From NCBI GenBank assembly GCA_016865015.1, contig CP018226.1:2759001-2823000 (forward strand): a stretch of DNA of 64,000 nucleotides, in the 5' to 3' direction. The position numbers were made by a program, and so were the translations under genes. This document shows, one piece after another, positions 1 through 64,000 of the stretch (positions within the stretch are counted from its first letter, which is position 1; each line of letters starts with the position of its first letter). The notes under the pieces were generated by a model. That model was given only the letters and a program-made list of their open reading frames with translations. It did no database searches and had not been told where the DNA came from. The stretch comes from Rhizobiales bacterium IMCC20636 (GTDB lineage Bacteria > Pseudomonadota > Alphaproteobacteria > Rhizobiales > GCA-2746425).

Positions 1-648
1 ACAACAGCAGAGCGGATTGAACAAAGCGTCATGCATGTTCAGCAACCGTCAAAAATGTTTGTGACAAGCAAATTGCTGAAAGAGCGACGTGGCGAACAGA
101 CCATCGTCTTTACGCGTACGAAACGCGGCGCAGACAAGGTTGCCAAACGGCTTATTGCCGATGGCATCGATGCGGCTGCCATTCACGGCAACAAATCACA
201 AAATCAGCGTGAAAAGGCGTTGGCAGCATTTCGCAACGGTGCGCTGCCTGTCCTGATTGCAACAGATATTGCAGCCCGCGGAATTGATGTTCCAGGCGTC
301 AATCTGATTGTAAACTTTGATCTGCCGGAAGTCGCCGAAGTCTATGTGCACCGAATTGGCCGAACAGCCCGTGCCGGTGCCGCAGGTCAGGCAATCGCGT
401 TGTGCTCACCGGAAGAGCGCAAGCTTTTGCGTGCAGTCGAACGGCTTATCAGCCAGGATATTGCCGTCATTGCTGCACCGGATGGTGTTGCAGCGGTTGA
501 TCTGAGCGAAGAACCAGTCACCGAGCGCAAGACCGGACGGCCTAACAAACCAAACCGCAACAAGCGCCCGAACCAGAACTTTGGACGGCGACCAGCCGCC
601 AAATCGCGTTCCCGGTCAGGTCAAAGGCACGCATCTGCGGCTAATTGA
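1..648 (+). CDS. DEAD-box ATP-dependent RNA helicase, C-terminal part (RhlE-like)
   Basis: The reading frame is already open at the first base, so the gene begins outside the window and only the C-terminal RecA-like lobe plus tail is present. The lobe shows helicase motif IV (TIVFTRTKRGAD), motif V (ATDIAARGIDV) and motif VI (HRIGRTARAG), which bind ATP and RNA in DEAD-box proteins. After the lobe comes a basic, low-complexity tail rich in Lys, Arg, Asn and Pro, typical of RhlE-type helicases that remodel ribosomal or structured RNA in the cytoplasm. A strong terminator follows the stop codon. The exact subfamily cannot be fixed without the N-terminal half. Confidence 0.9.
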   Translation, partial: TTAERIEQSVMHVQQPSKMFVTSKLLKERRGEQTIVFTRTKRGADKVAKRLIADGIDAAAIHGNKSQNQREKALAAFRNGALPVLIATDIAARGIDVPGVNLIVNFDLPEVAEVYVHRIGRTARAGAAGQAIALCSPEERKLLRAVERLISQDIAVIAAPDGVAAVDLSEEPVTERKTGRPNKPNRNKRPNQNFGRRPAAKSRSRSGQRHASAAN

Positions 649-670
649 CGAACCCAGTCTGACAACTGAA

Positions 671-699
671 AAAGGGCTGCCAATGGCAGCCCTTTTTTT
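671..699 (+). terminator. Rho-independent terminator after the helicase gene
   Basis: An 11-bp perfect stem (AAAGGGCTGCC / GGCAGCCCTTT) with a 3-base loop AAT is followed by a run of T. It lies 23 bases after the helicase stop codon. The lipoprotein gene converges from the other side and may also use it. Confidence 0.9.
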
Positions 700-739
700 A
701 TTCTTTTTGACGTATCGCTTGCCGGAGCAAGGTCGGAGT

Positions 740-1402
740 TTAGCCCCCTCGCCGCCACATGGTCACGGGCTCGCCATTTGGCAGTGTGCCAGAAAAATAA
801 TTCAATCCATCGCGACGCATTGTGGCCAGGACTGTTTTGTTATCATTGGCCAATAAATCAAATGACGCATTGTAACCGGTGAATGAATGGCCGAGTCGCC
901 AGCGTTGAGACGCGGCAAGTGCCGGGTTTGCGCAGCCTTCCGTCTTCAACTTGCCTTTGTTGGAAGACTTCATTTGAAGATTGACGCCTGAATTGATCGA
1001 GATGTTGCAGGCGCAGTCTGCCCGCCCATCGGTCACCAGCCATTTCCCCTTCATATCTTGCTCGGTGCGGATTGTGCTTGTTGCCGCGCCGCCTGCGACT
1101 GCAGCCCCAATACCACCGCCCAGCCGTCCTCCAAGCTGCGTCAGAACATTGCGGCCAACATTGCGACCCACATTCTTGCCAACGGCATTTTTTGCAAAAT
1201 CCGCGCCTTTGGATGGTTTTGGCGGTGGGCCACCGGCAAGCTGAACAGAACATATTGCGCCAGTAGGAGTCGCTTCCATCACGGCAGACGCTTTGGCTGC
1301 CTCGGCCATGCTTTGAGCGGGATCGACCGACGCACCATTCTGCAACGACTGGCAACCGGCAAGCATTACTGCCATTACTCCCGTTAAAATAATTTTACTC
1401 AT
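740..1402 (-). CDS. Secreted lipoprotein with AprI/Inh-like inhibitor domain
   Basis: The 220-residue product starts with a lipoprotein signal (hydrophobic stretch ending in the lipobox LAGC, Cys17), so it should be lipidated and membrane-anchored outside the cytoplasm. A middle Gly/Ala-rich segment (about residues 80-107) resembles a glycine zipper. The last 110 residues show the pattern of the AprI/Inh metalloprotease-inhibitor beta-barrel: an early Trp, a disulfide-type Cys pair (in DCACNI and TEGCANPAL), a central RWRLG and a C-terminal DGLNYFSGT. In that family the domain inhibits secreted serralysin-type proteases or acts as an envelope protein. The assignment rests on pattern, not a database hit, and the inhibitory role is an inference. 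Confidence 0.65.
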   Translation of the reverse strand: MSKIILTGVMAVMLAGCQSLQNGASVDPAQSMAEAAKASAVMEATPTGAICSVQLAGGPPPKPSKGADFAKNAVGKNVGRNVGRNVLTQLGGRLGGGIGAAVAGGAATSTIRTEQDMKGKWLVTDGRADCACNISINSGVNLQMKSSNKGKLKTEGCANPALAASQRWRLGHSFTGYNASFDLLANDNKTVLATMRRDGLNYFSGTLPNGEPVTMWRRGG

Positions 1403-1799
1403 AGTCCCCCCAAAATAAAAAGCAGCGAAACAGGTTCCCGCTCGCTACTTATTATTCATTTGTGACGGAACTTGGCAATTTATTTGTATAGTTTTGAATA
1501 CTTAAAATTCAAAGTTGCATTCATGCCGCTCCGAACCCTTGAGATTCCTGAAAAATCAGATCCAATTTTCGACAAAACCACTGAACGCTTACACAGTGTT
1601 ACAAAACAATATATCAACCAGACTGTTGTAAAATTGTTTGTTTCCGTGGGAACAGCTTCATCTGAAATCAAAAACTGCCATTACCAAATTCGACTTCCGC
1701 TGGAACAGCAAAGGGCTGTCCGTCAAAAAGCCGCTCGCGCCTGCTCAGCCGGAGGTTGTCAGCCATGGCCGTAAATGTGTCGGTCCCAAAGGGAACCAG
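1403..1799. other. Intergenic gap between the lipoprotein gene and tpiA
   Basis: About 400 AT-rich bases. Short open frames exist on both strands but none shows a recognisable domain, a good ribosome binding site or coding-like composition. The left part should hold the promoter of the lipoprotein gene, with a likely ribosome binding site (GGGGG) just before its start. I see no clear hairpin or repeat. Confidence 0.4.
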
Positions 1800-2555
1800 T
1801 CAGCTTACAGCACGCAAAATGCCCAGAAAATCAGTTGCTTTCAAACTTGCTCCACCGACAAGGGCGCCGTTCACATCTGGAACGAGCATCAATTCCGAGG
1901 CATTTCCCGGCTTGACGGAACCACCATAAAGAAGGCGCATTGCAGTTCCTTCTTCAGAAAAGCGGCCTTCCAGAAAGCTGCGCACGAAGCCATGGACTTC
2001 CGCGACATCATCTGTACCCGGGGTCAATCCGGTGCCTATCGCCCAGACAGGTTCATAAGCAATTATTGTGTTTCGCGATGTTGCGCCAAGCGGCACTGAA
2101 CCTGCCAGTTGCTGCTCTATGACAGAAAGCGTGGTTCCACCGCGTCTTTCCGCTTCCGTTTCACCAACGCAAATAATGGCGGTCAGCCCCGCTTCCCAAA
2201 CTGCCTGCGCTTTTTCAGCAACGAGTGCATCGCCCTCATCGTGATCATGGCGACGCTCGGAATGGCCAACAATGATCGCAGTTGCACCGCAGTCAGCGAT
2301 CATGGCAGCCGAAATGTCGCCTGTGTGAGCGCCCGACGCAGCCGGGTGACAATCCTGTGCTCCAACCGCCAGTGCACCGCGATCAGGATGATTGGCAAGG
2401 GCTGCAATCAGTGTGAAAGGTGGGCAGATCATTGCATCTGCCTTGCTTGCGAGTTCAGATGAGAACCCCTGTGCCATGGCCGCGAACTCGTCCATATCGG
2501 CACGCAGACCGTTCATTTTCCAATTGCCTGCTATCAACGGCTTTATCGAACTCAT
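1800..2555 (-). CDS. tpiA: Triosephosphate isomerase
   Basis: Interconverts dihydroxyacetone phosphate and glyceraldehyde 3-phosphate in glycolysis and gluconeogenesis. The 251-residue length is normal for bacteria. The catalytic residues are visible: Lys13 in NWKMN, His98 in GHSERR and Glu168 in [11 protein letters not shown]. The phosphate-binding GGSVKPGN stretch is present near the C-terminus. The frame stays open upstream for 50 more codons, but the start used here follows a good ribosome binding site (GGAGGG) and begins directly at the conserved N-terminus, so the longer version is unlikely. The gene is divergent from ppiD, with about 205 bases between the two starts. Confidence 0.95.
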
Positions 2556-2760
2556 CAGATCCCTCCAAAAGATACTGTCAAGCTGGATAACAAAGGTCGC
2601 GCGGAAAGGCCAGTGGCAAGCGCCCGCGGCTAATTCATGGATGACATTGGGCTTGGCCCCAAAATTGCCTTTCCTTGTTTCCACAAATTGACTATCACAC
2701 GGCAAATCTTTTCAGTGCCCCACTTTTTTTGGGGCTTGTTCAATAAATTCAGGGGAAACC

Positions 2761-4656
2761 ATGCTTAACGCGTTGCGGAAATCGGCCAGCACTTGGGTTG
2801 CCAAAGTTCTGATCACCCTATTGGTGCTCAGCTTTGCGATTTGGGGAGTCAATGACTTTGTCGGCGGCATCAACCGAACCACTATTGCGACAGTTGGCGA
2901 AACCACTGTCAGCGCAGAGCGGTTTGACCGTGCGCTGTCGATTGAAATTTCCCGCCTCCAGCGCCAGATTCAGCAGCCGGTAAGCCTGTCCCAGGCCACG
3001 GCCTTCGGCATTCCAAACCGGGTGATTTCGCAATTGGTCACAGAAGCCGCTCTGGATGATGTCTCCAACAAGCTGAATCTCGGTGTTTCCGATGAAAAGC
3101 TGCGGGACGATATTGGCAATAATCCGTCTTTCATTGGACCCGACGGACGGTTCGACAGAACCTTCCTGGAACAAATTCTGCGGTCCAACAACATGACTGA
3201 AAACGAATTCGTTTCCGATCAGCGTGCATTTTCAGAACGACGCCAGCTGGCAGAAAGCGTTGCTGGCGGGGTCGGAGTTCCCGAGACCCTTCTAAAAGCC
3301 GTTCACGCTTACCGCAATGAAGTGCGTACCATTCGTGCAATATCACTCGACGCCTCAGATCTGACAACTCTTCCCGAGCCCAGCGACGACGATCTTGCGT
3401 CATATTTTGAGGATAACAAATCTGCCTATCGCGCACCGGAGTATCGTTCTTTTGCGCTGATCCATCTGACCCTTGCGGATATCATGGATGCGGATGCGGT
3501 TTCGGATGATGATGCACGGCGTATCTATGAAGAGCGGTTAGACAGCTTTTCAGAACCAGAAAAACGCCGCGTGGAGCAGTTGGTTTTTTCTTCCAAGGAT
3601 GAAGCGGATGCAGCCAAAGCCGCACTGGATGGCGGCACAAGCTGGGAAGCGCTTCTGAAAGAGCGTAATGTGACAACTGCGGACATTGATCTGGGCCTCA
3701 TTGCCCGGGAAGACATGATTGATTCCACAATTGCAGATGCTGTTTTCTCCCTTTCAGATGCAGGCATCAGCAATGTGATCGAGGGCCGCTTTGGGCCGGT
3801 TCTGGCGCGGGTCACAGAGGTTCAGGCAGCTTCGACAAAACCTTTCGAAGAGGTCGCGCAGCAAATCAAACTGGAAATCAGCCGCGATGAAGCGATTGAC
3901 CAGATATTCACCGTGCGTGATGCGGTCGAGGATTCCATAGCGGGCGGCGCACTGCTTGCAGAAGTTGCCAGTGCCAATGATCTGACCTTGCGGACAGTTT
4001 CAGCCGTCAGCCAAAACGGGCTCGATGAAAATGATGAAATTGTATCCGATTTACCCCTCAGCAGCGAATTGCTACGTGGCGTGTATGAGACTGAAACCAA
4101 CATCGAGAACCCGCCTCTGGAAGGCGACAATGAATTTGTCTGGTATGAGGTGACAGATATCACACCCGACCGCGACCGGACGCTTGATGAGGTTACCGAC
4201 AGGGTGCGCGCTGACTGGATTCGTGACGACACGGCAAAGGCACTGGATGAACTAGCTGCCGAAATTTCCGGAAACCTGTCTTCGGAAATTGCTTTCACAT
4301 CCCTGGCGCAATCACGAGCCAAACCCATCCAGTCGCTTGAAGACATCACGCGTTTGAACGGCAAGGAAGGTTTGTCAGCTGAGAACATTGCAACCGTGTT
4401 TGAATCCAAACCCGGCAGCTTTGGCTTTTTGACACCGGCTGACACAACACAGCGCCTCGTCTATCAACTCACCGACGCCACTGTTCCAGCCTATTTCCGT
4501 GAAGAGCAGTCGGCACAGCAAATTGCGCAGGCTGCGGGTCCCGCAATTGAAAACGAGTTGCTGACACAATATGTGGCCGAGCTACAGACAAATCTGGGCG
4601 TATCGCTGAACCAGCCATTGCTGAACCAGATGCTGGCTGGCACCGCAGATCAATAG
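2761..4656 (+). CDS. ppiD: Membrane-anchored periplasmic chaperone / peptidyl-prolyl isomerase, PpiD type
   Basis: A 631-residue protein, close to the usual size of PpiD. It has a short basic cytoplasmic N-terminus, one transmembrane anchor (about residues 15-35, VAKVLITLLVLSFAIWGV) and a long periplasmic part. A SurA-like chaperone domain (roughly 40-200) is followed by a parvulin-like region (roughly 260-370) and another chaperone-like C-terminal half. In the family it helps newly exported proteins fold at the Sec translocon. A ribosome binding site AGGGG precedes the ATG. It lies just 53 bases upstream of trpE, an arrangement seen in many alphaproteobacteria, and probably shares its transcript. 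Confidence 0.9.
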   Translation: MLNALRKSASTWVAKVLITLLVLSFAIWGVNDFVGGINRTTIATVGETTVSAERFDRALSIEISRLQRQIQQPVSLSQATAFGIPNRVISQLVTEAALDDVSNKLNLGVSDEKLRDDIGNNPSFIGPDGRFDRTFLEQILRSNNMTENEFVSDQRAFSERRQLAESVAGGVGVPETLLKAVHAYRNEVRTIRAISLDASDLTTLPEPSDDDLASYFEDNKSAYRAPEYRSFALIHLTLADIMDADAVSDDDARRIYEERLDSFSEPEKRRVEQLVFSSKDEADAAKAALDGGTSWEALLKERNVTTADIDLGLIAREDMIDSTIADAVFSLSDAGISNVIEGRFGPVLARVTEVQAASTKPFEEVAQQIKLEISRDEAIDQIFTVRDAVEDSIAGGALLAEVASANDLTLRTVSAVSQNGLDENDEIVSDLPLSSELLRGVYETETNIENPPLEGDNEFVWYEVTDITPDRDRTLDEVTDRVRADWIRDDTAKALDELAAEISGNLSSEIAFTSLAQSRAKPIQSLEDITRLNGKEGLSAENIATVFESKPGSFGFLTPADTTQRLVYQLTDATVPAYFREEQSAQQIAQAAGPAIENELLTQYVAELQTNLGVSLNQPLLNQMLAGTADQ

Positions 4657-4709
4657 CGCCGAACAGCGCCAAGGCTGCGCGTTCAGCCAGAGGGAACCAG
4701 ACGTAGACC

Positions 4710-6224
4710 ATGTTGATTGAGCCGAAAAAGGAATCCGTGCTTGCCACCTACGCTGATGGCAAGGCGCAAGTTATCTGGACGACACTGGTCGCGGATCTGG
4801 AAACTCCCGTTTCAGCCATGCTGAAACTGTCAGCTGTTGAAGACTATTGTTTCTTGCTTGAGTCGGTTGAAGGTGGCGCGGTACGGGGGCGGTATTCCAT
4901 TATCGGCCTCGACCCGGATCTGGTGTTCAAGACGAATGGCAACACAGCATGGTCAGGAACGGTTGAGCAATTGACAGAGGACCACCTGACACAACTGGAA
5001 CAGCCCTCGCTCCAGGCGTTGCGTGATATTCTGGAGAGTTCAAAAATCGATTTGCCACCCAATTTGCCGCCAATGGCGGCAGGCATGTTCGGGTATTTTG
5101 GCTACGATAATGTGCGTCTCATGGAAAGACTGGCAGAGTCAGGTCCTGATCCGCTGGATCTCAGTGACACATTGCTCATCCGCCCACAGATCATCCTGGT
5201 CTTCGATAATATCAAAGATGAGATTACATTGATCACACCTTTGCGCCCGACCGCAAATGTATCTGGTGAGACCATCTATGCGCGTGCGGTTGATCGGCTG
5301 ACAACTGTGATCGATCGCCTGGATGCGCCACATGGCAGCAGTCTGGATGCTGATGAAGTTGATCTGACAATCAACATGCAATCCAACACCACGCCGGATG
5401 AGTATTACGCCATGGTTCGCAAGGCCAAGGAGTACATTACTGCTGGCGATATTTTTCAGGTGGTTTTGTCACAACGGTTTGAAACCGAGTTCACTCTGCC
5501 ACCCTTTGCGCTGTATCGGGCATTGCGCCGGGTGAACCCCTCACCTTTTCTGTATTTTCTGAAATTTGGTGATTTTTCAATCATCGGTTCCAGCCCTGAA
5601 ATCCTGGTGAGGGCTCGAGATGGCAAGGTGACTATCCGGCCGATTGCGGGCACACGCCCACGCGGTGACACGCCGGAGCAAGATGCGATTTATGCAAAAG
5701 AGTTGTTGTCCGATCCCAAGGAACTTGCCGAGCACCTCATGCTTCTCGATCTTGGCCGCAATGATGTAGGCCGCGTTTCAAAGATCGGCTCTGTTGAAGT
5801 GACAGACCGGTTCTTTCTGGAATATTACAGCCAGGTGATGCACATCGTGTCCAACGTGGTTGGCGACCTGCAGGACGATTGTGATGCAATTGACGCTTTA
5901 TCCGCGGGGTTTCCGGCAGGCACCGTATCTGGCGCACCAAAAGTTCGGGCGATGCAGATCATCGACGAATTGGAAGGTGACAAACGCGGACCTTATGGCG
6001 GCGCTGTTGGTTACTTTACCGCAGATGGCAACATGGACACGTGCATTGTTCTGCGCACATCCGTTGTCAAGAATGGCAAGATGTATGTTCAGGCAGGAGC
6101 TGGAATTGTTGCCGATTCCATTCCGGAAATGGAGCAGCAGGAATGCATCAACAAAGCCAAGGCGTTGTTTCGCGCGGCAGAGGAAGCTGTGCGATTTGCC
6201 TCAAGCACGTCACGAGGCCAATAA
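4710..6224 (+). CDS. trpE: Anthranilate synthase component I
   Basis: Uses chorismate and ammonia delivered by TrpG to make anthranilate, the first step of tryptophan synthesis. The 504-residue protein carries the LLES motif (residues 49-52) that in this family forms the tryptophan feedback site. The C-terminal chorismate-binding domain shows IAGTRPRG, DLGRNDVGR, GFPAGTVSGAPKVRAM and GPYGGAVGYF. It is a stand-alone subunit, not the fused TrpE(G) found in many rhizobia. The partner gene trpG begins 42 bases downstream. No leader peptide rich in Trp codons was seen in the 53 bases after ppiD. Confidence 0.96.
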   Translation: MLIEPKKESVLATYADGKAQVIWTTLVADLETPVSAMLKLSAVEDYCFLLESVEGGAVRGRYSIIGLDPDLVFKTNGNTAWSGTVEQLTEDHLTQLEQPSLQALRDILESSKIDLPPNLPPMAAGMFGYFGYDNVRLMERLAESGPDPLDLSDTLLIRPQIILVFDNIKDEITLITPLRPTANVSGETIYARAVDRLTTVIDRLDAPHGSSLDADEVDLTINMQSNTTPDEYYAMVRKAKEYITAGDIFQVVLSQRFETEFTLPPFALYRALRRVNPSPFLYFLKFGDFSIIGSSPEILVRARDGKVTIRPIAGTRPRGDTPEQDAIYAKELLSDPKELAEHLMLLDLGRNDVGRVSKIGSVEVTDRFFLEYYSQVMHIVSNVVGDLQDDCDAIDALSAGFPAGTVSGAPKVRAMQIIDELEGDKRGPYGGAVGYFTADGNMDTCIVLRTSVVKNGKMYVQAGAGIVADSIPEMEQQECINKAKALFRAAEEAVRFASSTSRGQ

Positions 6225-6266
6225 TGAACTTTGTGGCATTTTGCACACCAGCCTTCGGGGGCGGCA

Positions 6267-6872
6267 ATGTTTCTGGTAATCGATAATTACGACAGTTTCA
6301 CCTATAATCTGGTTCACCTGATCGGTGAATTGGGTGTTGATGTGGACGTGATCCGCAACGACAAGATTACGGCCACAAAAGCGTTGTCCATGGACCCGGA
6401 GGGCATCATCCTGTCACCTGGCCCCTGCACGCCAAATGAAGCCGGCATCTGCCTGGATCTCATTCGTGAAGCAAATGGGAAGTTGCCGATCTTTGGCGTG
6501 TGTCTGGGCATGCAATCCATCGGACAGGCCTATGGCGGAACCGTGATCCGCGCCAACCGTCTCATGCATGGCAAGATGAGCGCTATCGTGCACGATGCGA
6601 CAGGCTTATTCGAAGCAATCCCTACGCCATTTCAGGCGACGCGCTATCATTCTCTGGTCGTGGAGGATGCATCGTTTCCAGATAGCCTCACCGTCACGGC
6701 CAAAACCGATGATGGCAGTTTGATGGGGCTGTCGCACAAGACCGATCCGGTACACGGGGTGCAGTTTCATCCCGAAAGCATCGCATCGGAACATGGTGAT
6801 CTGCTGATGCGCAATTTCATTGAGATTGCCCGCGCGTATAACAAGGCGCACCGGCAACAGGTCTCTGCCTGA
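6267..6872 (+). CDS. trpG: Anthranilate synthase component II (glutamine amidotransferase)
   Basis: Releases ammonia from glutamine for TrpE. The class-I amidotransferase triad is visible: Cys79 in GVCLGMQ, and His168 and Glu170 in VQFHPES. The conserved N-terminus FLVIDNYDSFTYN starts at the chosen ATG, which follows a G-rich site (CGGGGGCGG). An ATG-like start 12 codons earlier lacks similarity and is not used here. The length of 201 residues is normal. In related genomes trpD usually follows directly, but here two regulator genes on the other strand intervene. Confidence 0.95.
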   Translation: MFLVIDNYDSFTYNLVHLIGELGVDVDVIRNDKITATKALSMDPEGIILSPGPCTPNEAGICLDLIREANGKLPIFGVCLGMQSIGQAYGGTVIRANRLMHGKMSAIVHDATGLFEAIPTPFQATRYHSLVVEDASFPDSLTVTAKTDDGSLMGLSHKTDPVHGVQFHPESIASEHGDLLMRNFIEIARAYNKAHRQQVSA

Positions 6873-6960
6873 AGTATCCACAAGCTTATGGAACCACGCG
6901 TTTGAAAAACGGTGGCTCCAAAGTCTATGTCATAGATTGAGTGTGTAAGTTTCGGTCAGC

Positions 6961-7362
6961 CTATTCTTTTTCAGAACAGGCTTCGATGAGGCTGATGATC
7001 TGCTTTTGCAACTTTTCGTCTTTGATGGATTCAATCTGGCGCGCCAGATCCAAAAGCCACCAAGGCACAGATTTATCTGATGAGACGTTCTTATCAATTC
7101 CCTCAAAGAAATAATCTATCGGCACCTGCAACACGCGGGAAATTTCCCATAACCGGCCAGAGCCGATCCGGTTGCTGCCCTTTTCATATTTCTGAATTTG
7201 CTGGAAGCTGACACCCAGTTCGTTGCCGAGCTCGGTCTGACTCATTTCCATTGCTTTACGTGCTTTGCGCACTTTGACGCCGACATGTACATCTGCGTCC
7301 AGTGCTGACCGGGCGTTGTGCATAACAGCTTTTGACGAAGGCTCTTTTTCCATTGCTAACAT
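6961..7362 (-). CDS. XRE-family helix-turn-helix transcriptional regulator
   Basis: A 133-residue cytoplasmic DNA-binding protein. Residues about 27-82 form a Cro/CI-type HTH with the signature SQTELGNELGVSFQQIQKYEKGSNRI, split here as SQTELGNELGVS and QQIQKYEKGSNRI. The rest is a short, probably helical tail (WWLLDLARQIESI) that may mediate dimerisation. This form, a single HTH plus a short tail, is common in rhizobia, but its targets are generally unknown. It reads against the trp genes, downstream of the LuxR gene and on the same strand, so the two may be co-regulated. The first ATG is used; a second Met three codons later is possible. Confidence 0.85.
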   Translation of the reverse strand: MLAMEKEPSSKAVMHNARSALDADVHVGVKVRKARKAMEMSQTELGNELGVSFQQIQKYEKGSNRIGSGRLWEISRVLQVPIDYFFEGIDKNVSSDKSVPWWLLDLARQIESIKDEKLQKQIISLIEACSEKE

Positions 7363-7615
7363 TATCGCTTTTCCACAACACTCTGCTTGTGGTTGCAGCT
7401 TTAGCTTTTTTTTAACTAATGATCAACCCATAAAAATAAGGGTACTACCATTCCAGAAATCAAAACTGACCAAAACGTCAGCAATAGAGCCATCCCGGCA
7501 GAAATTTTCAAAAGGATTCAAGCTAGTCATATCCAACGGTTGTATTAACCCGCACCTTAAATCGAAGTTTCTCTACAAAACGACTTAAAAGCGATCTCTA
7601 ATATAATTATGGGTT
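7363..7615. other. Spacer between the LuxR and XRE regulator genes
   Basis: A 253-base, AT-rich stretch with no convincing gene. It should contain the promoter of the XRE gene, since the spacing is too wide for tight coupling with the upstream LuxR gene. No clear terminator hairpin was recognised. Confidence 0.35.
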
Positions 7616-8365
7616 CTAATGATCGACCAGATCAAGCTCACTGGCGCGCCATAGGGCTGCCAGTTTGTTTCTGACTCCAAACTTCTGGATCAGATTTCTG
7701 GATATCTCCGCGACATATATGGGAGACACGCCGATGATCGCAGCAATCTCACTGCCAGACATACCCAAAGCGCTCAACTCGAGAACCTCTTTTTCTCTTG
7801 GGCGCAATGTGATGCTTCCTGGGGCGGTAATTACCAGAGCCGTTTGATGAAACGCTTCAGACAGAAGACGACAGCACGCAACCAACTGATCAACTGACAA
7901 ACCATCAGGCGGCTGCGAACTTCTGGAGGCCGTGCATGTCACAAGAGTGCCAGCTTTTGCAGATGTCTTCAGGCGCGTTGTAACCCCCCAGGACAAACCA
8001 AATTTGTCGGCATGCTGGAAGAATTCGATAAAATCATTGGTTCGGGAGAACTGGTCCGCCGACCAAAAAAAAGGATCGGCCTCCTTCTTTGCCATCGCGA
8101 ACACAGGATCAAGCCGAGCAAACCCCTCGCGTTGGTAAAGTTCGATCCAACCTTCAGCATAAGTATGAACTGAATTATCAAACCAAATGTTGGTGTCCGA
8201 AAATTTTGTATAGGCGAACTGCTGCAATCCCAACGGAAAAATCACGCCTACAAATGACCCGCGTAACTCGTCGAGCGTAGCGCAAGTCTTCAATTTCCGC
8301 ACACTTTGCTGCAGATACTGACGAAGTTCAACGCCGTCCAAGGGACCATCCTTTTTATTTTTCAA
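7616..8365 (-). CDS. LuxR-family quorum-sensing-type regulator (solo, no luxI nearby)
   Basis: A 249-residue protein with an N-terminal autoinducer-binding domain and a C-terminal LuxR HTH. The acyl-homoserine-lactone pocket residues of TraR/LuxR appear to be kept: Trp73, Tyr77, Asp86, Pro87 and Trp101, with Gly127 in GLSWGV. The HTH (about 187-245) shows LRPREKEVLELSALGMSGSEIA and VRNKLAAL. No synthase gene lies in the window, so it would be a LuxR solo sensing a signal made elsewhere. The outermost start is a TTG. A TTG eight codons in (at 8341) has a better ribosome binding site (AAAAGGA), so the true N-terminus is uncertain. Confidence 0.85.
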   Translation of the reverse strand: MKNKKDGPLDGVELRQYLQQSVRKLKTCATLDELRGSFVGVIFPLGLQQFAYTKFSDTNIWFDNSVHTYAEGWIELYQREGFARLDPVFAMAKKEADPFFWSADQFSRTNDFIEFFQHADKFGLSWGVTTRLKTSAKAGTLVTCTASRSSQPPDGLSVDQLVACCRLLSEAFHQTALVITAPGSITLRPREKEVLELSALGMSGSEIAAIIGVSPIYVAEISRNLIQKFGVRNKLAALWRASELDLVDH

Positions 8366-8763
8366 TACGACACACTGCTAGAAGCAAGTTAAAGCATTGT
8401 TTAGGATTTAGCGAGGATAAATTGGTCAACCAATTGACGAATATTAATTATTCCAACTTATCAATACATTTAGTTCGAATTTTTACCAATTTTGACTGTC
8501 CGCTCGGGAATTTTCGACCCTATTTTTCAGGGGCATGTGCTTCATGCCTTTATTCCAGCTTTCAAAATAGTAAACCGTCTCATGGCCTTCATGGTAGCCC
8601 CGCAATTTCCTTGTCTCCCATCTGCTTGCCTTGGCTGTGCTGTTTTGGTGGAAATTGATGCCATTATATGCAAAGCAGGCATACGAGGCACCAGCAGATG
8701 GTCTCTGACTTCGGCTCGAAAGATAGATTTTCAGGATGTGCGAGAATTCCAGAAGAGTGACTT
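8366..8763. other. Divergent intergenic region between the LuxR gene and trpD
   Basis: About 400 bases, AT-rich on the left and more balanced on the right. It must hold the promoters of both the LuxR gene and trpDC-moaC-moeA. I saw no lux-box-like 18-20 bp palindrome, no Trp-codon leader peptide and no attenuator-like paired hairpins. Short open frames here look random. Confidence 0.4.
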
Positions 8764-9789
8764 ATGTTTGATATGAAAACCACACTTGCCCAGGTTGCGA
8801 GTGGTGAAGCACTGGACCAGGAGACGGCAGAACAGACGTTTGACATCATCATGTCGGGCGATGCGACCCCCGTCCAGATTGGTGCATTGCTGATGGGATT
8901 GCGGGTCCGCGGCGAGACAATTGATGAAATAGCAGGTGCCGTGAACGTCATGCGGTCCAAGATGGTGCGTGTTTCAGCGCCCGAGGATGCCGTTGATCTT
9001 GTTGGAACTGGCGGCGATGCCTCCGGCACCTATAACATTTCTACCTGCGCCAGTTTCGTGGTGGCCGGTATGGGCATTCCTGTCGCCAAACATGGCAACA
9101 GGGCGCTCTCTTCCAAGTCCGGGGCTGCGGATACGCTGATGGCGCTTGGTGTCAATCTGGAACTGACACCGGAGCAGATCAGCACCTGCATCGGGAAAGC
9201 AGGACTTGGCTTCATGTTTGCGCCGGCCCATCACAGTGCCATGAAACATGTCGGGCCGGCTCGCGTGGAACTTGGCATACGCACGATTTTCAATTTGCTC
9301 GGCCCAATGTCCAACCCTGCGTCGGTCAAACGACAGATGGTTGGTGTGTTCGCCGAGAAATGGCTCGAGCCGTTGGCACACACATTGGCGCGCCTTGGCT
9401 CAACCAAGGCCTGGATTGTCCATGGCTCAGACGGGCTGGACGAGATCACAACGACCGGGCTTTCCTATTGCGCTGCGCTGGAAAATGGCGAAGTGACGCG
9501 GTTTGTCATTGATCCGGAAGCTCTGGGCATCAACCAGGCAGCTCCAGAAGACCTTGTGGGCGGCGATGCGGCTCATAATGCAGTGGCTTTAAAACGGGTA
9601 TTGGAGGGAGAACTCTCTGCACACCGGGATATCGTGCTATTGAATTCTGCGGCGACGGCGGTCGTGGCCGAACGTGCCGACACGATCAGTGAAGGCCTTG
9701 AAATGGCGCGTGCCAGTATTGACGATGGCAAAGCACAGGCCGCCATGGAAGCTCTGGTAAGTGTCTCCAACTCTTTCGGGGTGAAATAG
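8764..9789 (+). CDS. trpD: Anthranilate phosphoribosyltransferase
   Basis: Transfers phosphoribose from PRPP to anthranilate, the second step of tryptophan synthesis. The 341-residue protein shows the PRPP-binding loop [14 protein letters not shown], then [19 protein letters not shown] and the anthranilate-site region [12 protein letters not shown]. The gene begins a new transcription block downstream of the two inserted regulators. Its stop codon abuts the start codon of trpC without any spacer, which implies translational coupling. Confidence 0.96.
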
Positions 9790-10587
9790 ATGCAAGGCGT
9801 TCTTGAAAAAATCTGTCGTTACAAGCTTGAAGAAATAGAGGCTGCAAAAGCGAAGCTGAGCCTCGCCGAGATCAAACGACAAGCGCAGGATGCAGACCCT
9901 GTCAGAGGTTTCAAAGCAGCCTTGCAGACCACCGTGTCCGATGGTCGCTTCGCGTTGATAGCAGAAGTCAAGAAAGCAAGTCCGTCCAAGGGTTTGATCC
10001 GCGCTGATTTTGATCCACCTTCGCTGGCGCGCGCCTATCAGGATGGTGGCGCTACCTGTCTGTCGGTGCTCACCGATAGGCCATCGTTTCAGGGGCATCC
10101 GGATTTCCTGCTGGCGGCGCGTTCCGCCACCAGCCTGCCTGCCCTGCGCAAGGATTTCATGCTGGACCCCTATCAGGTGTACGAGGCACGTGCCTGGAAC
10201 GCCGATTGCATCTTGATCATCATGGCCTGCACACAGGATGACCAGGCCAAGGCGCTGGAAGAGACTGCGTTTCTACTGGGAATGGATGTGCTGGTAGAGG
10301 TTCATGATGAGGCCGAAACAGAACGAGCTCTGACCCATTTGTCATCAGGCCTGATCGGCGTCAACAATCGCAATCTGGATACGTTTGAAACCAGCCTGAC
10401 GACTTGCGAAACCTTGGCCAGACTGATTCCCGATGACAAGCTGCTAGTTGGCGAGAGCGGCATTAACACCCATCAGGATTTACTGCGTCTCAGGAACTGT
10501 GGAATCAACAGCTTTCTGGTCGGCGAGAGCCTGATGCGTCAGGAAAATGTAACTGCTGCAACCATAAAATTGCTGACAGGAGCCTGA
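9790..10587 (+). CDS. trpC: Indole-3-glycerol-phosphate synthase
   Basis: Closes the indole ring by converting 1-(2-carboxyphenylamino)-deoxyribulose phosphate to indole-glycerol phosphate. The protein is 265 residues, a (beta/alpha)8 barrel. The family motifs are present: [13 protein letters not shown] with the catalytic lysine, [27 protein letters not shown] and LVGESGI near the C-terminus. It is a monofunctional TrpC, not fused to TrpF. It starts directly after the trpD stop and is followed one base later by moaC. Confidence 0.96.
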
Positions 10588-10588
10588 G

Positions 10589-11068
10589 ATGTCGAAACTG
10601 ACGCATCTCAGTGAGAGCGGCGAAGCCAATATGGTGGATGTGGCCGACAAGGCGGTGACCAGCCGCCTCGCCCAGGCCGAAGGCCGGGTGGACATGCTAC
10701 CTGAAACTCTGGACATGATCCTGTCGGGCAATGCCAAGAAAGGTGATGTTCTGGGGACGGCTCGTCTGGCTGGCATCATGGCGGCAAAACGCACCCATGA
10801 ACTGGTACCACTGTGTCATCAATTGCTGATCAGCAAGATCGAGGTTTCAATAGAACCCGATCTTGAGGCATCTGCATTGCGCGTTGCGGCAACCGTCCGG
10901 GTGAATGGTCAAACCGGCGTCGAAATGGAAGCTCTCACCGCCGTATCGGTCGCCTGCCTGACCATCTATGATATGGCAAAGGCGGTTGATCGCGGGATGC
11001 GTATTGAAGGCATTCGGGTGTTGGAAAAAAGCGGCGGTAAATCCGGCGTGTATCGCGCAGAAGCGTAG
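10589..11068 (+). CDS. moaC: Cyclic pyranopterin monophosphate synthase
   Basis: Works with MoaA to form cyclic pyranopterin monophosphate in molybdenum-cofactor synthesis. The 159-residue length is typical. The conserved [43 protein letters not shown] and [11 protein letters not shown] blocks are present. In the usual LCHPL motif the proline is replaced, giving LCHQL, while the histidine is kept. It is part of the trpD-trpC-moaC-moeA gene string. Confidence 0.95.
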
Positions 11069-11083
11069 GAACGGTAGACTTAC

Positions 11084-12301
11084 ATGGCGCTCCTTGCTGT
11101 TGCTGACGCCAGACAGGCGATCCTGAGTGAAGTCTCAAGATTGCCCGAGGAAATGGTGCCACTAAAGCAGGCGCATCAACGCATCAGTGCAGGACAGCTC
11201 TCTGCCCGGCGCACACAGCCTCCCTTTTCGACCACAGCGATGGACGGCTATGCGGTGCGTCATGCGGATCTGTCCAGTGATGACACGTTGGATGTTGTGG
11301 GTGAGGCACCAGCAGGTCATCGATATCCGCACCCCCTCCTGCCAGGTCAGGCCGTGCGCATATTTACCGGTGCGCCACTGCCGGAAGGCGCTGACACGAT
11401 CCTCATTCAGGAAGATGCGGAAATTCGCAGCAATGGCTCCATCCGCCCGCTTGAAATTCCGGAAAAATCAGCTTTTGTGCGTCCGGCCGGTCTGGACTTC
11501 AAACAGGGCGAGGTGCTGATCGAAGCCGCTTGCACCCTTCAAGCCGCGGATCTGGCGTTGCTGGCCAGCATGAATTACGCAGATGTTCCGGTTGTTCGCA
11601 AACCCCGGATCGGGGTTCTGGCCACGGGCGATGAGCTGGCCATGCCGGGAACCGATATTGGCGCGGACCAGATTGTTGCCTCAAATAATTTCGGTGTGGC
11701 TGCCCGAATTACCGAGTTGGGCGGCCATCCGATTGATCTTGGCATCGCCAAGGACACAGAAGATGATCTGTTGCGGGCTCTGAAGAAGGCCGAGAACCAG
11801 AAATGTGATGCAATCATCACGTTAGGCGGCGCCTCCGTTGGAACCCATGATCTGGTCCAACAGGCGTTTCAAAGCGCAGGTCTGTCGCTCTCATTCTGGA
11901 AAATTGCGATGCGACCCGGCAAACCACTGATGTTTGGAACCGTCGGCAACATGCTGTTTCTGGGATTTCCCGGCAATCCGGTCTCCAGCATGGTCTGCGG
12001 CGAATTGTTCATGGCTCCGCTCATCAGGAAATGGCTGGGTCAACCCACAGATATCCGTTTCAGGCAGGCGGTGCTGGGCAAAGACCTGCCGGCCAATGAT
12101 CAGCGGGAAGATTATCTGCGTGCGATATTGCAGCCGGATACTGGCTCAGGACAACTGCAGACTGTCACTCCACTCGACCGGCAGGACAGTTCCATGCTGG
12201 CAAATTTTGCACGGGCAAACTGCCTGATCAAACGTGTCCCCTTTGCACCTGGAGACGTTCCGGGCGCGATTGTAGAGGTCCTGATGTTGCGTCCGGACTG
12301 A
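11084..12301 (+). CDS. moeA: Molybdopterin molybdenumtransferase
   Basis: Inserts molybdate into adenylated molybdopterin in the last step of molybdenum-cofactor synthesis. The 405-residue protein shows the domain order of MoeA. N-terminal motifs are TTAMDGYAVR and FTGAPLPEGADTI. The central MoCF domain has LATGDEL and GGASVGTHDLV, followed by MRPGKPLMFG and FPGNPVSS. It lies 15 bases after moaC in the same operon. The lexA gene follows but has its own promoter region with LexA boxes. Confidence 0.95.
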   Translation: MALLAVADARQAILSEVSRLPEEMVPLKQAHQRISAGQLSARRTQPPFSTTAMDGYAVRHADLSSDDTLDVVGEAPAGHRYPHPLLPGQAVRIFTGAPLPEGADTILIQEDAEIRSNGSIRPLEIPEKSAFVRPAGLDFKQGEVLIEAACTLQAADLALLASMNYADVPVVRKPRIGVLATGDELAMPGTDIGADQIVASNNFGVAARITELGGHPIDLGIAKDTEDDLLRALKKAENQKCDAIITLGGASVGTHDLVQQAFQSAGLSLSFWKIAMRPGKPLMFGTVGNMLFLGFPGNPVSSMVCGELFMAPLIRKWLGQPTDIRFRQAVLGKDLPANDQREDYLRAILQPDTGSGQLQTVTPLDRQDSSMLANFARANCLIKRVPFAPGDVPGAIVEVLMLRPD

Positions 12302-12316
12302 TACAAAGCGGGCAAT

Positions 12317-12331
12317 GTTCCATATATGTTT
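12317..12331 (+). promoter_or_regulatory. Imperfect LexA (SOS) box upstream of lexA
   Basis: GTTC-N7-GTTT, one base off the alphaproteobacterial LexA consensus GTTC-N7-GTTC. It lies 16 bases to the left of a perfect box, and the pair suggests cooperative autoregulation. On its own this site would be weak evidence. Confidence 0.45.
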
Positions 12332-12347
12332 CGTTTGCGCCCTTGTG

Positions 12348-12362
12348 GAACAAGACATGAAC
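12348..12362 (-). promoter_or_regulatory. LexA (SOS) box upstream of lexA
   Basis: GAAC-AAGACAT-GAAC on the plus strand, which is a perfect GTTC-N7-GTTC on the minus strand, the direct-repeat operator established for alphaproteobacterial LexA. It ends 91 bases before the lexA start and should let LexA repress its own gene until DNA damage triggers self-cleavage. Confidence 0.8.
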
Positions 12363-12453
12363 AGTTAGTGTGTTCATGCTTTGTACACATCTGATTCCTA
12401 TGATGATGGCGCCTTTGGCCTCTGTGGACCCTCAGAACCCAGGATTGATTGAC

Positions 12454-13179
12454 ATGCTGACGCGCAAACAACACGAGCTATTGATGTTCATTCACGAACG
12501 CCTGAAAGAAACAGGTGTTCCGCCTTCCTTTGATGAAATGAAGGTCGCGCTTGATCTGAAATCCAAATCGGGAATTCACAGGCTCATTGTCGCGCTTGAA
12601 GAACGTGGATTTCTGCGCCGCATGCCCAATCGGGCGCGCGCAATGGAGATTATCAAGCTTCCGGAATCTGTTTCACCAAGCCTTGCAGCTCCTCGCAGCA
12701 AAGGGTTCTCGCCCAGCGTCATTGAAGGCAGTCTCGGCAAGAGGCCTGAAACCGTGGCAGCTGCCAACGATACTGGCCCATCCCGTGATGATGCCCATTC
12801 GGTGACCATACCCGTCATGGGCCGGATTGCAGCTGGTACGCCGATTTCCGCAATCCAGACTCACAGCCATACAATCCCCGTGCCTGCGGATATGCTGTCT
12901 TCAGGCGAGCATTTTGCGTTGGAAGTGCGCGGAGACTCGATGATTGATGCCGGTATTCTGGATGGGGACACCGTTGTCATCAAGAAAGGCTCTACGGCCG
13001 AAACGGGTGATATTGTGGTCGCTTTGATCGACGATGAAGAGGCAACCTTGAAGCGTCTGCGCAGAAAAGGTGGTTCCATCGCACTGGAAGCTGCCAATCC
13101 TGCCTATGAAACCCGTATTTTCGGGCCCGACCAGGTGTCAGTTCAGGGCAAGTTGATCGGTCTTCTCAGGACGTATTGA
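12454..13179 (+). CDS. lexA: SOS-response repressor and self-cleaving protease LexA
   Basis: Represses DNA-repair genes and cleaves itself when RecA filaments form. The 241-residue protein has an N-terminal winged HTH ([30 protein letters not shown]) and a C-terminal S24 peptidase domain. The cleavage site Ala127-Gly128 (GRIAAGTP), the catalytic Ser162 (RGDSMIDAG) and Lys200 (EATLKRL) are all visible. A long linker with the insert common in alphaproteobacteria separates the domains. The frame extends 28 codons upstream, but the chosen ATG gives the canonical [10 protein letters not shown] start. LexA boxes lie upstream. Confidence 0.96.
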
Positions 13180-13331
13180 CGCGCATCACTTAGGTTCATG
13201 CCGGTTTTCACCCAGCTATCAGCTTCAGTTCCAGCAGGAAGCCTGTCAAATCAACACCTTCCTTTTGGTGTTGTGTCAGCCAATTGTGCACAGGTCTTTT
13301 TGATTGTCCGCAATTTCCCGCTACCGCTATT

Positions 13332-14087
13332 TCATTCCGATGTTTCGGATGGCTGTCCACCGAGACGCCGGAAGAGGAACGCCTCGACTTGGACCATTGC
13401 GTCGTAAATCAGGACCGCGAATAACCCAACAATCAACCCGCCTTGCAACACATAGGCCGTGTTGTTTGTCAGCAACCCGGCGATGATCACCTCGCCCAGT
13501 GTCCGGGCCGCGACCGTAGATCCGATCGTGGCTGTACCCAAGGCGATGACCACGGACAGACGAATGCCGGTCAGTATCACCGGGAGCGCAAGCGGCAGTT
13601 CAACCCGCACCAGGCGCTGTCTGCGGCTGAGGCCGATACCACGTGCAGCTTCCATCGTCGCCGGAGGCAAGGTCGAAAGTCCCGTGATGGCGTTTTCGAA
13701 AATTGGCAGCAATCCGTAGAGAAACAGCGCGACCAGAGTTGGCCCGGAGCCAAACCCAAGCGATGGCACCGCGAGCGCCAAAACGGCAACCGGGGGAAAG
13801 GTCTGCCCCATATTGGTAATTGTGCGCGACAAGGGAAGGAAAGCGGCCCCTGCGGGTCGCGTCACAAGGATTGCTAGCGTCACAGCCACAAGCGTCGCCG
13901 CAGTGGAAGCCAAAGCCACAAGCCCAAGATGGCTCAGGGACAATGACAGCAGAGACGCTCGTTCATAGATGATGGGTCCACCCTCAGGCGCGAAAGGGGC
14001 AAAGACCCATGCGAACCAGGCAGGTCGTAACACCAGAGCCAGCAGCACCGTGCCGAGTGCCACTCGAAGGAGTGTACCCCGTTTCAC
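13332..14087 (-). CDS. yehW: Osmoprotectant ABC transporter permease (YehW type)
   Basis: A 251-residue integral membrane permease with about six membrane segments and the permease-ATPase coupling motif EAARGIGLSRRQRLVRVELPLA, seen here as EAARGIGLS and VELPLALPVILTG. It is the last gene of a four-gene set in the same order as E. coli osmF(yehZ)-yehY-yehX-yehW, a low-affinity glycine-betaine/osmoprotectant importer. It starts with GTG overlapping the stop of the ATPase gene by four bases. It converges on lexA. The transported compound is an inference from the family. Confidence 0.88.
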   Translation of the reverse strand: MKRGTLLRVALGTVLLALVLRPAWFAWVFAPFAPEGGPIIYERASLLSLSLSHLGLVALASTAATLVAVTLAILVTRPAGAAFLPLSRTITNMGQTFPPVAVLALAVPSLGFGSGPTLVALFLYGLLPIFENAITGLSTLPPATMEAARGIGLSRRQRLVRVELPLALPVILTGIRLSVVIALGTATIGSTVAARTLGEVIIAGLLTNNTAYVLQGGLIVGLFAVLIYDAMVQVEAFLFRRLGGQPSETSE

Positions 14088-15019
14088 CTTTGGCCTTTTG
14101 CCTGGGCGCGGATCGCGTCAAGCGTCACCCGGCCCATTGGCACACCGTCCTGCACCACCGGCACAGCGTCCCGACCACTCCACAAACAAGTCGAGAGAGC
14201 GTCGCGCAAGCTGGTATCTGCCGCCAGAGCGTCGCCCTCCGCGGAGCCCTCCTCAACGATTTCTGACACGGGGATGAGAGACAGGAGCCGCAAGGGGCGC
14301 TCCACGCCGCCCACCATCTCGGCTACGAAATCCGTCGCCGGTCGCAAGACGATTTCGGCTGGTGTGCCATGTTGCACCAAACGACCCTCATCCATCACTG
14401 CCACCCGGTCTCCAAGATGCATGGCCTCTTCCATATCATGTGTCACCAGCATGATGGTCGAGCCCAAGGCTTGCTGAATGCGGCGCAAATCTTCCTGCGC
14501 CCGCGCCCGGATAATCGGGTCGAGCGCGCCAAATGGTTCGTCCATCAAAAGCAGGTCGGGTCGCGAGGCCAGAGCCCGTGCCACGCCGACGCGCTGCTGC
14601 TGCCCGCCGGACAACTCTGCCGGATAGCGGTCCCGGAACTGCTCAGGCTCCATCGAGAAAAGATCCAGAAGTTCGTCAACGCGGGCATTTATCTTTTCTT
14701 TCGGCCAGCCCAGAAGCTCTGGCACAGCGGCGATATTACGCGCCACCGTATAATGTGGAAACAGCCCGTGGCCCTGGATCGCATAGCCGATACGCCGCCG
14801 CAGGACGTGTTTCGCTAGTGTTCCTGTAGGTGTTCCATTGATCCGCACCTCACCCGAACTTGGCTCGACCAGACGATTGATCATGCGCAGCAACGTGGTC
14901 TTTCCAGAACCCGACGTGCCTACGATCACCGTTATTGTAGCGGTGTCCACCGTCATCGACACAGAATCCACTGCAGGCAAGCCATCGTAGAGTTTGGTAA
15001 TCTGCTCAATCTCAATCAT
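14084..15019 (-). CDS. yehX: Osmoprotectant ABC transporter ATP-binding protein (YehX type)
   Basis: Energises the osmoprotectant importer from the cytoplasmic side. The 311-residue protein shows Walker A (GTSGSGKTTLLRM), the Q-loop, the signature LSGGQQQRVGVARAL, Walker B (LLLMDEPFGALDP) and the switch His in VTHDMEEAM. After about residue 240 a short CBS-like tail (DAVPVVQDGVPMGRVTLD) may sense ionic strength, as in OpuA-type ATPases. It overlaps both neighbouring permease genes by four bases, so the operon is tightly coupled. Confidence 0.92.
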   Translation of the reverse strand: MIEIEQITKLYDGLPAVDSVSMTVDTATITVIVGTSGSGKTTLLRMINRLVEPSSGEVRINGTPTGTLAKHVLRRRIGYAIQGHGLFPHYTVARNIAAVPELLGWPKEKINARVDELLDLFSMEPEQFRDRYPAELSGGQQQRVGVARALASRPDLLLMDEPFGALDPIIRARAQEDLRRIQQALGSTIMLVTHDMEEAMHLGDRVAVMDEGRLVQHGTPAEIVLRPATDFVAEMVGGVERPLRLLSLIPVSEIVEEGSAEGDALAADTSLRDALSTCLWSGRDAVPVVQDGVPMGRVTLDAIRAQAKGQR

Positions 15020-16095
15020 GGCGTATGCTCCGGTATCGGTCTTGTCAGCTCAACGAGGATATCCATGACAATGGCCGACACGAGCGCCAAGGCCACGGTG
15101 GGCAGCGCGCCGAGCAGAATCAAGTCGGTTGCAGTCTGGTTCAGGCCCTGAAAGACGAATGTTCCGAAGCCGCCACCGCCGATCAGCCCGGCAATCACCG
15201 CAAGACCGATGTTCTGAACCAGAACGATGCGAAGCCCGGCGAGGATCACTGGCAGGCCCAGTGGCAGCTCAACCCGTATGAGACGTTGCCACTCGGTCAT
15301 TCCCATGCCCCTTGCCGCTTCACGGGCAGCCGGTGGGGTACTTTGCAGCCCTGCAATCATGTTCGCCACCACAGGCAGCAACGAATAGAGCACCAGGGCC
15401 AGGAAAGCGGGGGCAAAGCCGATCCCGGCGATGCCGATGGCCTTTGCGCCCGGCACCGCATCACCAACCCAGCCAAGAAGCGGGATCATGATGCCGAACA
15501 TCGCCAGTGACGGAATGGTTTGCATGAAGCTGAGGATTGGCAGGAGCGCGCGGCGCAGCCCGGCGCGGCGATGGCAGACAATACCGAGCGGCAGGCCGAT
15601 GGCTGCAGCGGTCGCAAGCGAGCCGAAGGCCAGTCCGAGATGCCGCAATGTCGCATCGCGGAACGCGTCCTGTCGGCTGGCATATTCCTGCATGATCGAA
15701 AGGTCGGATAAAACGCCTGACTGCAACAACAGCGCCAGAAGGGCGAGCACCACAGCAAGCAAACCAGCCCGCGTAAATGGCCCGGGGGATAGATTGGACA
15801 AGGCATCGGCCATCAGCAGTGCCAGCACCACCAGCAGGCACCAGAACCCTGCTCCCGGCGAGACCCGCGCATAGTCGCCAGCCCCCACCAGCAGCGCCGG
15901 AGCGCCCTGTGAGACGAGCCAGACCAACCCAGCCAGACCTAACGCAGCGCCCGCCAGCCGCAACCATGGCCAGGCCAGCTGCAATCCCAGAACAAGGCCT
16001 GCCGCAAGCGCTACCATTCCCGGCACCATGACCGCAGGTTCGGCCAAATGCCAGACGGCCCGACCCTCACCCGCTACAATACGGTTGGCGGCCAA
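15016..16095 (-). CDS. yehY: Osmoprotectant ABC transporter permease (YehY type)
   Basis: A large permease (359 residues from the TTG used here) with several extra N-terminal membrane segments before the standard permease core, which carries AAREAARGMGMTEWQRLIRV. YehY of E. coli is about 385 residues. The frame stays open upstream and encodes another hydrophobic helix (AVLGLAALLAPFLTLAANR) before reaching the end of the binding-protein gene. No ATG, GTG or TTG occurs in that stretch. The true start is therefore probably a rare codon such as CTG at 16185, or there is a sequence error. It overlaps the ATPase gene by four bases. Confidence 0.88.
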   Translation of the reverse strand: MAANRIVAGEGRAVWHLAEPAVMVPGMVALAAGLVLGLQLAWPWLRLAGAALGLAGLVWLVSQGAPALLVGAGDYARVSPGAGFWCLLVVLALLMADALSNLSPGPFTRAGLLAVVLALLALLLQSGVLSDLSIMQEYASRQDAFRDATLRHLGLAFGSLATAAAIGLPLGIVCHRRAGLRRALLPILSFMQTIPSLAMFGIMIPLLGWVGDAVPGAKAIGIAGIGFAPAFLALVLYSLLPVVANMIAGLQSTPPAAREAARGMGMTEWQRLIRVELPLGLPVILAGLRIVLVQNIGLAVIAGLIGGGGFGTFVFQGLNQTATDLILLGALPTVALALVSAIVMDILVELTRPIPEHTP

Positions 16096-16199
16096 GGTCA
16101 GGAAGGGTGCCAGCAGTGCAGCCAGCCCAAGAACGGCAAACAGCAGGCCGGGTGGAGAGAGCGCCGGTTTGACGGCGCCCCTCAGATTTATTGCAGCGA

Positions 16200-17108
16200 T
16201 TAGTCCAGCACCCCAATTTGGGTGAGATAATCGCGAGCTACCGCCTCAGACGGCTCACCGCCTACCTGGATGCGACCATTGAGCGATTGCAATGTTGCCA
16301 TATCCAGGCCTGCAAAGATCGGGTTCAGCACATCTGCAATGGATGGGTATTCTGCCAGCACGGCATCACGAATGACGGGAGCTGGCTCATACACAGGCTG
16401 TACGCCCTTGTCGTCGGCCATCACCACAAGCCCGGTTGCACCGACGCCACCATCGGTGCCATAGGCCATGGCTGCATTAACGCCAGAGGTGCCGCGTGCA
16501 GCAGCCTGGATCGTCGCGGCAGTATCTCCTCCGGAAAGAACAACGGTCTGGTCAGGCGTAAGGACAAATCCATAGGCTTCCTGCATCGCGGGCAGAACTG
16601 CCGGGGACGATACGAACTCGGTCGAAGCGGCAAGCTTCACCGATCCCCCACCAGCCACCCAGGTACCGAAATCGGACATGGTGACAAGATTGTTGTCCTT
16701 GGCCAGCGGACCGGTCAGGGCAATTGCCCAGGTATTGTTCGCCGGGGCAGACTGAAGCCAGGTGAGTTGATTTTTCTCGGCGTCCAGTTCCGCAGCGCGG
16801 GCATGGGCGGCTTTGGCGTCTTTCCAAACCGGGCTATCAGCTTCGTTGAAGAAATAGGCGGCATTGCCAGTGTATTCCGGGTAGATGTCGATCTGCCCCG
16901 CCAGCAATGCTTCACGCACAACCTGCGTTCCGCCCAACTGCAGGCGGCGTTCAACCGGCAGACCCGCATCCTCCAGAGCAAGCGCAATGACATTGCCCAG
17001 AAGACCGCCTTCGGTATCGATCTTCGATGACACTGTGATTTCTGCCTGCGCTGCGCTGGCCAGTGCAGCGGTCAGGCCCGCAACGGTAAGAATAAGATTG
17101 AGTTTCAT
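16200..17108 (-). CDS. osmF: Osmoprotectant-binding periplasmic protein (OsmF/YehZ type)
   Basis: Captures the osmoprotectant in the periplasm and hands it to the YehY/YehW channel. The 302-residue protein has a Sec signal peptide (about 22 residues ending ASAAQA). The OpuAC-type fold follows, with the conserved IDTEGGLLGNVIALALEDAG near the start, the LAGQIDIYPEYTGNAAYFF segment and a DYLTQIGVLD C-terminus. In OpuAC proteins aromatic residues cage the quaternary ammonium group. It is the first gene of the four-gene transporter operon, so its upstream region should hold the promoter. Confidence 0.9.
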   Translation of the reverse strand: MKLNLILTVAGLTAALASAAQAEITVSSKIDTEGGLLGNVIALALEDAGLPVERRLQLGGTQVVREALLAGQIDIYPEYTGNAAYFFNEADSPVWKDAKAAHARAAELDAEKNQLTWLQSAPANNTWAIALTGPLAKDNNLVTMSDFGTWVAGGGSVKLAASTEFVSSPAVLPAMQEAYGFVLTPDQTVVLSGGDTAATIQAAARGTSGVNAAMAYGTDGGVGATGLVVMADDKGVQPVYEPAPVIRDAVLAEYPSIADVLNPIFAGLDMATLQSLNGRIQVGGEPSEAVARDYLTQIGVLD

Positions 17109-17433
17109 GATGGGGTAGCCTCCTTGAGCGTTTCAGTTCGCCGACTTTCCAGCGTGATTCGTGATACAGTGTAGTGGCTCCGACGCAGCCGCCAAGACCA
17201 ACAGGTCCAGCGACGGCCTTTCTTTTTTCAATATATTCAGCAAAACGCAACGCCTGCAACTCTCTTGGGACAAAGTGTCGCGATAAGCTTGCCCACCATG
17301 CGGGTTATCTCGACGGCACTGTAGGAGGACCGACGATTTCCGGGTGGGATCGCGGGCTAAACTTATTTCAATGTTTGAATTGGCGATAATAAAACCGGTC
17401 TTGCGTATCGAACCTTGGAGGAACCTGTTTGGC
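17109..17433. other. Intergenic region upstream of the osmF operon
   Basis: A 325-base stretch between the GNAT gene stop and the osmF start, both on the minus strand. It should carry the osmF promoter and the end of the GNAT transcript. The osmF ribosome binding site (AAGGAGG) lies 7 bases upstream of its ATG. No further gene, repeat or clear terminator is visible. Confidence 0.4.
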
Positions 17434-17934
17434 TCAGTTCGGACACTCAGCAGATGTCATATCCAGTTCCATGAGGAAATTCGTCAGTTCAACGTCATTC
17501 CTCACGACCGTTTGTTGCTGAATGATCACCCAGTTGCGCTTTTCAAAAAAGCGGCGTGCCATGTGGCTGGCATGTGTTTGTAGCTGTGTAAATTGTCTGA
17601 TCCGGGCTTGTTTGAGGATCGCATTGTATAATTCACCGGCAACGCCTTTGCCCATCGCTGCCGGCCTGACAAATGCCAAATCGATGACACCCTGATCCGT
17701 CAGTGTCATAAAGCCCAACAATTGATCTTCGTCGAAGGCCATCAAGCTGCATTGCGTCTTCAGCCGGGTTTGCCAGTCCGAGATATCTGGAATTGATGCA
17801 GCCCACGCATTCCTTTGTTCCTGCGTATAGGTATCTATGGCACCGGTCTGGACAGCTTCAAAAAACAATTGGGCGGATGCAGCGGCATCGTGATCCTGAA
17901 ACCGGCGGATTTTCAGATCCGTGACCATGCTCAC
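17434..17934 (-). CDS. GNAT-family N-acetyltransferase
   Basis: A 166-residue protein with the acetyl-CoA-binding motif A of the GNAT fold (VRPAAMGKGVAGELYNAIL). It is preceded by the beta-strands of the core and followed by the ARRFFEKRNW segment that closes the fold. Its substrate cannot be told from the sequence. The GTG start overlaps the stop codon of the upstream Lrp-type regulator by four bases, so the two are translationally coupled. The regulator may respond to an amino acid that relates to the acetylated compound. An ATG two codons later is an alternative start. Confidence 0.85.
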   Translation of the reverse strand: MSMVTDLKIRRFQDHDAAASAQLFFEAVQTGAIDTYTQEQRNAWAASIPDISDWQTRLKTQCSLMAFDEDQLLGFMTLTDQGVIDLAFVRPAAMGKGVAGELYNAILKQARIRQFTQLQTHASHMARRFFEKRNWVIIQQQTVVRNDVELTNFLMELDMTSAECPN

Positions 17935-18410
17935 GTCTGAGATTTGTTAAGCTTCATATAGTCCAGTGGCAAGATGCTGGTGTTCTTGATTTCTTCCATC
18001 GCGAAGCTGGAACTCACATCCGAAATATCGATCTTGGCGATCAGCTTTTGATAGAATTTATCATAGGCTGCAATGTCCGGAACGACCACTTTCAGCAGAT
18101 AATCAACCTGGCCACTCATGCGGTAAAAAGAAACAACTTCGGGAAATTCGCTGATGACTTCGGCAAATCTGGTGAGCCATTCCTTGCTGTGCTGATTGGT
18201 ACTGATCGACACAAAGACAGAAACCCCTGCCCCGACCATTGCAGGATTCAGCACCGCCACACGCTGTTTGATGACGCCGTCTTCTTCCATTTTCTGGATA
18301 CGCCGCCAGCAAGGCGTGGTGGACAGGCCAACGCGTTTGCCGATTTCGGCAACCGGAACAGTGCTGTCTTTCTGCAGGATTGCCAGAATGCCGCGATCAA
18401 TTCTGTCCAT
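17931..18410 (-). CDS. Lrp/AsnC-family transcriptional regulator
   Basis: A 159-residue regulator. Residues 1-60 form the AsnC-type HTH (DRGILAILQKDSTVPVAEI, LSTTPCWRRIQKMEEDGVI), followed by the RAM effector domain (VSFYRMSGQVDYLLKVVVPD) that typically binds amino acids and forms octamers. It heads a two-gene unit with the GNAT gene. The close match to the Lrp pattern fixes the family, but the ligand and targets are unknown. Confidence 0.93.
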   Translation of the reverse strand: MDRIDRGILAILQKDSTVPVAEIGKRVGLSTTPCWRRIQKMEEDGVIKQRVAVLNPAMVGAGVSVFVSISTNQHSKEWLTRFAEVISEFPEVVSFYRMSGQVDYLLKVVVPDIAAYDKFYQKLIAKIDISDVSSSFAMEEIKNTSILPLDYMKLNKSQT

Positions 18411-18488
18411 GCCAACCTCGTTTCCATGTCAAAGTAAGCTCCTCATACAGGAACCTTGCTGCCACTTCCAGCAGCATTAAGACTGTGC

Positions 18489-19142
18489 TCAATCGGCTGC
18501 CAGCCTGGAGCGATCTTCGTCAAGAATGCGCGCCATCTCCTGACGCAGAACCGGAAGCTGTTCCTGTTCAAACCACAGATTGTTCTTGATCCAGGCATTG
18601 TTGCGCCAGGACGGATGCGGCAAGGGCATCATGCGCGGGACGTCCGGGGAAGCCTCGGAATCATACCAGTATTCGCGCCAGGCACCGACTGTCTCTGTCA
18701 GCGTTTTCTTACGCCGTGGGCCCAGATGGTAAGCGAGGGCATATTGCCCGATCATCAATAGCAGTTCGATTTGCGGCATGCTGGCAAACAACACATCGTG
18801 CCAGGTGCTTCTGCACTCCGGCCTTGGCGGCAGGTCCGATCCTTTTTCATTCTGTCCGGGAAAGCAGAACCCCATGGGAATGATGGCAATTTGGGCAGGG
18901 TCATAGAAGGTTTCATGGTCCAGCCCGAGCCACTCCCGCAACCGGTCCCCCGAGCGATCGGTAAAGGGCTGTCCTGATTCATGCACCCGGGTGCCCGGTG
19001 CCTGACCACAGATGCAGATGCGTGCAGTCGTTGAAACTTGCAAAACGGGTCGTGGTGAATGCGGCAAGGGATTTTTCAATGGCGCATCGACACAGATGCG
19101 ACACGCGCGAATATCGCTTACCAGATGATCAAATGACCGCAT
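18489..19142 (-). CDS. Uracil-DNA glycosylase superfamily protein
   Basis: A 217-residue protein. The water-activating loop region of the superfamily is seen as CGQAPGTRVHESGQPF, followed by GDRLREWLGLD. The DNA-intercalation motif near the C-terminus reads PHPSWRNNAWIKNNLWFE, with catalytic-type His. Members remove uracil or related damaged bases. Only two N-terminal cysteines (CRIC) are close together, so an iron-sulfur cluster of family-4/5 type is doubtful. The gene lies five bases from the downstream end of the nuclease gene on the same strand, suggesting co-transcription. Confidence 0.82.
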   Translation of the reverse strand: MRSFDHLVSDIRACRICVDAPLKNPLPHSPRPVLQVSTTARICICGQAPGTRVHESGQPFTDRSGDRLREWLGLDHETFYDPAQIAIIPMGFCFPGQNEKGSDLPPRPECRSTWHDVLFASMPQIELLLMIGQYALAYHLGPRRKKTLTETVGAWREYWYDSEASPDVPRMMPLPHPSWRNNAWIKNNLWFEQEQLPVLRQEMARILDEDRSRLAAD

Positions 19143-19147
19143 TCGCT

Positions 19148-19681
19148 CTATTCCGTTCCATGGAATTTGCGCCAGTCTTCTGGTTGTTCAAATTCCAGCG
19201 CCCAAAGTCCGCGCCCTGCCAGTGCCGCCAGAACTTCAAGGGCCTTGTAATCCCCATATGAGACAGCCCATCCATCATGAACCATCTGCGCGTTGAGGGT
19301 CGCTTGCTGGCCAGCTTTTACCAGTGCGCTGTTGACCGGATCATTGCTTGCCCGGCCGCGACAGACAGCAAGTTGCCTCCCGTGCTTGTCTGTACCATGA
19401 TCTGCACAGGAAATCATTGTCGCGGCGACCAAAGCAGCCAGATGCTGTTTTGCCATCAGCCCGCATTGCACGGCCTTGCCATCACGAAGACAGGTTTGCT
19501 GCAACTCAGGTGCATCAATGCCAACAAGCCGCAAACGCTTCTGGCCAATGGCAAGAGAATCGCCGTCTACCACCCGTACAGAGGCTTCCACCGGTTCCCA
19601 GCTTCCCTCGTCAAACCAGACGACCAATGCTGCGATTATGAGGATAAACCCCGACGCCTTGACCAGATCCCAAAACTTCAA
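19148..19681 (-). CDS. Membrane-anchored staphylococcal-nuclease-like protein
   Basis: A 177-residue protein with an N-terminal hydrophobic anchor (FILIIAALVVWF) and one SNase-like OB-fold domain. The catalytic pattern is visible: VVDGDSLAIG, then RLRLVGIDAPEL supplying Arg, Asp and Glu, and DKHGRQLAVCR supplying the second Arg. Cysteines in TCLRDGKAVQCG could form a disulfide, fitting a location outside the cytoplasm. It probably cuts DNA or RNA in the envelope, though the physiological role is not known. The start appears to be a TTG after an AAGG site. Confidence 0.85.
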   Translation of the reverse strand: MKFWDLVKASGFILIIAALVVWFDEGSWEPVEASVRVVDGDSLAIGQKRLRLVGIDAPELQQTCLRDGKAVQCGLMAKQHLAALVAATMISCADHGTDKHGRQLAVCRGRASNDPVNSALVKAGQQATLNAQMVHDGWAVSYGDYKALEVLAALAGRGLWALEFEQPEDWRKFHGTE

Positions 19682-19705
19682 AAGATCAGCCTTGTATCAA
19701 TCGTA

Positions 19706-20737
19706 TCAGATCGCGTCCTTACCGGACACGCCCGCCTGGTCAAAGGTTGCCATGCCAGAATGGACCGCAGCAGCTGATTTGACGATGCCAGCGGCGATCG
19801 CTGCACCACTTCCCTCACCCAGCCGCATATTGAGATCCAGCAATGCGGTTTTTCCAAGCCGCTCCAATACGGCCGCATGTGCCTGCTCGTCGGAAACATG
19901 GGAAAACAGGCAGTGATCGATCGATGCGGGGCTGACTGAGTGCAAGATGGCTGCTGATGCGGTGGCCACGAAGCCATCAACGATCACAGGGATGCGTTCG
20001 ACACGGGCAGCCAGAATGGCTCCGCACATGGCAGCGATTTCCCGGCCGCCAAGCCGTCGCAGCACTTCCAACCCATTTGATTTGCTGACACTTGCCCGGC
20101 CAACAGCCCGGCGCACGACATTTGTCTTGCGTTGCAGCCCGGCTGCATCCACGCCTGTGCCAGCGCCCACCCAATCTTCCGGGCTGCCGCCATACAGCGC
20201 AAAGAAAATTGCGGAAGCCACGGTTGTATTGGCAATTCCCATTTCCCCAATGCACAACAGATCGGTGCCGCCTGCAATGGCTTCCATTCCAAACGCCATG
20301 GTTGCAGCGCAGGTCTTCTCGTCAAAGGCATCCTTGAGGGTGATATCCGGTGTTGGCAGATCCAGCGCGAGATCAAAAACCTTAAGCCCGAGATTATTGG
20401 CGGTGCAAAGTTGATTGATTGCCGCGCCCCCAGCCGAAAAGTTTTCAACCATTTGCTGCGTGACGCTCGCTGGAAACGCTGAAACGTCCTGATCGGCTAT
20501 TCCATGGTTTCCGGCAAAAATCGCGACCAGAGGACGGGTCACCGCAGGCGGTGCCTTGCCTTGCCAGGCGGCCAGCCATTCGACCAGTTCTTCCAGTCGG
20601 CCGAGTGAACCGGCGGGTTTGGTCAGTGTCGCGTCGCGCGCACGGACCGCATCAACGGCCTCGGTGACAGGGCCTGGGAGCGAACGGATCAACTCCCGTA
20701 TGTCTTCAAAGGGAAGCGCTGTTAAGGATGCACTCAT
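19706..20737 (-). CDS. cobT: Nicotinate-nucleotide--dimethylbenzimidazole phosphoribosyltransferase
   Basis: Activates the lower-ligand base by making alpha-ribazole phosphate, used to complete cobalamin. The 343-residue protein shows FAGNHGIADQDVSAFP, the LCIGEMGIANTT block and the catalytic-Glu region LNMRLGEGSGAA close to the C-terminus. It is divergent from cobS, the next enzyme of the pathway, with 131 bases between the starts. That gap is too short for a classic cobalamin riboswitch and I see no B12-box motif in it. Confidence 0.95.
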   Translation of the reverse strand: MSASLTALPFEDIRELIRSLPGPVTEAVDAVRARDATLTKPAGSLGRLEELVEWLAAWQGKAPPAVTRPLVAIFAGNHGIADQDVSAFPASVTQQMVENFSAGGAAINQLCTANNLGLKVFDLALDLPTPDITLKDAFDEKTCAATMAFGMEAIAGGTDLLCIGEMGIANTTVASAIFFALYGGSPEDWVGAGTGVDAAGLQRKTNVVRRAVGRASVSKSNGLEVLRRLGGREIAAMCGAILAARVERIPVIVDGFVATASAAILHSVSPASIDHCLFSHVSDEQAHAAVLERLGKTALLDLNMRLGEGSGAAIAAGIVKSAAAVHSGMATFDQAGVSGKDAI

Positions 20738-20868
20738 GTGTCTTTAAGCCTATCGAATGATGGTGGCTGTCAGGCCTTGGGTGACATTGATATCTGATTC
20801 ATGCTCATTGCCAACAATCTCATTCGATCTATAAAGCGCCTTTGAGAAGACGCAAGGTGGCAAACAAC

Positions 20869-21714
20869 ATGAAACTGCGCCAAAATGACGATGGGACCGA
20901 ACCAGGTTTTGGCCTTCTGGACCTGTTGCGCGCAATTCCGGGCGATTTTCTGGTGTGCCTGATGTTCTTTACACGTCTACCTGTGGCCGTGGCAACAGAC
21001 CACGCTGCGCCCATGTCCAGAGCCAGTCAGATGTTCCCGGCCATTGGCCTGATTGTCGGTGTGATCGGTTCGTTGGTTATTGCTGTGGCCTCCGCACTGC
21101 AGCTTCCTGCCTATGCAAGTTCTGTTCTGGCGGTAGCCGTGATGATTATGACCACCGGTGCGCTGCATGAAGATGGTCTGGCAGATATGGTGGATGGGTT
21201 TGGCGGCGGTCATGAGCGCGCGCGCAAACTCGACATCATGAAGGACAGCCATATTGGCACCTATGGCGTTCTGGCGCTGATCCTGTCGCAGGGCCTGCGC
21301 GTCATCCTGATTGCATCTTTTCTTCCGATGGGGCTTGCGCCTGCAATTGGGGTTCTGATTGCATCCCAGATCGCATCCCGCGCGTGCAGCATGTTGCTTT
21401 GGGCAAGTCTGCCACCTGCACGCACCACTGGTTTGTCCAAAACTGCGGGCCAACCGGACCGGCTGTCCCTTATCGTGGCGCTGGGAAGCTCCACAATCGC
21501 CCTCCTCTGCCTTTCGCTGGTGGGCCTGAACATCATTGCCATTCTGGCTGCAACCACGCTCAGCGGGTTTGTCAGCTATGTCATGATCGGAATATGCCGT
21601 CGGCAGATCGGTGGACAGACCGGCGATACAATTGGTGCCACGCAACAAATCTGTGACCTTGCTTTCATGGCAGGCATTCTTATGTCAGTAGGCATCGCCA
21701 AGGATTTGCTATGA
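20869..21714 (+). CDS. cobS: Adenosylcobinamide-GDP ribazoletransferase (cobalamin synthase)
   Basis: Joins adenosylcobinamide-GDP to alpha-ribazole in the membrane, the final stage of cobalamin synthesis. About 281 residues with several membrane helices. The family signature is clear: [18 protein letters not shown] followed by [13 protein letters not shown]. The frame allows a TTG nine codons upstream, but the ATG used here follows an AAGGTGG site. Its stop codon overlaps the start of a small DUF1289 gene by three bases, and that gene overlaps a protease gene, so the three form one coupled unit. Confidence 0.95.
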
Positions 21715-21887
21715 TTTCACCCTGCGTCAAAATTTGCGTAATAGATGAACCGACCCGACAATGTCTCGGCTGCGGTCGAACCTTGCGGGAAATTGGCGGC
21801 TGGAGCCAGATGAGTGACACCGAACGAACATCGATCATGGATGCGCTGCCCCAACGCATGGAGCATCTGGCACCGGTGACCAAATGA
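21711..21887 (+). CDS. DUF1289 small zinc-ribbon-like protein (58 residues)
   Basis: A 58-residue open frame overlaps cobS at its start and the protease gene at its end by ATGA-type junctions. The protein begins [20 protein letters not shown] and continues with [11 protein letters not shown], matching the DUF1289 pattern SPC-x3-C then C-x2-C with RT-x2-EI-x2-W. The four cysteines probably bind a metal. Function is unknown; the family is widespread in proteobacteria. The overlaps and family match make it convincing despite its size. Confidence 0.88.
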
Positions 21888-22573
21888 GTTATCTGTGGGC
21901 GCTCCTGATTGGCCTTGCAGCTTTGTTGATCGTGCTGGTCGTCAGGCATGATTCAGGGACTGTTCTGGGCATGGACATTGGCAATTTCGGGCGCATGGGC
22001 GTGTTGCTCGCATTGCTGGCGTTTGTCAGCCTAGGCGTTTTCCGAGGGTTACGGGCCTCCGAAGTTCTGAAAAATGCGCTCGTCTGGGTTCTGATCGCTC
22101 TGGCGCTGGTGACCATCTATTCCTTCAAGACCGAATTGCAGATGGTTGCGAGCCGTGTGACCGGCGAACTCATTCCCGGCATGGCTCTGACAAGTGTCGA
22201 CGGAGACTCGATAACTGTCAGCCGCGGCCGCAACGGACATTTTTCGCTGCGCGCTGAAATTGCAGACACGCCAATTGATATGTTGGTTGATACGGGTGCA
22301 AGCACGGTTGTGCTGACCTATGAGGACGCCGAAAAAGTTGGTATTGATGTGGCGTCCCTGAGTTTCCAGACACCGGTGGAAACGGCAAATGGCATGACGT
22401 TCTTTGCCCGTGTTGTTCTGGATTCCGTTAAAGTTGGCAATATCGAGCAGGACGCAGTGCGCGCGGCCATAGCCCAACAGGGAAATCTTCAACAGAGCCT
22501 TTTGGGGAACAGTTTTCTCGACCGTCTGTCATCCTACGAGTTTACCGGCTCGCAATTGGTTTTACGACCGTAA
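21884..22573 (+). CDS. Membrane-anchored retropepsin-like aspartic protease (TIGR02281 family)
   Basis: A 229-residue protein with two or three N-terminal membrane helices (about 4-20, 38-54 and 63-79) and a C-terminal clan AA aspartic protease domain. The domain has [19 protein letters not shown], the active-site DTGAS with Asp136, and [10 protein letters not shown] near the end, the usual signature of this family. The catalytic part most likely faces the periplasm. No substrate is established. It is the last gene of the cobS-DUF1289-protease unit, an order frequent in rhizobia and relatives. Confidence 0.88.
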
Positions 22574-22648
22574 ATCACAATCAGACGCAGGCGCGTTCGG
22601 CTCGGATACATGCCTTGAAAACTGTCAATGCTCGCGCTTGAGTTGGTC

Positions 22649-23668
22649 TCAAACAGTCTCTGATAGCTCGCTCGCCTGCCAAATGTTCTGTTGTTCAGCG
22701 GTCAGGGCCTCCAGCGCGGCTTCCACGACCTCTGTGCCAGCGTTGGGTTTGACCGCTTCGGCACTCAGTATCTGGCGATAACGCCTTGCACCCGGCGCGC
22801 CGTGAAACAGGCCGATCATGTGCCGTGTGATCTGATGCAGCCGGCCGCCGGCCCGCAGATGCGCCTCAATGATCGGGTACATTTGCCGCACGATTTCATG
22901 GAGATCTTCAGGCTTTTCCGCAGCGCCATAGAAACGCTGATCCACTGCGGTCAGGATTGCAGGCTGATGATAGGCAGACCGGCCCATCATCACGCCATCA
23001 ACATGCTTCAGATGATGTTCCGCTTCATCCAGGCTGGTAATGCCACCATTTATACCGATGAAAACTTTTCCAAGTCGCTGCTTCAACCGGTAGACGCGAT
23101 CATAATCCAGCGGCGGGATGTCTCTGTTTTCCTTGGGGGACAGCCCATCCAGCCATGCTTTACGCGCGTGAACCCAAATGGCATCCACGCCCTCATCAAG
23201 ACAGCAATCAGCCAGAGCGTCGAGCGCAGTTTCGATATCCTGATCATCCACCCCAAGGCGGCATTTAACCGTCACCGGCATTGGCACCACTGTCTTCATG
23301 GCAGCAACACACTCGGCAACCAGTTGCGGAGACTGCATCAGACAAGCGCCAAACGTGCCCGATTGCACGCGGTCGGAGGGGCAGCCGACATTCAGATTAA
23401 TTTCATCATAGCCATAATCAGCCGCAATCCTTGCAGCTTCTGCCAGTTTCACCGGGTCTGAGCCACCCAGTTGCAAAGCCACCGGCTGCTGACCGTCGGG
23501 AATGCTCAGATGCCGGTCACGATCACCATGCAAAATAGCATCTGCCACCACCATCTCGGTATACAGCAACGCATGCTGCGACAGGATCCGATGAAACGAC
23601 CGACACCAGCGATCGGTCCAATCCATCATGGGTGCGATGGATATTCTGGCACCGGGGTAAACTTGCAT
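22649..23668 (-). CDS. dusA: tRNA-dihydrouridine(20/20a) synthase
   Basis: Reduces uridine at D-loop positions 20 and 20a of tRNAs with FMN and NADPH. The 339-residue protein starts with the FMN-site strand ISIAPMMDWTD, then ALQLGGSDP and NLNVGCPSDRVQSGTFGACLM, whose last Cys is the family's catalytic acid. MGRSAYHQP and the ITRHMIGLFHGAPGARRYR helix are features of DusA rather than DusB or DusC. It stands alone, converging on the protease gene. Confidence 0.94.
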   Translation of the reverse strand: MQVYPGARISIAPMMDWTDRWCRSFHRILSQHALLYTEMVVADAILHGDRDRHLSIPDGQQPVALQLGGSDPVKLAEAARIAADYGYDEINLNVGCPSDRVQSGTFGACLMQSPQLVAECVAAMKTVVPMPVTVKCRLGVDDQDIETALDALADCCLDEGVDAIWVHARKAWLDGLSPKENRDIPPLDYDRVYRLKQRLGKVFIGINGGITSLDEAEHHLKHVDGVMMGRSAYHQPAILTAVDQRFYGAAEKPEDLHEIVRQMYPIIEAHLRAGGRLHQITRHMIGLFHGAPGARRYRQILSAEAVKPNAGTEVVEAALEALTAEQQNIWQASELSETV

Positions 23669-23841
23669 CTTCTTGCATCTTCAAACTGATACGGGTCGAT
23701 CGAGGATCATCTGAAACGGTCTAAACTCGCCGTTTCCTGGCCTATACGACGACACGCGCGCACATTGGCGATTTCGTTGGGCTTCCTATAGACGACATCT
23801 GTGCTGTTGGGAAGAAATCAACCATCGCAAAGTTTACCCTG
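23669..23841. other. Non-coding stretch between dusA and the inverted-repeat element
   Basis: 173 bases with the dusA promoter on the left. A short direct repeat (TTGCATCT twice) covers the dusA start. No gene is visible. Confidence 0.35.
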
Positions 23842-24067
23842 CTAGAGCCTTTCACGATTATACGGAATCATTTGATGTCCCGAAACAGTTCAGCCAGGCA
23901 GTCAGAGCAGCGGCCAATAGTGTCGGGGCGGCGCATCGGGCAAGTTGGCTGACGACGCTGGTGGGGTGTTCCGGGGCACCGAAGGTCGGTTTTGCGCATA
24001 GTCTGTGCATTGCGAGCAAACGCGCAAATCCGGTCAAATGCTTCCGTATAAACGAGAAAGACTCTAG
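23842..24067. repeat. MITE-like element with 32-bp terminal inverted repeats
   Basis: The left end (23842-23873) begins CTAGAGCCTTTCACG and the right end (24036-24067), read on the other strand, begins CTAGAGTCTTTCTCG. The two 32-base ends match at 28 positions and both contain TATACGGAA. The 226-base element has no open frame of note. The size and structure are those of a miniature inverted-repeat element or a rhizobial intergenic palindrome. Its right end contains the TAG stop codon of the bacteriophytochrome gene, so insertion probably reshaped the end of that protein. I could not identify a target-site duplication beyond the CTAG at the tips. Confidence 0.65.
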
Positions 24068-26637
24068 GCCGATGGTTTCCTTTGCCAGGCGGCCTTTATC
24101 CCGTCAATACCGTAAGGTTTGGATAACACAAGGGTGTCTCGGATGCCTTCAGGCAGAACATTGTTTTCTCCATAACCGGAGGCGAAAATGAAAGGAATTC
24201 CAAGCGCTTTCAATTTTTCAGCCACGGGTAAACTGGTTTCAGTCCCCAGATTGATATCAAGAAGTGCGAATTCGAAAGTCTCTTGCTCAATAGCATGCAA
24301 GGCCGACTGAACATTGCTGCAGACCTGGATATCCTGAGCGCCCAGCCGGCGCAACGCATCTTCACCATCCATGGCGATCAGCAGATTGTCCTCGACCATC
24401 AAAACCTTTTCGGGAAATGGCAGACTGCCTGACACATTTCCCTCAGGAGCTGAAACACTCTTGAGCGCCTCCGGGCTGTTTGGCGCATCGCGCACATGGA
24501 TCGCCGGGACGTGGAACTCTGCGCTCAGTCCGGTTACGGCATAGTCGACGCTGGCGGTACCCTGTAACTCGTAGGGTATCGTGCGTTCAATAATGGTGGT
24601 GCCGAATCCCTTGCGGGTTGGCATCTGTACGGCAGGACCGCCACTTTCGCGCCAGTGCAACGCCAGAGACATATCAGACTGGCGCTGAAGCATGATGTCA
24701 ACCCGGCCTGACCGCACAGACAGCGCGCCGTATTTTGCCGAGTTGGTGACAAGTTCATGAACAACCAGCGCAACGCTCGAATAGGCGGTTGGTACGAGAA
24801 GAACATTATCGCCAGACAGAACGACACGGTTCTTCCTGTCCTGCAGATATCCCTCCGCCTCGGTTTCGATCAGACGTTTCAGAGGGGCTGGCGACCAATT
24901 ATCCTTTGTAATCTGGTCATGTGCCCTCGCAAGGGCCTGAATTCGACTGTCCAGAACTCGCGCAAAGTCTGACGTTGTCATGTGTCCGGTCCGAGTCTGA
25001 TTGATCAGGCTCCGGACCAGGCTCAAAATGTTGCGAACTCTGTGGTTGAGTTCTGCAATCAGCAGTTCCTGCTTTTCCGTAGCGTGTTTTCTTTGTTGGG
25101 AAGCTTCCTCCACAAGTCGGAGCACGACCTCCAAAAATGTGATCCGTAATTGTTCGGCGGCATGGAAATGGGATCCAAGCCACTCCTCGCTCTGACCTTC
25201 GACAATCGCTTGCCAGGTTTCAAAGCTTTTGCGCGGGGTCAGACGAATGCCGTTTGGTCCGAGGGTTGCCGGTTTCTCCGGGTTCCCGCCCCAACTGACT
25301 TTCTTGGCAACCTCGCGGCGAAAAAACATGATGTAATCGCGCGGCGCCTTGGAAATCGGGATTGCCAGAATTCCGGCAACCAGCCGCGACAGGTCCGAGG
25401 TGGCGGGCACGAAACGGCTCAATTCCGACGATGCTACAATTGTCCCGGCCGGACTTCGGTTGAGGTGTTTGGCAATGATCGTGACTTCATCGCGGGGCAG
25501 TTCCAACCCGACACTGTAGATCTCGCCATCCAGCATCATCGTGATTCCGTCAGCATCCATGAGTTCCATCAACTCATCAGCGTAGGAAAACAAGATATCC
25601 ACAATATTTGTTTCTGCGCCTGCAGACCGGGAAATGGCATTTGTCAGTTCACGAGTCTGGCTCTCCAATTGGCGGTCCTGCGTTGACAGTTTCTCGCGCA
25701 GAACCAGTGAGAGCATCTGGCCGAACAGCAACAACGCGTTGCGCGTCGACTGACCCAGCAGATGCGGAGAATTGTGGTGGCAGGCTATCAGGCCCCAAAG
25801 GTGGTCGTCGGTGACGATAGAGATCGACATGGAGGCACCAACGCCCATATTGCGCAGATATTCCAGATGAATGGAGGACACACTGCGCAGGACTGCGTCG
25901 GACAGATCCAGTCCCGCACCGCCTGCAGGTGCAATCGAGGTGCCCGCATCCTGAACATCAGCAATGACCCGGATGGGGTTGCGGATATAAAGCGCTCGAG
26001 CCTGTTTCGGAATATCTGAAGCGGGGTAACGCAGGTTGAGGAACGGCTCCATTCCCGACCCTAATGCTTCGGCAACAACTTCACCGCTTCCATCTGGCAG
26101 GAAGCGGTATGCCATGACCCTGTCATACCCCGCCAGTGCCTTCACGAACCGGACAGCATAATTGAGAGATTCTGTTATGTCCTTCATTGCCGTCAGGCGT
26201 TGTATGGCGTTCTGAACGTTGGCAATTTCGTCAGTTACAGAGGCCGAACCGTCATGTGGTTCAAACTCCAGCAGGATCGTATCTCCAGACACGTGAATCG
26301 AAACGTCGCAGCGGCGGCTGTCATTTCCAATCCTCACATCCGCAGCGACTTGAATTCCCGGACGCGCACCGAGCCGCTGCAACCTGTTACGGATCGTGTG
26401 AATGGCTTGTTCGTCAAGTAACGCGGATACAGGTTGGCCCAGCACGTCCTCCACCGAGGACACTGGCAGAAACGAGGCGATGTTCACTGATGCATGGGAC
26501 ACGATCCAGTCGGAAGTGACGCCCAGAAGGAAGCCGAAGGACTGAACCTTGCCCAACATATGTATGGGCTCGCGGTCACAATTTGTCAGGTCGACTTGCA
26601 AATTCGCACCATCACTCATTCGTTGATCATGCTCCAT
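24064..26637 (-). CDS. bphP: Bacteriophytochrome photoreceptor with HWE histidine kinase and receiver domain
   Basis: A red/far-red light sensor of 857 residues. The order is PAS (about 20-125), GAF (140-310), PHY (325-500), HWE-type kinase (525-710) and receiver (743-850). Cys20 in TNCDREPIH is the biliverdin attachment site. PASDIP (205-210), IHLEYLRNMGV and CHH (287-288) line the chromophore pocket, and RREVAKKVSWGGNPEKP is the PHY tongue. The kinase has its phospho-acceptor His532 (ELNHRVRN), VHELVTNSAKYG, and the WxE motif (Trp662, Glu664). The receiver acceptor is Asp794 (LLDINLG). The usual IQPHG after the Cys reads VQSFG. It overlaps the heme oxygenase gene by 11 bases. Confidence 0.93.
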   Translation of the reverse strand: MEHDQRMSDGANLQVDLTNCDREPIHMLGKVQSFGFLLGVTSDWIVSHASVNIASFLPVSSVEDVLGQPVSALLDEQAIHTIRNRLQRLGARPGIQVAADVRIGNDSRRCDVSIHVSGDTILLEFEPHDGSASVTDEIANVQNAIQRLTAMKDITESLNYAVRFVKALAGYDRVMAYRFLPDGSGEVVAEALGSGMEPFLNLRYPASDIPKQARALYIRNPIRVIADVQDAGTSIAPAGGAGLDLSDAVLRSVSSIHLEYLRNMGVGASMSISIVTDDHLWGLIACHHNSPHLLGQSTRNALLLFGQMLSLVLREKLSTQDRQLESQTRELTNAISRSAGAETNIVDILFSYADELMELMDADGITMMLDGEIYSVGLELPRDEVTIIAKHLNRSPAGTIVASSELSRFVPATSDLSRLVAGILAIPISKAPRDYIMFFRREVAKKVSWGGNPEKPATLGPNGIRLTPRKSFETWQAIVEGQSEEWLGSHFHAAEQLRITFLEVVLRLVEEASQQRKHATEKQELLIAELNHRVRNILSLVRSLINQTRTGHMTTSDFARVLDSRIQALARAHDQITKDNWSPAPLKRLIETEAEGYLQDRKNRVVLSGDNVLLVPTAYSSVALVVHELVTNSAKYGALSVRSGRVDIMLQRQSDMSLALHWRESGGPAVQMPTRKGFGTTIIERTIPYELQGTASVDYAVTGLSAEFHVPAIHVRDAPNSPEALKSVSAPEGNVSGSLPFPEKVLMVEDNLLIAMDGEDALRRLGAQDIQVCSNVQSALHAIEQETFEFALLDINLGTETSLPVAEKLKALGIPFIFASGYGENNVLPEGIRDTLVLSKPYGIDGIKAAWQRKPSA

Positions 26638-27226
26638 CTTCGCAACTGGTCAGATAGGTCTGGAAAACCGCTGTGGCGCTTTCGCACATCTCGGCCACCT
26701 CAGTGGCCGACCATTCTGAAGAATTCAGCCAATTCACAAAGGAGGACCAGAGCCTGTCAGCTGCGCCATGGGAGAAAAATTCGACGGGAAGGTCTTGCTC
26801 TGCCCGTGCCCCCATTTGACGCAGGAGCACTTTTGCTCCGAGCCGCGATCCCTCCAGAACATACATGGCGCCAGCAAACGCAGCCAGCGTGCCACCGATT
26901 GGCGTATCCAGATATTCTGAATGCGGTTCCCCCAACGCGCGCAGATCATTGGAAAGTGCTGCACTGCGCCAACGACGGGCGAGATCAGGAATGGCACTTG
27001 CGTATTGGTGGGTTTCGAGCGCTCTTTCCAAAGGTAGGAGAACCTGGGCGTGGCAGCGCAGGTGGCGGCGATAGTCATCCAATGTTTCCATGTTTTCCAG
27101 CGACATTGCCTGATCGACACGCTCATGAAGTTCGGCAACAGCGGCCGCAAGATGTGATCTGGCGCTGATTGCGCAGGAGTTGGGTTCTGTTGTTTCCAAA
27201 AAATTGCCCGACTTCGTTACATGCAA
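26627..27226 (-). CDS. bphO: Heme oxygenase supplying biliverdin to the phytochrome (BphO type)
   Basis: Opens heme to biliverdin, the chromophore of the phytochrome encoded next to it. The roughly 199-residue protein has the proximal-His helix AVAELHERVDQAM (His34) and the distal-helix signature MYVLEGSRLGAKVLLRQ (121-137), both diagnostic of the heme oxygenase family. Its 3' end overlaps bphP, so the sensor and its pigment enzyme are made together. The outermost start is a TTG without a strong ribosome binding site. The TTG nine codons in is possible too, so the N-terminus is uncertain. Nearby ATGs are in other frames. Confidence 0.88.
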   Translation of the reverse strand: MHVTKSGNFLETTEPNSCAISARSHLAAAVAELHERVDQAMSLENMETLDDYRRHLRCHAQVLLPLERALETHQYASAIPDLARRWRSAALSNDLRALGEPHSEYLDTPIGGTLAAFAGAMYVLEGSRLGAKVLLRQMGARAEQDLPVEFFSHGAADRLWSSFVNWLNSSEWSATEVAEMCESATAVFQTYLTSCEDGA

Positions 27227-27633
27227 CAGTCATAAAAATCCGCAAGGAACCGGTGAACTACCCTGCAAGTGCTAGCATAGCCAACGAACAGAGATGCGCA
27301 ACCGGAATGTATGCTCACAAAGGAGCGCTGAAAGTGCACCCAGAGCGCAGCTTATGCTGTAATATGGCTGCTGTAGAAACTTATTGTGTGAGTGATCGTA
27401 TCAAACCTTGTTCATAGTGTTTTTGAGCATGATCATGCCCTGATGCACCGAAATGAGGGACGTCAGTGGCATGGCAGTGACGCGTATTTCAGAAACGGAA
27501 GAGTTTATACTTGCAGGAACCCCGAGCCTGACAGCTATTCCGGATTCTTGTGTCACAAAAGTTTGCCGGATTGTCCATAACAGGCAAACCCTCATAAATG
27601 TGAAATCGTGACGGAACCTTGTGGGATAGCGGA
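27227..27633. other. Gene-free region upstream of bphO
   Basis: About 400 bases with the bphO promoter on the left and no convincing gene. Together with 27776-27972, which is equally empty, it surrounds a degenerate GntR fragment, so the zone looks like decayed DNA. No tRNA, terminator or transposase remnant was recognised. Confidence 0.4.
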
Positions 27634-27775
27634 TGGCGCGGTACAGATGCAGCTTGCTCACCAGACTTTTATATTCGCGCACTAGCAGCTTGTTGCCTGT
27701 AGAGGTGACCAGAAAATCATGAGTTGCGCCAGCATTGAATCGCACAGCAATTCTGTCAGCAAACGCCCAACCAAC
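27634..27775 (-). pseudogene. Degenerate internal fragment of a GntR regulator gene
   Basis: This stretch repeats two parts of the intact GntR gene at 29789-30484. Bases 27634-27722 match 29941-30029 with about seven differences. Bases 27729-27775 match 30115-30161 less well, and the roughly 85 bases between them are missing. Translated on the minus strand the first block gives HDFLVTSTGNKLLVREYK, identical to the functional protein. There is no HTH part, no start and no proper end, so it is a relic of a duplication, not a gene. Confidence 0.85.
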
Positions 27776-27972
27776 AATATCACCTCGCGCGACCAATTGT
27801 AACCATTCCCGTATACGTCATGACCACGGGTCACTGATTAGCGATAGCACGCAGGGCTGTGAATGCTGCACGGTTCGAACATGCCGGCCAGCGCAAAGCA
27901 CACACTCAGCGGCAGTTATCATGACGATTGTTCGGATGGTGTGTCGCGTTTCTCCAGTGACTGCCGACCCGA

Positions 27973-28872
27973 TCAGAGCAGATCCGTGAGTTCTTCAATC
28001 TGCCCACTCATTGCGCGATAGCCTTCCTCGATTGCCTCATCCGCGCGGTCGAATTCGAGGATCGTATGGTGGCTGAGATCGGGCGTTACGATGAGATGCG
28101 GGGGGTCGCCGGCGAAGCGGCTACGGCGGATCTGGTCGGTCATCAGATCGATCGCGGCGGACAGGACGGTGAAATAGCCCAGTCCTTTCGGCTTGCTCGT
28201 GTTGTGATTGAGCAACGATTGCAGATATGGCTGAAGCATTGTCGGGGCGGCTTGAATCATCCCCGCCGTTTCCGGGGAAATGTCCGCCGGCTTGGCATGT
28301 CGAAAACGGTGACGGTAGGCATGGAGCTTCGAGTTGGGATCTATCGCAATCACAATGTCGGCACCAAGCGCACGGCAGGCTGAAACCGGCACCGGGTTGG
28401 TCATTCCTCCATCCATCAGCCATCGGTCGTTCAGACGGACGGGAGCGAAAATCCCGGGTATGGCGGTGGATGCGCGCACTGCATCAACCAAGTTGCCAGT
28501 GCGCAACCAGATTTCCGAGGCCTCGAAAAGATCGCTTGCCACGACAATGAACGGACGATCCACATTGGCAAAATCGGTCGCGTAACCGAGATTGCGGAGT
28601 TGTTCTGACACGAGTCGACCTTCTATCAGTCCGCCGGACGATGGATTAATGTCCAGCAATCTCGTCATGCCGACGCGGGTAATCGCACGTGCAAACTCTT
28701 CAAGTCGGTCAAGGGCGCCAGAGACATAAGACGCGCCCACAAGGGCCCCCATTGATGCACCGCAGATGATGTCCGGCTTGATCCCTGCCCCTTCGAGCGC
28801 CTTGATAGCACCGATATGGCACCAGCCCCGAGCGCCGCCAGTTCCAAGAGCCAGTCCAATTTTCGGTTTCAT
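27973..28872 (-). CDS. Patatin-like phospholipase (RssA-type)
   Basis: A 299-residue putative lipid acyl hydrolase. The N-terminal oxyanion motif (ALGTGGARGWCHIG), the nucleophile elbow GASMG with Ser40, and the second catalytic residue Asp154 in MDGGMTNPVP form the Ser-Asp dyad of patatins. No signal peptide is seen, so it should be cytoplasmic. The frame remains open 33 codons upstream, but the ATG used here follows GGAGACTG and begins right at the conserved MKPKIGLALGTGG. Substrate unknown. It is not obviously part of the adjacent catabolic island. Confidence 0.88.
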   Translation of the reverse strand: MKPKIGLALGTGGARGWCHIGAIKALEGAGIKPDIICGASMGALVGASYVSGALDRLEEFARAITRVGMTRLLDINPSSGGLIEGRLVSEQLRNLGYATDFANVDRPFIVVASDLFEASEIWLRTGNLVDAVRASTAIPGIFAPVRLNDRWLMDGGMTNPVPVSACRALGADIVIAIDPNSKLHAYRHRFRHAKPADISPETAGMIQAAPTMLQPYLQSLLNHNTSKPKGLGYFTVLSAAIDLMTDQIRRSRFAGDPPHLIVTPDLSHHTILEFDRADEAIEEGYRAMSGQIEELTDLL

Positions 28873-29002
28873 GTCAGTCTCCGTTGTCGCGTCGAAATAC
28901 ATATTCGACGCGACCATGCCCATAACGTCAACATGATTTGAAACCGTTCCTGCGTCTTTGCGCCAAATCAAGTGGCGAGTAAGTCACATCGGCCATAAAT
29001 AC

Positions 29003-29908
29003 CGTATATCCGCCTCCAGCATGGGCTGGCTGATCTTAGGCGGGCTCACGGCATTGGTTTCTTTTGTTGCATTTATATACATCCGCAATACGCCAAGTGG
29101 TATTGGCCTCATGCCCTATGGCCGCGGCGCCGCCAAGGTGGGCATCACATCGCAGCCTCCTACCCGATCAACCAAATTCAAGCTTTTGGGACATCTCTGG
29201 GTGGTTTTTGGCATTTATGGGGCGACCTAAATGCTTTATGTGACAATTGTCGTCACCAGCATGGTCGACAGCTATGGCATGAGCGAAGCGCAGGCAGGTG
29301 TCTTGTGGTCATGGTTTGGTTTCTTGAGCATTTTCTCTGGGCTGCTATTTGGCGCGCTATCCGACAGGATCGGTCGGAGGGCGGGGATGGCCGTTGCCTT
29401 CGGCGTTCTGGCGCTCTCCTTTGGACTGGTGGTGTTCAAAACGTGGGAATTCAGCCTTTACCTTTCGGTCATGCTGTTCGGGACCTCCGCCTGGAGCGTT
29501 CCAGTCATCATGTCCGCGTCAGCAGGGGACTATTTTGGCGCAGGTGGTGCTGTAGGCGCTTTAGCGGGCTTGATGTTGACTTTCTCCACAGCACAGGCTG
29601 CGGGTCCTGTCATTGCAGGCACCCTGACGGAAATGTTGAGAGAATTCTGGTTGAGCCACACTGTTCCAGCAGCAGCTTCACTTCTTGCCGTTGGTTTGGT
29701 TCTGGCTATTCGGCCCTCTAAAGTGACCGACAGATTTTGCACCAAAGTGCGCGCGGAAGCAGCAGGCGACGCGCCCATACGGGCTATTTCAAACAGTCGT
29801 GCGGAACCGGTTTTTGGAGCGTTCGACGTGGCGGAAAAACGCTTCCTGTGCGCGCTCCTTGTTGCCGGAGGCCAGGGCATCGACCATTTCGCGATGCTCT
29901 CGGTTTGA
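29003..29908 (+). pseudogene. MFS transporter remnant: 5'-truncated with an in-frame stop
   Basis: The frame encodes membrane segments of a major-facilitator transporter, but only the C-terminal half plus the end of the N-terminal half (GWLILGGLTALVSFVAFIYI). It is broken by a TAA at 29228-29230: the text reads FGIYGAT, stop, MLYVTIVV, where relatives have an aromatic residue, so a Tyr codon probably mutated. The second half contains GALSDRIGRRAGMAV, the typical MFS loop. Similarity ends near 29725 and the frame then runs on antisense into the GntR gene. No start codon or ribosome binding site fits, so it is not expected to be functional. Confidence 0.8.
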
Positions 29909-30484
29909 CACAGACAGGCCACCAGCCTGGACAAGACCCTTGGCGCGGCACAGATGCAGCTTGTTCACCAGGCTTTTATATTCGCGCACTAGCAGCTTGT
30001 TGCCTGTGGAGGTGACCAGGAAGTCATGGAAAGCAAGATTGACAGGATAATAACTGTCGAAATCCTTGCCCTCTGCAATCTCATCCATTTCCCTGAGAAA
30101 ATCATTGAGCTGAACCAGCATTGAATCGCTCAGCATTTCGGTCAGCAAGCGTCCGACCAAGCCGAAGATGGCTGCGCGCAAATCATAAATTTCCAGCGCT
30201 TCTTCCACAGAAATTGCGCGCACGAAGACTCCGCGATTTCGGATAACGTCCACAAGGCCTTTTGCGGCCAGGCTGCGGGTTGCCTCGCGCAAGGGGCCGC
30301 GACTTGTTCCGAAACGCGAGGACAGCTGTATTTCGTTCAAGCGCTCGCCTGGTTGCAGCTTACCGGAAATGATAAGATGCTCCAGTTCCTTCTCCAGAAC
30401 GGCTGTCAATGACGACGTCTTGAGAACCTCCAGAGCTTCGCCGCGGTTTTCAGATTCCGAATCAAGGTTCAACTGTTCAATCAT
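29789..30484 (-). CDS. GntR-family (FadR subfamily) regulator, likely controller of the carboxylate island
   Basis: A 231-residue regulator. Residues about 25-90 form the winged HTH (SGKLQPGERLNEIQLSSRFG, TSRGPLREATRSLAAKGLV). The rest is an all-helical FCD effector domain with the metal/carboxylate-binding histidines His153, His197 and His219. Relatives bind organic acids. A TTGT-AG-ACAA palindrome sits just upstream of the start, and the same motif occurs at every promoter of the neighbouring 28-kb catabolic island, so it probably controls itself and the island. The frame allows a TTG eight codons upstream; the ATG is preferred, though its ribosome binding site is weak. Confidence 0.9.
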   Translation of the reverse strand: MIEQLNLDSESENRGEALEVLKTSSLTAVLEKELEHLIISGKLQPGERLNEIQLSSRFGTSRGPLREATRSLAAKGLVDVIRNRGVFVRAISVEEALEIYDLRAAIFGLVGRLLTEMLSDSMLVQLNDFLREMDEIAEGKDFDSYYPVNLAFHDFLVTSTGNKLLVREYKSLVNKLHLCRAKGLVQAGGLSVSNREHREMVDALASGNKERAQEAFFRHVERSKNRFRTTV

Positions 30485-30490
30485 TTTTTC

Positions 30491-30501
30491 ATTGTAGACA
30501 A
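30491..30501 (-). promoter_or_regulatory. Putative GntR operator upstream of the regulator gene
   Basis: The sequence ATTGTAGACAA contains TTGT-AG-ACAA, a FadR-subfamily-like operator with the GT-NN-AC core. It ends seven bases before the ATG of the GntR gene and would block its transcription or translation start region. Site 1 of five in the island. Confidence 0.6.
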
Positions 30502-30533
30502 AAAACAATGCAGAGTAGAGACCTTTTTGGCTG

Positions 30534-31607
30534 TTACCCTGACTTATCGAAATGTCTCACCAATTCTTCTGTCACATCTCTTGTGGTGGCCTGCCCGCCC
30601 ATATCACGGGTGTAAGGTCCGGTCGCGCAGATCTCTTCAATACCGCTCATCAATATTTCGGCTGATTTCTTCTCGCCCAGGTGTTCCAGCATCAGCACCG
30701 CAGACCAGAAGGCACCCACGGGATTTGCGACACCCTTCCCTACAATATCAAAGGCGGTTCCATGGATCGGCTCGAACATTGAGGGCGCTTGTTTTTCCGG
30801 GTTGAGATTGGCCGTTGCACCATTTCCAAGGCTGCCAGTCAAAGCGGATGCGAGATCTGACAGAATGTCTGCATGCAGATTGGTGGCAAGAATTGTATCG
30901 TGGTCAGATGGGCTGGTCACCATGCTTGCAGCCATGGCGTCAACCAGCATCCACTTGACTTCAAGTTCTGGATACTCGGAGGAGACCGATTTGCACACTT
31001 CATCCCACAGTACCATGCCATGACGCTGCGCGTTCGACTTCGTCACAATTGTCAGTGTCTTGCGCGGGCGGCGGCTTGCCAGTTCGCAGGCAAACCGCGC
31101 AATGCGCTGTATTCCCTCACGCGTGAACACAGCGATATCCATCGCCAGTTCGAGCGGCAAACCGGAGTGGGCGCGCCCGCCTACACCTGAATATTCTCCT
31201 TCAGAGTTTTCACGCACAATGACCCAGTCAATCTGCTCGCCCAGTTCTACGCGCAAAGGGCCGCGCATACCAGGCAGAAGCCGGGTTGGCCGAACATTGG
31301 CATATTGGTCGAGCCCCTGACATATCGCGAGTCTGAGATCCCACAAGGTGATATGGTCGGGAATGTCGCGGTCACCAACAGCGCCGAATAAAATCGCGTC
31401 ATAAGGCCGCAAGGTGTCGACACCGTCTTCCGGCATCATCCGTCCTGTGCGCCGATAATAGTCAGAGCCCCAATCAAAGCTGTCCACTTCAAAAGACACG
31501 CCACCGTCAAGCTGTGCAACTTTTTCGAGCACCTCCAGAGTGGCGCTTGTGACTTCCGGGCCAACGCCATCACCGCCGATGGCTGCAATACGGTGAATGC
31601 GCGTCAT
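30534..31607 (-). CDS. Tartrate / D-malate dehydrogenase-family enzyme (isopropylmalate dehydrogenase fold)
   Basis: A 357-residue NAD-dependent beta-decarboxylating dehydrogenase. AAIGGDGVGPEV starts the fold. The stretch FDWGSDYYRRTGRMMPEDG and the PDHITLW segment (DIPDHITLWDL) are typical of tartrate dehydrogenase/decarboxylase and D-malate dehydrogenase (TDH/DmlA). The substrate Arg sits in NVRPTRLLPG, and the acidic metal site is in NLHADILSDLA. It would oxidise a 2-hydroxy acid with loss of CO2. The chosen ATG overlaps the stop of the upstream dehydrogenase gene by four bases. It is the last gene of the six-gene minus-strand operon. Confidence 0.85.
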   Translation of the reverse strand: MTRIHRIAAIGGDGVGPEVTSATLEVLEKVAQLDGGVSFEVDSFDWGSDYYRRTGRMMPEDGVDTLRPYDAILFGAVGDRDIPDHITLWDLRLAICQGLDQYANVRPTRLLPGMRGPLRVELGEQIDWVIVRENSEGEYSGVGGRAHSGLPLELAMDIAVFTREGIQRIARFACELASRRPRKTLTIVTKSNAQRHGMVLWDEVCKSVSSEYPELEVKWMLVDAMAASMVTSPSDHDTILATNLHADILSDLASALTGSLGNGATANLNPEKQAPSMFEPIHGTAFDIVGKGVANPVGAFWSAVLMLEHLGEKKSAEILMSGIEEICATGPYTRDMGGQATTRDVTEELVRHFDKSG

Positions 31608-32683
31608 GACTTCATCCCATCCAGAATGCCCTGCACCATTTGCGATTGGGACGCAGTGCCGCAAATATCAGGCGTGCGCGTATCCGGCGAGGCCAGTGCT
31701 GCATCGATCCCACGCTTCATGATGTTTGACATCGACAACGCGGCTGGAAGGCCACGGTTGTGCCCAAGCCAGTCAAACAGCATTCGGGTTGATTCAATCA
31801 TTGCGAATGGATTGGCGATGTCCTTGCCGGCAATGTCAGGCGCTGACCCATGGGTTGCCTGCGCCATGGCGATAGCGCCGCGTCCAATGCATAGACCTGG
31901 TGCCATACCCAATCCGCCAACAAGGCCTGCAGCCTCGTCAGTCAGGATATCGCCAAACATATTGGTCGTGACGACCGTATCAAAGCTCTGTGGATCGCGG
32001 ACCAGGCGCATAGCCATCGTGTCGACGATGACTTCATCCACCACGACATCGGGGAAATCCTTGGCGACCTCATAACAGGTATCGACAAACATACCGCACC
32101 CCAGTTTGTAGACCGTGTTCTTGTGAACAAGTGTCAGGCGTTTCTTGCGGGAGCGCGCAATTTCGAACGCTGCGCGTGCCACTTTTGCCGAACCTTCCGT
32201 CGTGATGACCCGCACTGAAATCGTCACATCATGGGTCGGGCGAAACTCTCCGGACCCCATCACCACATTCCGGTCTGGCTGAAAGCCCTCATTGTTTTCG
32301 CGAACGATGACCAGATCGATGTCATCGTGAAGGCATCCGATATCCGGAAAGGAACGTGTGGGACGGACATTGGCAAACAGGTCAAATGTCTTGCGCAGGA
32401 TTGGATGCGGATTGATCGCCTCGGGCACCTTTGGATACTCTCTGTGACCAATCGGGCCGAGTATCCAGCCATCAAGGGTTTTCAGTGTCTCCAGCGTTCC
32501 ATCAGGCATTGTGTGGCCATGGTCATCAAGTGCCTTGCGCCCGATCGGCACATCCACCCATTCGATTTTCTGACCGGCCATCTGTGCAGCAGCTTTAGCG
32601 GTTTTCACGGACGCAGGAACAACCTCGTGGCCGATGTCGTCGCCTTCCAGAATCCCGATTTTCAAGACATGTTCGGCGCTCAT
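31604..32683 (-). CDS. Isocitrate/isopropylmalate dehydrogenase-family protein
   Basis: A second beta-decarboxylating dehydrogenase of 359 residues, only distantly like its neighbour. Motifs: GILEGDDIGHEVVP at the N-terminus, ANVRPTRSFP for substrate binding, VRENNEGF, the catalytic Lys in VHKNTVYKLG, the acidic metal site NMFGDILTDEAAGL, and HGSAPDIAGKDIANP that holds NAD. Members act on malate-type acids with different side chains, including tricarboxylates such as isocitrate and homoisocitrate. The exact acid is unknown. Its start overlaps the upstream MmgE/PrpD gene by four bases. Confidence 0.82.
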   Translation of the reverse strand: MSAEHVLKIGILEGDDIGHEVVPASVKTAKAAAQMAGQKIEWVDVPIGRKALDDHGHTMPDGTLETLKTLDGWILGPIGHREYPKVPEAINPHPILRKTFDLFANVRPTRSFPDIGCLHDDIDLVIVRENNEGFQPDRNVVMGSGEFRPTHDVTISVRVITTEGSAKVARAAFEIARSRKKRLTLVHKNTVYKLGCGMFVDTCYEVAKDFPDVVVDEVIVDTMAMRLVRDPQSFDTVVTTNMFGDILTDEAAGLVGGLGMAPGLCIGRGAIAMAQATHGSAPDIAGKDIANPFAMIESTRMLFDWLGHNRGLPAALSMSNIMKRGIDAALASPDTRTPDICGTASQSQMVQGILDGMKS

Positions 32684-34074
32684 GCTGCAGTCACCGATTC
32701 AGGCTGATCGACAGCAGAAACGCGAGCGACTTCGCCGACATCTGAAAGGGTTGGTGTTCTCCATGCCACGTCGAGCAGCGCTGCCGTTTTTTCGTCGCCT
32801 ATAACCAGTGTTGACTGATCTGAAAACTTTCGGTTGATCTGATCGTCGGTCAGGGGAACATCACGGCTACCAAGCGCACGTTCGATGTGTTTTTGCATGG
32901 TTGAACCATCTTTGAAGCGAATTTCGATATCAACGGATGCTGAATGGCAATCCGCGCTTGCGGTTGCCGAGATATTATCGCGAAGGGTCACAATCTCGGG
33001 CAGGTTCACTACTTCATCGGTGAAAGCGGTCGGAGCTCCGTCGCCCCGCAAAAGCGCACAGGCAGCAGAATGGAAGACACTGAACTTGCCTTCCAGACCA
33101 GTCTTTGGCTCACGCTTTCCAGTGAGTTCCAGAACAAGCGGATGCACAATGAGGTGCACACTTTCAATATCGTTGACGCGATCACCAATTTCGTCGCGGA
33201 TCTGAATGCAGCCATCAATCGAAGGATGGATCACGATGCCGCAAGCGAAAGGCTTGTAGCTGTTCAATTCAGCTTCCCAGCGGCTGCCAAGTTCACCGAC
33301 GATCTCATCCCAGTCCTGCTTGTCCGACATGACGCAGGCGAACCCACGTGGGGCCTCCAGCACGCGCTCAGAGCTATCAAATCCTGCTTTCGCCAGCAAT
33401 GCGCTCGCCAAGCCATTTTGTGCCGCGCGCCCGGGGTGGAAGCTCTTTGTCATGGTGCCGAACATTTCGCGGAACCCTGAAGACTGGGTTCCAGCCAGGC
33501 CAAAGGCCCAGCGCATCTGCTGTTTTGACAAGCCCAGAAGCTTGCCAGCCGCTGCAGCAGCTCCGAATACACCTGCAGTGCCGGTGATGTGCCACCCACG
33601 ATCATAATGGTCGGGATATACACAATTACCGATCCGGCATTCCACTTCGACACCAACAATCATGGCCGTCAGGAAATCATAACCACTCACCGGCATCTTT
33701 TCGGCAAGCGCAAGGATTGCTGATGCAACAGGCCCCGCCGGATGTATGATCGTTTTGAGATGCGTGTCATCATAGTCGAGCACATGGGATGAAATCCCGT
33801 TTAACAATGCTGCGTGCAAAGCGTCGAGACGCTCTGACCTGCCCATCACGGTTGATGTGGCGGGACCGCTGAATTCCATCAATCCCTTCAGAGCAGCATC
33901 TACCGTCTCGTGGCTTGCGCCGCCGACAGCACATCCAACCCAGTTGACAAATGTCCGCAGGCCCGCAGCGCGAACGTGTTCCGGGATATCCTCACCGCGG
34001 ATATCAATGATCCAGTCGGTCAGAATTTCGGTGACTTTTGGTGTTCCCGGCGGTGTTGCCTGATGTCCGGCCAT
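32680..34074 (-). CDS. MmgE/PrpD-family protein (copy 1)
   Basis: A 464-residue member of the family that includes 2-methylcitrate dehydratase and cis-aconitate decarboxylase, enzymes that act on tricarboxylates without a metal cluster. The key residues of the family pocket are kept: Asp100 and the DDT at 102-104, His111 (TIIHPAGP), His162 (GWHITGTAG) and Lys210 (GTMTKSFHPGRAAQNG). It sits between SDR and dehydrogenase genes of a tricarboxylate island. Whether it dehydrates, decarboxylates or isomerises is not predictable. It is one of four divergent copies in 23 kb. Confidence 0.85.
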   Translation of the reverse strand: MAGHQATPPGTPKVTEILTDWIIDIRGEDIPEHVRAAGLRTFVNWVGCAVGGASHETVDAALKGLMEFSGPATSTVMGRSERLDALHAALLNGISSHVLDYDDTHLKTIIHPAGPVASAILALAEKMPVSGYDFLTAMIVGVEVECRIGNCVYPDHYDRGWHITGTAGVFGAAAAAGKLLGLSKQQMRWAFGLAGTQSSGFREMFGTMTKSFHPGRAAQNGLASALLAKAGFDSSERVLEAPRGFACVMSDKQDWDEIVGELGSRWEAELNSYKPFACGIVIHPSIDGCIQIRDEIGDRVNDIESVHLIVHPLVLELTGKREPKTGLEGKFSVFHSAACALLRGDGAPTAFTDEVVNLPEIVTLRDNISATASADCHSASVDIEIRFKDGSTMQKHIERALGSRDVPLTDDQINRKFSDQSTLVIGDEKTAALLDVAWRTPTLSDVGEVARVSAVDQPESVTAA

Positions 34075-34083
34075 ATTTATCTC

Positions 34084-34872
34084 CTAAAGCAATCCACGGG
34101 CAATTCCACCGTCCACATTGACGGCCTGCCCTGTTATATAACTGGCCATTGGGCTGGCCAACCAGGCCACCATAACCGCGACTTCTTCCGGCTCTGCAAA
34201 ACGGCCCAGCGGGATTTCTTCCGAAAACCGCGCGAGTATGTCGCTGCGGTTCTTTCCTTCTTCTGCAGCCATCTTGTCTGCACGATTGGTCCACAGCGGC
34301 GTCAGGGTTCGCCCCGGCGCTACGCAATTCACGCGGATATTCCTGTCCGCCAGTTCGACGGCAAGTGTCTTTGTCAGGCCAAGCAAACCGGCCTTGTGCA
34401 CGTTGGATACGATCTGGTGCTGATAGGGCATTTTTGATGCCGCGGCACCCAGGGTTACAATCGCCGGGTTCTCGCCTTTTTCCAGAAGTGGCAGCAATGC
34501 GCGGATCGCCCGCACATTGGACAAAACGTTGAATGAGTAGTTTTGAAGCCAATCATCGTCGCTCAGATCTTCAAACGAAGACCGTATGCTGCCACCCACG
34601 GCCGTCACCAGCACATCCAGACCGGACCACATCTCGGCCACTTTGGCATGAAGCTCATCGCCGGCACCCGACTGGGTGATATCGCACACGATTGTCTCTG
34701 GCGTGGTGCCAACCAGCGCAACGCTGTCAGCAGCCTTGGCCAGATTTGCCGCACTGCGCGAGGCGATGGCTGTTTTAGCGCCCTCAGCAGCCATGATCCG
34801 GGCAGAAGCCTGGCCAATGCCATAGCTCCCCCCAATGATCAGAGCACGGCGGTTGTTATATCCGAGGTCCAT
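34084..34872 (-). CDS. Short-chain dehydrogenase/reductase-like protein lacking the catalytic Tyr (copy 1)
   Basis: A 262-residue SDR with the nucleotide motif IGGSYGIG and a C-terminal SPMASYITGQAVNVDGG typical of classical SDRs. The active-site Tyr of the YxxxK pair is replaced: the region reads VSNVHKAG with Lys160 kept and Ser156 at the Tyr position, and the upstream catalytic Ser position holds Ala. The protein may therefore not be an ordinary oxidoreductase. It overlaps the AbrB-type membrane gene by 17 bases. The plus-strand operon encodes a second SDR next to an AbrB gene with the same loss. Confidence 0.85.
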   Translation of the reverse strand: MDLGYNNRRALIIGGSYGIGQASARIMAAEGAKTAIASRSAANLAKAADSVALVGTTPETIVCDITQSGAGDELHAKVAEMWSGLDVLVTAVGGSIRSSFEDLSDDDWLQNYSFNVLSNVRAIRALLPLLEKGENPAIVTLGAAASKMPYQHQIVSNVHKAGLLGLTKTLAVELADRNIRVNCVAPGRTLTPLWTNRADKMAAEEGKNRSDILARFSEEIPLGRFAEPEEVAVMVAWLASPMASYITGQAVNVDGGIARGLL

Positions 34873-35974
34873 TGTCTCCCCCTATTATGAAACGGCGATA
34901 AAAACGAAATACGAGTAGAACGGTTGATGAGATAATAGCGATGCGCACAACATGAAATGCGCTGACAATTTCCGCATCAAGGTGCATCAGTTTTGCGGTC
35001 AAAACCATTTCCGTGATGGCCGCTGGCGCAAGCGACAGAAAGCTTGTCGTATATGGCAATTGGGTCGCAGCAGACAGGACCAGAGAGCCGACAGCGGCGC
35101 ACATAAGCATGAACAATGCGATGACAACAGCTGCCGCAGAGACACGCGGCAATTTGGCAATCATCTCGCGCTTGAACAGAGCACCAAGCCAGGTTCCCAG
35201 CATTATTTGAGCGAGGATTATGACAGGTGCCGGTACGGAAATTTCAAAAACGCCGGTCAAACCGATCAGCAGACCGGCAAAAATAGGCCCCACAAGCCAT
35301 GGGTTGGGAAGAGGAGTCGGCTTCAAGGCAAGCGCAACAAACCAGGCAAAGATCATCCCGGCTGCGAGCGTCCAATAGGTGCCAGCCCCGGTTGCCGTAT
35401 TGAAAACCGCATCACCCGGTTGGCCAAACAATGTGACGGCCAGCGGAACAATGGCAACCACGCAGGAGACGCGCATCGCATGTACAATAGCAACGGATGA
35501 CGGTTCGCCACCAAACCGTTCGGAAACATGCGCCATGTCTGCCACACCACCAGCGGCCGTCGCGAAAAAGGCGGTGACAGAATCGACCTTCGCCAGGATT
35601 TTGAAAAGATATGCGGCAACCAAAGTGAACGCCATGATGTAAAGCGCGCTCAGTATCATGGCCGGCACCAGTGAAGCAGTCGCAAGCAGCATCGGCAGCG
35701 TGAACCGAATGCCGATTGCCAGACCGATGGCAACCTGAGCCAACTCGCGCCCCATGGGAATGACGCGGGCACTCACTCCGGTAACGGACAGGACCGAGAT
35801 ACAAAAGAACGGCCCAAGCATCCAAGGCAAGGGCATGCCCGTACGGCTCGCAGCAAAACCGGCGACAACAGCAAGGGCGTAAGTGCGCAAAACGATAGGC
35901 AGATCCATCGCCGCAGCCCTCAACAGGCTGCGGATTCGGTCCGATCGATCACTCTTTTTGCCTTGCTCCGACAT
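34856..35974 (-). CDS. AbrB-type (AmoA/PF05145) multi-spanning membrane protein (copy 1)
   Basis: A 372-residue protein with about ten hydrophobic segments in two similar halves. Each half starts with a pattern like MPLPWMLGPFF or PNPWLVGPIFAG and ends with ATAAGGVADMAHVSERFG or LAPAAITEMVLTAKLM, the duplicated AbrB domain misleadingly annotated as ammonia monooxygenase or AbrB regulator. It is more likely a transporter or exporter. Its gene is embedded between SDR and MmgE/PrpD genes, and a second copy sits in the plus-strand operon in the same company, so it probably moves the same class of organic acid. Confidence 0.78.
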   Translation of the reverse strand: MSEQGKKSDRSDRIRSLLRAAAMDLPIVLRTYALAVVAGFAASRTGMPLPWMLGPFFCISVLSVTGVSARVIPMGRELAQVAIGLAIGIRFTLPMLLATASLVPAMILSALYIMAFTLVAAYLFKILAKVDSVTAFFATAAGGVADMAHVSERFGGEPSSVAIVHAMRVSCVVAIVPLAVTLFGQPGDAVFNTATGAGTYWTLAAGMIFAWFVALALKPTPLPNPWLVGPIFAGLLIGLTGVFEISVPAPVIILAQIMLGTWLGALFKREMIAKLPRVSAAAVVIALFMLMCAAVGSLVLSAATQLPYTTSFLSLAPAAITEMVLTAKLMHLDAEIVSAFHVVRIAIISSTVLLVFRFYRRFIIGGDNGPRI

Positions 35975-35993
35975 TGGTTTCAGCCTTGCCCGA

Positions 35994-37433
35994 TCACAGC
36001 CGCAGCAACGCCATCAGATGGTCAATATTGTCCTGCTTTTCGAAATTTGCGACAATATCGATGATTTCATCAGCCTTCGACCTATCCCAATTTGCAAAGT
36101 CTGCACATTCGCAGAACTTGTTGGAAACTTCGTCGTAACTCATTGGGTTGGCGGGGCTTCCTTTCCCGAAATCAGCTTTGCCGCTGATAGTTGTACCGTC
36201 CTTAAGCAGGATATCAATGTAGGCCGTCATGAGGTGATAACCGGCAGCTTCCGCGCGGTCATCAATCACGAAATCCACTTTGGTCAACATGGTCTGAACA
36301 TCGTCTTGCATGACACGCTCGTCAGTGAACTCGGCCAGCCCCGCCCTACCCTCTATCAGGAGGATCGCCATGCAGAACTCCATCGAGAACTTGGCCTGCA
36401 ATTCGTTTTGCGGCCGGTGATGGATTAGCGCGTTTGGCATGTTCGAATTCGTTCCAACGCGGACATGTTCTACATTTTCAGCCCTGATATCGTTTTCAAC
36501 AATCAGTCGCAGCATCTCGGTCATTCCCGGATGCGTGAGTGACCCTGATGGGTGTGGCTTGATCGAGATGCCCGGAACATCGAAGGTCCAGGGTGCGCCG
36601 AGCTTTCCGTCAATCGCAGAATGATCGTAGCCGCCGCCAGCAGCCGCGAAAAAGCCCCGTGGCGCTTCAAGGATTGTGTCTGCTGCCGTCCAGCCATAGG
36701 ATGCAAATTGCGCGGCTACAACGCCACTCTCCGAGGATCGTCCAGCATGAAACGGTTTGGTCATCGTGCCGAAATTTTCACGAAGGCCCGCTGACTGGCT
36801 GCCAGCTATGGAAAGCGCGCGGCAGAGTGTCTCATTGTCAAAACCCATGAGTTTCGACGCTGCAGAGGCTGCTGCAAATGTTCCGCAGGTCGCGGTTGCG
36901 TGAAAGCCTGTCTGGTAATGGCGTGGATTAATTGCCTCAGCAATCTTGCACTCGACTTCAACGCCCAAATGGTACGCCAGCATCACATTTGCGCCAGACG
37001 ATCCCAACACTTCGCCCATCGCCAGGGCGGCAGGCAGCGCTGGTGCTGTTGGATGTGTCAAAAGTCCGTAAACCCGATCATTCGCGACGGCTAGCTGTGT
37101 GTCATCATAATCATCAGCGTGGATTCCCACACCATTGGCGAAGGCGGCAAAGCGTGGGGCGACCTTGCGGTTGGACCCAATCACTGTGGCCGCGCCATCG
37201 GCCAGCCCGGCATCAGCCAAATGCTGTCTCACATATTCGCCAGATTTAGCGACCGAACCCGACAAAGCCAGCCCGATACCATCAAGAATGCTCTTTTTAC
37301 CATTCTCGACGACGATATCCGGCAGATCAGAAATCGCAGCTTTTTGCACAAAGTCTGCAACATTTCGAGTGAGACCACTATCGGCATGCAGCGCATGGGC
37401 CGGGCGTTGAGCATTAGCGGGAACGGAACTCAT
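35994..37433 (-). CDS. MmgE/PrpD-family protein (copy 2)
   Basis: A 479-residue member of the methylcitrate dehydratase / aconitate decarboxylase family. Family pocket residues: Asp108 and DDT at 110-112, His127 after an insert (DRVYGLLTHPTAPA), His178 (GFHATATCG) and Lys226 (GTMTKPFHAGRSSESG). It shares the DDTQL insert and the CKIAEAINP segment with copy 4, so these two are closer to each other than to copies 1 and 3. A good ribosome binding site (GGAGG) precedes the ATG used here; an upstream extension of 31 codons has none. It is the first gene of the minus-strand operon, behind a GntR-type operator. Confidence 0.85.
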   Translation of the reverse strand: MSSVPANAQRPAHALHADSGLTRNVADFVQKAAISDLPDIVVENGKKSILDGIGLALSGSVAKSGEYVRQHLADAGLADGAATVIGSNRKVAPRFAAFANGVGIHADDYDDTQLAVANDRVYGLLTHPTAPALPAALAMGEVLGSSGANVMLAYHLGVEVECKIAEAINPRHYQTGFHATATCGTFAAASAASKLMGFDNETLCRALSIAGSQSAGLRENFGTMTKPFHAGRSSESGVVAAQFASYGWTAADTILEAPRGFFAAAGGGYDHSAIDGKLGAPWTFDVPGISIKPHPSGSLTHPGMTEMLRLIVENDIRAENVEHVRVGTNSNMPNALIHHRPQNELQAKFSMEFCMAILLIEGRAGLAEFTDERVMQDDVQTMLTKVDFVIDDRAEAAGYHLMTAYIDILLKDGTTISGKADFGKGSPANPMSYDEVSNKFCECADFANWDRSKADEIIDIVANFEKQDNIDHLMALLRL

Positions 37434-37518
37434 AAATACCTCCAGAAAGAAACACGAACCGCACGTTGAAGCCTCAAGTGCGAACAAGTTATTTGCGAGA
37501 TAGGCCAATATCTTGTCT

Positions 37519-37529
37519 ATTGTCAACAG
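37519..37529 (-). promoter_or_regulatory. Putative GntR operator for the six-gene minus-strand operon
   Basis: ATTGTCAACAG carries the core TTGT-CA-ACAG, one base off the TTGT-NN-ACAA palindrome. It lies 86 bases upstream of the MmgE/PrpD copy 2 start. Site 2 of five; the weakest match. Confidence 0.5.
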
Positions 37530-37670
37530 AATTTAGATAGGGAAAATTGCCTATATAATCATGGAATTATCCTGTTTTATTATTATTAATCAGTATAATA
37601 GTGTAGAACACCTGCTTAATAACACGAGAAATAGCTTATCACACTTTCTCTGTTTTTCGGCTATTACGCT

Positions 37671-37690
37671 ATAAATTGTTGACAATTTAT
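37671..37690 (+). promoter_or_regulatory. Putative GntR operator upstream of tctCBA-1
   Basis: ATAAATTGT-TG-ACAATTTAT, a perfect palindrome with 9-base arms around a 2-base centre and the GT-NN-AC core. It ends 80 bases before the start of the first tctC gene. Site 3 of five, the strongest palindrome together with site 4. Confidence 0.72.
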
Positions 37691-37770
37691 TTTTCGACAC
37701 TTAGCCTCGCATCGGGAGAAACGGCATAGACGCCAGCGTCTGCCAAATGAAGTCCACGTGGAGGAAAATC

Positions 37771-38763
37771 ATGAATAAATTTAATCGCCGTACAGTCTTG
37801 AAAATTGCAGGAGGCGTGACCGCAGCCCTGGCAACACCAGCCGTTTTGCGAGCCCAGGAAGCGTATCCAAGTCGGCCGATAAATATGGTCGTTCCGTTCG
37901 ATACGGGCGGCTACAATGATCGTCTGGCGCGCGCATTCGCACCATTTCTTCAGGAAACCATCGGTCAGCCGATTGTTATCGTGAACCGCGGCGGAGCGGG
38001 TGCGATGCTCGGCCACACATATTTCATGCAACAGCCGGATGACGGATACACGATCCTCTGCACATCCGCAGCACCTTATATTCCATTGAATATCCTGACC
38101 CAGAATGCTCAGTTCAAGATTGACGACTTCAGCATGATCAATCTGCCATCCCGCGACTACACATTGATGGCGACGTCAGCTGACAGCGAAATTGAAAACA
38201 TTGAGCAGGTCATCGAACAACTGCAAGCTGATGCTGGTGCCTTGTCCATTGGTATCCAGCCCGCATCTGCAGACCTTGTGAATGTAATGCTGTTTGCCGA
38301 TGCAAACGGTATCGACCGAGCCGGGTTGCGTCTCGTGACGTTTGACGGTGGCGGACCTGCTCGTAACGCTACTGCTGGCGGTGTTGTCGACATTGGCATG
38401 GTTGGCGGCCAGGGATTTATCCCGCTTGCTTCCAAAGTTCGTCCATTGGTGGTGTTTGACGATGCGCCGCGTGATGGCTGGGATGCACCAGTAATAACTG
38501 ACCTATCCGGTCCTGATGCACAGTTCGTTTCTGGCTCACAGCGCGGCTGGGCGGTACATTCTACGTTCATTGAGAAACATCCGGACCGCTATGCCACTCT
38601 GTTGAACGCTATCGAGCAAACATCCAAAGATCCGAAGGTTATTGAAAGCTTGAAAGGCCAGAAGCTTGCAACAGACTGGTTCGGACCTGACGTCTCGAAC
38701 AAGGCATTGGTGAATACCGGCAAGGTCATGGAACAGCATGTCGAACTGCTCAAGGGCACATAA
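37771..38763 (+). CDS. tctC: Tripartite tricarboxylate transporter substrate-binding protein TctC (system 1, Tat signal)
   Basis: A 330-residue periplasmic Bug/TctC-type receptor that captures a carboxylate and delivers it to TctA/TctB. The N-terminus NRRTVLKIAGG is a twin-arginine signal, so it may be exported folded. The mature part begins QEAYPSRPINMVVPFDTGG, the ligand-carboxylate-binding loop of the family, followed by VNRGGAGAMLG. The ATG used follows GGAGG; an ATG eight codons upstream lacks one. A hairpin lies between this gene and tctB, consistent with higher expression of the receptor. Confidence 0.9.
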   Translation: MNKFNRRTVLKIAGGVTAALATPAVLRAQEAYPSRPINMVVPFDTGGYNDRLARAFAPFLQETIGQPIVIVNRGGAGAMLGHTYFMQQPDDGYTILCTSAAPYIPLNILTQNAQFKIDDFSMINLPSRDYTLMATSADSEIENIEQVIEQLQADAGALSIGIQPASADLVNVMLFADANGIDRAGLRLVTFDGGGPARNATAGGVVDIGMVGGQGFIPLASKVRPLVVFDDAPRDGWDAPVITDLSGPDAQFVSGSQRGWAVHSTFIEKHPDRYATLLNAIEQTSKDPKVIESLKGQKLATDWFGPDVSNKALVNTGKVMEQHVELLKGT

Positions 38764-38783
38764 TCTGCATTCGCAATAATCTC

Positions 38784-38810
38784 GGACGGCACGCACGAAG
38801 CGTGCCGTCC
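38784..38810 (+). terminator. Hairpin between tctC-1 and tctB-1
   Basis: A perfect 11-bp stem (GGACGGCACGC / GCGTGCCGTCC) with a 5-base loop and no T-run. Such hairpins after receptor genes usually stabilise or partly terminate the message, giving an excess of binding protein. A similar one occurs in the second tct operon. Confidence 0.65.
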
Positions 38811-38842
38811 GTCTATTGGTTGTGTATTTGAGGATATTGTCT

Positions 38843-39316
38843 GTGGATGAAAAAAAACGGCGGATAGTTGAATGGGGACATCTGATGCTCGTTTGCGTCA
38901 TGGCCGCTATCATGATCGGTTACCTGATAGATACGCGCTCAGTATCCCTGAAACTGAACAATCTAATGCTTGTGCAACCGGCCGCACTGTTCGGTTTGGT
39001 GCTTATTGCATTGATCCTTCCTCAAATTTTCCCGAAGGTCTCGGCGGACGACGTGCCTGACGCCGCGGAACGACGCGAGAAGAAAATCGAAGTGGCCCGG
39101 GTGGCTCTGTTGACTGCGGCCTTCGGTGTTTTTGTGTTTTCGCTGGAAATGTTCGGATTTGACGTGGCAACTTTCCTTTTTGTCGCCATTGCTCTCTATA
39201 TCTGTGGTGAACGCAAATACTGGCTTATCGGCACCTATTCGCTCATTTTCACCATCGTCGTCGTACTGGGCTACCAGCAATTGGTTCCCTACCCTTTCCC
39301 CATGACATTCCTTTAG
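38843..39316 (+). CDS. tctB: Tripartite tricarboxylate transporter small membrane subunit TctB (system 1)
   Basis: A 157-residue protein with four predicted membrane helices: LMLVCVMAAIMIGYLI, the segment around LFGLVLIALILP, VALLTAAFGVFVFSLEMF and the C-terminal LIFTIVVVLGYQQL. This is the size and layout of TctB. It partners TctA in a sodium- or proton-driven carboxylate importer. The GTG start has a GAGG site nine bases upstream; a TTG nine codons earlier is less likely. TctA begins eight bases after its stop. Confidence 0.82.
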   Translation: MDEKKRRIVEWGHLMLVCVMAAIMIGYLIDTRSVSLKLNNLMLVQPAALFGLVLIALILPQIFPKVSADDVPDAAERREKKIEVARVALLTAAFGVFVFSLEMFGFDVATFLFVAIALYICGERKYWLIGTYSLIFTIVVVLGYQQLVPYPFPMTFL

Positions 39317-39323
39317 GTGGACG

Positions 39324-40856
39324 ATGGCTGATCTTATCGCTGCATACGACCTGCTGACGTCCTCTGCATCCGCGTGGATTTATCTTATCCCCGGCTTGAT
39401 TGTCGGTTTGGTATTCGGCTCCATGCCAGGTATTTCCATCACAATGGCCATGGCAATATTCCTGCCTGTGACATTGTATATGGACTTCCTGCCGGCCATC
39501 ATTTTCCTGACATCGATTTATACGGGTGCAGGTTTTGGTGGCTCTATACCTGCCATCCTCATGAATATTCCGGGCACTTCATCGGCTGTTGCGACAACCT
39601 TTGACGGCTATCCAATGGCTCGCGCCGGCAAGCACAATGAAGCACTTGGTGTTGCGCTTGCATCCTCGGTAACGGGCACCTTGCTGTCCTACATTCTACT
39701 CCTTTTTCTGGTCGTTCCGGTTTCCATCGTTGTTCTGAAACTCGGCCCACTTGAAATGTTCGTAGTAGCGATCTGGGGCATGTCCTTGCTTGGATCGCTC
39801 TCCGGTCAGTCAGTGTGGCGCGGCCTGTTGGCTGGGGTGTTCGGCATCCTGCTTGGGACAATCGGCATGAACACGGCCGGATTTGTGCGCGGAACCATGG
39901 GCGTGCCGTGGCTACTCGATGGCGTCCCGACGATCCCGGCGATGATGGGCCTTCTGGCGGCAAGCCAATTGCTCAATCTGATCAACACCACCTATTTGAT
40001 CGAGAGCGAAGAGGCTCGCAAACTCAGTTTTGCGAAAATTCTCGGCGGCGTCAAACTGGCCTTCCAATACCCGACCATCATTTTACGCGGTGCCACGATT
40101 GGTGTCATCATTGGCGCAATTCCTGGCGTTGGATCCTCCATCTCCAATCTGATTTCCTATTCGGAGACCAAACGAAACGCCCCTGATGGCGATACGTTCG
40201 GCACGGGAAACCCGAAAGGGGTTATCGCTGCAGAAGCTGCCAATTCGTCTTCGGAAGGCGGCGCAATGGCCACCATGTTCGCTTTGGGCATCCCCGGCGG
40301 GGGTGCGACTGCAATTCTTCTGGCGGCCTTTGCAATGCACAATCTGATCGGTGGACCGCAATTCATCGCCGAAAACAAAACCGTGGTCTATGCGATCATT
40401 TTCTCCAACTTTTTCCAGGCGATCTGTCTTCTGTTTGTTGGACTTCTATTCGTTTATCTTGCCGCAGCGATCGTTCGTGTACCGCTTCGATTCCTCATTC
40501 CAAGCGTTCTGGTGGTGTCTACTTTCGGGGCTTTTGCCATCACGAACTCATTGGCCGGGCCGATGACACTGTTCATTTTCGCAATCATTGGCTGGGCCAT
40601 GGTTCGCTATGAATATCCGGTCGCTGCAGCCGTCGTTGGGCTGCTGCTCGGCGGTTTGCTGGAGCAAAACCTGATCAGAACATGGCAGATCAGCCGTGGC
40701 GAGTTCGGCTATATTCTGGAACGACCAGGCGCAATCTTCATTTTCATGTTGATGGTCGGTTCGCTCGCGATAACGACGATCGGAAAGCGGCGTCGCCTGC
40801 GGCGGGAGAAATTGATGGAGCAGCGCGCCCTGTCGCCCGACACGGCAGGTGACTGA
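39324..40856 (+). CDS. tctA: Tripartite tricarboxylate transporter large membrane subunit TctA (system 1)
   Basis: A 510-residue permease with about twelve membrane helices. The family motifs are clear: LVFGSMPGISITMAMAIFLP near the N-terminus, YTGAGFGGSIPAILMNIPGT, and the repeated GAIPGVGSSISNLISYSETK with PKGVIAAEAANSSSEGGAM in the second half. It forms the transport channel with TctB and is fed by TctC. The last gene of operon tctCBA-1, it converges on the rhodanese gene with only 46 bases between the stop codons. Confidence 0.93.
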   Translation: MADLIAAYDLLTSSASAWIYLIPGLIVGLVFGSMPGISITMAMAIFLPVTLYMDFLPAIIFLTSIYTGAGFGGSIPAILMNIPGTSSAVATTFDGYPMARAGKHNEALGVALASSVTGTLLSYILLLFLVVPVSIVVLKLGPLEMFVVAIWGMSLLGSLSGQSVWRGLLAGVFGILLGTIGMNTAGFVRGTMGVPWLLDGVPTIPAMMGLLAASQLLNLINTTYLIESEEARKLSFAKILGGVKLAFQYPTIILRGATIGVIIGAIPGVGSSISNLISYSETKRNAPDGDTFGTGNPKGVIAAEAANSSSEGGAMATMFALGIPGGGATAILLAAFAMHNLIGGPQFIAENKTVVYAIIFSNFFQAICLLFVGLLFVYLAAAIVRVPLRFLIPSVLVVSTFGAFAITNSLAGPMTLFIFAIIGWAMVRYEYPVAAAVVGLLLGGLLEQNLIRTWQISRGEFGYILERPGAIFIFMLMVGSLAITTIGKRRRLRREKLMEQRALSPDTAGD

Positions 40857-40888
40857 GCACCAAGTGATGAGCATCAGGTGAAAAGTCG

Positions 40889-40912
40889 CCTGCCCGCACC
40901 AATCAGGGCAGG
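40889..40912. terminator. Hairpin between the convergent tctA-1 and rhodanese genes
   Basis: A 7-bp stem CCTGCCC / GGGCAGG with a 10-base loop that also covers the stop codon of the rhodanese gene. There is no T-run, so it is only a weak candidate for a bidirectional terminator. Confidence 0.35.
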
Positions 40913-42471
40913 AACAGCCGGAACTCTTGCCGTTCACTAGCATCCAGTTGGGCAACCAAACCGGTTTCCCATGCCAGATAGCGTCGCGCGGATTCTAGAT
41001 TTCCATCATGTCGATCATGTACGAACAATGGAAAATCAATCGCGTCCTTGTCTGAGGGCGTGTCCGGCGTTGAAACCAAATGCCAACCTTGCTGGCTCAA
41101 GGATTCATGACCACCTTCAACGATCGCCACATCTGCATGGCCAGCATTGATGGCATCAATGACGCAAAGTTGCGCGCGCCCATCGCCGTCATCCATGAAT
41201 ATCATGCGCATTCCAGAGTGTCTGGCTGAGACATCACCGATCATGGGACGGATTGACCAGGACGCGCCTTCGATATGTGATTTGCGAAAGGCCTGGGAGG
41301 GACGAACATCAATCAAAACATCTGCAGGCGTAACTTCACTTGCAGGTAGGGACACGATATCCGGCAGCGAAATGCCGCTATCGCTGTCAGAGACCGTCGG
41401 CCATTCCGACCAGTCGTTGAGTGCCAACACAAAAACCTCGAAACCAAGCTGGTGCAACCAAAACGCTGCAATTGCGGATCTCAGCCCTGTATCGCATGCC
41501 AGTATCAGGCGGGCGTGTCGAACGCCGACATATTGGTCTGTTGCCTGTACCAGCTGAACTCCAGGCACGACGCGCGCACCTGCAAGCGGTTCTGCATTTG
41601 CTTCATCCTGCGTGCGCAGGTCAAAAAAGTATGTGGTCTGCCCTCGCGCATGCAAGCGTTCTTCCGCGCCTTCTGGCGATATGCGTTCAATATTGAATCG
41701 GGCGCACATGTCAGCGCCGCGTTGCGACGATGTCTGCATATCGGTTATCTGGAGTGGCGGCAAAGGCTCAGCCTTATTACCGCGTTCCAGATTGTAGCCG
41801 GAAAGTGCCCAGCCTTGCGTGCCGTTTTCCAGTGCGGCAACCGGACCGGGATGACCACTCAGCTTCAAACCGATTGCACCGATTATCCCGCGCGTACGCC
41901 CTGCACAGGTCAAAACAATTGGCTGATGTGCGTCTTCACCTTCCAATGCACCAATCCGGTGGGCCAGTTCACCATTTGGCATGCAGGCGGCTTTGGGTAC
42001 CCGCATCTTGGCATATTCAGCCTGCGGTCTGACATCAAAAAACCGGACCGGAGCACCACCATCAAGCTTCGTTTTCAACGCGTCCGGTGTAATCATTTCC
42101 GGGTGCCAGACGGTCTCGACTAGTTCGCCCATCACTTTGGATGGCACGTTGACGCCCTTATAGACAGGAAACCCGGCCATCACCCATCCGGGCATACCAC
42201 CCTGCATGACTAGAACGTCTGAAAAACCCAGTTCTTCAAGGCGAGTGGCCGCACGTTCAGCAACCTGATCGCCCTCATCAATCAGCAATATCGTGACGTC
42301 TTTTCGCGGAACAAGGTCTGCGAGCTTCAGCTCTAGAACGCTATAGGGCAGCGGGATCGCAAACAATAAATGTCCCTCGATGAACTGCCCCGCTTCGCGC
42401 ACATCCAAAACCGCGATCTCTTGCCCGGAGTGAATTGTGTTACGCGCATCTGATGCTGTCATGATTTTCAT
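40903..42471 (-). CDS. Four-domain rhodanese-like protein
   Basis: A 522-residue cytoplasmic protein made of four rhodanese domains (about 1-105, 125-230, 265-375 and 385-490). Each contains the DVR or DLR strand (LDVREAGQFIEGH, FDVRPQAEYAKMR, FDLRTQDEANAEP, IDVRPSQAFRKSH). Only domains 2 and 3 keep the active-site cysteine (Cys189 in LTCAGRTRG and Cys326 in LACDTGLRS); domains 1 and 4 have Asp there (LLIDEGDQ, FMDDGDG). The protein may move sulfur or bind thiol/anionic ligands. Its start overlaps the dehalogenase-like gene by four bases, so the two form one operon. Confidence 0.85.
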   Translation of the reverse strand: MKIMTASDARNTIHSGQEIAVLDVREAGQFIEGHLLFAIPLPYSVLELKLADLVPRKDVTILLIDEGDQVAERAATRLEELGFSDVLVMQGGMPGWVMAGFPVYKGVNVPSKVMGELVETVWHPEMITPDALKTKLDGGAPVRFFDVRPQAEYAKMRVPKAACMPNGELAHRIGALEGEDAHQPIVLTCAGRTRGIIGAIGLKLSGHPGPVAALENGTQGWALSGYNLERGNKAEPLPPLQITDMQTSSQRGADMCARFNIERISPEGAEERLHARGQTTYFFDLRTQDEANAEPLAGARVVPGVQLVQATDQYVGVRHARLILACDTGLRSAIAAFWLHQLGFEVFVLALNDWSEWPTVSDSDSGISLPDIVSLPASEVTPADVLIDVRPSQAFRKSHIEGASWSIRPMIGDVSARHSGMRMIFMDDGDGRAQLCVIDAINAGHADVAIVEGGHESLSQQGWHLVSTPDTPSDKDAIDFPLFVHDRHDGNLESARRYLAWETGLVAQLDASERQEFRLFLP

Positions 42472-43406
42472 TGGGCACCCACCTCGAGCAGTTCTTTCTG
42501 CGCCGGATCTGCAAAGAAATCCATGAAGGAATCATACACCAGATCAGGCCGGTGTTCGGCTGGATAGTGCCCGGTGGGGATGCCATGGCCACGCAGATCA
42601 TCAGCCCAATCAGACCAGGCCTCCAGTGGCTTGAAATGCCGACCGCAGTGACTGTTGGTTCCCCAAAGGACCAGGACGGGACACTCTATCTTGCACTCGC
42701 CAAAGTCTGCCGTATCCATCGCCAGATCAAGCGTGACCGTTGCGCGATAATCTTCACAAACCGCATGAATCTGCGCGTGCGTGGTACACCGAACATATTC
42801 CTCCATGGCTTCGGCGGAGAATATTTCGAGCCCCACACCTTTCTTGTTCAGTTTGTAGCGGATGTAATAATCAAGATCGGCACCAATCAGCTTTTCGGGA
42901 AACGGCGCTTTCTGCGCCATGAAGAACCAATGGTAGCTCTCCAGCCCCCAGCCCATGGTAACTTCCGTGAGCACAGTGTGGGTGGGCACAATGTCCAAAG
43001 CTGCCATGCGCGTGACGCGATCCGGCTGATCCAGCGCCATGCGAAACGCCACCCGCGCGCCACGATCATGTCCGGCAACGGCAAATTTCGTAAAACCAAA
43101 ATGTGACATCACATCAAACGCGTCTTCGCCCATCGCCCGGAATGTGTAGGCGGAGTGGTCGTCACCGCCATCAGGCTTTGAGCTGTCGCCATAGCCGCGC
43201 AAATCGATTGCTATTACCGTAAAATGCCGCGCAAGCGACGGCGCAATCTTGTGCCAGCTGACCAGCGTCAACGGATTTCCGTGAATCAGCAGGAGCGGAG
43301 GTCCCTCGCCCGCAATTGCCGTTTCAATCTCAGCGCCACGGGTTTGAACTTTTTCGCGGCGAAAGCCCTGCATCAGCTCCGGACCTTGCGATTTTAACAG
43401 GTGCAT
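42468..43406 (-). CDS. Alpha/beta hydrolase of the haloacetate (fluoroacetate) dehalogenase type
   Basis: A 312-residue hydrolase that retains every active-site residue described for fluoroacetate dehalogenase. They are nucleophile Asp114 with Arg115 and Arg118 (GHDRGAR), Asp138 (ALDIVPT), the halide-binding His159, Trp160 and Tyr220 (YHWFFMAQKAPFPE, CEDYRA), and catalytic His280 (GHYPAEH). The oxyanion motif HGNP is at 42-45. It may thus cleave a carbon-halogen bond next to a carboxylate, or hydrolyse a related ester. The ATG follows AAGGAGTG. The promoter faces the enolase gene over a perfect GntR-type palindrome. Confidence 0.85.
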   Translation of the reverse strand: MHLLKSQGPELMQGFRREKVQTRGAEIETAIAGEGPPLLLIHGNPLTLVSWHKIAPSLARHFTVIAIDLRGYGDSSKPDGGDDHSAYTFRAMGEDAFDVMSHFGFTKFAVAGHDRGARVAFRMALDQPDRVTRMAALDIVPTHTVLTEVTMGWGLESYHWFFMAQKAPFPEKLIGADLDYYIRYKLNKKGVGLEIFSAEAMEEYVRCTTHAQIHAVCEDYRATVTLDLAMDTADFGECKIECPVLVLWGTNSHCGRHFKPLEAWSDWADDLRGHGIPTGHYPAEHRPDLVYDSFMDFFADPAQKELLEVGAQ

Positions 43407-43428
43407 GCGTCACTCCTTGCCTAAATTG

Positions 43429-43446
43429 TATATTGTCTACAATATA
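43429..43446. promoter_or_regulatory. Putative GntR operator between the hydrolase and enolase genes
   Basis: TATATTGT-CT-ACAATATA, a perfect palindrome with 8-base arms around CT. It lies 22 bases from the hydrolase ATG and 36 bases from the enolase ATG, so one bound regulator could cover both promoters. Site 4 of five. Confidence 0.75.
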
Positions 43447-43482
43447 GAATAACGAACCCAAAACAAGAATGGATTGTAGCGA

Positions 43483-44598
43483 ATGCGTATCGGTAACATT
43501 ACAGCCAGCCTTCATGGCTTCTCAATCGAAATCCCCCTTCTGGAAGGCCGCATTGATGGCTATGGCCGCGAAGAACAGAAGCACTTCGTGTTCTGCATTG
43601 TTGAAACAGAGGACGGCCATCGCGGTTATGGACTGACAGGACATTTCCTCGCCCAATCGGTAATCGTCGCCTTGCATGAGCATATCCTGCCTCTTGTCAA
43701 AGGGATGGATGTGCGTGACGTCGAAAAGATCCATCAGAAAGTCTGGAAAGGGTTGAACCCGCGTGCGATGACGGGAACGATTTCCATGGCGCTGTCTTGC
43801 CTCGACATCGCGCTTTGGGACATCATGGGCAAGGATGCCAACCGCAGTGTGGCGCAATTGCTTGGGAATGCGCGTGATCGGGTGCCTGCTTATTGCACCT
43901 TCGGCTTCCCGCAATATGATCGCGAACAACTGGCCGAAGCGGCAAAACTGCATGTTGCAAACGGGTTTGGCGCACTCAAATCCGTTGTCGCCGTTGATAA
44001 GGGTGGATGGCGCGAAGATGCTCACCGTGTGCAGGTTATAAGGGAAGCGGTGGGGCCTGATGTGGATATCATGATTGATGCAAACTACCTGTTCAACCCG
44101 GTCGAGGCCGGATATCTGTGCAGGGACATCGAAGACTGCCGGATCACCTGGTTCGAAGAACCGTTGATGCAAAATGATGCACGTGCATTGGCGCATCTGC
44201 GAAAATCCACACGGATACCACTGGCTGCCGGACAGATGGAAGGTCACCGCTGGCGCCTGCGTGAATTCATCGACCATCAGGCAATTGATATCCTGCAACC
44301 CAATGTCACCTATTGTGGCGGCTTCACTGAGGCGCGCAAAGCGGCACATCTGGCGCAGACCTACAACATGCCGATTGCAAATGGTGGCGGTTGGCCACTG
44401 TTTAACATGCACCTGCTTGCGGGCATGATGAATGGTTGGATCGTCGAGTGGCACCTTGGCATGGTCGCAGTCGGTGAGACGATGTTTACTGATGCGCCCA
44501 AACCGGTCGATGGTTGGCTGGAAATTCCGAAGCGCCCCGGCTTGGGTTTGACACTCGACGAAGATGCATACCGTGATACTCGAATTAAAATCGGTTGA
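43483..44598 (+). CDS. Enolase-superfamily (mandelate racemase/muconate lactonizing type) enzyme with altered active site
   Basis: A 371-residue capping-domain plus barrel protein. The metal ligands Asp199 (IMIDANY) and Glu225 (WFEEPL) are present. The third ligand position reads AAGQMEG, so Gln251 stands where Glu is usual. The KxK catalytic pair is only half kept (Lys166, then Val168). His310 (FNMH) follows GGGWPL. Members abstract the proton next to a carboxylate to racemise or dehydrate hydroxy acids. The altered residues make its reaction unpredictable. It is transcribed alone from a GntR-type palindrome, upstream of tctCBA-2. Confidence 0.82.
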   Translation: MRIGNITASLHGFSIEIPLLEGRIDGYGREEQKHFVFCIVETEDGHRGYGLTGHFLAQSVIVALHEHILPLVKGMDVRDVEKIHQKVWKGLNPRAMTGTISMALSCLDIALWDIMGKDANRSVAQLLGNARDRVPAYCTFGFPQYDREQLAEAAKLHVANGFGALKSVVAVDKGGWREDAHRVQVIREAVGPDVDIMIDANYLFNPVEAGYLCRDIEDCRITWFEEPLMQNDARALAHLRKSTRIPLAAGQMEGHRWRLREFIDHQAIDILQPNVTYCGGFTEARKAAHLAQTYNMPIANGGGWPLFNMHLLAGMMNGWIVEWHLGMVAVGETMFTDAPKPVDGWLEIPKRPGLGLTLDEDAYRDTRIKIG

Positions 44599-44628
44599 CT
44601 AAATACGTGAATCGGCGCGATACAATGA

Positions 44629-44653
44629 CATATTGTTGACAATCTACAATATG
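44629..44653 (+). promoter_or_regulatory. Putative GntR operator upstream of tctCBA-2 operon
   Basis: CATATTGT and ACAATATG form 8-base inverted arms 9 bases apart, and within them lies TTGT-TG-ACAA at 44633-44642. The site sits 75 bases before the tctC-2 start and would control the long operon to 57582. Site 5 of five. Confidence 0.7.
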
Positions 44654-44728
44654 AAGGAATAGCATCTCGCTCAGCTCCAGATATTAGGCATTTTGCCGGG
44701 GCAGACGAATGCAATGGGAGGAAATACT

Positions 44729-45673
44729 ATGTTCAAGAAGACATTAACCACGCTATCTGTCGTGCTGGCACTTGGTGCGCACGCGAACGCACAGGATTAC
44801 CCGGTCGATACGGTGACGTTGATAACGCATTCCAGCCCTGGCGGCGGAAGTGACGTATTCCTTCGCGAGATGTCAGGATATCTTGCACCAATTTTGGGTG
44901 TGAATGTTGTGGTCGAGAATGTGCGCGGCGGATCAGGCGCGAAGGCGATGGCAGACCTGGCGAAAGCCAAACCTGATGGATCGCGGTTCTATGCAACAAC
45001 GCCGACCTTCATTTATACATCCCTCCTCTCGGAGACCGAATACACCTATAAAGACCTGGAACCGCTGGTCAATTTCTTCATCGATCCGGAAGTGATCTAT
45101 ACCGCCGCTGGTAGCGAATATGAGACACTTGATGATGTAATCGCTGCAGCCAGAGAAAGCCGTGGCCGCTGGGGTGCCGCAAATCCGGCATCGCTTGAAC
45201 GTCAGGCGCTGGAGCAATTGAAAGCAGCTACCGGCGTTGAGGCAGCAGTCGTCACTCACGAAGGCGGCGGCGATCTGATGATCAATGTTCTCAACGGCAC
45301 GCTTCAGATTGGTGTTGGCGAAGTGCAGGAGCTTCAGTCACAACTTGAAGCTGGCGAAATTCGCTTGCTTGCAACTTTTTCCGGAGAACGGCTGGACAAT
45401 TATCCTGATCTGCCAACGGTTGAAGAACTTGGCTATGAGGTCGTAGTGCGAAAATTCCGCGGGCTTGCCGCGCCAAAAGGCACTCCAGATGCTGTGATCG
45501 CAGCATGGGAAACGGCAGCACAAGCGGTTCTTGCCAATGAAGATTACAAAGCCAAATATCTGGCCAATAATCTGCGGCCGGAATTCATCGCCCATGACGA
45601 CTATGTTGAATTCATCAACACCTTCGCATCAGAAACCGAAGCGTTTTTGAAACAAAGCGGCGTTATCCAATAA
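44729..45673 (+). CDS. tctC: Tripartite tricarboxylate transporter substrate-binding protein TctC (system 2)
   Basis: A 314-residue periplasmic receptor, distinct from the first TctC. It has a Sec signal peptide (LTTLSVVLALGAHANAQ) rather than a twin-arginine one. The mature protein begins DYPVDTVTLITHSSPGGGSD, the family's carboxylate-binding loop, followed by VVENVRGGSGAKAM. The ATG lies eight bases after GGGAGG. A hairpin separates it from tctB. It begins an operon of twelve genes that ends with the CitE-like lyase. Confidence 0.9.
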   Translation: MFKKTLTTLSVVLALGAHANAQDYPVDTVTLITHSSPGGGSDVFLREMSGYLAPILGVNVVVENVRGGSGAKAMADLAKAKPDGSRFYATTPTFIYTSLLSETEYTYKDLEPLVNFFIDPEVIYTAAGSEYETLDDVIAAARESRGRWGAANPASLERQALEQLKAATGVEAAVVTHEGGGDLMINVLNGTLQIGVGEVQELQSQLEAGEIRLLATFSGERLDNYPDLPTVEELGYEVVVRKFRGLAAPKGTPDAVIAAWETAAQAVLANEDYKAKYLANNLRPEFIAHDDYVEFINTFASETEAFLKQSGVIQ

Positions 45674-45683
45674 TGTCTTGATT

Positions 45684-45705
45684 GGTGCCCGGGACACCGG
45701 GCACC
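45684..45705 (+). terminator. Hairpin between tctC-2 and tctB-2
   Basis: A perfect 9-bp stem (GGTGCCCGG / CCGGGCACC) with a 4-base loop GACA, no T-run. Same position as in system 1 but a different sequence. Confidence 0.65.
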
Positions 45706-45740
45706 ATATTTCCAAACCAGACTGAATCTAGGAGACACAA

Positions 45741-46223
45741 GTGATCATCAATCGTGATATGGTCGGCGGGATCTCGGCGGTCTTGATTGGAATTCTATAT
45801 TTGTATTTTGCCACCCAGATTCGGGCGAGCGCGCTTGATGATTCCTTTGGGCCCGGCGGCATGCCACGCGCCTATGGAATCCTTATGGTGCTGCTTGGGC
45901 TGATAATCACTGTTGGCGGCTTGATCAAAGCCATTCGAGAAAAATCTTCCACATCGACACGCAAGGAATGGGCCGGTCAGGGCAATCGGGTGCTTTGGGC
46001 GGCAGGGCTCCTTGCGATTGGCGTTGTCTATCTGCTTATTGTTCCTGTCGCGGGCTATGCGATCGCAATCGGTCTGCTCCTGGCAGCAACAGGGATATAT
46101 CAGGGATCCGGATTGACCTGGAAGATCGGCTTGGTCGCTCTGGGTGGTGCGGCAGCGCTTTGGGCAATATTCGTGCTCTTGCTGGGCGTGTCGATGCCCC
46201 CCGGTGTGTTCCACCTTTTCTAA
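45741..46223 (+). CDS. tctB: Tripartite tricarboxylate transporter small membrane subunit TctB (system 2)
   Basis: A 160-residue protein with four membrane segments (GISAVLIGILYLYFATQI, GILMVLLGLIITVGGLI, the pair around VLWAAGLLAIGVVYLLIV and the C-terminal LVALGGAAALWAIFVLLLG). An RASALDDSFGPGGMPRAYG loop after the first helix is typical of TctB. It starts with GTG after an AGGAG site. TctA-2 follows after 38 bases. Confidence 0.85.
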   Translation: MIINRDMVGGISAVLIGILYLYFATQIRASALDDSFGPGGMPRAYGILMVLLGLIITVGGLIKAIREKSSTSTRKEWAGQGNRVLWAAGLLAIGVVYLLIVPVAGYAIAIGLLLAATGIYQGSGLTWKIGLVALGGAAALWAIFVLLLGVSMPPGVFHLF

Positions 46224-46261
46224 GAAATCTTCAGTTTCGGAAAACGTAAAAGGATATTTTG

Positions 46262-47773
46262 ATGGAGACGATTCTCCTCTCATTTGAAGCGCTCGCCAAT
46301 CCGGCAATATTTGTTGCTGCTATGATGGGTGTCACCTGGGGCATTCTGGGTGGTGCAATGCCTGGCATTTCCCCGTCGATCACCATGGCCTTGTTGCTTC
46401 CTTTTACCTATGCGATGGAGCCGACATCCGCGATTGTGTTGCTCGCTTCCACCTATGTCGGGGCCGAATATGGCGGTTCGATACCTGCCATTCTGATCCG
46501 GACCCCAGGCACAAATGCAGCCGCCGCCACGGTTATCGACGGCTATGAAATGAACCGTCAGGGCAAGGCGGGCCTTGCTCTTGGAATATCTCTTTATTCA
46601 GGTGTGCTCGGGAGCCTGTTCGGCTTGACCATGCTTGTGCTTTTGTCAAAGCCGCTGGCATCGGTCGCGCTTGCCTTTACCCCGCCGGCCTATTTCGCTC
46701 TTGGCATCTTGGGCCTCAGTGTGATTGCCACCCTGAGCGGCGACAATCTGTTCAAAGGTCTGGTAGCAGCCTTGTTGGGCCTTATGATCGCGACCATAGG
46801 AACTGATCCGGTCACAGGCGGAAACCGCTTCACCTTTGGCAGCTCGGATTTGTTGTCTGGCATCAAGCCGGTGATGATCATGGTTGGACTTTTTGCAATG
46901 AGCGAGTTGCTTATGCAGGCGGCAGACCGGTCGCCGAGCAAGCAGGTAAAATCCTCGCCACGCATCACCTTCCCCGACCTCAAGCTTGCAAAACGGCTGC
47001 TGAAACCACAGGCAATTGGTGCCAGTATCGGCACATTCGAGGGTGTGATGCCAGGTGCAGGCGGCACGATTGCATCCTTCATGTCATACAATGAGGCGCG
47101 ACGTTGGTCACGTCACAAGGACGAGTTCGGAAAAGGATCACCGGAAGGCATCGCGGCGCCGGAAACCGCCAACAATGCCGTTGCCGAAACAGCACTTGTA
47201 CCCCTGCTCTCTTTCGGGATTCCAGGGTCCAACTCCACCGCAATTCTGCTCGGCGGCTTTCTGATCCATGGCATCGTTCCCGGACCGATGCTGTTCCAGC
47301 GCTCCGGCGAGGTTGTCTATGGGCTTTATGGCGGATTGCTTGTCGCAGCCATAAGCTTGCTGTTTATCGGCATGTTGATGTTGCCGGTCTGCATCTGGCT
47401 GGTAAACCGCCCGCGACCATATCTGAGTGCATTCATATTCGCGCTCATCATGTCCGGCATTTTTTCGATCAACAACTCGCTGTTTGACCTGTCAATCATG
47501 ATGGCTGCCGGGGTCGTCGGCTTCTTTATGCGCATGCTGAAATTCCCATTCTTGCCAGCGGTCCTAGGCCTGGTTCTGGGCTACCTGGTCGAAAGTAATT
47601 TCCGCCGGTCTCTGGTGCTGTCAGGCGATGATTATTCGATCTTTCTGAGCGATAAAGTGTCGTTGGGACTGCTTGTGCTCGCGGCAGTATTCATCTTGGG
47701 CTCGATCGGAAAGCGCCTCTTGGACTTCCTGCGCAAACCATCATTATCAGGAACAAAAGGAGACATGGCATGA
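46262..47773 (+). CDS. tctA: Tripartite tricarboxylate transporter large membrane subunit TctA (system 2)
   Basis: A 503-residue permease with about twelve helices. Motifs: LGGAMPGISPSITMALLLPF, YVGAEYGGSIPAILIRTPGT, EGVMPGAGGTIASFMSYNEA, SPEGIAAPETANNAV and LLSFGIPGSNSTAILLGG. These are the TctA repeats that line the substrate path. It differs clearly from system 1, so the two transporters are likely to have different substrates. Its stop overlaps the start of the MmgE/PrpD copy 3 gene by four bases, tying transport to catabolism. Confidence 0.93.
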   Translation: METILLSFEALANPAIFVAAMMGVTWGILGGAMPGISPSITMALLLPFTYAMEPTSAIVLLASTYVGAEYGGSIPAILIRTPGTNAAAATVIDGYEMNRQGKAGLALGISLYSGVLGSLFGLTMLVLLSKPLASVALAFTPPAYFALGILGLSVIATLSGDNLFKGLVAALLGLMIATIGTDPVTGGNRFTFGSSDLLSGIKPVMIMVGLFAMSELLMQAADRSPSKQVKSSPRITFPDLKLAKRLLKPQAIGASIGTFEGVMPGAGGTIASFMSYNEARRWSRHKDEFGKGSPEGIAAPETANNAVAETALVPLLSFGIPGSNSTAILLGGFLIHGIVPGPMLFQRSGEVVYGLYGGLLVAAISLLFIGMLMLPVCIWLVNRPRPYLSAFIFALIMSGIFSINNSLFDLSIMMAAGVVGFFMRMLKFPFLPAVLGLVLGYLVESNFRRSLVLSGDDYSIFLSDKVSLGLLVLAAVFILGSIGKRLLDFLRKPSLSGTKGDMA

Positions 47774-49155
47774 GTGGACTGCCAAACAAGGACGCGCAGC
47801 CGAGCGTTTCGGAAATTCTCGCAGACTGGATTGAGGCGTTGAAGCCTAATGACATTCCAACTGCCACACGGGAGAAAGCCCGCGATATTCTGGTCGATAT
47901 AATCGGACTGTGTATGGCAGCGCGCAACGAGGATTATGTTCTCGCGATAAAAGCAGCATCAGAACCAGGTGACCACATCATCATCGGGCACACTGACAAG
48001 GTCTCGGCCTCCAGCGCTGCGCTGATCAACGGTACTGCGGCGCATGGCGAAGATTTCGATGATACATTCGAGGGCGGCCCTGTTCACTCGGGCGTTGTGA
48101 TTGTCCCGGCCATTCTAGCTGCCGCCCAGGCTCACAATCTGTCTAACGAACGCATTATGTTTGGTATTGCGGTAGGCACCGAAGTGCTGTGCCGGTTGGC
48201 ACTGACCCTGCCCAAAGCGGTCCACAAGGCAGGTTTTCATCCAACAGCGGTTCTCGGTGCATTTGCTGCAACAGCCGGGATATGCGCAGCCTGCGGATCT
48301 GACCGAAAAACAACCGCCAATGCGCTTGGCATCGTTGGTTCCATGGCTTCCGGTATCATCGAATATCTTGGTGATGGCAGCTGGACAAAACGGATGCACC
48401 CGGGCTGGGCCGCCCAATCAGCTTTACGAGCCTTCAATATGGCCGCAGCGGGCTTTATTGGTCCAAGATATGTCTTCGAGGGTGCCCATGGCGCATTCAG
48501 GGCTTTTGCACACACGATCGAACCAAAAACAGAAGAACTGATCGACGATCTTGGCGCGCGCTATGTGATGGACACTATCACCTTCAAACCCTTTCCATGC
48601 GGTACGATGGTTCAACCTTATATCGATTGCGCTGTCCGTCTTGGCCAACGAAACGTGCCGACAGACAACATCAGCCGGATCATTTGCAAGACGGCTGAAG
48701 GCATTGTTCATCGTCTCTGGGAGCCCATCGATCTCAAACAGAAGCCACCAACATCCTATGCGGCCAAGTTTTCGGTGCCATTCGGTGTGGCTCTAGGCCT
48801 TGTCAGACATCAGGCTGCACTGGAGGATTTCACCACGGCCTCTATCAACGACCCCGAATTGCTCTCCATAGCATCGAAGGTCGATTTCGAGATTGATCCA
48901 GACAATCCATACCCGGCTGCTTTTACCGGCCATATCCGCATTGAATACGCTGACGGTACAATCATTGAGGAAGAGCAGGATCATATGCGCGGGGGCGCGA
49001 AAGAACCGCTCACACGGCAGGAAATCAACGACAAGTTCCGCGCCAATGTCAGGTTCGGTCAAATCACCGATACAGAGTCCATTCTCGACGTTTGTGACCG
49101 CATTGCTGCGGGCGACGACGACACAACATTGCTCAGGGAGTTTGCGCAAACATGA
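47770..49155 (+). CDS. MmgE/PrpD-family protein (copy 3)
   Basis: A 461-residue member of the methylcitrate dehydratase / aconitate decarboxylase family. Pocket residues: Asp95 and DDT at 97-99, His106 (GPVHSG, where the usual Pro after His is Ser), His157 (GFHPTAVLG) and Lys207 (SWTKRMHPGWAAQS). The sequence around them is the most divergent of the four copies, suggesting another substrate. It overlaps TctA-2 and the following SDR by four bases each, so its product likely acts directly on the imported acid. Confidence 0.83.
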   Translation: MSGLPNKDAQPSVSEILADWIEALKPNDIPTATREKARDILVDIIGLCMAARNEDYVLAIKAASEPGDHIIIGHTDKVSASSAALINGTAAHGEDFDDTFEGGPVHSGVVIVPAILAAAQAHNLSNERIMFGIAVGTEVLCRLALTLPKAVHKAGFHPTAVLGAFAATAGICAACGSDRKTTANALGIVGSMASGIIEYLGDGSWTKRMHPGWAAQSALRAFNMAAAGFIGPRYVFEGAHGAFRAFAHTIEPKTEELIDDLGARYVMDTITFKPFPCGTMVQPYIDCAVRLGQRNVPTDNISRIICKTAEGIVHRLWEPIDLKQKPPTSYAAKFSVPFGVALGLVRHQAALEDFTTASINDPELLSIASKVDFEIDPDNPYPAAFTGHIRIEYADGTIIEEEQDHMRGGAKEPLTRQEINDKFRANVRFGQITDTESILDVCDRIAAGDDDTTLLREFAQT

Positions 49156-49904
49156 CCAAAGAACTTAAAGATCACGTTGCCCTGGTTACAGGTGCGTCGC
49201 GCAATATCGGTCGTGCAATCTGCGTCGAATTGGCCAAAATGGGCGCGCATATCGTCGTGCATGTCGGCAGTGATCGCGACGCAGCAGCAGAAACGGTTTC
49301 AGCAATCGAGAAAGCTGGCAGCACCGCATCCATCGTGTTTGGTGATCTGTCGGACGAGACGACAGCGAACGCAATAGTGGCTGAGGCAGCCAAACAGTAT
49401 GGCCGCCTCGACATCATCGTCAACAATGCAGCGATCCGCCCAGAATCAAAGGTCGCGGAATTGGCATATTCCGAGTGGCGCAAAGTCATGTCCGTCAATC
49501 TCGACAGCGTATTTCTGGTTTGCAAAGCGGCGCTGCCTTATCTTGAAAAAAGCCCGAATGCAGCCATCGTAAATATGGGCGGGCTGACAGGACACAGTGG
49601 TGCCGCCGACCGTGCACATGTCATTGCTTCGAAAGCCGGCGTCGTTGGGCTGACCAAAGCACTGGCACATGATTTTGGCCCCCTCAACATCACAGTGAAT
49701 TGCGTTGCGCCCGGATTGATCGCGACTGAGCGCAAGGCTCAGGCGGGCAAGAATCCGAAACATCATGATACCCGTACCAACCTTCTCGGCCGCCACGGTG
49801 GCACGCAGGAAGTTGCTGATGCAGTCGCATTCCTTTGTTCAACAAAGGCACGCTACATCACGGGTGAGACGCTTCACATCAATGGTGGCGCTTATCTGGC
49901 ATGA
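49152..49904 (+). CDS. Short-chain dehydrogenase/reductase-like protein lacking the catalytic Tyr (copy 2)
   Basis: A 250-residue SDR with LVTGASRNIGRAI for the nucleotide, NNAAIRPESK, and TKARYITGETLHINGG at the end. The active site is altered: Lys161 is kept in VIASKAGVVG, but the residue four before it is Val157 instead of Tyr, and Gly144 stands in the catalytic Ser position (NMGGLTG). It has GNAT-free, purely catabolic neighbours, overlapping MmgE/PrpD copy 3 and the AbrB gene by four bases. Like copy 1 it is paired with an AbrB-type gene. A non-redox or substrate-assisted role is possible. Confidence 0.85.
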   Translation: MTKELKDHVALVTGASRNIGRAICVELAKMGAHIVVHVGSDRDAAAETVSAIEKAGSTASIVFGDLSDETTANAIVAEAAKQYGRLDIIVNNAAIRPESKVAELAYSEWRKVMSVNLDSVFLVCKAALPYLEKSPNAAIVNMGGLTGHSGAADRAHVIASKAGVVGLTKALAHDFGPLNITVNCVAPGLIATERKAQAGKNPKHHDTRTNLLGRHGGTQEVADAVAFLCSTKARYITGETLHINGGAYLA

Positions 49905-50944
49905 AGCTTTCGACCTATGCATCACGCGCCATGGGCCTGGCCGCATCCGCCATAACCGGATGGCTGTTCACGGTGCTGGGCGTTCCTCTGGGCTGGATTC
50001 TGGGCGCGATGTTTGGCAGCGCGGTCTACGCCAACATATTTGGAATTGAGGGCAAGACGCGCAATATCAGGCGGTCGGGCCAGCTGCTGATTGGAGTGGC
50101 GACCGCGGGTGTGTTGACGCCGGACATCCTCAACACGATTTTTGGCCTGCTGCCCGCGATGATCGCTGCTGCTCTTGCGGCCAATGTCATCGGTCTGGCT
50201 TTGGCCTGGCCTCTGGGTAAAATGGCTGGCATTGACCGGATGACCGCACTGTTGTCATCGCTACCAGCGGGAATGGCCGAGATGTCTTCCCTGGCCAGAG
50301 ATGTTGGGGCGCGGGCGGATATCGTGACCATCGTGCACACTTTGCGTGTCATCATTGTCGTACTGATGGTTCCTGCACTGATTGCGACAACCGCGTTTCA
50401 TCCGGTGACCGCTGACGCAAGCAACGGCACCTATACTGCACTTTTGATATGCTTCATCGGCGGAACGTTGCTTGCCATCGGCGCAACACGCCTCAACCTT
50501 CTCAATCCGTTTATCATCATGCCGATGGTTCTGGGTCCTATTTTTGTGTCTGCAGGTTTTCCCATTGCCCGCATGCCGGATGCCCTCCTCATTGCCGCAC
50601 AGATCTTTATCGGGTTCTCGCTTGGTACTCGTTTACGTCGTGAAGGTTTTTTGAAATTGCCGCGTGCAGCACTGGCAGGTCTCATCTGCGGCACAGCACT
50701 GATCGCCATGATGGTATTTGTGGTCGCTCCGCTCATCGCACGCTGGACCGGCAGTGACCCGACCGCGGTCATGCTGGGAACAGCTCCGGGTGGATTGGGA
50801 GAAATGATCGCATCCGCCAAAGTGGTTGGCGCATCGGCAGCCATCGTTGCGGGCTTCCAGTTTGTGCGATCCTTTCTAACCAATATGATTGTGCCGCCAC
50901 TGATCATCCGACTCGGCAAACCCAATAATGGAGGACATGCATGA
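49901..50944 (+). CDS. AbrB-type (AmoA/PF05145) multi-spanning membrane protein (copy 2)
   Basis: A 347-residue membrane protein with two repeated halves of the AbrB domain: GVPLGWILGAMFGSAVYANI with LPAGMAEMSSLARDVGARAD, and later FIIMPMVLGPIFVSAGFP with TAPGGLGEMIASAKVVGASA. It probably transports an organic acid or intermediate. It is clearly a paralogue of the minus-strand copy and again sits beside an SDR. Overlaps of four bases with both neighbours place it firmly inside the operon. Confidence 0.78.
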   Translation: MKLSTYASRAMGLAASAITGWLFTVLGVPLGWILGAMFGSAVYANIFGIEGKTRNIRRSGQLLIGVATAGVLTPDILNTIFGLLPAMIAAALAANVIGLALAWPLGKMAGIDRMTALLSSLPAGMAEMSSLARDVGARADIVTIVHTLRVIIVVLMVPALIATTAFHPVTADASNGTYTALLICFIGGTLLAIGATRLNLLNPFIIMPMVLGPIFVSAGFPIARMPDALLIAAQIFIGFSLGTRLRREGFLKLPRAALAGLICGTALIAMMVFVVAPLIARWTGSDPTAVMLGTAPGGLGEMIASAKVVGASAAIVAGFQFVRSFLTNMIVPPLIIRLGKPNNGGHA

Positions 50945-52110
50945 AGATCGTTGAAATAAGGGAAGCTGTTGCCTCAATCGCTTCGCCCATCCGGAACGCC
51001 TATATCGATTTTTCCAAAATGAATGTGAGCGTTGTTGCCGTTGTGACAGATGTCATCAGGGATGGGAAACCCGTGATAGGCTACGGCTTCAATTCCAACG
51101 GACGCTATGCTGCCAGCGGATTGTTGAATGAACGCTTCCTGCCGCGTCTGCGGGAAGCCGGGGCTGATGCCTTGCTGAGTGATTCAGGCGAAAACCTGGA
51201 CCCGCACAAAATCTGGTCGGTGATGATGCAGAATGAAAAGCCGGGCGGCCATGGGGAACGCTCGGTCGCTGTTGGAGTCGTCGACATGGCGATATGGGAT
51301 GCGGTTGCCAAGATTGAAGGCGTCCCTCTCTGGCGTCATCTTGCAGATAATTATGGTGACGGGACAGCCGATGACAGTGTGTTTGTCTACGCGGCTGGCG
51401 GTTACTATTATCCCGGCAAGGACGACAGCAAGCTGCAAGAAGAAATGCGACGCTATCGCGGCATGGGCTATGAAGTCGTCAAAATGAAAATCGGTGGGGC
51501 GTCACTGGAAGAAGATTTGCGCCGCATCGAAGCGGTTCTGGAAATTGTCGGTGACGGCAAGAATCTTGCGGTTGATGCCAATGGCCGTTTCGATCTTGAA
51601 ACCGCGATCCGCTATGGCGAAGCCATGAGCCAGTACGGCCTGTTCTGGTATGAAGAGGCCGGTGATCCGCTGGACTATCAATTACAGGCAGAACTGGCCA
51701 AAACTTATGCAGGTCCGATGGCCACCGGTGAAAACCTGTTTTCGCATCAGGATGCCAGAAACCTTGTGCGCCATGGCGGGATGCGGGCTGACCGGGACTG
51801 GCTGCAATTCGACTGCGTGCTCAGCTACGGGCTTGTTGAATATTTGCGCACACTGGAAGCGATAGGGGCCGAAGGCTTTTCGAGCCGCAACTGCATTCCA
51901 CACGGTGGACACCAATTATCACTGAACATCGCAGCCGGTTTGAAACTGGGCGGCAATGAATCCTATCCGGAAGTCTTCAAACCGTTTGGCGGATTTGCCG
52001 ATGATATCTCGGTCAACAATGGCCGTGTCAGCCTTCCTGACAGTCCCGGCATCGGCTTTGAGAAAAAAGCTGCGCTGATTGCCGAAATGTGCCGGGTCAC
52101 TGAAACCTGA
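50941..52110 (+). CDS. tarD: D(-)-tartrate dehydratase-like enolase-superfamily enzyme
   Basis: A 389-residue protein closely resembling D-tartrate dehydratase from Bradyrhizobium, which turns D-tartrate into oxaloacetate. The shared features, from memory of that protein, are PIRNAYIDFSKM, YGFNSNGRYA, NEKPGGHGERSVAVG and AAGGYYYPGK. The catalytic set is complete: the KMK pair (181-183), metal ligands Asp212, Glu238 or 239 and Glu264 (ATGENLFSH), and His321/His324 (PHGGHQLSLN). It follows the AbrB gene with a four-base overlap. Oxaloacetate formation would explain how a tartrate-like acid enters central metabolism. Confidence 0.85.
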   Translation: MKIVEIREAVASIASPIRNAYIDFSKMNVSVVAVVTDVIRDGKPVIGYGFNSNGRYAASGLLNERFLPRLREAGADALLSDSGENLDPHKIWSVMMQNEKPGGHGERSVAVGVVDMAIWDAVAKIEGVPLWRHLADNYGDGTADDSVFVYAAGGYYYPGKDDSKLQEEMRRYRGMGYEVVKMKIGGASLEEDLRRIEAVLEIVGDGKNLAVDANGRFDLETAIRYGEAMSQYGLFWYEEAGDPLDYQLQAELAKTYAGPMATGENLFSHQDARNLVRHGGMRADRDWLQFDCVLSYGLVEYLRTLEAIGAEGFSSRNCIPHGGHQLSLNIAAGLKLGGNESYPEVFKPFGGFADDISVNNGRVSLPDSPGIGFEKKAALIAEMCRVTET

Positions 52111-53291
52111 TGGGGACCGATATGTTGGGATCTGAAACCAACCTGGAAGAGATCAACGAAATCCGTCGGTCGGTCGCATCCCTGTGCGGAAAATTCAGCC
52201 CGGAATATTGGCGCGAACTAGATCGCGAACGGGCATACCCGACAGATTTCGTCGACGCGATGACGAAAGCCGGGTTTCTCTCGGTCCTCATTCCCGAAGA
52301 ATATGGCGGGGTCGGCCAGGGCCTGACAGTCGCTGCGAATATTCTGGAAGAGGTCCATGCCAATGGTGCCAACGCCGCAGCCCTGCACGCCCAAATGTAC
52401 ACGATGGGCACGCTTCTGCGTCACGGTTCGCAAGAGCAAAAAGACAAGTGGCTGCCAAAGATTGCAAGCGGCGACTTGCGGCTTCAGGCATTCGGAGTGA
52501 CCGAGCCTGCTGCCGGAACAGATACGACATCCATCACGACATATGCCAGGCGCGATGGTGATCAATACGTCATCAACGGACAGAAAGTGTGGACGTCTCG
52601 CGCCGAACATTCCGATTTGATGATCCTGTTGGCTCGCACACAAAAGAAGGAAGAAACGACGCGCAAGAGCGAAGGCATGTCGGTGTTTCTGATTGATATG
52701 CGCGAGGCTGTTGGCAAGGGCATGACGATCAAGCCGATCCGGACGATGCTCAATCATGCAACGACAGAAGTCTTTTTTGACAATCTGGCAATACCCGCAA
52801 GCGCCTTGATCGGCGAAGAGGGAAAAGGCTTTCGCTATATCCTGGATGGTATGAATGCAGAGCGTATTCTGATCGCTGCCGAATGCGTTGGTGATGCCAA
52901 ATGGTTCACCGAAAAATCCACCTCCTATGCAAATGAACGCGTCGTTTTCGGCAAACCAATCGGAACCAATCAGGGGGTTCAGTTTCCAATCGCGCGCGCA
53001 TTCGCAGAAGCCCAGGCAGCGCGCCTCATGGTTTATGCTGCGGCTGCAAAATTCGATGCTGGCGAGGCTTGTGGTCCCGAAGCGAACATGGCGAAACTGC
53101 TGGCATCTGAAGCATCCTGGAAAGCTGCCGACACCTGTTTGCAAACATATGGCGGTTTCGGTTTTGCCGAAGAATATGATGTCGAGCGCAAGTTTCGCGA
53201 AACGCGGCTTTATCAGGTCGCACCTGTCTCAACGAATTTGATCCTTTCATATCTTGGAGAGCATGTCCTTGGCATGCCGCGTTCCTATTGA
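52110..53291 (+). CDS. Acyl-CoA dehydrogenase family protein
   Basis: A 393-residue flavoenzyme that would desaturate an acyl-CoA. The FAD/substrate loop AFGVTEPAAGTDTTSI, the WTSRAEHSDLM segment, and the C-terminal TYGGFGFAEEYDVERKFRETR, which holds the usual catalytic glutamate region, are all present. The start codon overlaps the last base of the previous stop. The gene opens a block (acyl-CoA dehydrogenase, CoA-transferase, MmgE/PrpD, MaoC, CitE-like) with the same families as the itaconate operon of Pseudomonas aeruginosa. Confidence 0.93.
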   Translation: MGTDMLGSETNLEEINEIRRSVASLCGKFSPEYWRELDRERAYPTDFVDAMTKAGFLSVLIPEEYGGVGQGLTVAANILEEVHANGANAAALHAQMYTMGTLLRHGSQEQKDKWLPKIASGDLRLQAFGVTEPAAGTDTTSITTYARRDGDQYVINGQKVWTSRAEHSDLMILLARTQKKEETTRKSEGMSVFLIDMREAVGKGMTIKPIRTMLNHATTEVFFDNLAIPASALIGEEGKGFRYILDGMNAERILIAAECVGDAKWFTEKSTSYANERVVFGKPIGTNQGVQFPIARAFAEAQAARLMVYAAAAKFDAGEACGPEANMAKLLASEASWKAADTCLQTYGGFGFAEEYDVERKFRETRLYQVAPVSTNLILSYLGEHVLGMPRSY

Positions 53292-53299
53292 GGTCATCC

Positions 53300-54439
53300 A
53301 TGTTAGATCGCCCCTATCAAGACATACTGGTCGTATCGGTCGAACAAGCTGTCGCTGCGCCCTATTGCAGCTGCAAGCTGGCGGATGCAGGCGCTCGGGT
53401 CATCAAGGTGGAACGCCCTGAAGGTGACTTTGCACGTCGTTACGATACGGCTGCGGCTGGAAATGCATCCTATTTTGTATGGCTCAATCGCGGCAAGGAA
53501 TCGATTTCCCTCGATCTGAAAAAAACCGAGGATTTTGATATCTTCATGTCCATAGTGGCTGACGCCGATGTGTTGATCCAGAATCTTGCGCCCGGCGCCC
53601 TTTCGCGTATCGGCGCAGACACCACTACGCTTCGCCTGCAAAACCCACAGCTTATCATTTGCAACATTTCCGGTTATGGCGAGGATGGGCCAAACGCCAG
53701 CAAGAAGGCCTATGACCTTCTGGTACAGGCAGAGGCTGGGCTGGCATCGATCACCGGAACGCAGGATGCGCCTGCCCGAGTCGGCATTTCGATATGCGAC
53801 ATCGCAACAGGCATGTTTGCTTACAGCGCTATTCTTGAGGCTCTCGCCGCACGGGTAAAAACCGGCGATGGTGCCGTCATAGATGTATCCATGTTTGACG
53901 CGATTGCCGACTGGATGGCAGTCCCCTTGTTACAGACCCAGAACAGCGGCCAGGAACCGGCACGCATGGGACTGCATCACCCATCCATCGCGCCCTATGG
54001 TGCTTATGCCTGCAAAGACGGGGTCGAAGTTCTGATCTCCATTCAAAATGAACGCGAATGGCTGCGGTTTTGCGAAATCGTCCTGCGACGACCACAGATC
54101 GCCAGCGACAACCGGTTTGTCAACCCTGGGGGCCGTGTGGATAACAGAAATGCCCTGGATGAGGTCATAAAGGCCGTTTTTGGTGCTGCATCGCGCGACA
54201 CCATCATCCAGCGGCTTGAGGAAGCCTCGATCGCCTATGCCAAGGTGAATACGGTGCAGGAACTGGCGAAGCACCCAACTTTGAAAACCTTCACCGTGTT
54301 GAACGATCAGGGTCATCCGGTTGACCTGCCTCAACCAGCGGCGCGGTTTCGCGATACGGCAAGAACCTACCGTGACGTGCCCGCTTTGAACGCTGATGGC
54401 GCACGTATTCGCGCCGAATTTTCAAACACCACTGAATGA
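53300..54439 (+). CDS. CaiB/BaiF (family III) CoA-transferase, candidate itaconate CoA-transferase
   Basis: A 379-residue enzyme that moves CoA from a donor acyl-CoA to a carboxylic acid. Typical features are DILVVSVEQAVAAPYCSCKL, VERPEGDFARRYD, LNRGKESISLDLK, and the catalytic Asp in ICDIATGMFAYSAIL. The gene order with a MaoC hydratase and a CitE-like lyase is that of itaconate degradation, where this family makes itaconyl-CoA from succinyl-CoA. The ATG follows a GAGG site eight bases after the previous stop. The acid specificity is an inference from context. Confidence 0.85.
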   Translation: MLDRPYQDILVVSVEQAVAAPYCSCKLADAGARVIKVERPEGDFARRYDTAAAGNASYFVWLNRGKESISLDLKKTEDFDIFMSIVADADVLIQNLAPGALSRIGADTTTLRLQNPQLIICNISGYGEDGPNASKKAYDLLVQAEAGLASITGTQDAPARVGISICDIATGMFAYSAILEALAARVKTGDGAVIDVSMFDAIADWMAVPLLQTQNSGQEPARMGLHHPSIAPYGAYACKDGVEVLISIQNEREWLRFCEIVLRRPQIASDNRFVNPGGRVDNRNALDEVIKAVFGAASRDTIIQRLEEASIAYAKVNTVQELAKHPTLKTFTVLNDQGHPVDLPQPAARFRDTARTYRDVPALNADGARIRAEFSNTTE

Positions 54440-54452
54440 AACGGACACCTTC

Positions 54453-55907
54453 ATGACATCAAGCGCCGATACCACAAACAGCTGGGATCATCTCAGTGGA
54501 CTGACACAAGCGGCGGCACGATTCACCGCACAGCACACCTTTGTCGAACTGGACGGTGATACGCTGCATCTGGCAAAACGCTGTGTGATGGATGGTCTTG
54601 CGGTTGCACTTGCGGGTTCTGAACAGCCCGGCATGAAGCCGATCAGGCAATATATCGATTCGCTTGGCGGCACGCCGCAGGCCCATATGCTCGGTGCGAG
54701 CAGCACCCGCGTTCCCGCCCATCTGGCAGCACTTTGGGCTGGCACAGCCGGTCATGCAATGGATTGGGACGATACGCAATTGGCCGAAGGACCCGGTCGA
54801 CCATACGGTCTGCTCATGCATCCGACAATGCCGCCGCTTGTCGCAGCGCTTGTGCTGGCCGATCAGGTGGCAATGGAAAGCGGCGAGCCGGTCAGCGGCA
54901 AACGGTTCCTGACCGCGTTCACTGCTGGATTTGAAACAGGCTGCAAGATCGCCGAGGCGATCAACCCTGATCACTATATGCGTGGCTTTCACACATCAGG
55001 CACCATCGGCACATTTGCGGCTGCCTCAGCCGCCGCAAATGTGCTTCAATTGGATGAGGAAGCCAGCGCACGCGCGCTCGGCATGGCAGCCTCAATGGCA
55101 TCGGGCATCCGCGCCGGGTTTGGCACAATGACAAAGCCCATGCATGTCGGTCGAGCTGCCGAAAACGGTGTCACTGCCGCATTGTTGGCCAGACTGGGCA
55201 TGTCATCCAATGACGAGGCTCTGGATGGCCGTTGGGGCTATCTGGCCATAGCCGGTCCGGGTGGTGAGCCCGACCTCGTGCGCGACCGCTTTGGCAAACC
55301 GCATACGATGCTCTCACCCGGTGTCAGCATAAAGCCCTACCCGTCCGGTGTTCTGACCCACCCCAGCATGGATGCAATGCTTTTCCTGATGCGCGAAAAC
55401 GAGTTGTCGGCCAGCGATATCAAGAGTGTGACGCTAAAGGCTGGCAGCAATGTGCTTGGTCCAATCCGGTATCACATCGCAAAAACCGAATTGGAGGGCA
55501 AATTCAGCTTCGCGTTTCTCTTGGCGGCGATCATTCTCGCAGGGCGTGCCGGCAAAGCCGAGTTTACCGACGAATTCGTATCATCGGCGGAGTGTCAGGC
55601 CATGCAGTCGCGGATAGAAACCGAATTTGATCAGACGATCGAGGATATGGGCTGGGATCGTATCCGTTCAAAGATTGTCGTTGAGACGCTCGATGGCCGG
55701 GTTATCGAGCGCTGGGCCGATGAAAACTACCGAGGCAGCCCGCACAATCCGTTGAGCGACCGCGAGCTTGAGGGCAAATTCCGTGACTGCGCCAAAGGGC
55801 TGATTCCGGATGACCGTCTGGAACAGATATTTTCGATGATCTGGTCACTGGACGAGAGCGAAGATGTCTCTGGCCTGCTTGCTCTTCTTGACTGGCAGAC
55901 GCCATGA
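54453..55907 (+). CDS. MmgE/PrpD-family protein (copy 4)
   Basis: A 484-residue member of the methylcitrate dehydratase / aconitate decarboxylase family. Pocket residues: Asp104 and DDT at 106-108, His123 (GRPYGLLMHPTMPP), His180 (GFHTSGTIG) and Lys228 (GTMTKPMHVGRAAENG). It shares the DDTQL insert and CKIAEAINP with copy 2. In P. aeruginosa an MmgE/PrpD gene also lies in the itaconate operon, so this copy may act on itaconate or its precursor. The ATG is 13 bases after the CoA-transferase stop; a start 19 codons upstream overlaps that gene. The MaoC gene overlaps its end. Confidence 0.85.
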   Translation: MTSSADTTNSWDHLSGLTQAAARFTAQHTFVELDGDTLHLAKRCVMDGLAVALAGSEQPGMKPIRQYIDSLGGTPQAHMLGASSTRVPAHLAALWAGTAGHAMDWDDTQLAEGPGRPYGLLMHPTMPPLVAALVLADQVAMESGEPVSGKRFLTAFTAGFETGCKIAEAINPDHYMRGFHTSGTIGTFAAASAAANVLQLDEEASARALGMAASMASGIRAGFGTMTKPMHVGRAAENGVTAALLARLGMSSNDEALDGRWGYLAIAGPGGEPDLVRDRFGKPHTMLSPGVSIKPYPSGVLTHPSMDAMLFLMRENELSASDIKSVTLKAGSNVLGPIRYHIAKTELEGKFSFAFLLAAIILAGRAGKAEFTDEFVSSAECQAMQSRIETEFDQTIEDMGWDRIRSKIVVETLDGRVIERWADENYRGSPHNPLSDRELEGKFRDCAKGLIPDDRLEQIFSMIWSLDESEDVSGLLALLDWQTP

Positions 55908-56713
55908 ACCACGCGATAGAGGATGGGCATGATCAAGCAGATTTCAGCCGTGCTCAGCGTCTGCAAAACCTGCTCTCAGAACCCAGGACACTATCGCCAG
56001 ATGATCCCCTGCCGCCACTTTTCCACTGGCTGCACTTTCCAACAGATACGCGCCTCGGTGATTTGGGGCCGGACGGGCACCCCCGGCGTGACAGCACCGG
56101 CCCCGGTGCAAATCTGCCGCGCCGGATGTGGGCTGGAAGCACTGTCCAGTTTCTCAAACCGGTGCGCCATGGGGCACAACTCAAGCGGACCAGTCACATT
56201 GAAGATGTGAGCGAAAAGGATGGTAAGTCGGGACAACTCTGCTTCGTCACCATCGTGCATCAAATTGAGGCTGACGATGAAATTGCTGTCGTCGAAAACC
56301 AGCAAATTGTCTACCGCAGTGCACCGCAACCCGGTGAAATTCCAACAATTGAAAAGCCTCAGAAAGAGGCAACCAGCATTGAGACCATGGAGCCGGGCCC
56401 GGTCATGCTGTTTCGCTATTCCGCGCTGACCTATAATAGTCACCGGATCCACTATGACCGGCCTTATGCGACCGAGGTGGAAGGATATCAGGGCCTCGTG
56501 GTACATGGTCCGCTTGTTGCAACCATGCTGTTGGATTTGGCTATGAAGCGCGCAGACAATATGAAACCCGCCTCCTTTTCGTTTCGCGCCAAGGCACCTT
56601 TGTTTGACACGATTCCATTTACGATTTGTGCGGGTAGACCGGCAGCGGAAATGGATGTGTGGGCGCTGACTCCCAGTGGGAACATCGCCCTGTCAGCCAA
56701 GGTTATTTTCTGA
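55904..56713 (+). CDS. MaoC/FAS1-like hydratase, candidate itaconyl-CoA / mesaconyl-CoA hydratase
   Basis: A 269-residue double-hot-dog protein. The N-terminal half is a FAS1-type domain (PRRMWAGSTVQFLKPVRHG). The C-terminal half bears the hydratase motif LFRYSALTYNSHRIHYDRPY with its catalytic Asp/His region, then GYQGLVVHGPLVATM. This layout is that of mesaconyl-C4-CoA hydratase and itaconyl-CoA hydratase, which add water to give citramalyl-CoA. The position between a CoA-transferase and a CitE-like lyase supports that role. It overlaps the lyase start by one base. Confidence 0.85.
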   Translation: MNHAIEDGHDQADFSRAQRLQNLLSEPRTLSPDDPLPPLFHWLHFPTDTRLGDLGPDGHPRRDSTGPGANLPRRMWAGSTVQFLKPVRHGAQLKRTSHIEDVSEKDGKSGQLCFVTIVHQIEADDEIAVVENQQIVYRSAPQPGEIPTIEKPQKEATSIETMEPGPVMLFRYSALTYNSHRIHYDRPYATEVEGYQGLVVHGPLVATMLLDLAMKRADNMKPASFSFRAKAPLFDTIPFTICAGRPAAEMDVWALTPSGNIALSAKVIF

Positions 56714-57582
56714 TGATGGTCACCGAACAAACCCTTTTTGTCGGCTTGCGCTCAATCCTGTTCGTGCCTGCAGACAGGCCCGACCTGCTTGCCAAAGCTG
56801 CTGCGGGTGACGCCGACGCAGTCTGCATCGATTTGGAAGATGCTGTTTCCCCCGATGCAAAAATGGATGCACGCCGGGCCATAGGAGATGCTGGAGATAT
56901 AGCGCGATCTGGCGGAAAAAGAGTTTTCATACGGATCAATAATGAGCCTGATTTGGTCGAGGCTGATTTGGCAGTTGCCACAAATGCAGGTGATGCCATC
57001 GTGTTTCCAAAAGCAGGCTCACCGACAGAATGTGCGCAGTTGAAAGCCCGCCTTGAGCATCATCAAAAGTCAAGTGAACGCTGCCCTGCCCTTGTTGCTC
57101 AGGTGGAAACAGCAGCCGGTCTCTTGCTGTTTGCCAACGAGAAAATTGGCTCGCTCGCCGAGGTGGTCGACGCGCTGACAATCGGCACCGAAGATCTTTC
57201 AGAAAATTTGAACTGCAATCCGGATGCCAGCCCCGTTCGAACGGGTTTCGACATGCTGGCCATCGCAGCAAGCGCAAGCGACATCCCACTTTTTGGGTTT
57301 CCAGGATCAATTTCAGAATTTACCGATCTGGATCGCTTCAGGCGCGACGTGGAATCTGGCAAACAGGCAGGTGCCAGTGGTGCATTTTGCATTCATCCCA
57401 GGCAAGTTGGGGTCATCAACGAAATGTTCACGCCGGCTGACCATGAAATCAACGAAGCACGCAAAATTGTTGACGCGTTTGAGACGGCAATGGCGAGACA
57501 AGCTGGGGCAATCAAGCTCGACGGAAGGATGATTGATCGTCCGGTTTATTTGAGAGCTCTGGCGGTTCTGAAATCCAGGTGA
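56713..57582 (+). CDS. CitE-like CoA-ester lyase, candidate citramalyl-CoA lyase
   Basis: A 289-residue HpcH/HpaI-CitE barrel enzyme. The metal and substrate residues are visible in RSILFVPADRPDLL, VCIDLEDAVSPD, RINNEP, VFPKAGS, QVETAAGLL and GFPGSISEF, with the C-terminal AFCIHPRQVGVIN of CitE-type lyases. In the itaconate route the enzyme splits (S)-citramalyl-CoA into pyruvate and acetyl-CoA. The start overlaps the MaoC stop (TGATG). It is the last gene of the long operon; 224 empty bases follow. Confidence 0.87.
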   Translation: MMVTEQTLFVGLRSILFVPADRPDLLAKAAAGDADAVCIDLEDAVSPDAKMDARRAIGDAGDIARSGGKRVFIRINNEPDLVEADLAVATNAGDAIVFPKAGSPTECAQLKARLEHHQKSSERCPALVAQVETAAGLLLFANEKIGSLAEVVDALTIGTEDLSENLNCNPDASPVRTGFDMLAIAASASDIPLFGFPGSISEFTDLDRFRRDVESGKQAGASGAFCIHPRQVGVINEMFTPADHEINEARKIVDAFETAMARQAGAIKLDGRMIDRPVYLRALAVLKSR

Positions 57583-57806
57583 CGGTCGAGCACCTCACCA
57601 GATACTGCCTGCAACATTCACTTCGCAGTTCGCACAGCAAAATCATTTTCCAATCGACTGAGAACCTGTCAATTTGTAGAGATTCTCGCTATGAACGGGG
57701 TCAGACCAAAACATTGTCCGGCTTCGCAAACACGGACGAGGCAATGGCAGCATTCCGGGAGAAACACGATCGAAATCCTGACTGATTTTCACAGTGGGCA
57801 TTCAAG

Positions 57807-59096
57807 ATGAGTGACACACGCGTTCTGATTTCCGGTGGCGGGATTGGCGGTCTGGCTCTGGCATTGACGCTTCACCAGATCGGGGTTCCGTTTACGGTTC
57901 TGGAATCGGTCCGGGAGCTTCGACCGCTCGGCGTGGGAATTAATATTCAGCCCAATGCAGTGCGTGAGTTGCTGGATATGGGCATCACCACCGCAGATTT
58001 TGAAGACATTGGTGCCTCAGTCGAAGAATGGGCTCTGGTCGGTCAAAACGGCAGGGAAATCTATTCCGAGCCGCGCGGTTCAAAGGCAGGATACAAATGG
58101 CCGCAATATGCCGTGCATCGTGGTCAGTTTCACATGCTTCTGGCAAAAATCGTTTTGGAGCGGTGCGGTGCATCATCGATAAAGCTGGGTCACAAGGTCA
58201 TCGGGTACGAGAATAATTCCGATGGCAGTGTGACAGCCTGCTGCAGACTTGCAAGTGGCGAAATGGTTGAGGAAAGTGGCACCTTGCTGATGGGAGCGGA
58301 TGGTATCCATTCTGCTGTCCGGGCACAGATGCATCCAGAGCAGCCGCCAATCCACTGGGGCGGTGCCATCATGTGGCGCGGCACCACATTGGCCAAGCCA
58401 ATCCGCACGAATTGTTCGTTTGTCGGCCTTGGCTCACATCGTCACCGCATGGTGGTTTATCCGATTTCCAAACCAGATCCCGACACAGGACTGGCACTCG
58501 TCAACTGGATTGCAGAGGTGACGGTTGATGATCCCTCGGCACGCGAGAATGTTGGCTGGTTCCGGGACGTCGGGATTGATGATTTCATTCATCATTTCAA
58601 AGACTGGAGATATGACTGGCTCGACGTGCCTGCGATGTTGCAGGCTTCTGATGGATGCTATGAAAACCCGATGATCGACCGCGACCCGGTGGAGACATGG
58701 CACGATGGTTCTGTCGCGCTGATGGGTGATGCAGCTCACGCCATGTATCCGACCGGATCAAACGGCGCCAGTCAGGCCATCATTGATGCGCGCGTCATGG
58801 GCAGCCTGTTTCTTGAGCATGGTGTCACGCGTGACGCCTTGGCCGCCTATAATGAGCAATTGTGCGGTCCTGTTTCAAAACTGGTTTTGCTGAATCGAGG
58901 GCTTGGACCGTTTGGGCTTCTCAAGCTGGTGAATGACCGCAGCAGCGGACATTTCGAGAATATTGACGATATCATTTCGCCACAGGAACGCACTGACTTT
59001 ATGTCAGGCTATAAAACAGCTGCCGGATTTGCCATGGAAACCCTGAATGCGGCTCCAAGGACGATCGCAAAAAATGCCAGTCTCAAACTAGGCTGA
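57807..59096 (+). CDS. FAD-dependent aromatic-ring-type monooxygenase
   Basis: A 429-residue flavoprotein hydroxylase. The N-terminal dinucleotide motif is GGGIGGLALALTLHQIG, the DG motif is LLMGADGIHSAVR and the third FAD motif is VALMGDAAHAMYPTGSNGAS. This is the PhzS / salicylate-hydroxylase-like class A type, which inserts one oxygen atom using NAD(P)H. The substrate is unknown. It lies downstream of the catabolic operon on the same strand with a 224-base gap and no TTGT-NN-ACAA site, so it may be regulated separately. Confidence 0.87.
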   Translation: MSDTRVLISGGGIGGLALALTLHQIGVPFTVLESVRELRPLGVGINIQPNAVRELLDMGITTADFEDIGASVEEWALVGQNGREIYSEPRGSKAGYKWPQYAVHRGQFHMLLAKIVLERCGASSIKLGHKVIGYENNSDGSVTACCRLASGEMVEESGTLLMGADGIHSAVRAQMHPEQPPIHWGGAIMWRGTTLAKPIRTNCSFVGLGSHRHRMVVYPISKPDPDTGLALVNWIAEVTVDDPSARENVGWFRDVGIDDFIHHFKDWRYDWLDVPAMLQASDGCYENPMIDRDPVETWHDGSVALMGDAAHAMYPTGSNGASQAIIDARVMGSLFLEHGVTRDALAAYNEQLCGPVSKLVLLNRGLGPFGLLKLVNDRSSGHFENIDDIISPQERTDFMSGYKTAAGFAMETLNAAPRTIAKNASLKLG

Positions 59097-59604
59097 AGTG
59101 GCATCATCCGTATGCTCGGCACGCATGGACATGAGAGTGCAGAAGCTTTTGTCTGATCGTAAACAGTCCCCAAAAACGCTATTCCAGCTCGATCGGGATT
59201 GTCCGGCTGTGCCCCGAAAAAGTGCTCAGTCGCTGTTGAATGAGCTTTGCGAGTTTCGGATATCCCATCGACTAGCACATTGCAGACAGTACCAAAAAGG
59301 CTGACGGTTCCTGTACAAGCTCAGGATGCGCCTGCCCTTGGTACTGAAGCCATCTGTACAGGTCAGGGTGAACATTCAGCATGCCCCGCAGAACCCGGCG
59401 GCCCCAGACTGTAATGCAGGCCAGGCGTTTGCAGCGTATTATCTGGACATCGAGTGAACACGACAAAATTGCGCGCAGCCATTGCAGAAGCGCAGGCCTG
59501 AAAGTCAGTCAGGCCTTGAAAGAGCGACATTTTGTGCATTGTTGATGCGGTACCCGAGGATCGTGCAAATCTCTGACCTGCACGATTGTCCGGACTGACT
59601 GGCT
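59097..59604. other. Gene-free region between the monooxygenase and DUF1344-like genes
   Basis: About 500 bases between two convergent genes. Small open frames on both strands show no recognisable domain and no ribosome binding site. No strong terminator or repeat was seen, so I regard it as non-coding or decayed. Confidence 0.4.
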
Positions 59605-59871
59605 TTACTTGAGGATTTTGACTGAGGTGAGATTTCCGTATCCGTCTTCTCCCTCTCCCTCACTTTCGATTTCAATCATGTCACCAGCTTTCAGATCATC
59701 TGGTATTTGAGCGCCCTGGCCTTCAAAACTGAAAACGGACTTGTCATCGATTACGATGACATTGGCCTTGCGGTCAAAGGCGATGACTGTCCCTTTGAAG
59801 GTGTCTGCATAGGAAGCGCTCGCAGAAACGACCAGTATCAAGGCAGCAGACAGAACAGTTGCATGTTTCAT
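59605..59871 (-). CDS. Small secreted DUF1344-like protein
   Basis: An 88-residue protein with a Sec signal peptide (MKHATVLSAALILVVSASAS, cleaved after YA) and a mature part of about 65 residues. The mature part alternates short beta-strands with acidic loops (GTVIAFDRKANVIVIDDK, DDLKAGDMIEIESEGEGE), which matches small rhizobial periplasmic proteins of the DUF1344 kind with an OB-like fold. Function unknown. The frame extends 39 codons upstream, but only the ATG used here gives a signal peptide. Confidence 0.65.
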   Translation of the reverse strand: MKHATVLSAALILVVSASASYADTFKGTVIAFDRKANVIVIDDKSVFSFEGQGAQIPDDLKAGDMIEIESEGEGEDGYGNLTSVKILK

Positions 59872-60140
59872 GCTATTTTTCCTTTTTGGAAAGAAGATCA
59901 GTTGATCTTTTGCATGAGATTGTAGACTTTTTGATGTCTTTCGCCTCAGATTTACATTTGAAGCCAAGTATTTTTGTTTCGCGGCCAAAGGCTCACAGGG
60001 CGGCGCCGAATGGACGTGAAGCGGTGCATGGTGCGTGTCAGCCAGCCTTGTCGTGGATGTTCATTCGCTCCCTCCGGGAGGCGTTGAAGTTTCATAACTT
60101 CAAACACCTCTATCCGGACCAATCGGTTGAAATCCAACAG

Positions 60141-60962
60141 CTAGCAGACTGTCCGGCCACGCTCGATGATAGTTTCGAGAACCTCATCGGGATCGCGGAT
60201 CCACCAGTTTTCAGCCGAGAATATTTCGACTTCATACAAGCCGTTGAAGCCTTCTTCTTCGGCATAGGATCGCAACAGCGGGATATCGATGACACCGTCG
60301 CCCATCATACCGCGGTCAGTCAGCAAATTGCTTGTTGGATCGAGCCAGTCACAGATGTGAAATGCCATCAGCCTGTCGCGGCCTGCGCGCTTCAATTGGG
60401 TCCGCAACTCATGGTCCCACCAGACATGGTAGACATCAATCGCACAGCCAATGCCGTCGCCCAATCGGTCACAGATATCCAGCGCTTGCCGCGTTGTGTT
60501 CACGCAGGCGCGGTCAGCTGCATACATGGGGTGCAAAGGCTCTATGGCGATTTTGACACCAACAGTGCGGGCATATTCCAGAGTTCTTGCCAGCCCCTCT
60601 TCCACCAGTTCATGTGCATGCGGCAAATCTCGCGAATTATCTGCCAGTCCACCGACCACCATCACAAGACACTCAGCATTGATCGTTGCAGCTTCGTCAA
60701 CAGCTCTGCGATTGTCGTCAATCACATCCTGTGTGATTGCACCAGCGGCTGTAAACCAACCGCCCCGACACAAGCCGCTGACGCGCAATCCAGCATCCGA
60801 AATAGCACGAGCTGCCTTGTCGGTCCCCATTTCCTGGAGCTTGTCGCGCCAAGGCGCAATGCCGCCAATGCCATGGCGTGCGCAGCCTTCAATGCAATTG
60901 GCGAGATTCCATTTTTCACGAACCGTCGCAGTGTTCAGGGACAATTTATCCGGTGTGATCAT
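60141..60962 (-). CDS. Sugar-phosphate isomerase/epimerase-like TIM-barrel protein
   Basis: A 273-residue protein of the xylose-isomerase-like / AP-endonuclease-2 barrel family. Metal ligands characteristic of that fold are seen in KIAIEPLHPMYAADR (Glu), GCAIDVYHVWWD (Asp and His), AFHICDWLD (His) and LYEVEIFS (Glu). Members epimerise ketoses or act on inositol-derived compounds. It starts two bases after the DUF993 gene stop, in an operon with a sugar dehydrogenase. The upstream in-frame extension of 27 codons overlaps that gene and is not used. Substrate unknown. Confidence 0.85.
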   Translation of the reverse strand: MITPDKLSLNTATVREKWNLANCIEGCARHGIGGIAPWRDKLQEMGTDKAARAISDAGLRVSGLCRGGWFTAAGAITQDVIDDNRRAVDEAATINAECLVMVVGGLADNSRDLPHAHELVEEGLARTLEYARTVGVKIAIEPLHPMYAADRACVNTTRQALDICDRLGDGIGCAIDVYHVWWDHELRTQLKRAGRDRLMAFHICDWLDPTSNLLTDRGMMGDGVIDIPLLRSYAEEEGFNGLYEVEIFSAENWWIRDPDEVLETIIERGRTVC

Positions 60963-60963
60963 C

Positions 60964-62106
60964 TTAAATCTCCACACCACGTGCGGCAAAAACCGGGCGC
61001 GCCCGTGCGGCCACAGCATCAGGATCAATGAACAGGCCCGCATTGTTGGCTAGTCGAACGATCTCGGCCAGATGCAGGGTGGATCGCGTGCTTTCCTGAC
61101 CACCAATCATGGTGAAGTGATCCTGGTGTCCGTTCAGATAGGCAAGGAACACCACGCCGGTCTTGTAGAAGCGCGTCGGTGCCTTGAAAATATGCCGTGA
61201 CAGCGGAACGGTTGGCTCAAAAATGCTTTGATAGGCAGCCTTGTCCCCGTTGCCGAGCGCGGAAAGCGCATTTGCGGCGGCACCGGCGATTGGATCGAAG
61301 ATGCCCAGAAGAGCGTGAGAGAAACCCTGCTCGTCACCGGCGATCAGATCGGGATAATTGAAATCGTCCCCGGTATACATTTTGACGCCCTCCGGCAGAC
61401 GACGGCGCATCGAAATTTCCTTCTCTGCGGAGAGAAGCGATATCTTTATTCCATCGACCTTGTCGGCATTGCTTTCGATGACCTTCAAACAGGTGTCCAT
61501 CGCCCGCATGTGATCACCATCACCCCAATAGGCTTCCAGATTCGGATCGAACATCTCACCCAGCCAATGCAGGATGGCCGGTTGCACAAGCCCGGACAGT
61601 ATACGGTCATAGACGCGAATATAATCTTCCGGACCTTTCGCTGCCTTTGCCAAAGCGCGAGACGCCATCAGAATGACACGGCTGCCAGTGGCTTCAACGG
61701 CCTCGCACTGCATCTCATAGGCTGCAATGACATCGTCTACCGTGACATCCGGCCCCGGCTGCAGATGATCCGTGCCTGCACCACAGGCGATCAGATGCCC
61801 GCCAGACTTGGCCAAGGCAACGCTGCGTTCAATCAATTCAAGTGAGGTTGGCCAATCCAGCCCCATGCCACGCTGCGCGGTATCCATGGCTTCAGCAACA
61901 CCAAAGCCCATAGACCAAAGATGTTCCCGAAAGGCCAGTGTGCGATCCCAGTCAATGGGGCAGTCGAGCCAGGGATCAGCCTCAACCAATGGATCTGCAA
62001 CCACATGAGCGGCCGCATAGGCGATACGGTTCCAACCATCACTTTTCCTGGGTGAAGGTCCGGCGATCAAGTCCACGGCACCACCGGGAAGTTTAAGCTT
62101 GGTCAT
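60964..62106 (-). CDS. DUF993 / dihydrodipicolinate-synthase-family protein
   Basis: A 380-residue protein of a DapA-like aldolase barrel family annotated as DUF993. It shares general features such as VKMYTGDDFNYPDLIAGDEQ (in the region where DapA-type lyases hold the substrate) and GIKISLLSAEKE, with Lys in the position expected for a Schiff base. In related genomes it travels with Gfo/Idh/MocA dehydrogenases and a TIM-barrel isomerase, as here, so it may split or dehydrate a keto-sugar acid. The reaction is unproven. It starts two bases after the dehydrogenase gene. Confidence 0.82.
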   Translation of the reverse strand: MTKLKLPGGAVDLIAGPSPRKSDGWNRIAYAAAHVVADPLVEADPWLDCPIDWDRTLAFREHLWSMGFGVAEAMDTAQRGMGLDWPTSLELIERSVALAKSGGHLIACGAGTDHLQPGPDVTVDDVIAAYEMQCEAVEATGSRVILMASRALAKAAKGPEDYIRVYDRILSGLVQPAILHWLGEMFDPNLEAYWGDGDHMRAMDTCLKVIESNADKVDGIKISLLSAEKEISMRRRLPEGVKMYTGDDFNYPDLIAGDEQGFSHALLGIFDPIAGAAANALSALGNGDKAAYQSIFEPTVPLSRHIFKAPTRFYKTGVVFLAYLNGHQDHFTMIGGQESTRSTLHLAEIVRLANNAGLFIDPDAVAARARPVFAARGVEI

Positions 62107-62108
62107 CT

Positions 62109-63260
62109 CTATACCTCCAAATCCGGCAGGTCGATCCAGCGGCGTTCCTGCCAGCTCTGAACACCAGCCTCGGCAAGCTGAACGCCCTTTGCACCTTCAA
62201 CCAGCGAGTAATTCCACGGGCCATCTTCAACAATGTGACGCAAAAACTGTTCCCACTGCACCTTGAAGCCATTGTCGAATACCTGATTGTCAGGCACCTC
62301 TTCCCAATCCTCAAAGAAGTTCATCGTCTGTGGCTGATCCGGGTTCCAGACAGGTTTCGGGGTGTTGACGCGGTGCTGACTCCAGCATTTGTGCAGGCCA
62401 GCCACAGCGGACCCATGGGTGCCATCAATCTGGAATGTCACCAGATCGTCACGGCGGACACGGGTGCACCAACTGGAATTGATGTGCGCCACAATACCGC
62501 CTTCCAGCTGGAAAGTGGCATAGGCTGCATCATCTGCGGTTGCTTCATAGGCCTGGTCGTTTTCATCCCAGCGTTCGGGAATATGGGTTGCCCCCAGGCA
62601 ACTCACCGATTTCACAGGAGCGACAACATTATCGAGCACATAGCGCCAGTGGCACAGCATATCGGAAATGATCCCGCCACCATCGGCCGCACGGTAGTTC
62701 CATGATGGTCTTTGGGCAGGCATCCAGTCACCTTCGAAGACCCAATATCCGAAATCGCCCTTGACGCTGAGGATGCGTCCGAAGAAACCGCTGTCGCGCA
62801 GGCGCTTCAGCTTTGCGAGCCCCGGCAGGTCAAGCTTGTCATGAACAATGCCGTTCTTGACGCCTTTTTCCTTGGCATATTTCGCGATCGCAACGGCCTC
62901 TTCCAGACTTTCGGAAATCGGCTTTTCACAATACACATGCTTGCCGGCATCAATTGCCTTGCGCAGCAATGCAGGGCGCAATTTTGTCGACGCTGCATCG
63001 AAAAACAGAGTGTCATCAGGATTGGCCAGTGCCGCATCCAGATCATCTGTCCAGCGCTCTATGCCGTGGCGCTTCGCCAAGGCCTCAACCTTCTCGGCAT
63101 TCCGGCCGACAATGATGATATCAGGCATAAGATGGGATCCATCTTTCAAGGCCACGCCGCCCTGCTCCTGAATGGCCAGGACCGAGCGGATCAAATGCTG
63201 GTTCATGCCCATACGGCCGGTAACGCCGTGCATGATAATCCCGATTCGTGTTTGTCGCAT
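62109..63260 (-). CDS. Gfo/Idh/MocA-family oxidoreductase
   Basis: A 383-residue NAD(P)-dependent dehydrogenase that probably oxidises a sugar or cyclitol. The Rossmann motif is IIMHGVTGRMGMN, and the catalytic Lys is in the family motif YCEKPISESLEEA. The C-terminal half holds the sheet with GGGIISDMLCHWRYVLDN, whose His and Asp serve the active site. It is the second gene of a four-gene operon that begins with a TetR regulator fourteen bases upstream. Confidence 0.9.
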   Translation of the reverse strand: MRQTRIGIIMHGVTGRMGMNQHLIRSVLAIQEQGGVALKDGSHLMPDIIIVGRNAEKVEALAKRHGIERWTDDLDAALANPDDTLFFDAASTKLRPALLRKAIDAGKHVYCEKPISESLEEAVAIAKYAKEKGVKNGIVHDKLDLPGLAKLKRLRDSGFFGRILSVKGDFGYWVFEGDWMPAQRPSWNYRAADGGGIISDMLCHWRYVLDNVVAPVKSVSCLGATHIPERWDENDQAYEATADDAAYATFQLEGGIVAHINSSWCTRVRRDDLVTFQIDGTHGSAVAGLHKCWSQHRVNTPKPVWNPDQPQTMNFFEDWEEVPDNQVFDNGFKVQWEQFLRHIVEDGPWNYSLVEGAKGVQLAEAGVQSWQERRWIDLPDLEV

Positions 63261-63274
63261 GTTGGTGATCCCCT

Positions 63275-63955
63275 TCAGAGTTTTCTTGTTTGATCGGTTT
63301 TTAATGATGGTGATGATCTGAGATATTGCAGAACCATGTCAGAAATCATCTCGGCTCTCTGTGCCAGCCAAGGCGCGTCAATCGCAACTTTGAAGACAGA
63401 ACGCAGAGTGTGTTGGTTCGATACAGGAAAATAGCAAAGCGAAGCGATGGTGATGTAAAGTTCCACAGGATCGATGTCATCGCGGAACAGGCCGGTTTCA
63501 GCGCCTTTTTCAAGCAGCTTCCCGATCCCGTCTATCAGCGGAGATTGAATGGCATCAGCATCACCGATCTGACGGATGGCATCGCCACCCAGAAGGTTTT
63601 CAGTGTTCAACATCGATATGAACCAAGGCTTTGATACAAAGTGGTTCATTGTGAAGCTGACCAGTTTCCTGATTCCGGCTTCGGGCTCAAGATCGCCAAT
63701 CTGGAGCTCCTGTTCACCGCGTCGGATCTGAACATAACTCTCTCTAAGCGCCGCTTTGTAGAGCTCTTCCTTGTCGCCGAAATAGTTGTAGATCATCGGT
63801 TTCGACACATCGGCCGCCTCAGCGATGGAATCCATCCGTGCGCCAGCATGGCCATAGCGCGAAAATTCATTGAGGGCGGCATGCAGAATGCGGCGCTTGG
63901 AGGCCGTTGCGTCCCTCTTGGGCCCTTTCTTGATGATCTTCAGACTGTGGGTCAC
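63275..63955 (-). CDS. TetR-family transcriptional regulator of the carbohydrate operon
   Basis: A 226-residue regulator. Residues about 15-70 form the TetR HTH (SKRRILHAALNEFSRYGHAG, ISEAADVSKPMIYNYF-like: AEAADVSKPMIYNYFGDKE). The C-terminal part resembles the TetR_C domain with CYFPVSNQHTLRSVF. It starts with GTG eight bases after AGGGGA, overlapping the stop of a gene that enters from the right edge. It precedes the Gfo/Idh/MocA, DUF993 and TIM-barrel genes and probably represses them. Confidence 0.88.
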   Translation of the reverse strand: MTHSLKIIKKGPKRDATASKRRILHAALNEFSRYGHAGARMDSIAEAADVSKPMIYNYFGDKEELYKAALRESYVQIRRGEQELQIGDLEPEAGIRKLVSFTMNHFVSKPWFISMLNTENLLGGDAIRQIGDADAIQSPLIDGIGKLLEKGAETGLFRDDIDPVELYITIASLCYFPVSNQHTLRSVFKVAIDAPWLAQRAEMISDMVLQYLRSSPSLKTDQTRKL

Positions 63956-64000
63956 TGATCTTCCCCTGTTCGTTTCCCGGCAGGCATCAGACGGTCAATC
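63952..64000 (-). CDS. C-terminal tail of an upstream gene running off the right edge
   Basis: The minus-strand frame ends DRLMPAGKRTGEDQ at a TGA that overlaps the GTG start of the TetR gene by three or four bases. The overlap suggests the two are translated together, so the carbohydrate operon starts outside the window. The product cannot be named from 15 residues. Confidence 0.4.
   Translation of the reverse strand, partial: IDRLMPAGKRTGEDQ

Follow-up and report, generated by a model that had tools for sequence, protein, structure and literature searches.

A candidate catabolic island for tartrate-type dicarboxylates, with an optional CoA branch, in Alphaproteobacteria

Within the window (the whole 64,000-nucleotide stretch of DNA analyzed here) lies a 27-kb island whose gene set, enzyme families, and conserved gene order in other bacteria are established by sequence comparison; from these we infer the growth substrate. 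We think it somewhat probable that the island has spread horizontally and serves the catabolism of tartrate-type, 2,3-substituted C4 dicarboxylates, and that an optional CoA branch handles C5 acids of the methylsuccinate/itaconate type. A bolder proposal, which we make tentatively and which may well be wrong, is a pathway not yet described, likewise spread horizontally, for succinates that carry an epoxy, halo, or hydroxy group. Its hydrolase would be a new, dicarboxylate-directed member of the fluoroacetate-dehalogenase family; three of the MmgE/PrpD proteins would be new epimerases, one of them perhaps acting on tartrate, and one enolase-superfamily protein would have an active site of a new type.

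Gene content, gene order, and spread

The first-pass annotation had listed four MmgE/PrpD genes, two TctABC transporters, two short-chain dehydrogenases, two AbrB-type proteins, two enolase-superfamily and two Iso_dh enzymes, and a set of CoA genes. A Pfam scan of 29 ORFs bore this out, as every family named is present as an intact ORF with a Pfam match at the coordinates below. Left out were a four-stretch rhodanese, an alpha/beta hydrolase resembling fluoroacetate dehalogenase, and a GntR/FCD regulator; the rhodanese and the hydrolase form the center of the island.

29789..30508, minus: GntR/FCD transcriptional regulator, left edge (Pfam FCD and GntR)
30534..31664, minus: IDHa, tartrate dehydrogenase-type hydroxyacid dehydrogenase (Iso_dh; TIGR02089)
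31604..32683, minus: IDHb, second Iso_dh-family dehydrogenase (Pfam Iso_dh)
32680..34074, minus: MmgA, MmgE/PrpD, predicted C2-epimerase (Pfam; own clade; residues)
34084..34872, minus: SDRa, short-chain dehydrogenase (Pfam adh_short_C2)
34856..35974, minus: AbrBa, AbrB-type membrane protein (Pfam PF05145)
35994..37526, minus: MmgB, MmgE/PrpD, predicted C2-epimerase (2hp0 match; own clade; Tyr)
37747..40856, plus: TctC, TctB, TctA set a, tripartite carboxylate uptake (Pfam TctC, TctB, TctA)
40903..42471, minus: Rhod, rhodanese, four domains (Pfam Rhodanese, 4 stretches)
42468..43406, minus: ABhyd, alpha/beta hydrolase related to fluoroacetate dehalogenase (structure-sequence matches; active-site residues)
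43483..44598, plus: ENOa, enolase superfamily, noncanonical active site (Pfam MR_MLE)
44693..47773, plus: TctC, TctB, TctA set b (Pfam)
47770..49155, plus: MmgC, MmgE/PrpD without the epimerase tyrosine (Pfam; own clade)
49152..49904, plus: SDRb, short-chain dehydrogenase (Pfam)
49901..50944, plus: AbrBb, AbrB-type membrane protein (TIGR03082, 180.9 bits, cut-off 94.7)
50941..52110, plus: ENOb, D-tartrate dehydratase (TarD) ortholog (2dw7 and 4kem matches)
52110..53291, plus: ACAD, methylsuccinyl-C4-CoA dehydrogenase-like acyl-CoA dehydrogenase (identity; clade)
53288..54439, plus: CoAT, itaconate/methylsuccinate CoA-transferase-like, family III (identity; clade)
54396..55907, plus: MmgD, MmgE/PrpD, predicted C2-epimerase, core gene (own clade; residues)
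55904..56713, plus: MaoC, itaconyl-/mesaconyl-CoA hydratase-like (FAS1_DH; 8khg match)
56659..57582, plus: CitE, divergent CitE-family acyl-CoA lyase (Pfam HpcH_HpaI)

The island was compared with 80 loci fetched with ABhyd as the query. The first-pass annotation had suggested looking for the same gene order elsewhere, and it is there: 14 consecutive genes are identical in order and strand in 9 of the 80 loci, from Hoeflea, Rhizobium, Mesorhizobium, and Chelativorans, so the grouping goes beyond chance. Median identity across the genes of the conserved block ranged from 46% (TctB) up to 82% (ENOb). Relatives of MmgB were found in 54 of the loci, of IDHb in 49, and of the GntR/FCD regulator in 43. 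Because the fetched loci end about 10 kb from the hydrolase, the counts for the far-end genes (ACAD, 9; CoAT, 7; MaoC, 1; CitE, 1) are too low.

Gene order also bears on whether the island is a single pathway. Instead, two or three independent pathways may travel together (the core, a module of TctCBA-b, MmgC, and TarD, and the methylsuccinate CoA branch), an alternative to which we give a substantial but lesser chance. The core stands without the second module in loci such as L057 and L121 (Rhodobacteraceae); in Phyllobacterium, TctCBA-b, MmgC, and SDRb occur together with IDHa; and L148 has a separate methylsuccinate run (a methylsuccinate-isomerase relative, ACAD, CoAT, and MaoC) about 5 kb away from the island. 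However, the 14-gene block shared by four genera spans two of the modules, and L170 (by its length, probably the same contig as L105) unites the core and the TarD genes in one run, with MmgB, IDHb, IDHa, ENOa, and ENOb consecutive and ABhyd in the same locus.

Horizontal spread is part of our preferred reading and is held with the same guarded confidence. The corresponding slot in two sister genomes is filled by other DNA, as far as it was read, and a close MmgD is absent from each of four same-genus genomes searched. Identity to the Hoeflea locus L052 is 80 to 85% for ENOb, ENOa, MmgB, ABhyd, TctAb, and ACAD, versus 79% for rpoB. MmgA (76%), MmgC (74%), AbrBb (61%), and Rhod (51%) are less similar to Hoeflea than rpoB is, and the island does not stand out as foreign DNA in its base composition; both observations count against the preferred reading.

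Tartrate-type enzymes and the hydrolase

The best-assigned enzymes of the island, ENOb and IDHa, point to tartrate. ENOb matches 4kem with 657 bits and 2dw7 (Bll6730), which we take to be the Bradyrhizobium D-tartrate dehydratase, with 582 bits. The similarity extends over nearly the full length, and the Lys-x-Lys and His motifs of TarD (KMK and PHGGHQ) are aligned. By this measure ENOb is a TarD ortholog, predicted to convert D-tartrate to oxaloacetate. IDHa scores 491.6 bits on the tartrate dehydrogenase model TIGR02089, above the cut-off of 470.4; with 220 bits IDHb is not a member, and no NCBIfam model matches it above that model's own cut-off. Because relatives of ENOb occur in just 12 of the 80 loci, tartrate may be one among several substrates. 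In ENOa, active-site positions were placed via an alignment with 3bjs; the second Lys and the His positions of the usual site hold Val and Asn, which are invariant where covered (17/17 and 16/16).

ABhyd matches 3qyj (Alr0039) with 283 bits and the fluoroacetate dehalogenases 3r3u and 9c9f with 251 to 255 bits. All eight active-site residues of fluoroacetate dehalogenase (Asp/Arg/Arg/Asp/His/Trp/Tyr/His) are kept, in 80/80 loci. The pocket residue Trp185 of fluoroacetate dehalogenase falls in a gap of the alignment with 3r3u, and Tyr184, Lys185, and Lys188 of ABhyd are invariant, features that would fit a bulkier substrate carrying two charges. The predicted reaction of ABhyd is the opening of a bond adjacent to a carboxylate, either C-X or epoxide.

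The core could instead be a dehalogenation pathway, in which 2-halo-dicarboxylates would lose their halogen to ABhyd (malate arising from halosuccinate), MmgE/PrpD enzymes would epimerize the halogenated or hydroxylated acid, and dehydrogenases of the D-malate/tartrate type would complete the route. Fluoroacetate dehalogenases are among the closest structures to ABhyd, Lys185 has a counterpart in the dehalogenase, and the kept halide-binding His, Trp, and Tyr speak for a dehalogenase no less than for an epoxide hydrolase. Nevertheless, these active-site residues could also serve to protonate an epoxide, halosuccinates are rare in nature, and a D-tartrate dehydratase encoded in the same run implies a diol. 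We consider a dehalogenation pathway of this kind unlikely.

According to the preferred tartrate-type scheme, the two TctCBA systems would import the acids. ABhyd, with an Asp nucleophile beside two carboxylate-binding arginines, would hydrolyze a substituent adjacent to a carboxylate (a halide or an epoxide, e.g., epoxysuccinate) to give hydroxy- or dihydroxysuccinate. MmgA, MmgB, and MmgD would act as dicarboxylate epimerases, inverting the C2 configuration by a His/Tyr two-base mechanism. ENOb would dehydrate D-tartrate, and IDHa, IDHb, and the SDRs would oxidize or oxidatively decarboxylate other stereoisomers. ACAD, CoAT, MaoC, and CitE would convert methyl-substituted homologues to pyruvate and acetyl-CoA, with the CoA esters of methylsuccinate, mesaconate, and citramalate as intermediates. 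The scheme gives no step to Rhod or ENOa, which we count against it.

MmgE/PrpD copies and the CoA branch

MmgA to MmgD fall into four separate clades of the MmgE/PrpD tree, each with orthologs in other islands (own-clade support 100/100, but 100/99 for MmgB), and the known methylsuccinate isomerase (Msi) is in none of the four. The best island copy by identity to P. aeruginosa Msi is MmgB (32%); MmgD, at 30% and in a separate clade, was rejected as an Msi (PA0881-type) ortholog. We also rejected 2-methylcitrate dehydratase PrpD (TIGR02330), on which MmgA, MmgB, and MmgC score 36.3, 19.3, and 27.4 bits versus a cut-off of 458; for MmgD no match was listed.

In the alignment MmgA, MmgB, and MmgD keep the His, Tyr, and Lys residues proposed for epimerization in the study of methylsuccinate isomerase (PMC12290011), whereas the Tyr position is not kept in MmgC. 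That paper lists four characterized activities for the MmgE/PrpD family and calls it poorly characterized. The best PDB match of MmgB is iminodisuccinate (IDS) epimerase 2hp0 (189 bits), compared with 131 to 146 bits for cis-aconitate decarboxylases. We predict that MmgA, MmgB, and MmgD are C2-epimerases of dicarboxylates, by analogy because MmgE/PrpD enzymes also dehydrate and decarboxylate.

Comparison of the loci shows the CoA branch to be an optional addition to a larger core. MmgD lies next to the core without adjoining ACAD/CoAT in 5 of the 13 islands examined (L148, L150, L154, L156, and L157). ACAD is 65% identical to P. aeruginosa methylsuccinyl-C4-CoA dehydrogenase (Mcd) over 383 aa and CoAT is 45% identical to Ict; in quick trees each shares a clade with its counterpart (SH-aLRT 98 and 99, respectively), as would be expected of the Mcd and Ict of an itaconate/methylsuccinate cluster. 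MaoC is 42% identical to P. aeruginosa Ich and matches the itaconyl-CoA hydratase 8khg with 193 bits, with other MaoC proteins as close or closer (Azospirillum, 49%); its Pfam MaoC match (23.9 bits) is below the cut-off of 27, and its FAS1_DH match passes. CitE shares 31% identity with P. aeruginosa Ccl; a quick tree leaves it out of the Ccl clade (SH-aLRT 97), although its long branch makes this placement uncertain. On the RipC/Ccl model CitE scores 113 bits and P. aeruginosa Ccl itself 158, both far below the cut-off of 375. In three Rhizobium-group islands a Ccl-clade CitE occupies the same slot, which favors the first-pass annotation's view of the CoA branch.

That annotation had matched the block to the families of the P. 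aeruginosa itaconate operon and proposed that a tricarboxylate may be imported, reshaped by MmgE/PrpD enzymes (read here as decarboxylation to itaconate), and sent down the itaconyl-/citramalyl-CoA route. The match stands for ACAD, CoAT, and MaoC, relatives of Mcd, Ict, and Ich; it does not stand for MmgD. In the phylogeny that the annotation had named as a check, the transferase grouped with Ict. MmgE/PrpD does include cis-aconitate decarboxylase, but MmgB is closer to IDS-epimerase, three of the four copies keep the epimerase tyrosine, and D-tartrate dehydratase, tartrate dehydrogenase, and the hydrolase are left without explanation. We found nothing in the island that suggests a tricarboxylate substrate or the decarboxylation of aconitate; its most secure assignments are the two tartrate enzymes, and we regard this route as improbable.

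Rhod has four domains, two with a cysteine loop (CAGRTRG and CDTGLR), and adjoins the hydrolase in most of the locus rows compared. A sulfur-containing substrate (a thio- or sulfosuccinate-type dicarboxylate, with the rhodanese handling the released sulfur) would agree with the rhodanese relatives in 51 of the 80 hydrolase loci, but it is the least probable alternative, as 29/80 loci, some of them partial, have no visible rhodanese and the 29 ORFs scanned here include no thiol dioxygenase (recurrent neighbors in other loci were judged by eye).

Significance and comparison with known systems

The first-pass annotation had named no described pathway with this combination, and our literature search found no paper covering the whole of it. 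If the tartrate-type reading is true, there would be three new reaction assignments within the MmgE/PrpD family, a dicarboxylate-specific relative of fluoroacetate dehalogenase that might be put to use in C-X or epoxide chemistry, and a genetic entry point to the question of which unusual dicarboxylic acids are eaten by Alphaproteobacteria. It would also be a warning that a run of ACAD, CoA-transferase, MmgE/PrpD, MaoC, and CitE genes is not necessarily an itaconate operon.

ENOb resembles Bll6730, taken here to be the Bradyrhizobium D-tartrate dehydratase named in PMC10079672, in sequence and motifs, but lies within a multienzyme island with epimerase-like and hydrolase genes. Of the two Iso_dh enzymes, IDHa is inside the tartrate dehydrogenase family TIGR02089 and IDHb outside. 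ABhyd shares with the fluoroacetate dehalogenase RPA1163 (3r3u) the nucleophile, arginines, acid, base, and halide residues, but has an alignment gap at the pocket Trp185; of its invariant Tyr184, Lys185, and Lys188, Lys185 aligns with an RPA1163 lysine. Iminodisuccinate epimerase 2hp0 is the best solved relative of MmgB, which keeps its catalytic residue pattern; MmgB and MmgD differ from it by a longer loop ahead of the catalytic histidine, and, unlike that system, the 29 ORFs scanned here include no iminodisuccinate lyase. The MmgE/PrpD protein and the acyl-CoA dehydrogenase of the itaconate operon have been published (PMC12290011) as methylsuccinate isomerase and methylsuccinyl-C4-CoA dehydrogenase, and the itaconate-methylsuccinate degradation cluster of P. 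aeruginosa and C. necator (ich, mcd, msi, ict, and ccl) is described in PMC12290011 and PMC9875883. The island shares with that cluster relatives of ACAD, CoAT, and MaoC in a run with one MmgE/PrpD and one CitE-family gene; it differs in the clade of MmgD, which is not that of Msi, in a distant CitE whose position is uncertain, and in that its CoA genes are an optional insert.

Gene content and conserved order

On our best reading, the island (window positions 30534-57582) encodes a pathway that handles 2,3-substituted succinates resembling tartrate, together with a C5 side branch. ORF calls and Pfam and NCBIfam scans recovered, in place, every gene family that the first-pass annotation had named. 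Two central genes absent from its list, whose ORFs overlap by 4 bases, are as follows:

40903-42471, minus strand: Rhod, a rhodanese with four rhodanese domains, adjoining the hydrolase
42468-43406, minus strand: ABhyd, an alpha/beta hydrolase resembling fluoroacetate dehalogenase

We divide the island into three modules, a scheme of our own in which MmgA to MmgD are the four MmgE/PrpD copies:

Core module: ABhyd, Rhod, TctCBA-a (tripartite uptake), MmgB, AbrBa (membrane protein), SDRa (SDR), MmgA, IDHb and IDHa (Iso_dh family), MmgD
Second module: ENOa (enolase superfamily), TctCBA-b, MmgC, SDRb, AbrBb, ENOb (enolase superfamily)
Third module: ACAD (acyl-CoA dehydrogenase), CoAT (CoA-transferase), MaoC (hydratase) and CitE (CitE-like lyase), arranged around MmgD

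A major-facilitator ORF at 29231-29908, which overlaps a GntR ORF and spans just 16-214 of 347 profile positions, is perhaps a truncated remnant at the left island edge.

A single contig scan with ABhyd as the query found 168 relatives; the best 80 gave the loci compared here, which end about 10 kb away or at contig ends and all of which contain ABhyd by construction. Going by record titles, these loci are from Alphaproteobacteria, except for two from Achromobacter and one from a MAG assigned to Proteobacteria only. Nine of these best 80 of 168 preserve the 14-gene run from ENOb to MmgB without a change of order or strand: three from Hoeflea (L050, L052, L054), three from Rhizobium (L053, L055, L056), one from Mesorhizobium (L065), and two from Chelativorans (L066, L074).

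Identity (%) of island proteins to their counterparts
Hoeflea L052: ENOb 85, ABhyd 84, ENOa 83, TctAb 83, ACAD 81, MmgB 80, TctAa 78, MmgA 76, SDRa 74, MmgC 74, AbrBb 61, Rhod 51
Median, nine loci with the 14-gene run: ENOb 82, ABhyd 81, ENOa 81, TctAb 80, MmgB 80, TctAa 76, TctCb 76, MmgC 70, TctCa 64, SDRb 63, AbrBb 56, Rhod 51, TctBb 50, TctBa 46

Within the roughly 10-kb reach of the 80 loci (best 80 of 168), relatives were found of MmgB in 54, Rhod in 51, IDHb in 49, MmgD in 13, ENOb in 12, ACAD in 9, CoAT in 7, and MaoC and CitE in 1 each. An extra ORF close to the hydrolase recurred in 38 of the same best 80 of 168; the corresponding ORFs in two island flanks belong to the PdxA family, matching the annotation in two plasmids. 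Those plasmids, from Phyllobacterium and Neorhizobium, carry MmgE/PrpD, TctCBA, MmgE/PrpD, FabG, PdxA, tartrate dehydrogenase, hydrolase, an Iso_dh-family gene, AbrB, and MmgE/PrpD, with proteins up to 79% identical to those of the window. In a class sample of 385 genomes, 9, counting the window's own, matched MmgB with an E value no higher than 1e-150. A 1.2-Mb genome (L165) has relatives of MmgB (58%), at 9565-11049, and of IDHb (41%), the two lying about 2 kb apart.

A variable genomic slot

The interval from the dihydrouridine synthase gene to a conserved gene at 60964 (window 23668-60964) is a variable slot: it is about 37 kb here and about 51 kb and 78 kb in the sister genomes G001 and G002. 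Its flanks are shared, with the dihydrouridine synthase 85 to 86% identical in both sister genomes and the right-flank genes (within 60141-63955) 88 to 95% identical. No relatives of window ORFs were found at E 1e-20 in the roughly 34 kb inward from the right anchor in either sister genome, which is part of the full interval in each. Among four same-genus genomes, three had no MmgD match and one had a 29% match. The slot also holds an ORF at 24064-26637 whose best plasmid matches are annotated as HWE histidine kinases of Alphaproteobacteria; one of the four same-genus genomes has a match (45%).

Host rpoB is 79% identical to that of Hoeflea, 72% to that of Alkalilacustris, and 58% to that of Achromobacter, and judged by its sequence the host is an alphaproteobacterium; a gammaproteobacterial host, also considered, was rejected on these identities. 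Family and pattern searches found no 16S rRNA of the host. Because half of the island proteins compared exceed the rpoB identity to Hoeflea, acquisition by horizontal transfer is suggested, short of proof. The island is not set apart by its G+C content (0.543 versus 0.544 and 0.536; third positions, 0.579 versus 0.611).

The CoA branch

The first-pass annotation had proposed that an imported tricarboxylate is reshaped by MmgE/PrpD enzymes and fed into an itaconyl-/citramalyl-CoA route, and had likened the CoA genes to the P. aeruginosa itaconate operon. Against a cluster on a P. aeruginosa plasmid record, the likeness is borne out by ACAD (65% identity) and CoAT (45%) and is less certain for MaoC (42%) and CitE (31%). 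It is not borne out by MmgD, whose 30% identity and separate clade rule it out as an ortholog of methylsuccinate isomerase. The plasmid record (L142, 847 kb) is typed as conjugative, and TRAP transporter genes come after its itaconate/methylsuccinate-type cluster.

Gene order, which the annotation had suggested checking across the block, is conserved for the 14-gene run in nine loci. ACAD and CoAT adjoin MmgD in 7 of the 13 MmgD flanks fetched (L146, L147, L149, L151, L152, L153, L155). Five of the seven have a MaoC relative and three (L147, L149, L153) a CitE relative. Five flanks (L148, L150, L154, L156, L157) have MmgD without adjoining ACAD or CoAT, and L158 has an ACAD and CoAT of another lineage a few genes away. 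In L148, from Rhizobium albus, a separate run (1408-5983), about 5 kb from the island, holds a methylsuccinate isomerase relative (61%), an ACAD (74% identity to that of the window), CoAT, and MaoC. This supports a putative methylsuccinate-type role for ACAD and shows MmgD to be something other than that isomerase.

In quick trees, made without bootstrap, the CitE proteins of L147, L149, and L153 fall in the clade of Ccl, the P. aeruginosa citramalyl-CoA lyase, and the window's CitE, which may or may not be such a lyase, is on a long branch of uncertain placement outside it. With the RipC/Ccl model (cut-off, 375 bits), window CitE scored 113, and in 297 genomes of the order no protein reached the cut-off; P. 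aeruginosa Ccl itself scored only 158, and we dropped the score as evidence against CitE being Ccl. To look for P. aeruginosa-type clusters, 11 same-order neighborhoods of RipC-like matches were compared with the proteins of the window; none had relatives of all five, and L136 had four. The closest MmgD in the order sample (61%, G024) has ACAD, CoAT, and MaoC relatives nearby, but a CitE relative was not seen there at E 1e-6. We consider the tricarboxylate-to-itaconate route improbable, if slightly less so now that the RipC/Ccl score no longer counts against it.

Tartrate-type enzymes, hydrolase, and MmgE/PrpD copies

For the pathway for tartrate-like succinates, we infer what the growth substrate is, that MmgE/PrpD copies act as epimerases, and whether an epoxide or a halide is attacked. 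ENOb matches 4kem (657 bits) and Bll6730 (2dw7; 582 bits) over almost its full length and has the KMK and PHGGHQ motifs; we take Bll6730 to be the D-tartrate dehydratase of Bradyrhizobium. A D-tartrate dehydratase from Bradyrhizobium is named in PMC10079672. IDHa scores over the cut-off of TIGR02089 (tartrate dehydrogenase), and L170 has relatives of MmgB, IDHb, IDHa, ENOa, and ENOb in an unbroken run. ENOa (43483-44598) has a noncanonical enolase-superfamily active site, in which neither the second lysine nor the usual histidine is present; the replacement residues are invariant in the 16 to 17 orthologs that cover them.

A trans-epoxysuccinate hydrolase of the alpha/beta fold probably exists; we found no literature on it under that name. 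ABhyd keeps eight fluoroacetate dehalogenase residues in all 80 loci (best 80 of 168); apart from that of the tryptophan, their roles are those that we presume for the dehalogenase. According to PMC11465415, Trp156 and Trp185 belong to the substrate pocket of that enzyme, and Trp156 bonds the halogen. Trp185 aligns with a gap in ABhyd. Tyr184, Lys185, and Lys188 of ABhyd are invariant; since Lys185 has a lysine counterpart in the dehalogenase, only Lys188 adds charge.

The MmgE/PrpD tree had 68 rows: 63 of the 164 relatives found, the four window copies, and P. aeruginosa methylsuccinate isomerase. Clade support was 100/100 each for MmgA, MmgC, and MmgD and 100/99 for MmgB, and the isomerase fell outside all four clades; the deep joins, partly weak, were not used. 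The only relevant work that we found joining MmgE with tripartite tricarboxylate uptake, a dehalogenase, or tartrate was PMC12290011. Relative to the residues discussed there, all four copies keep the three histidines and two lysines, and the epimerase-type tyrosine is kept in MmgA, MmgB, and MmgD but not in MmgC; all four differ from the isomerase in having Asp in place of Glu91.
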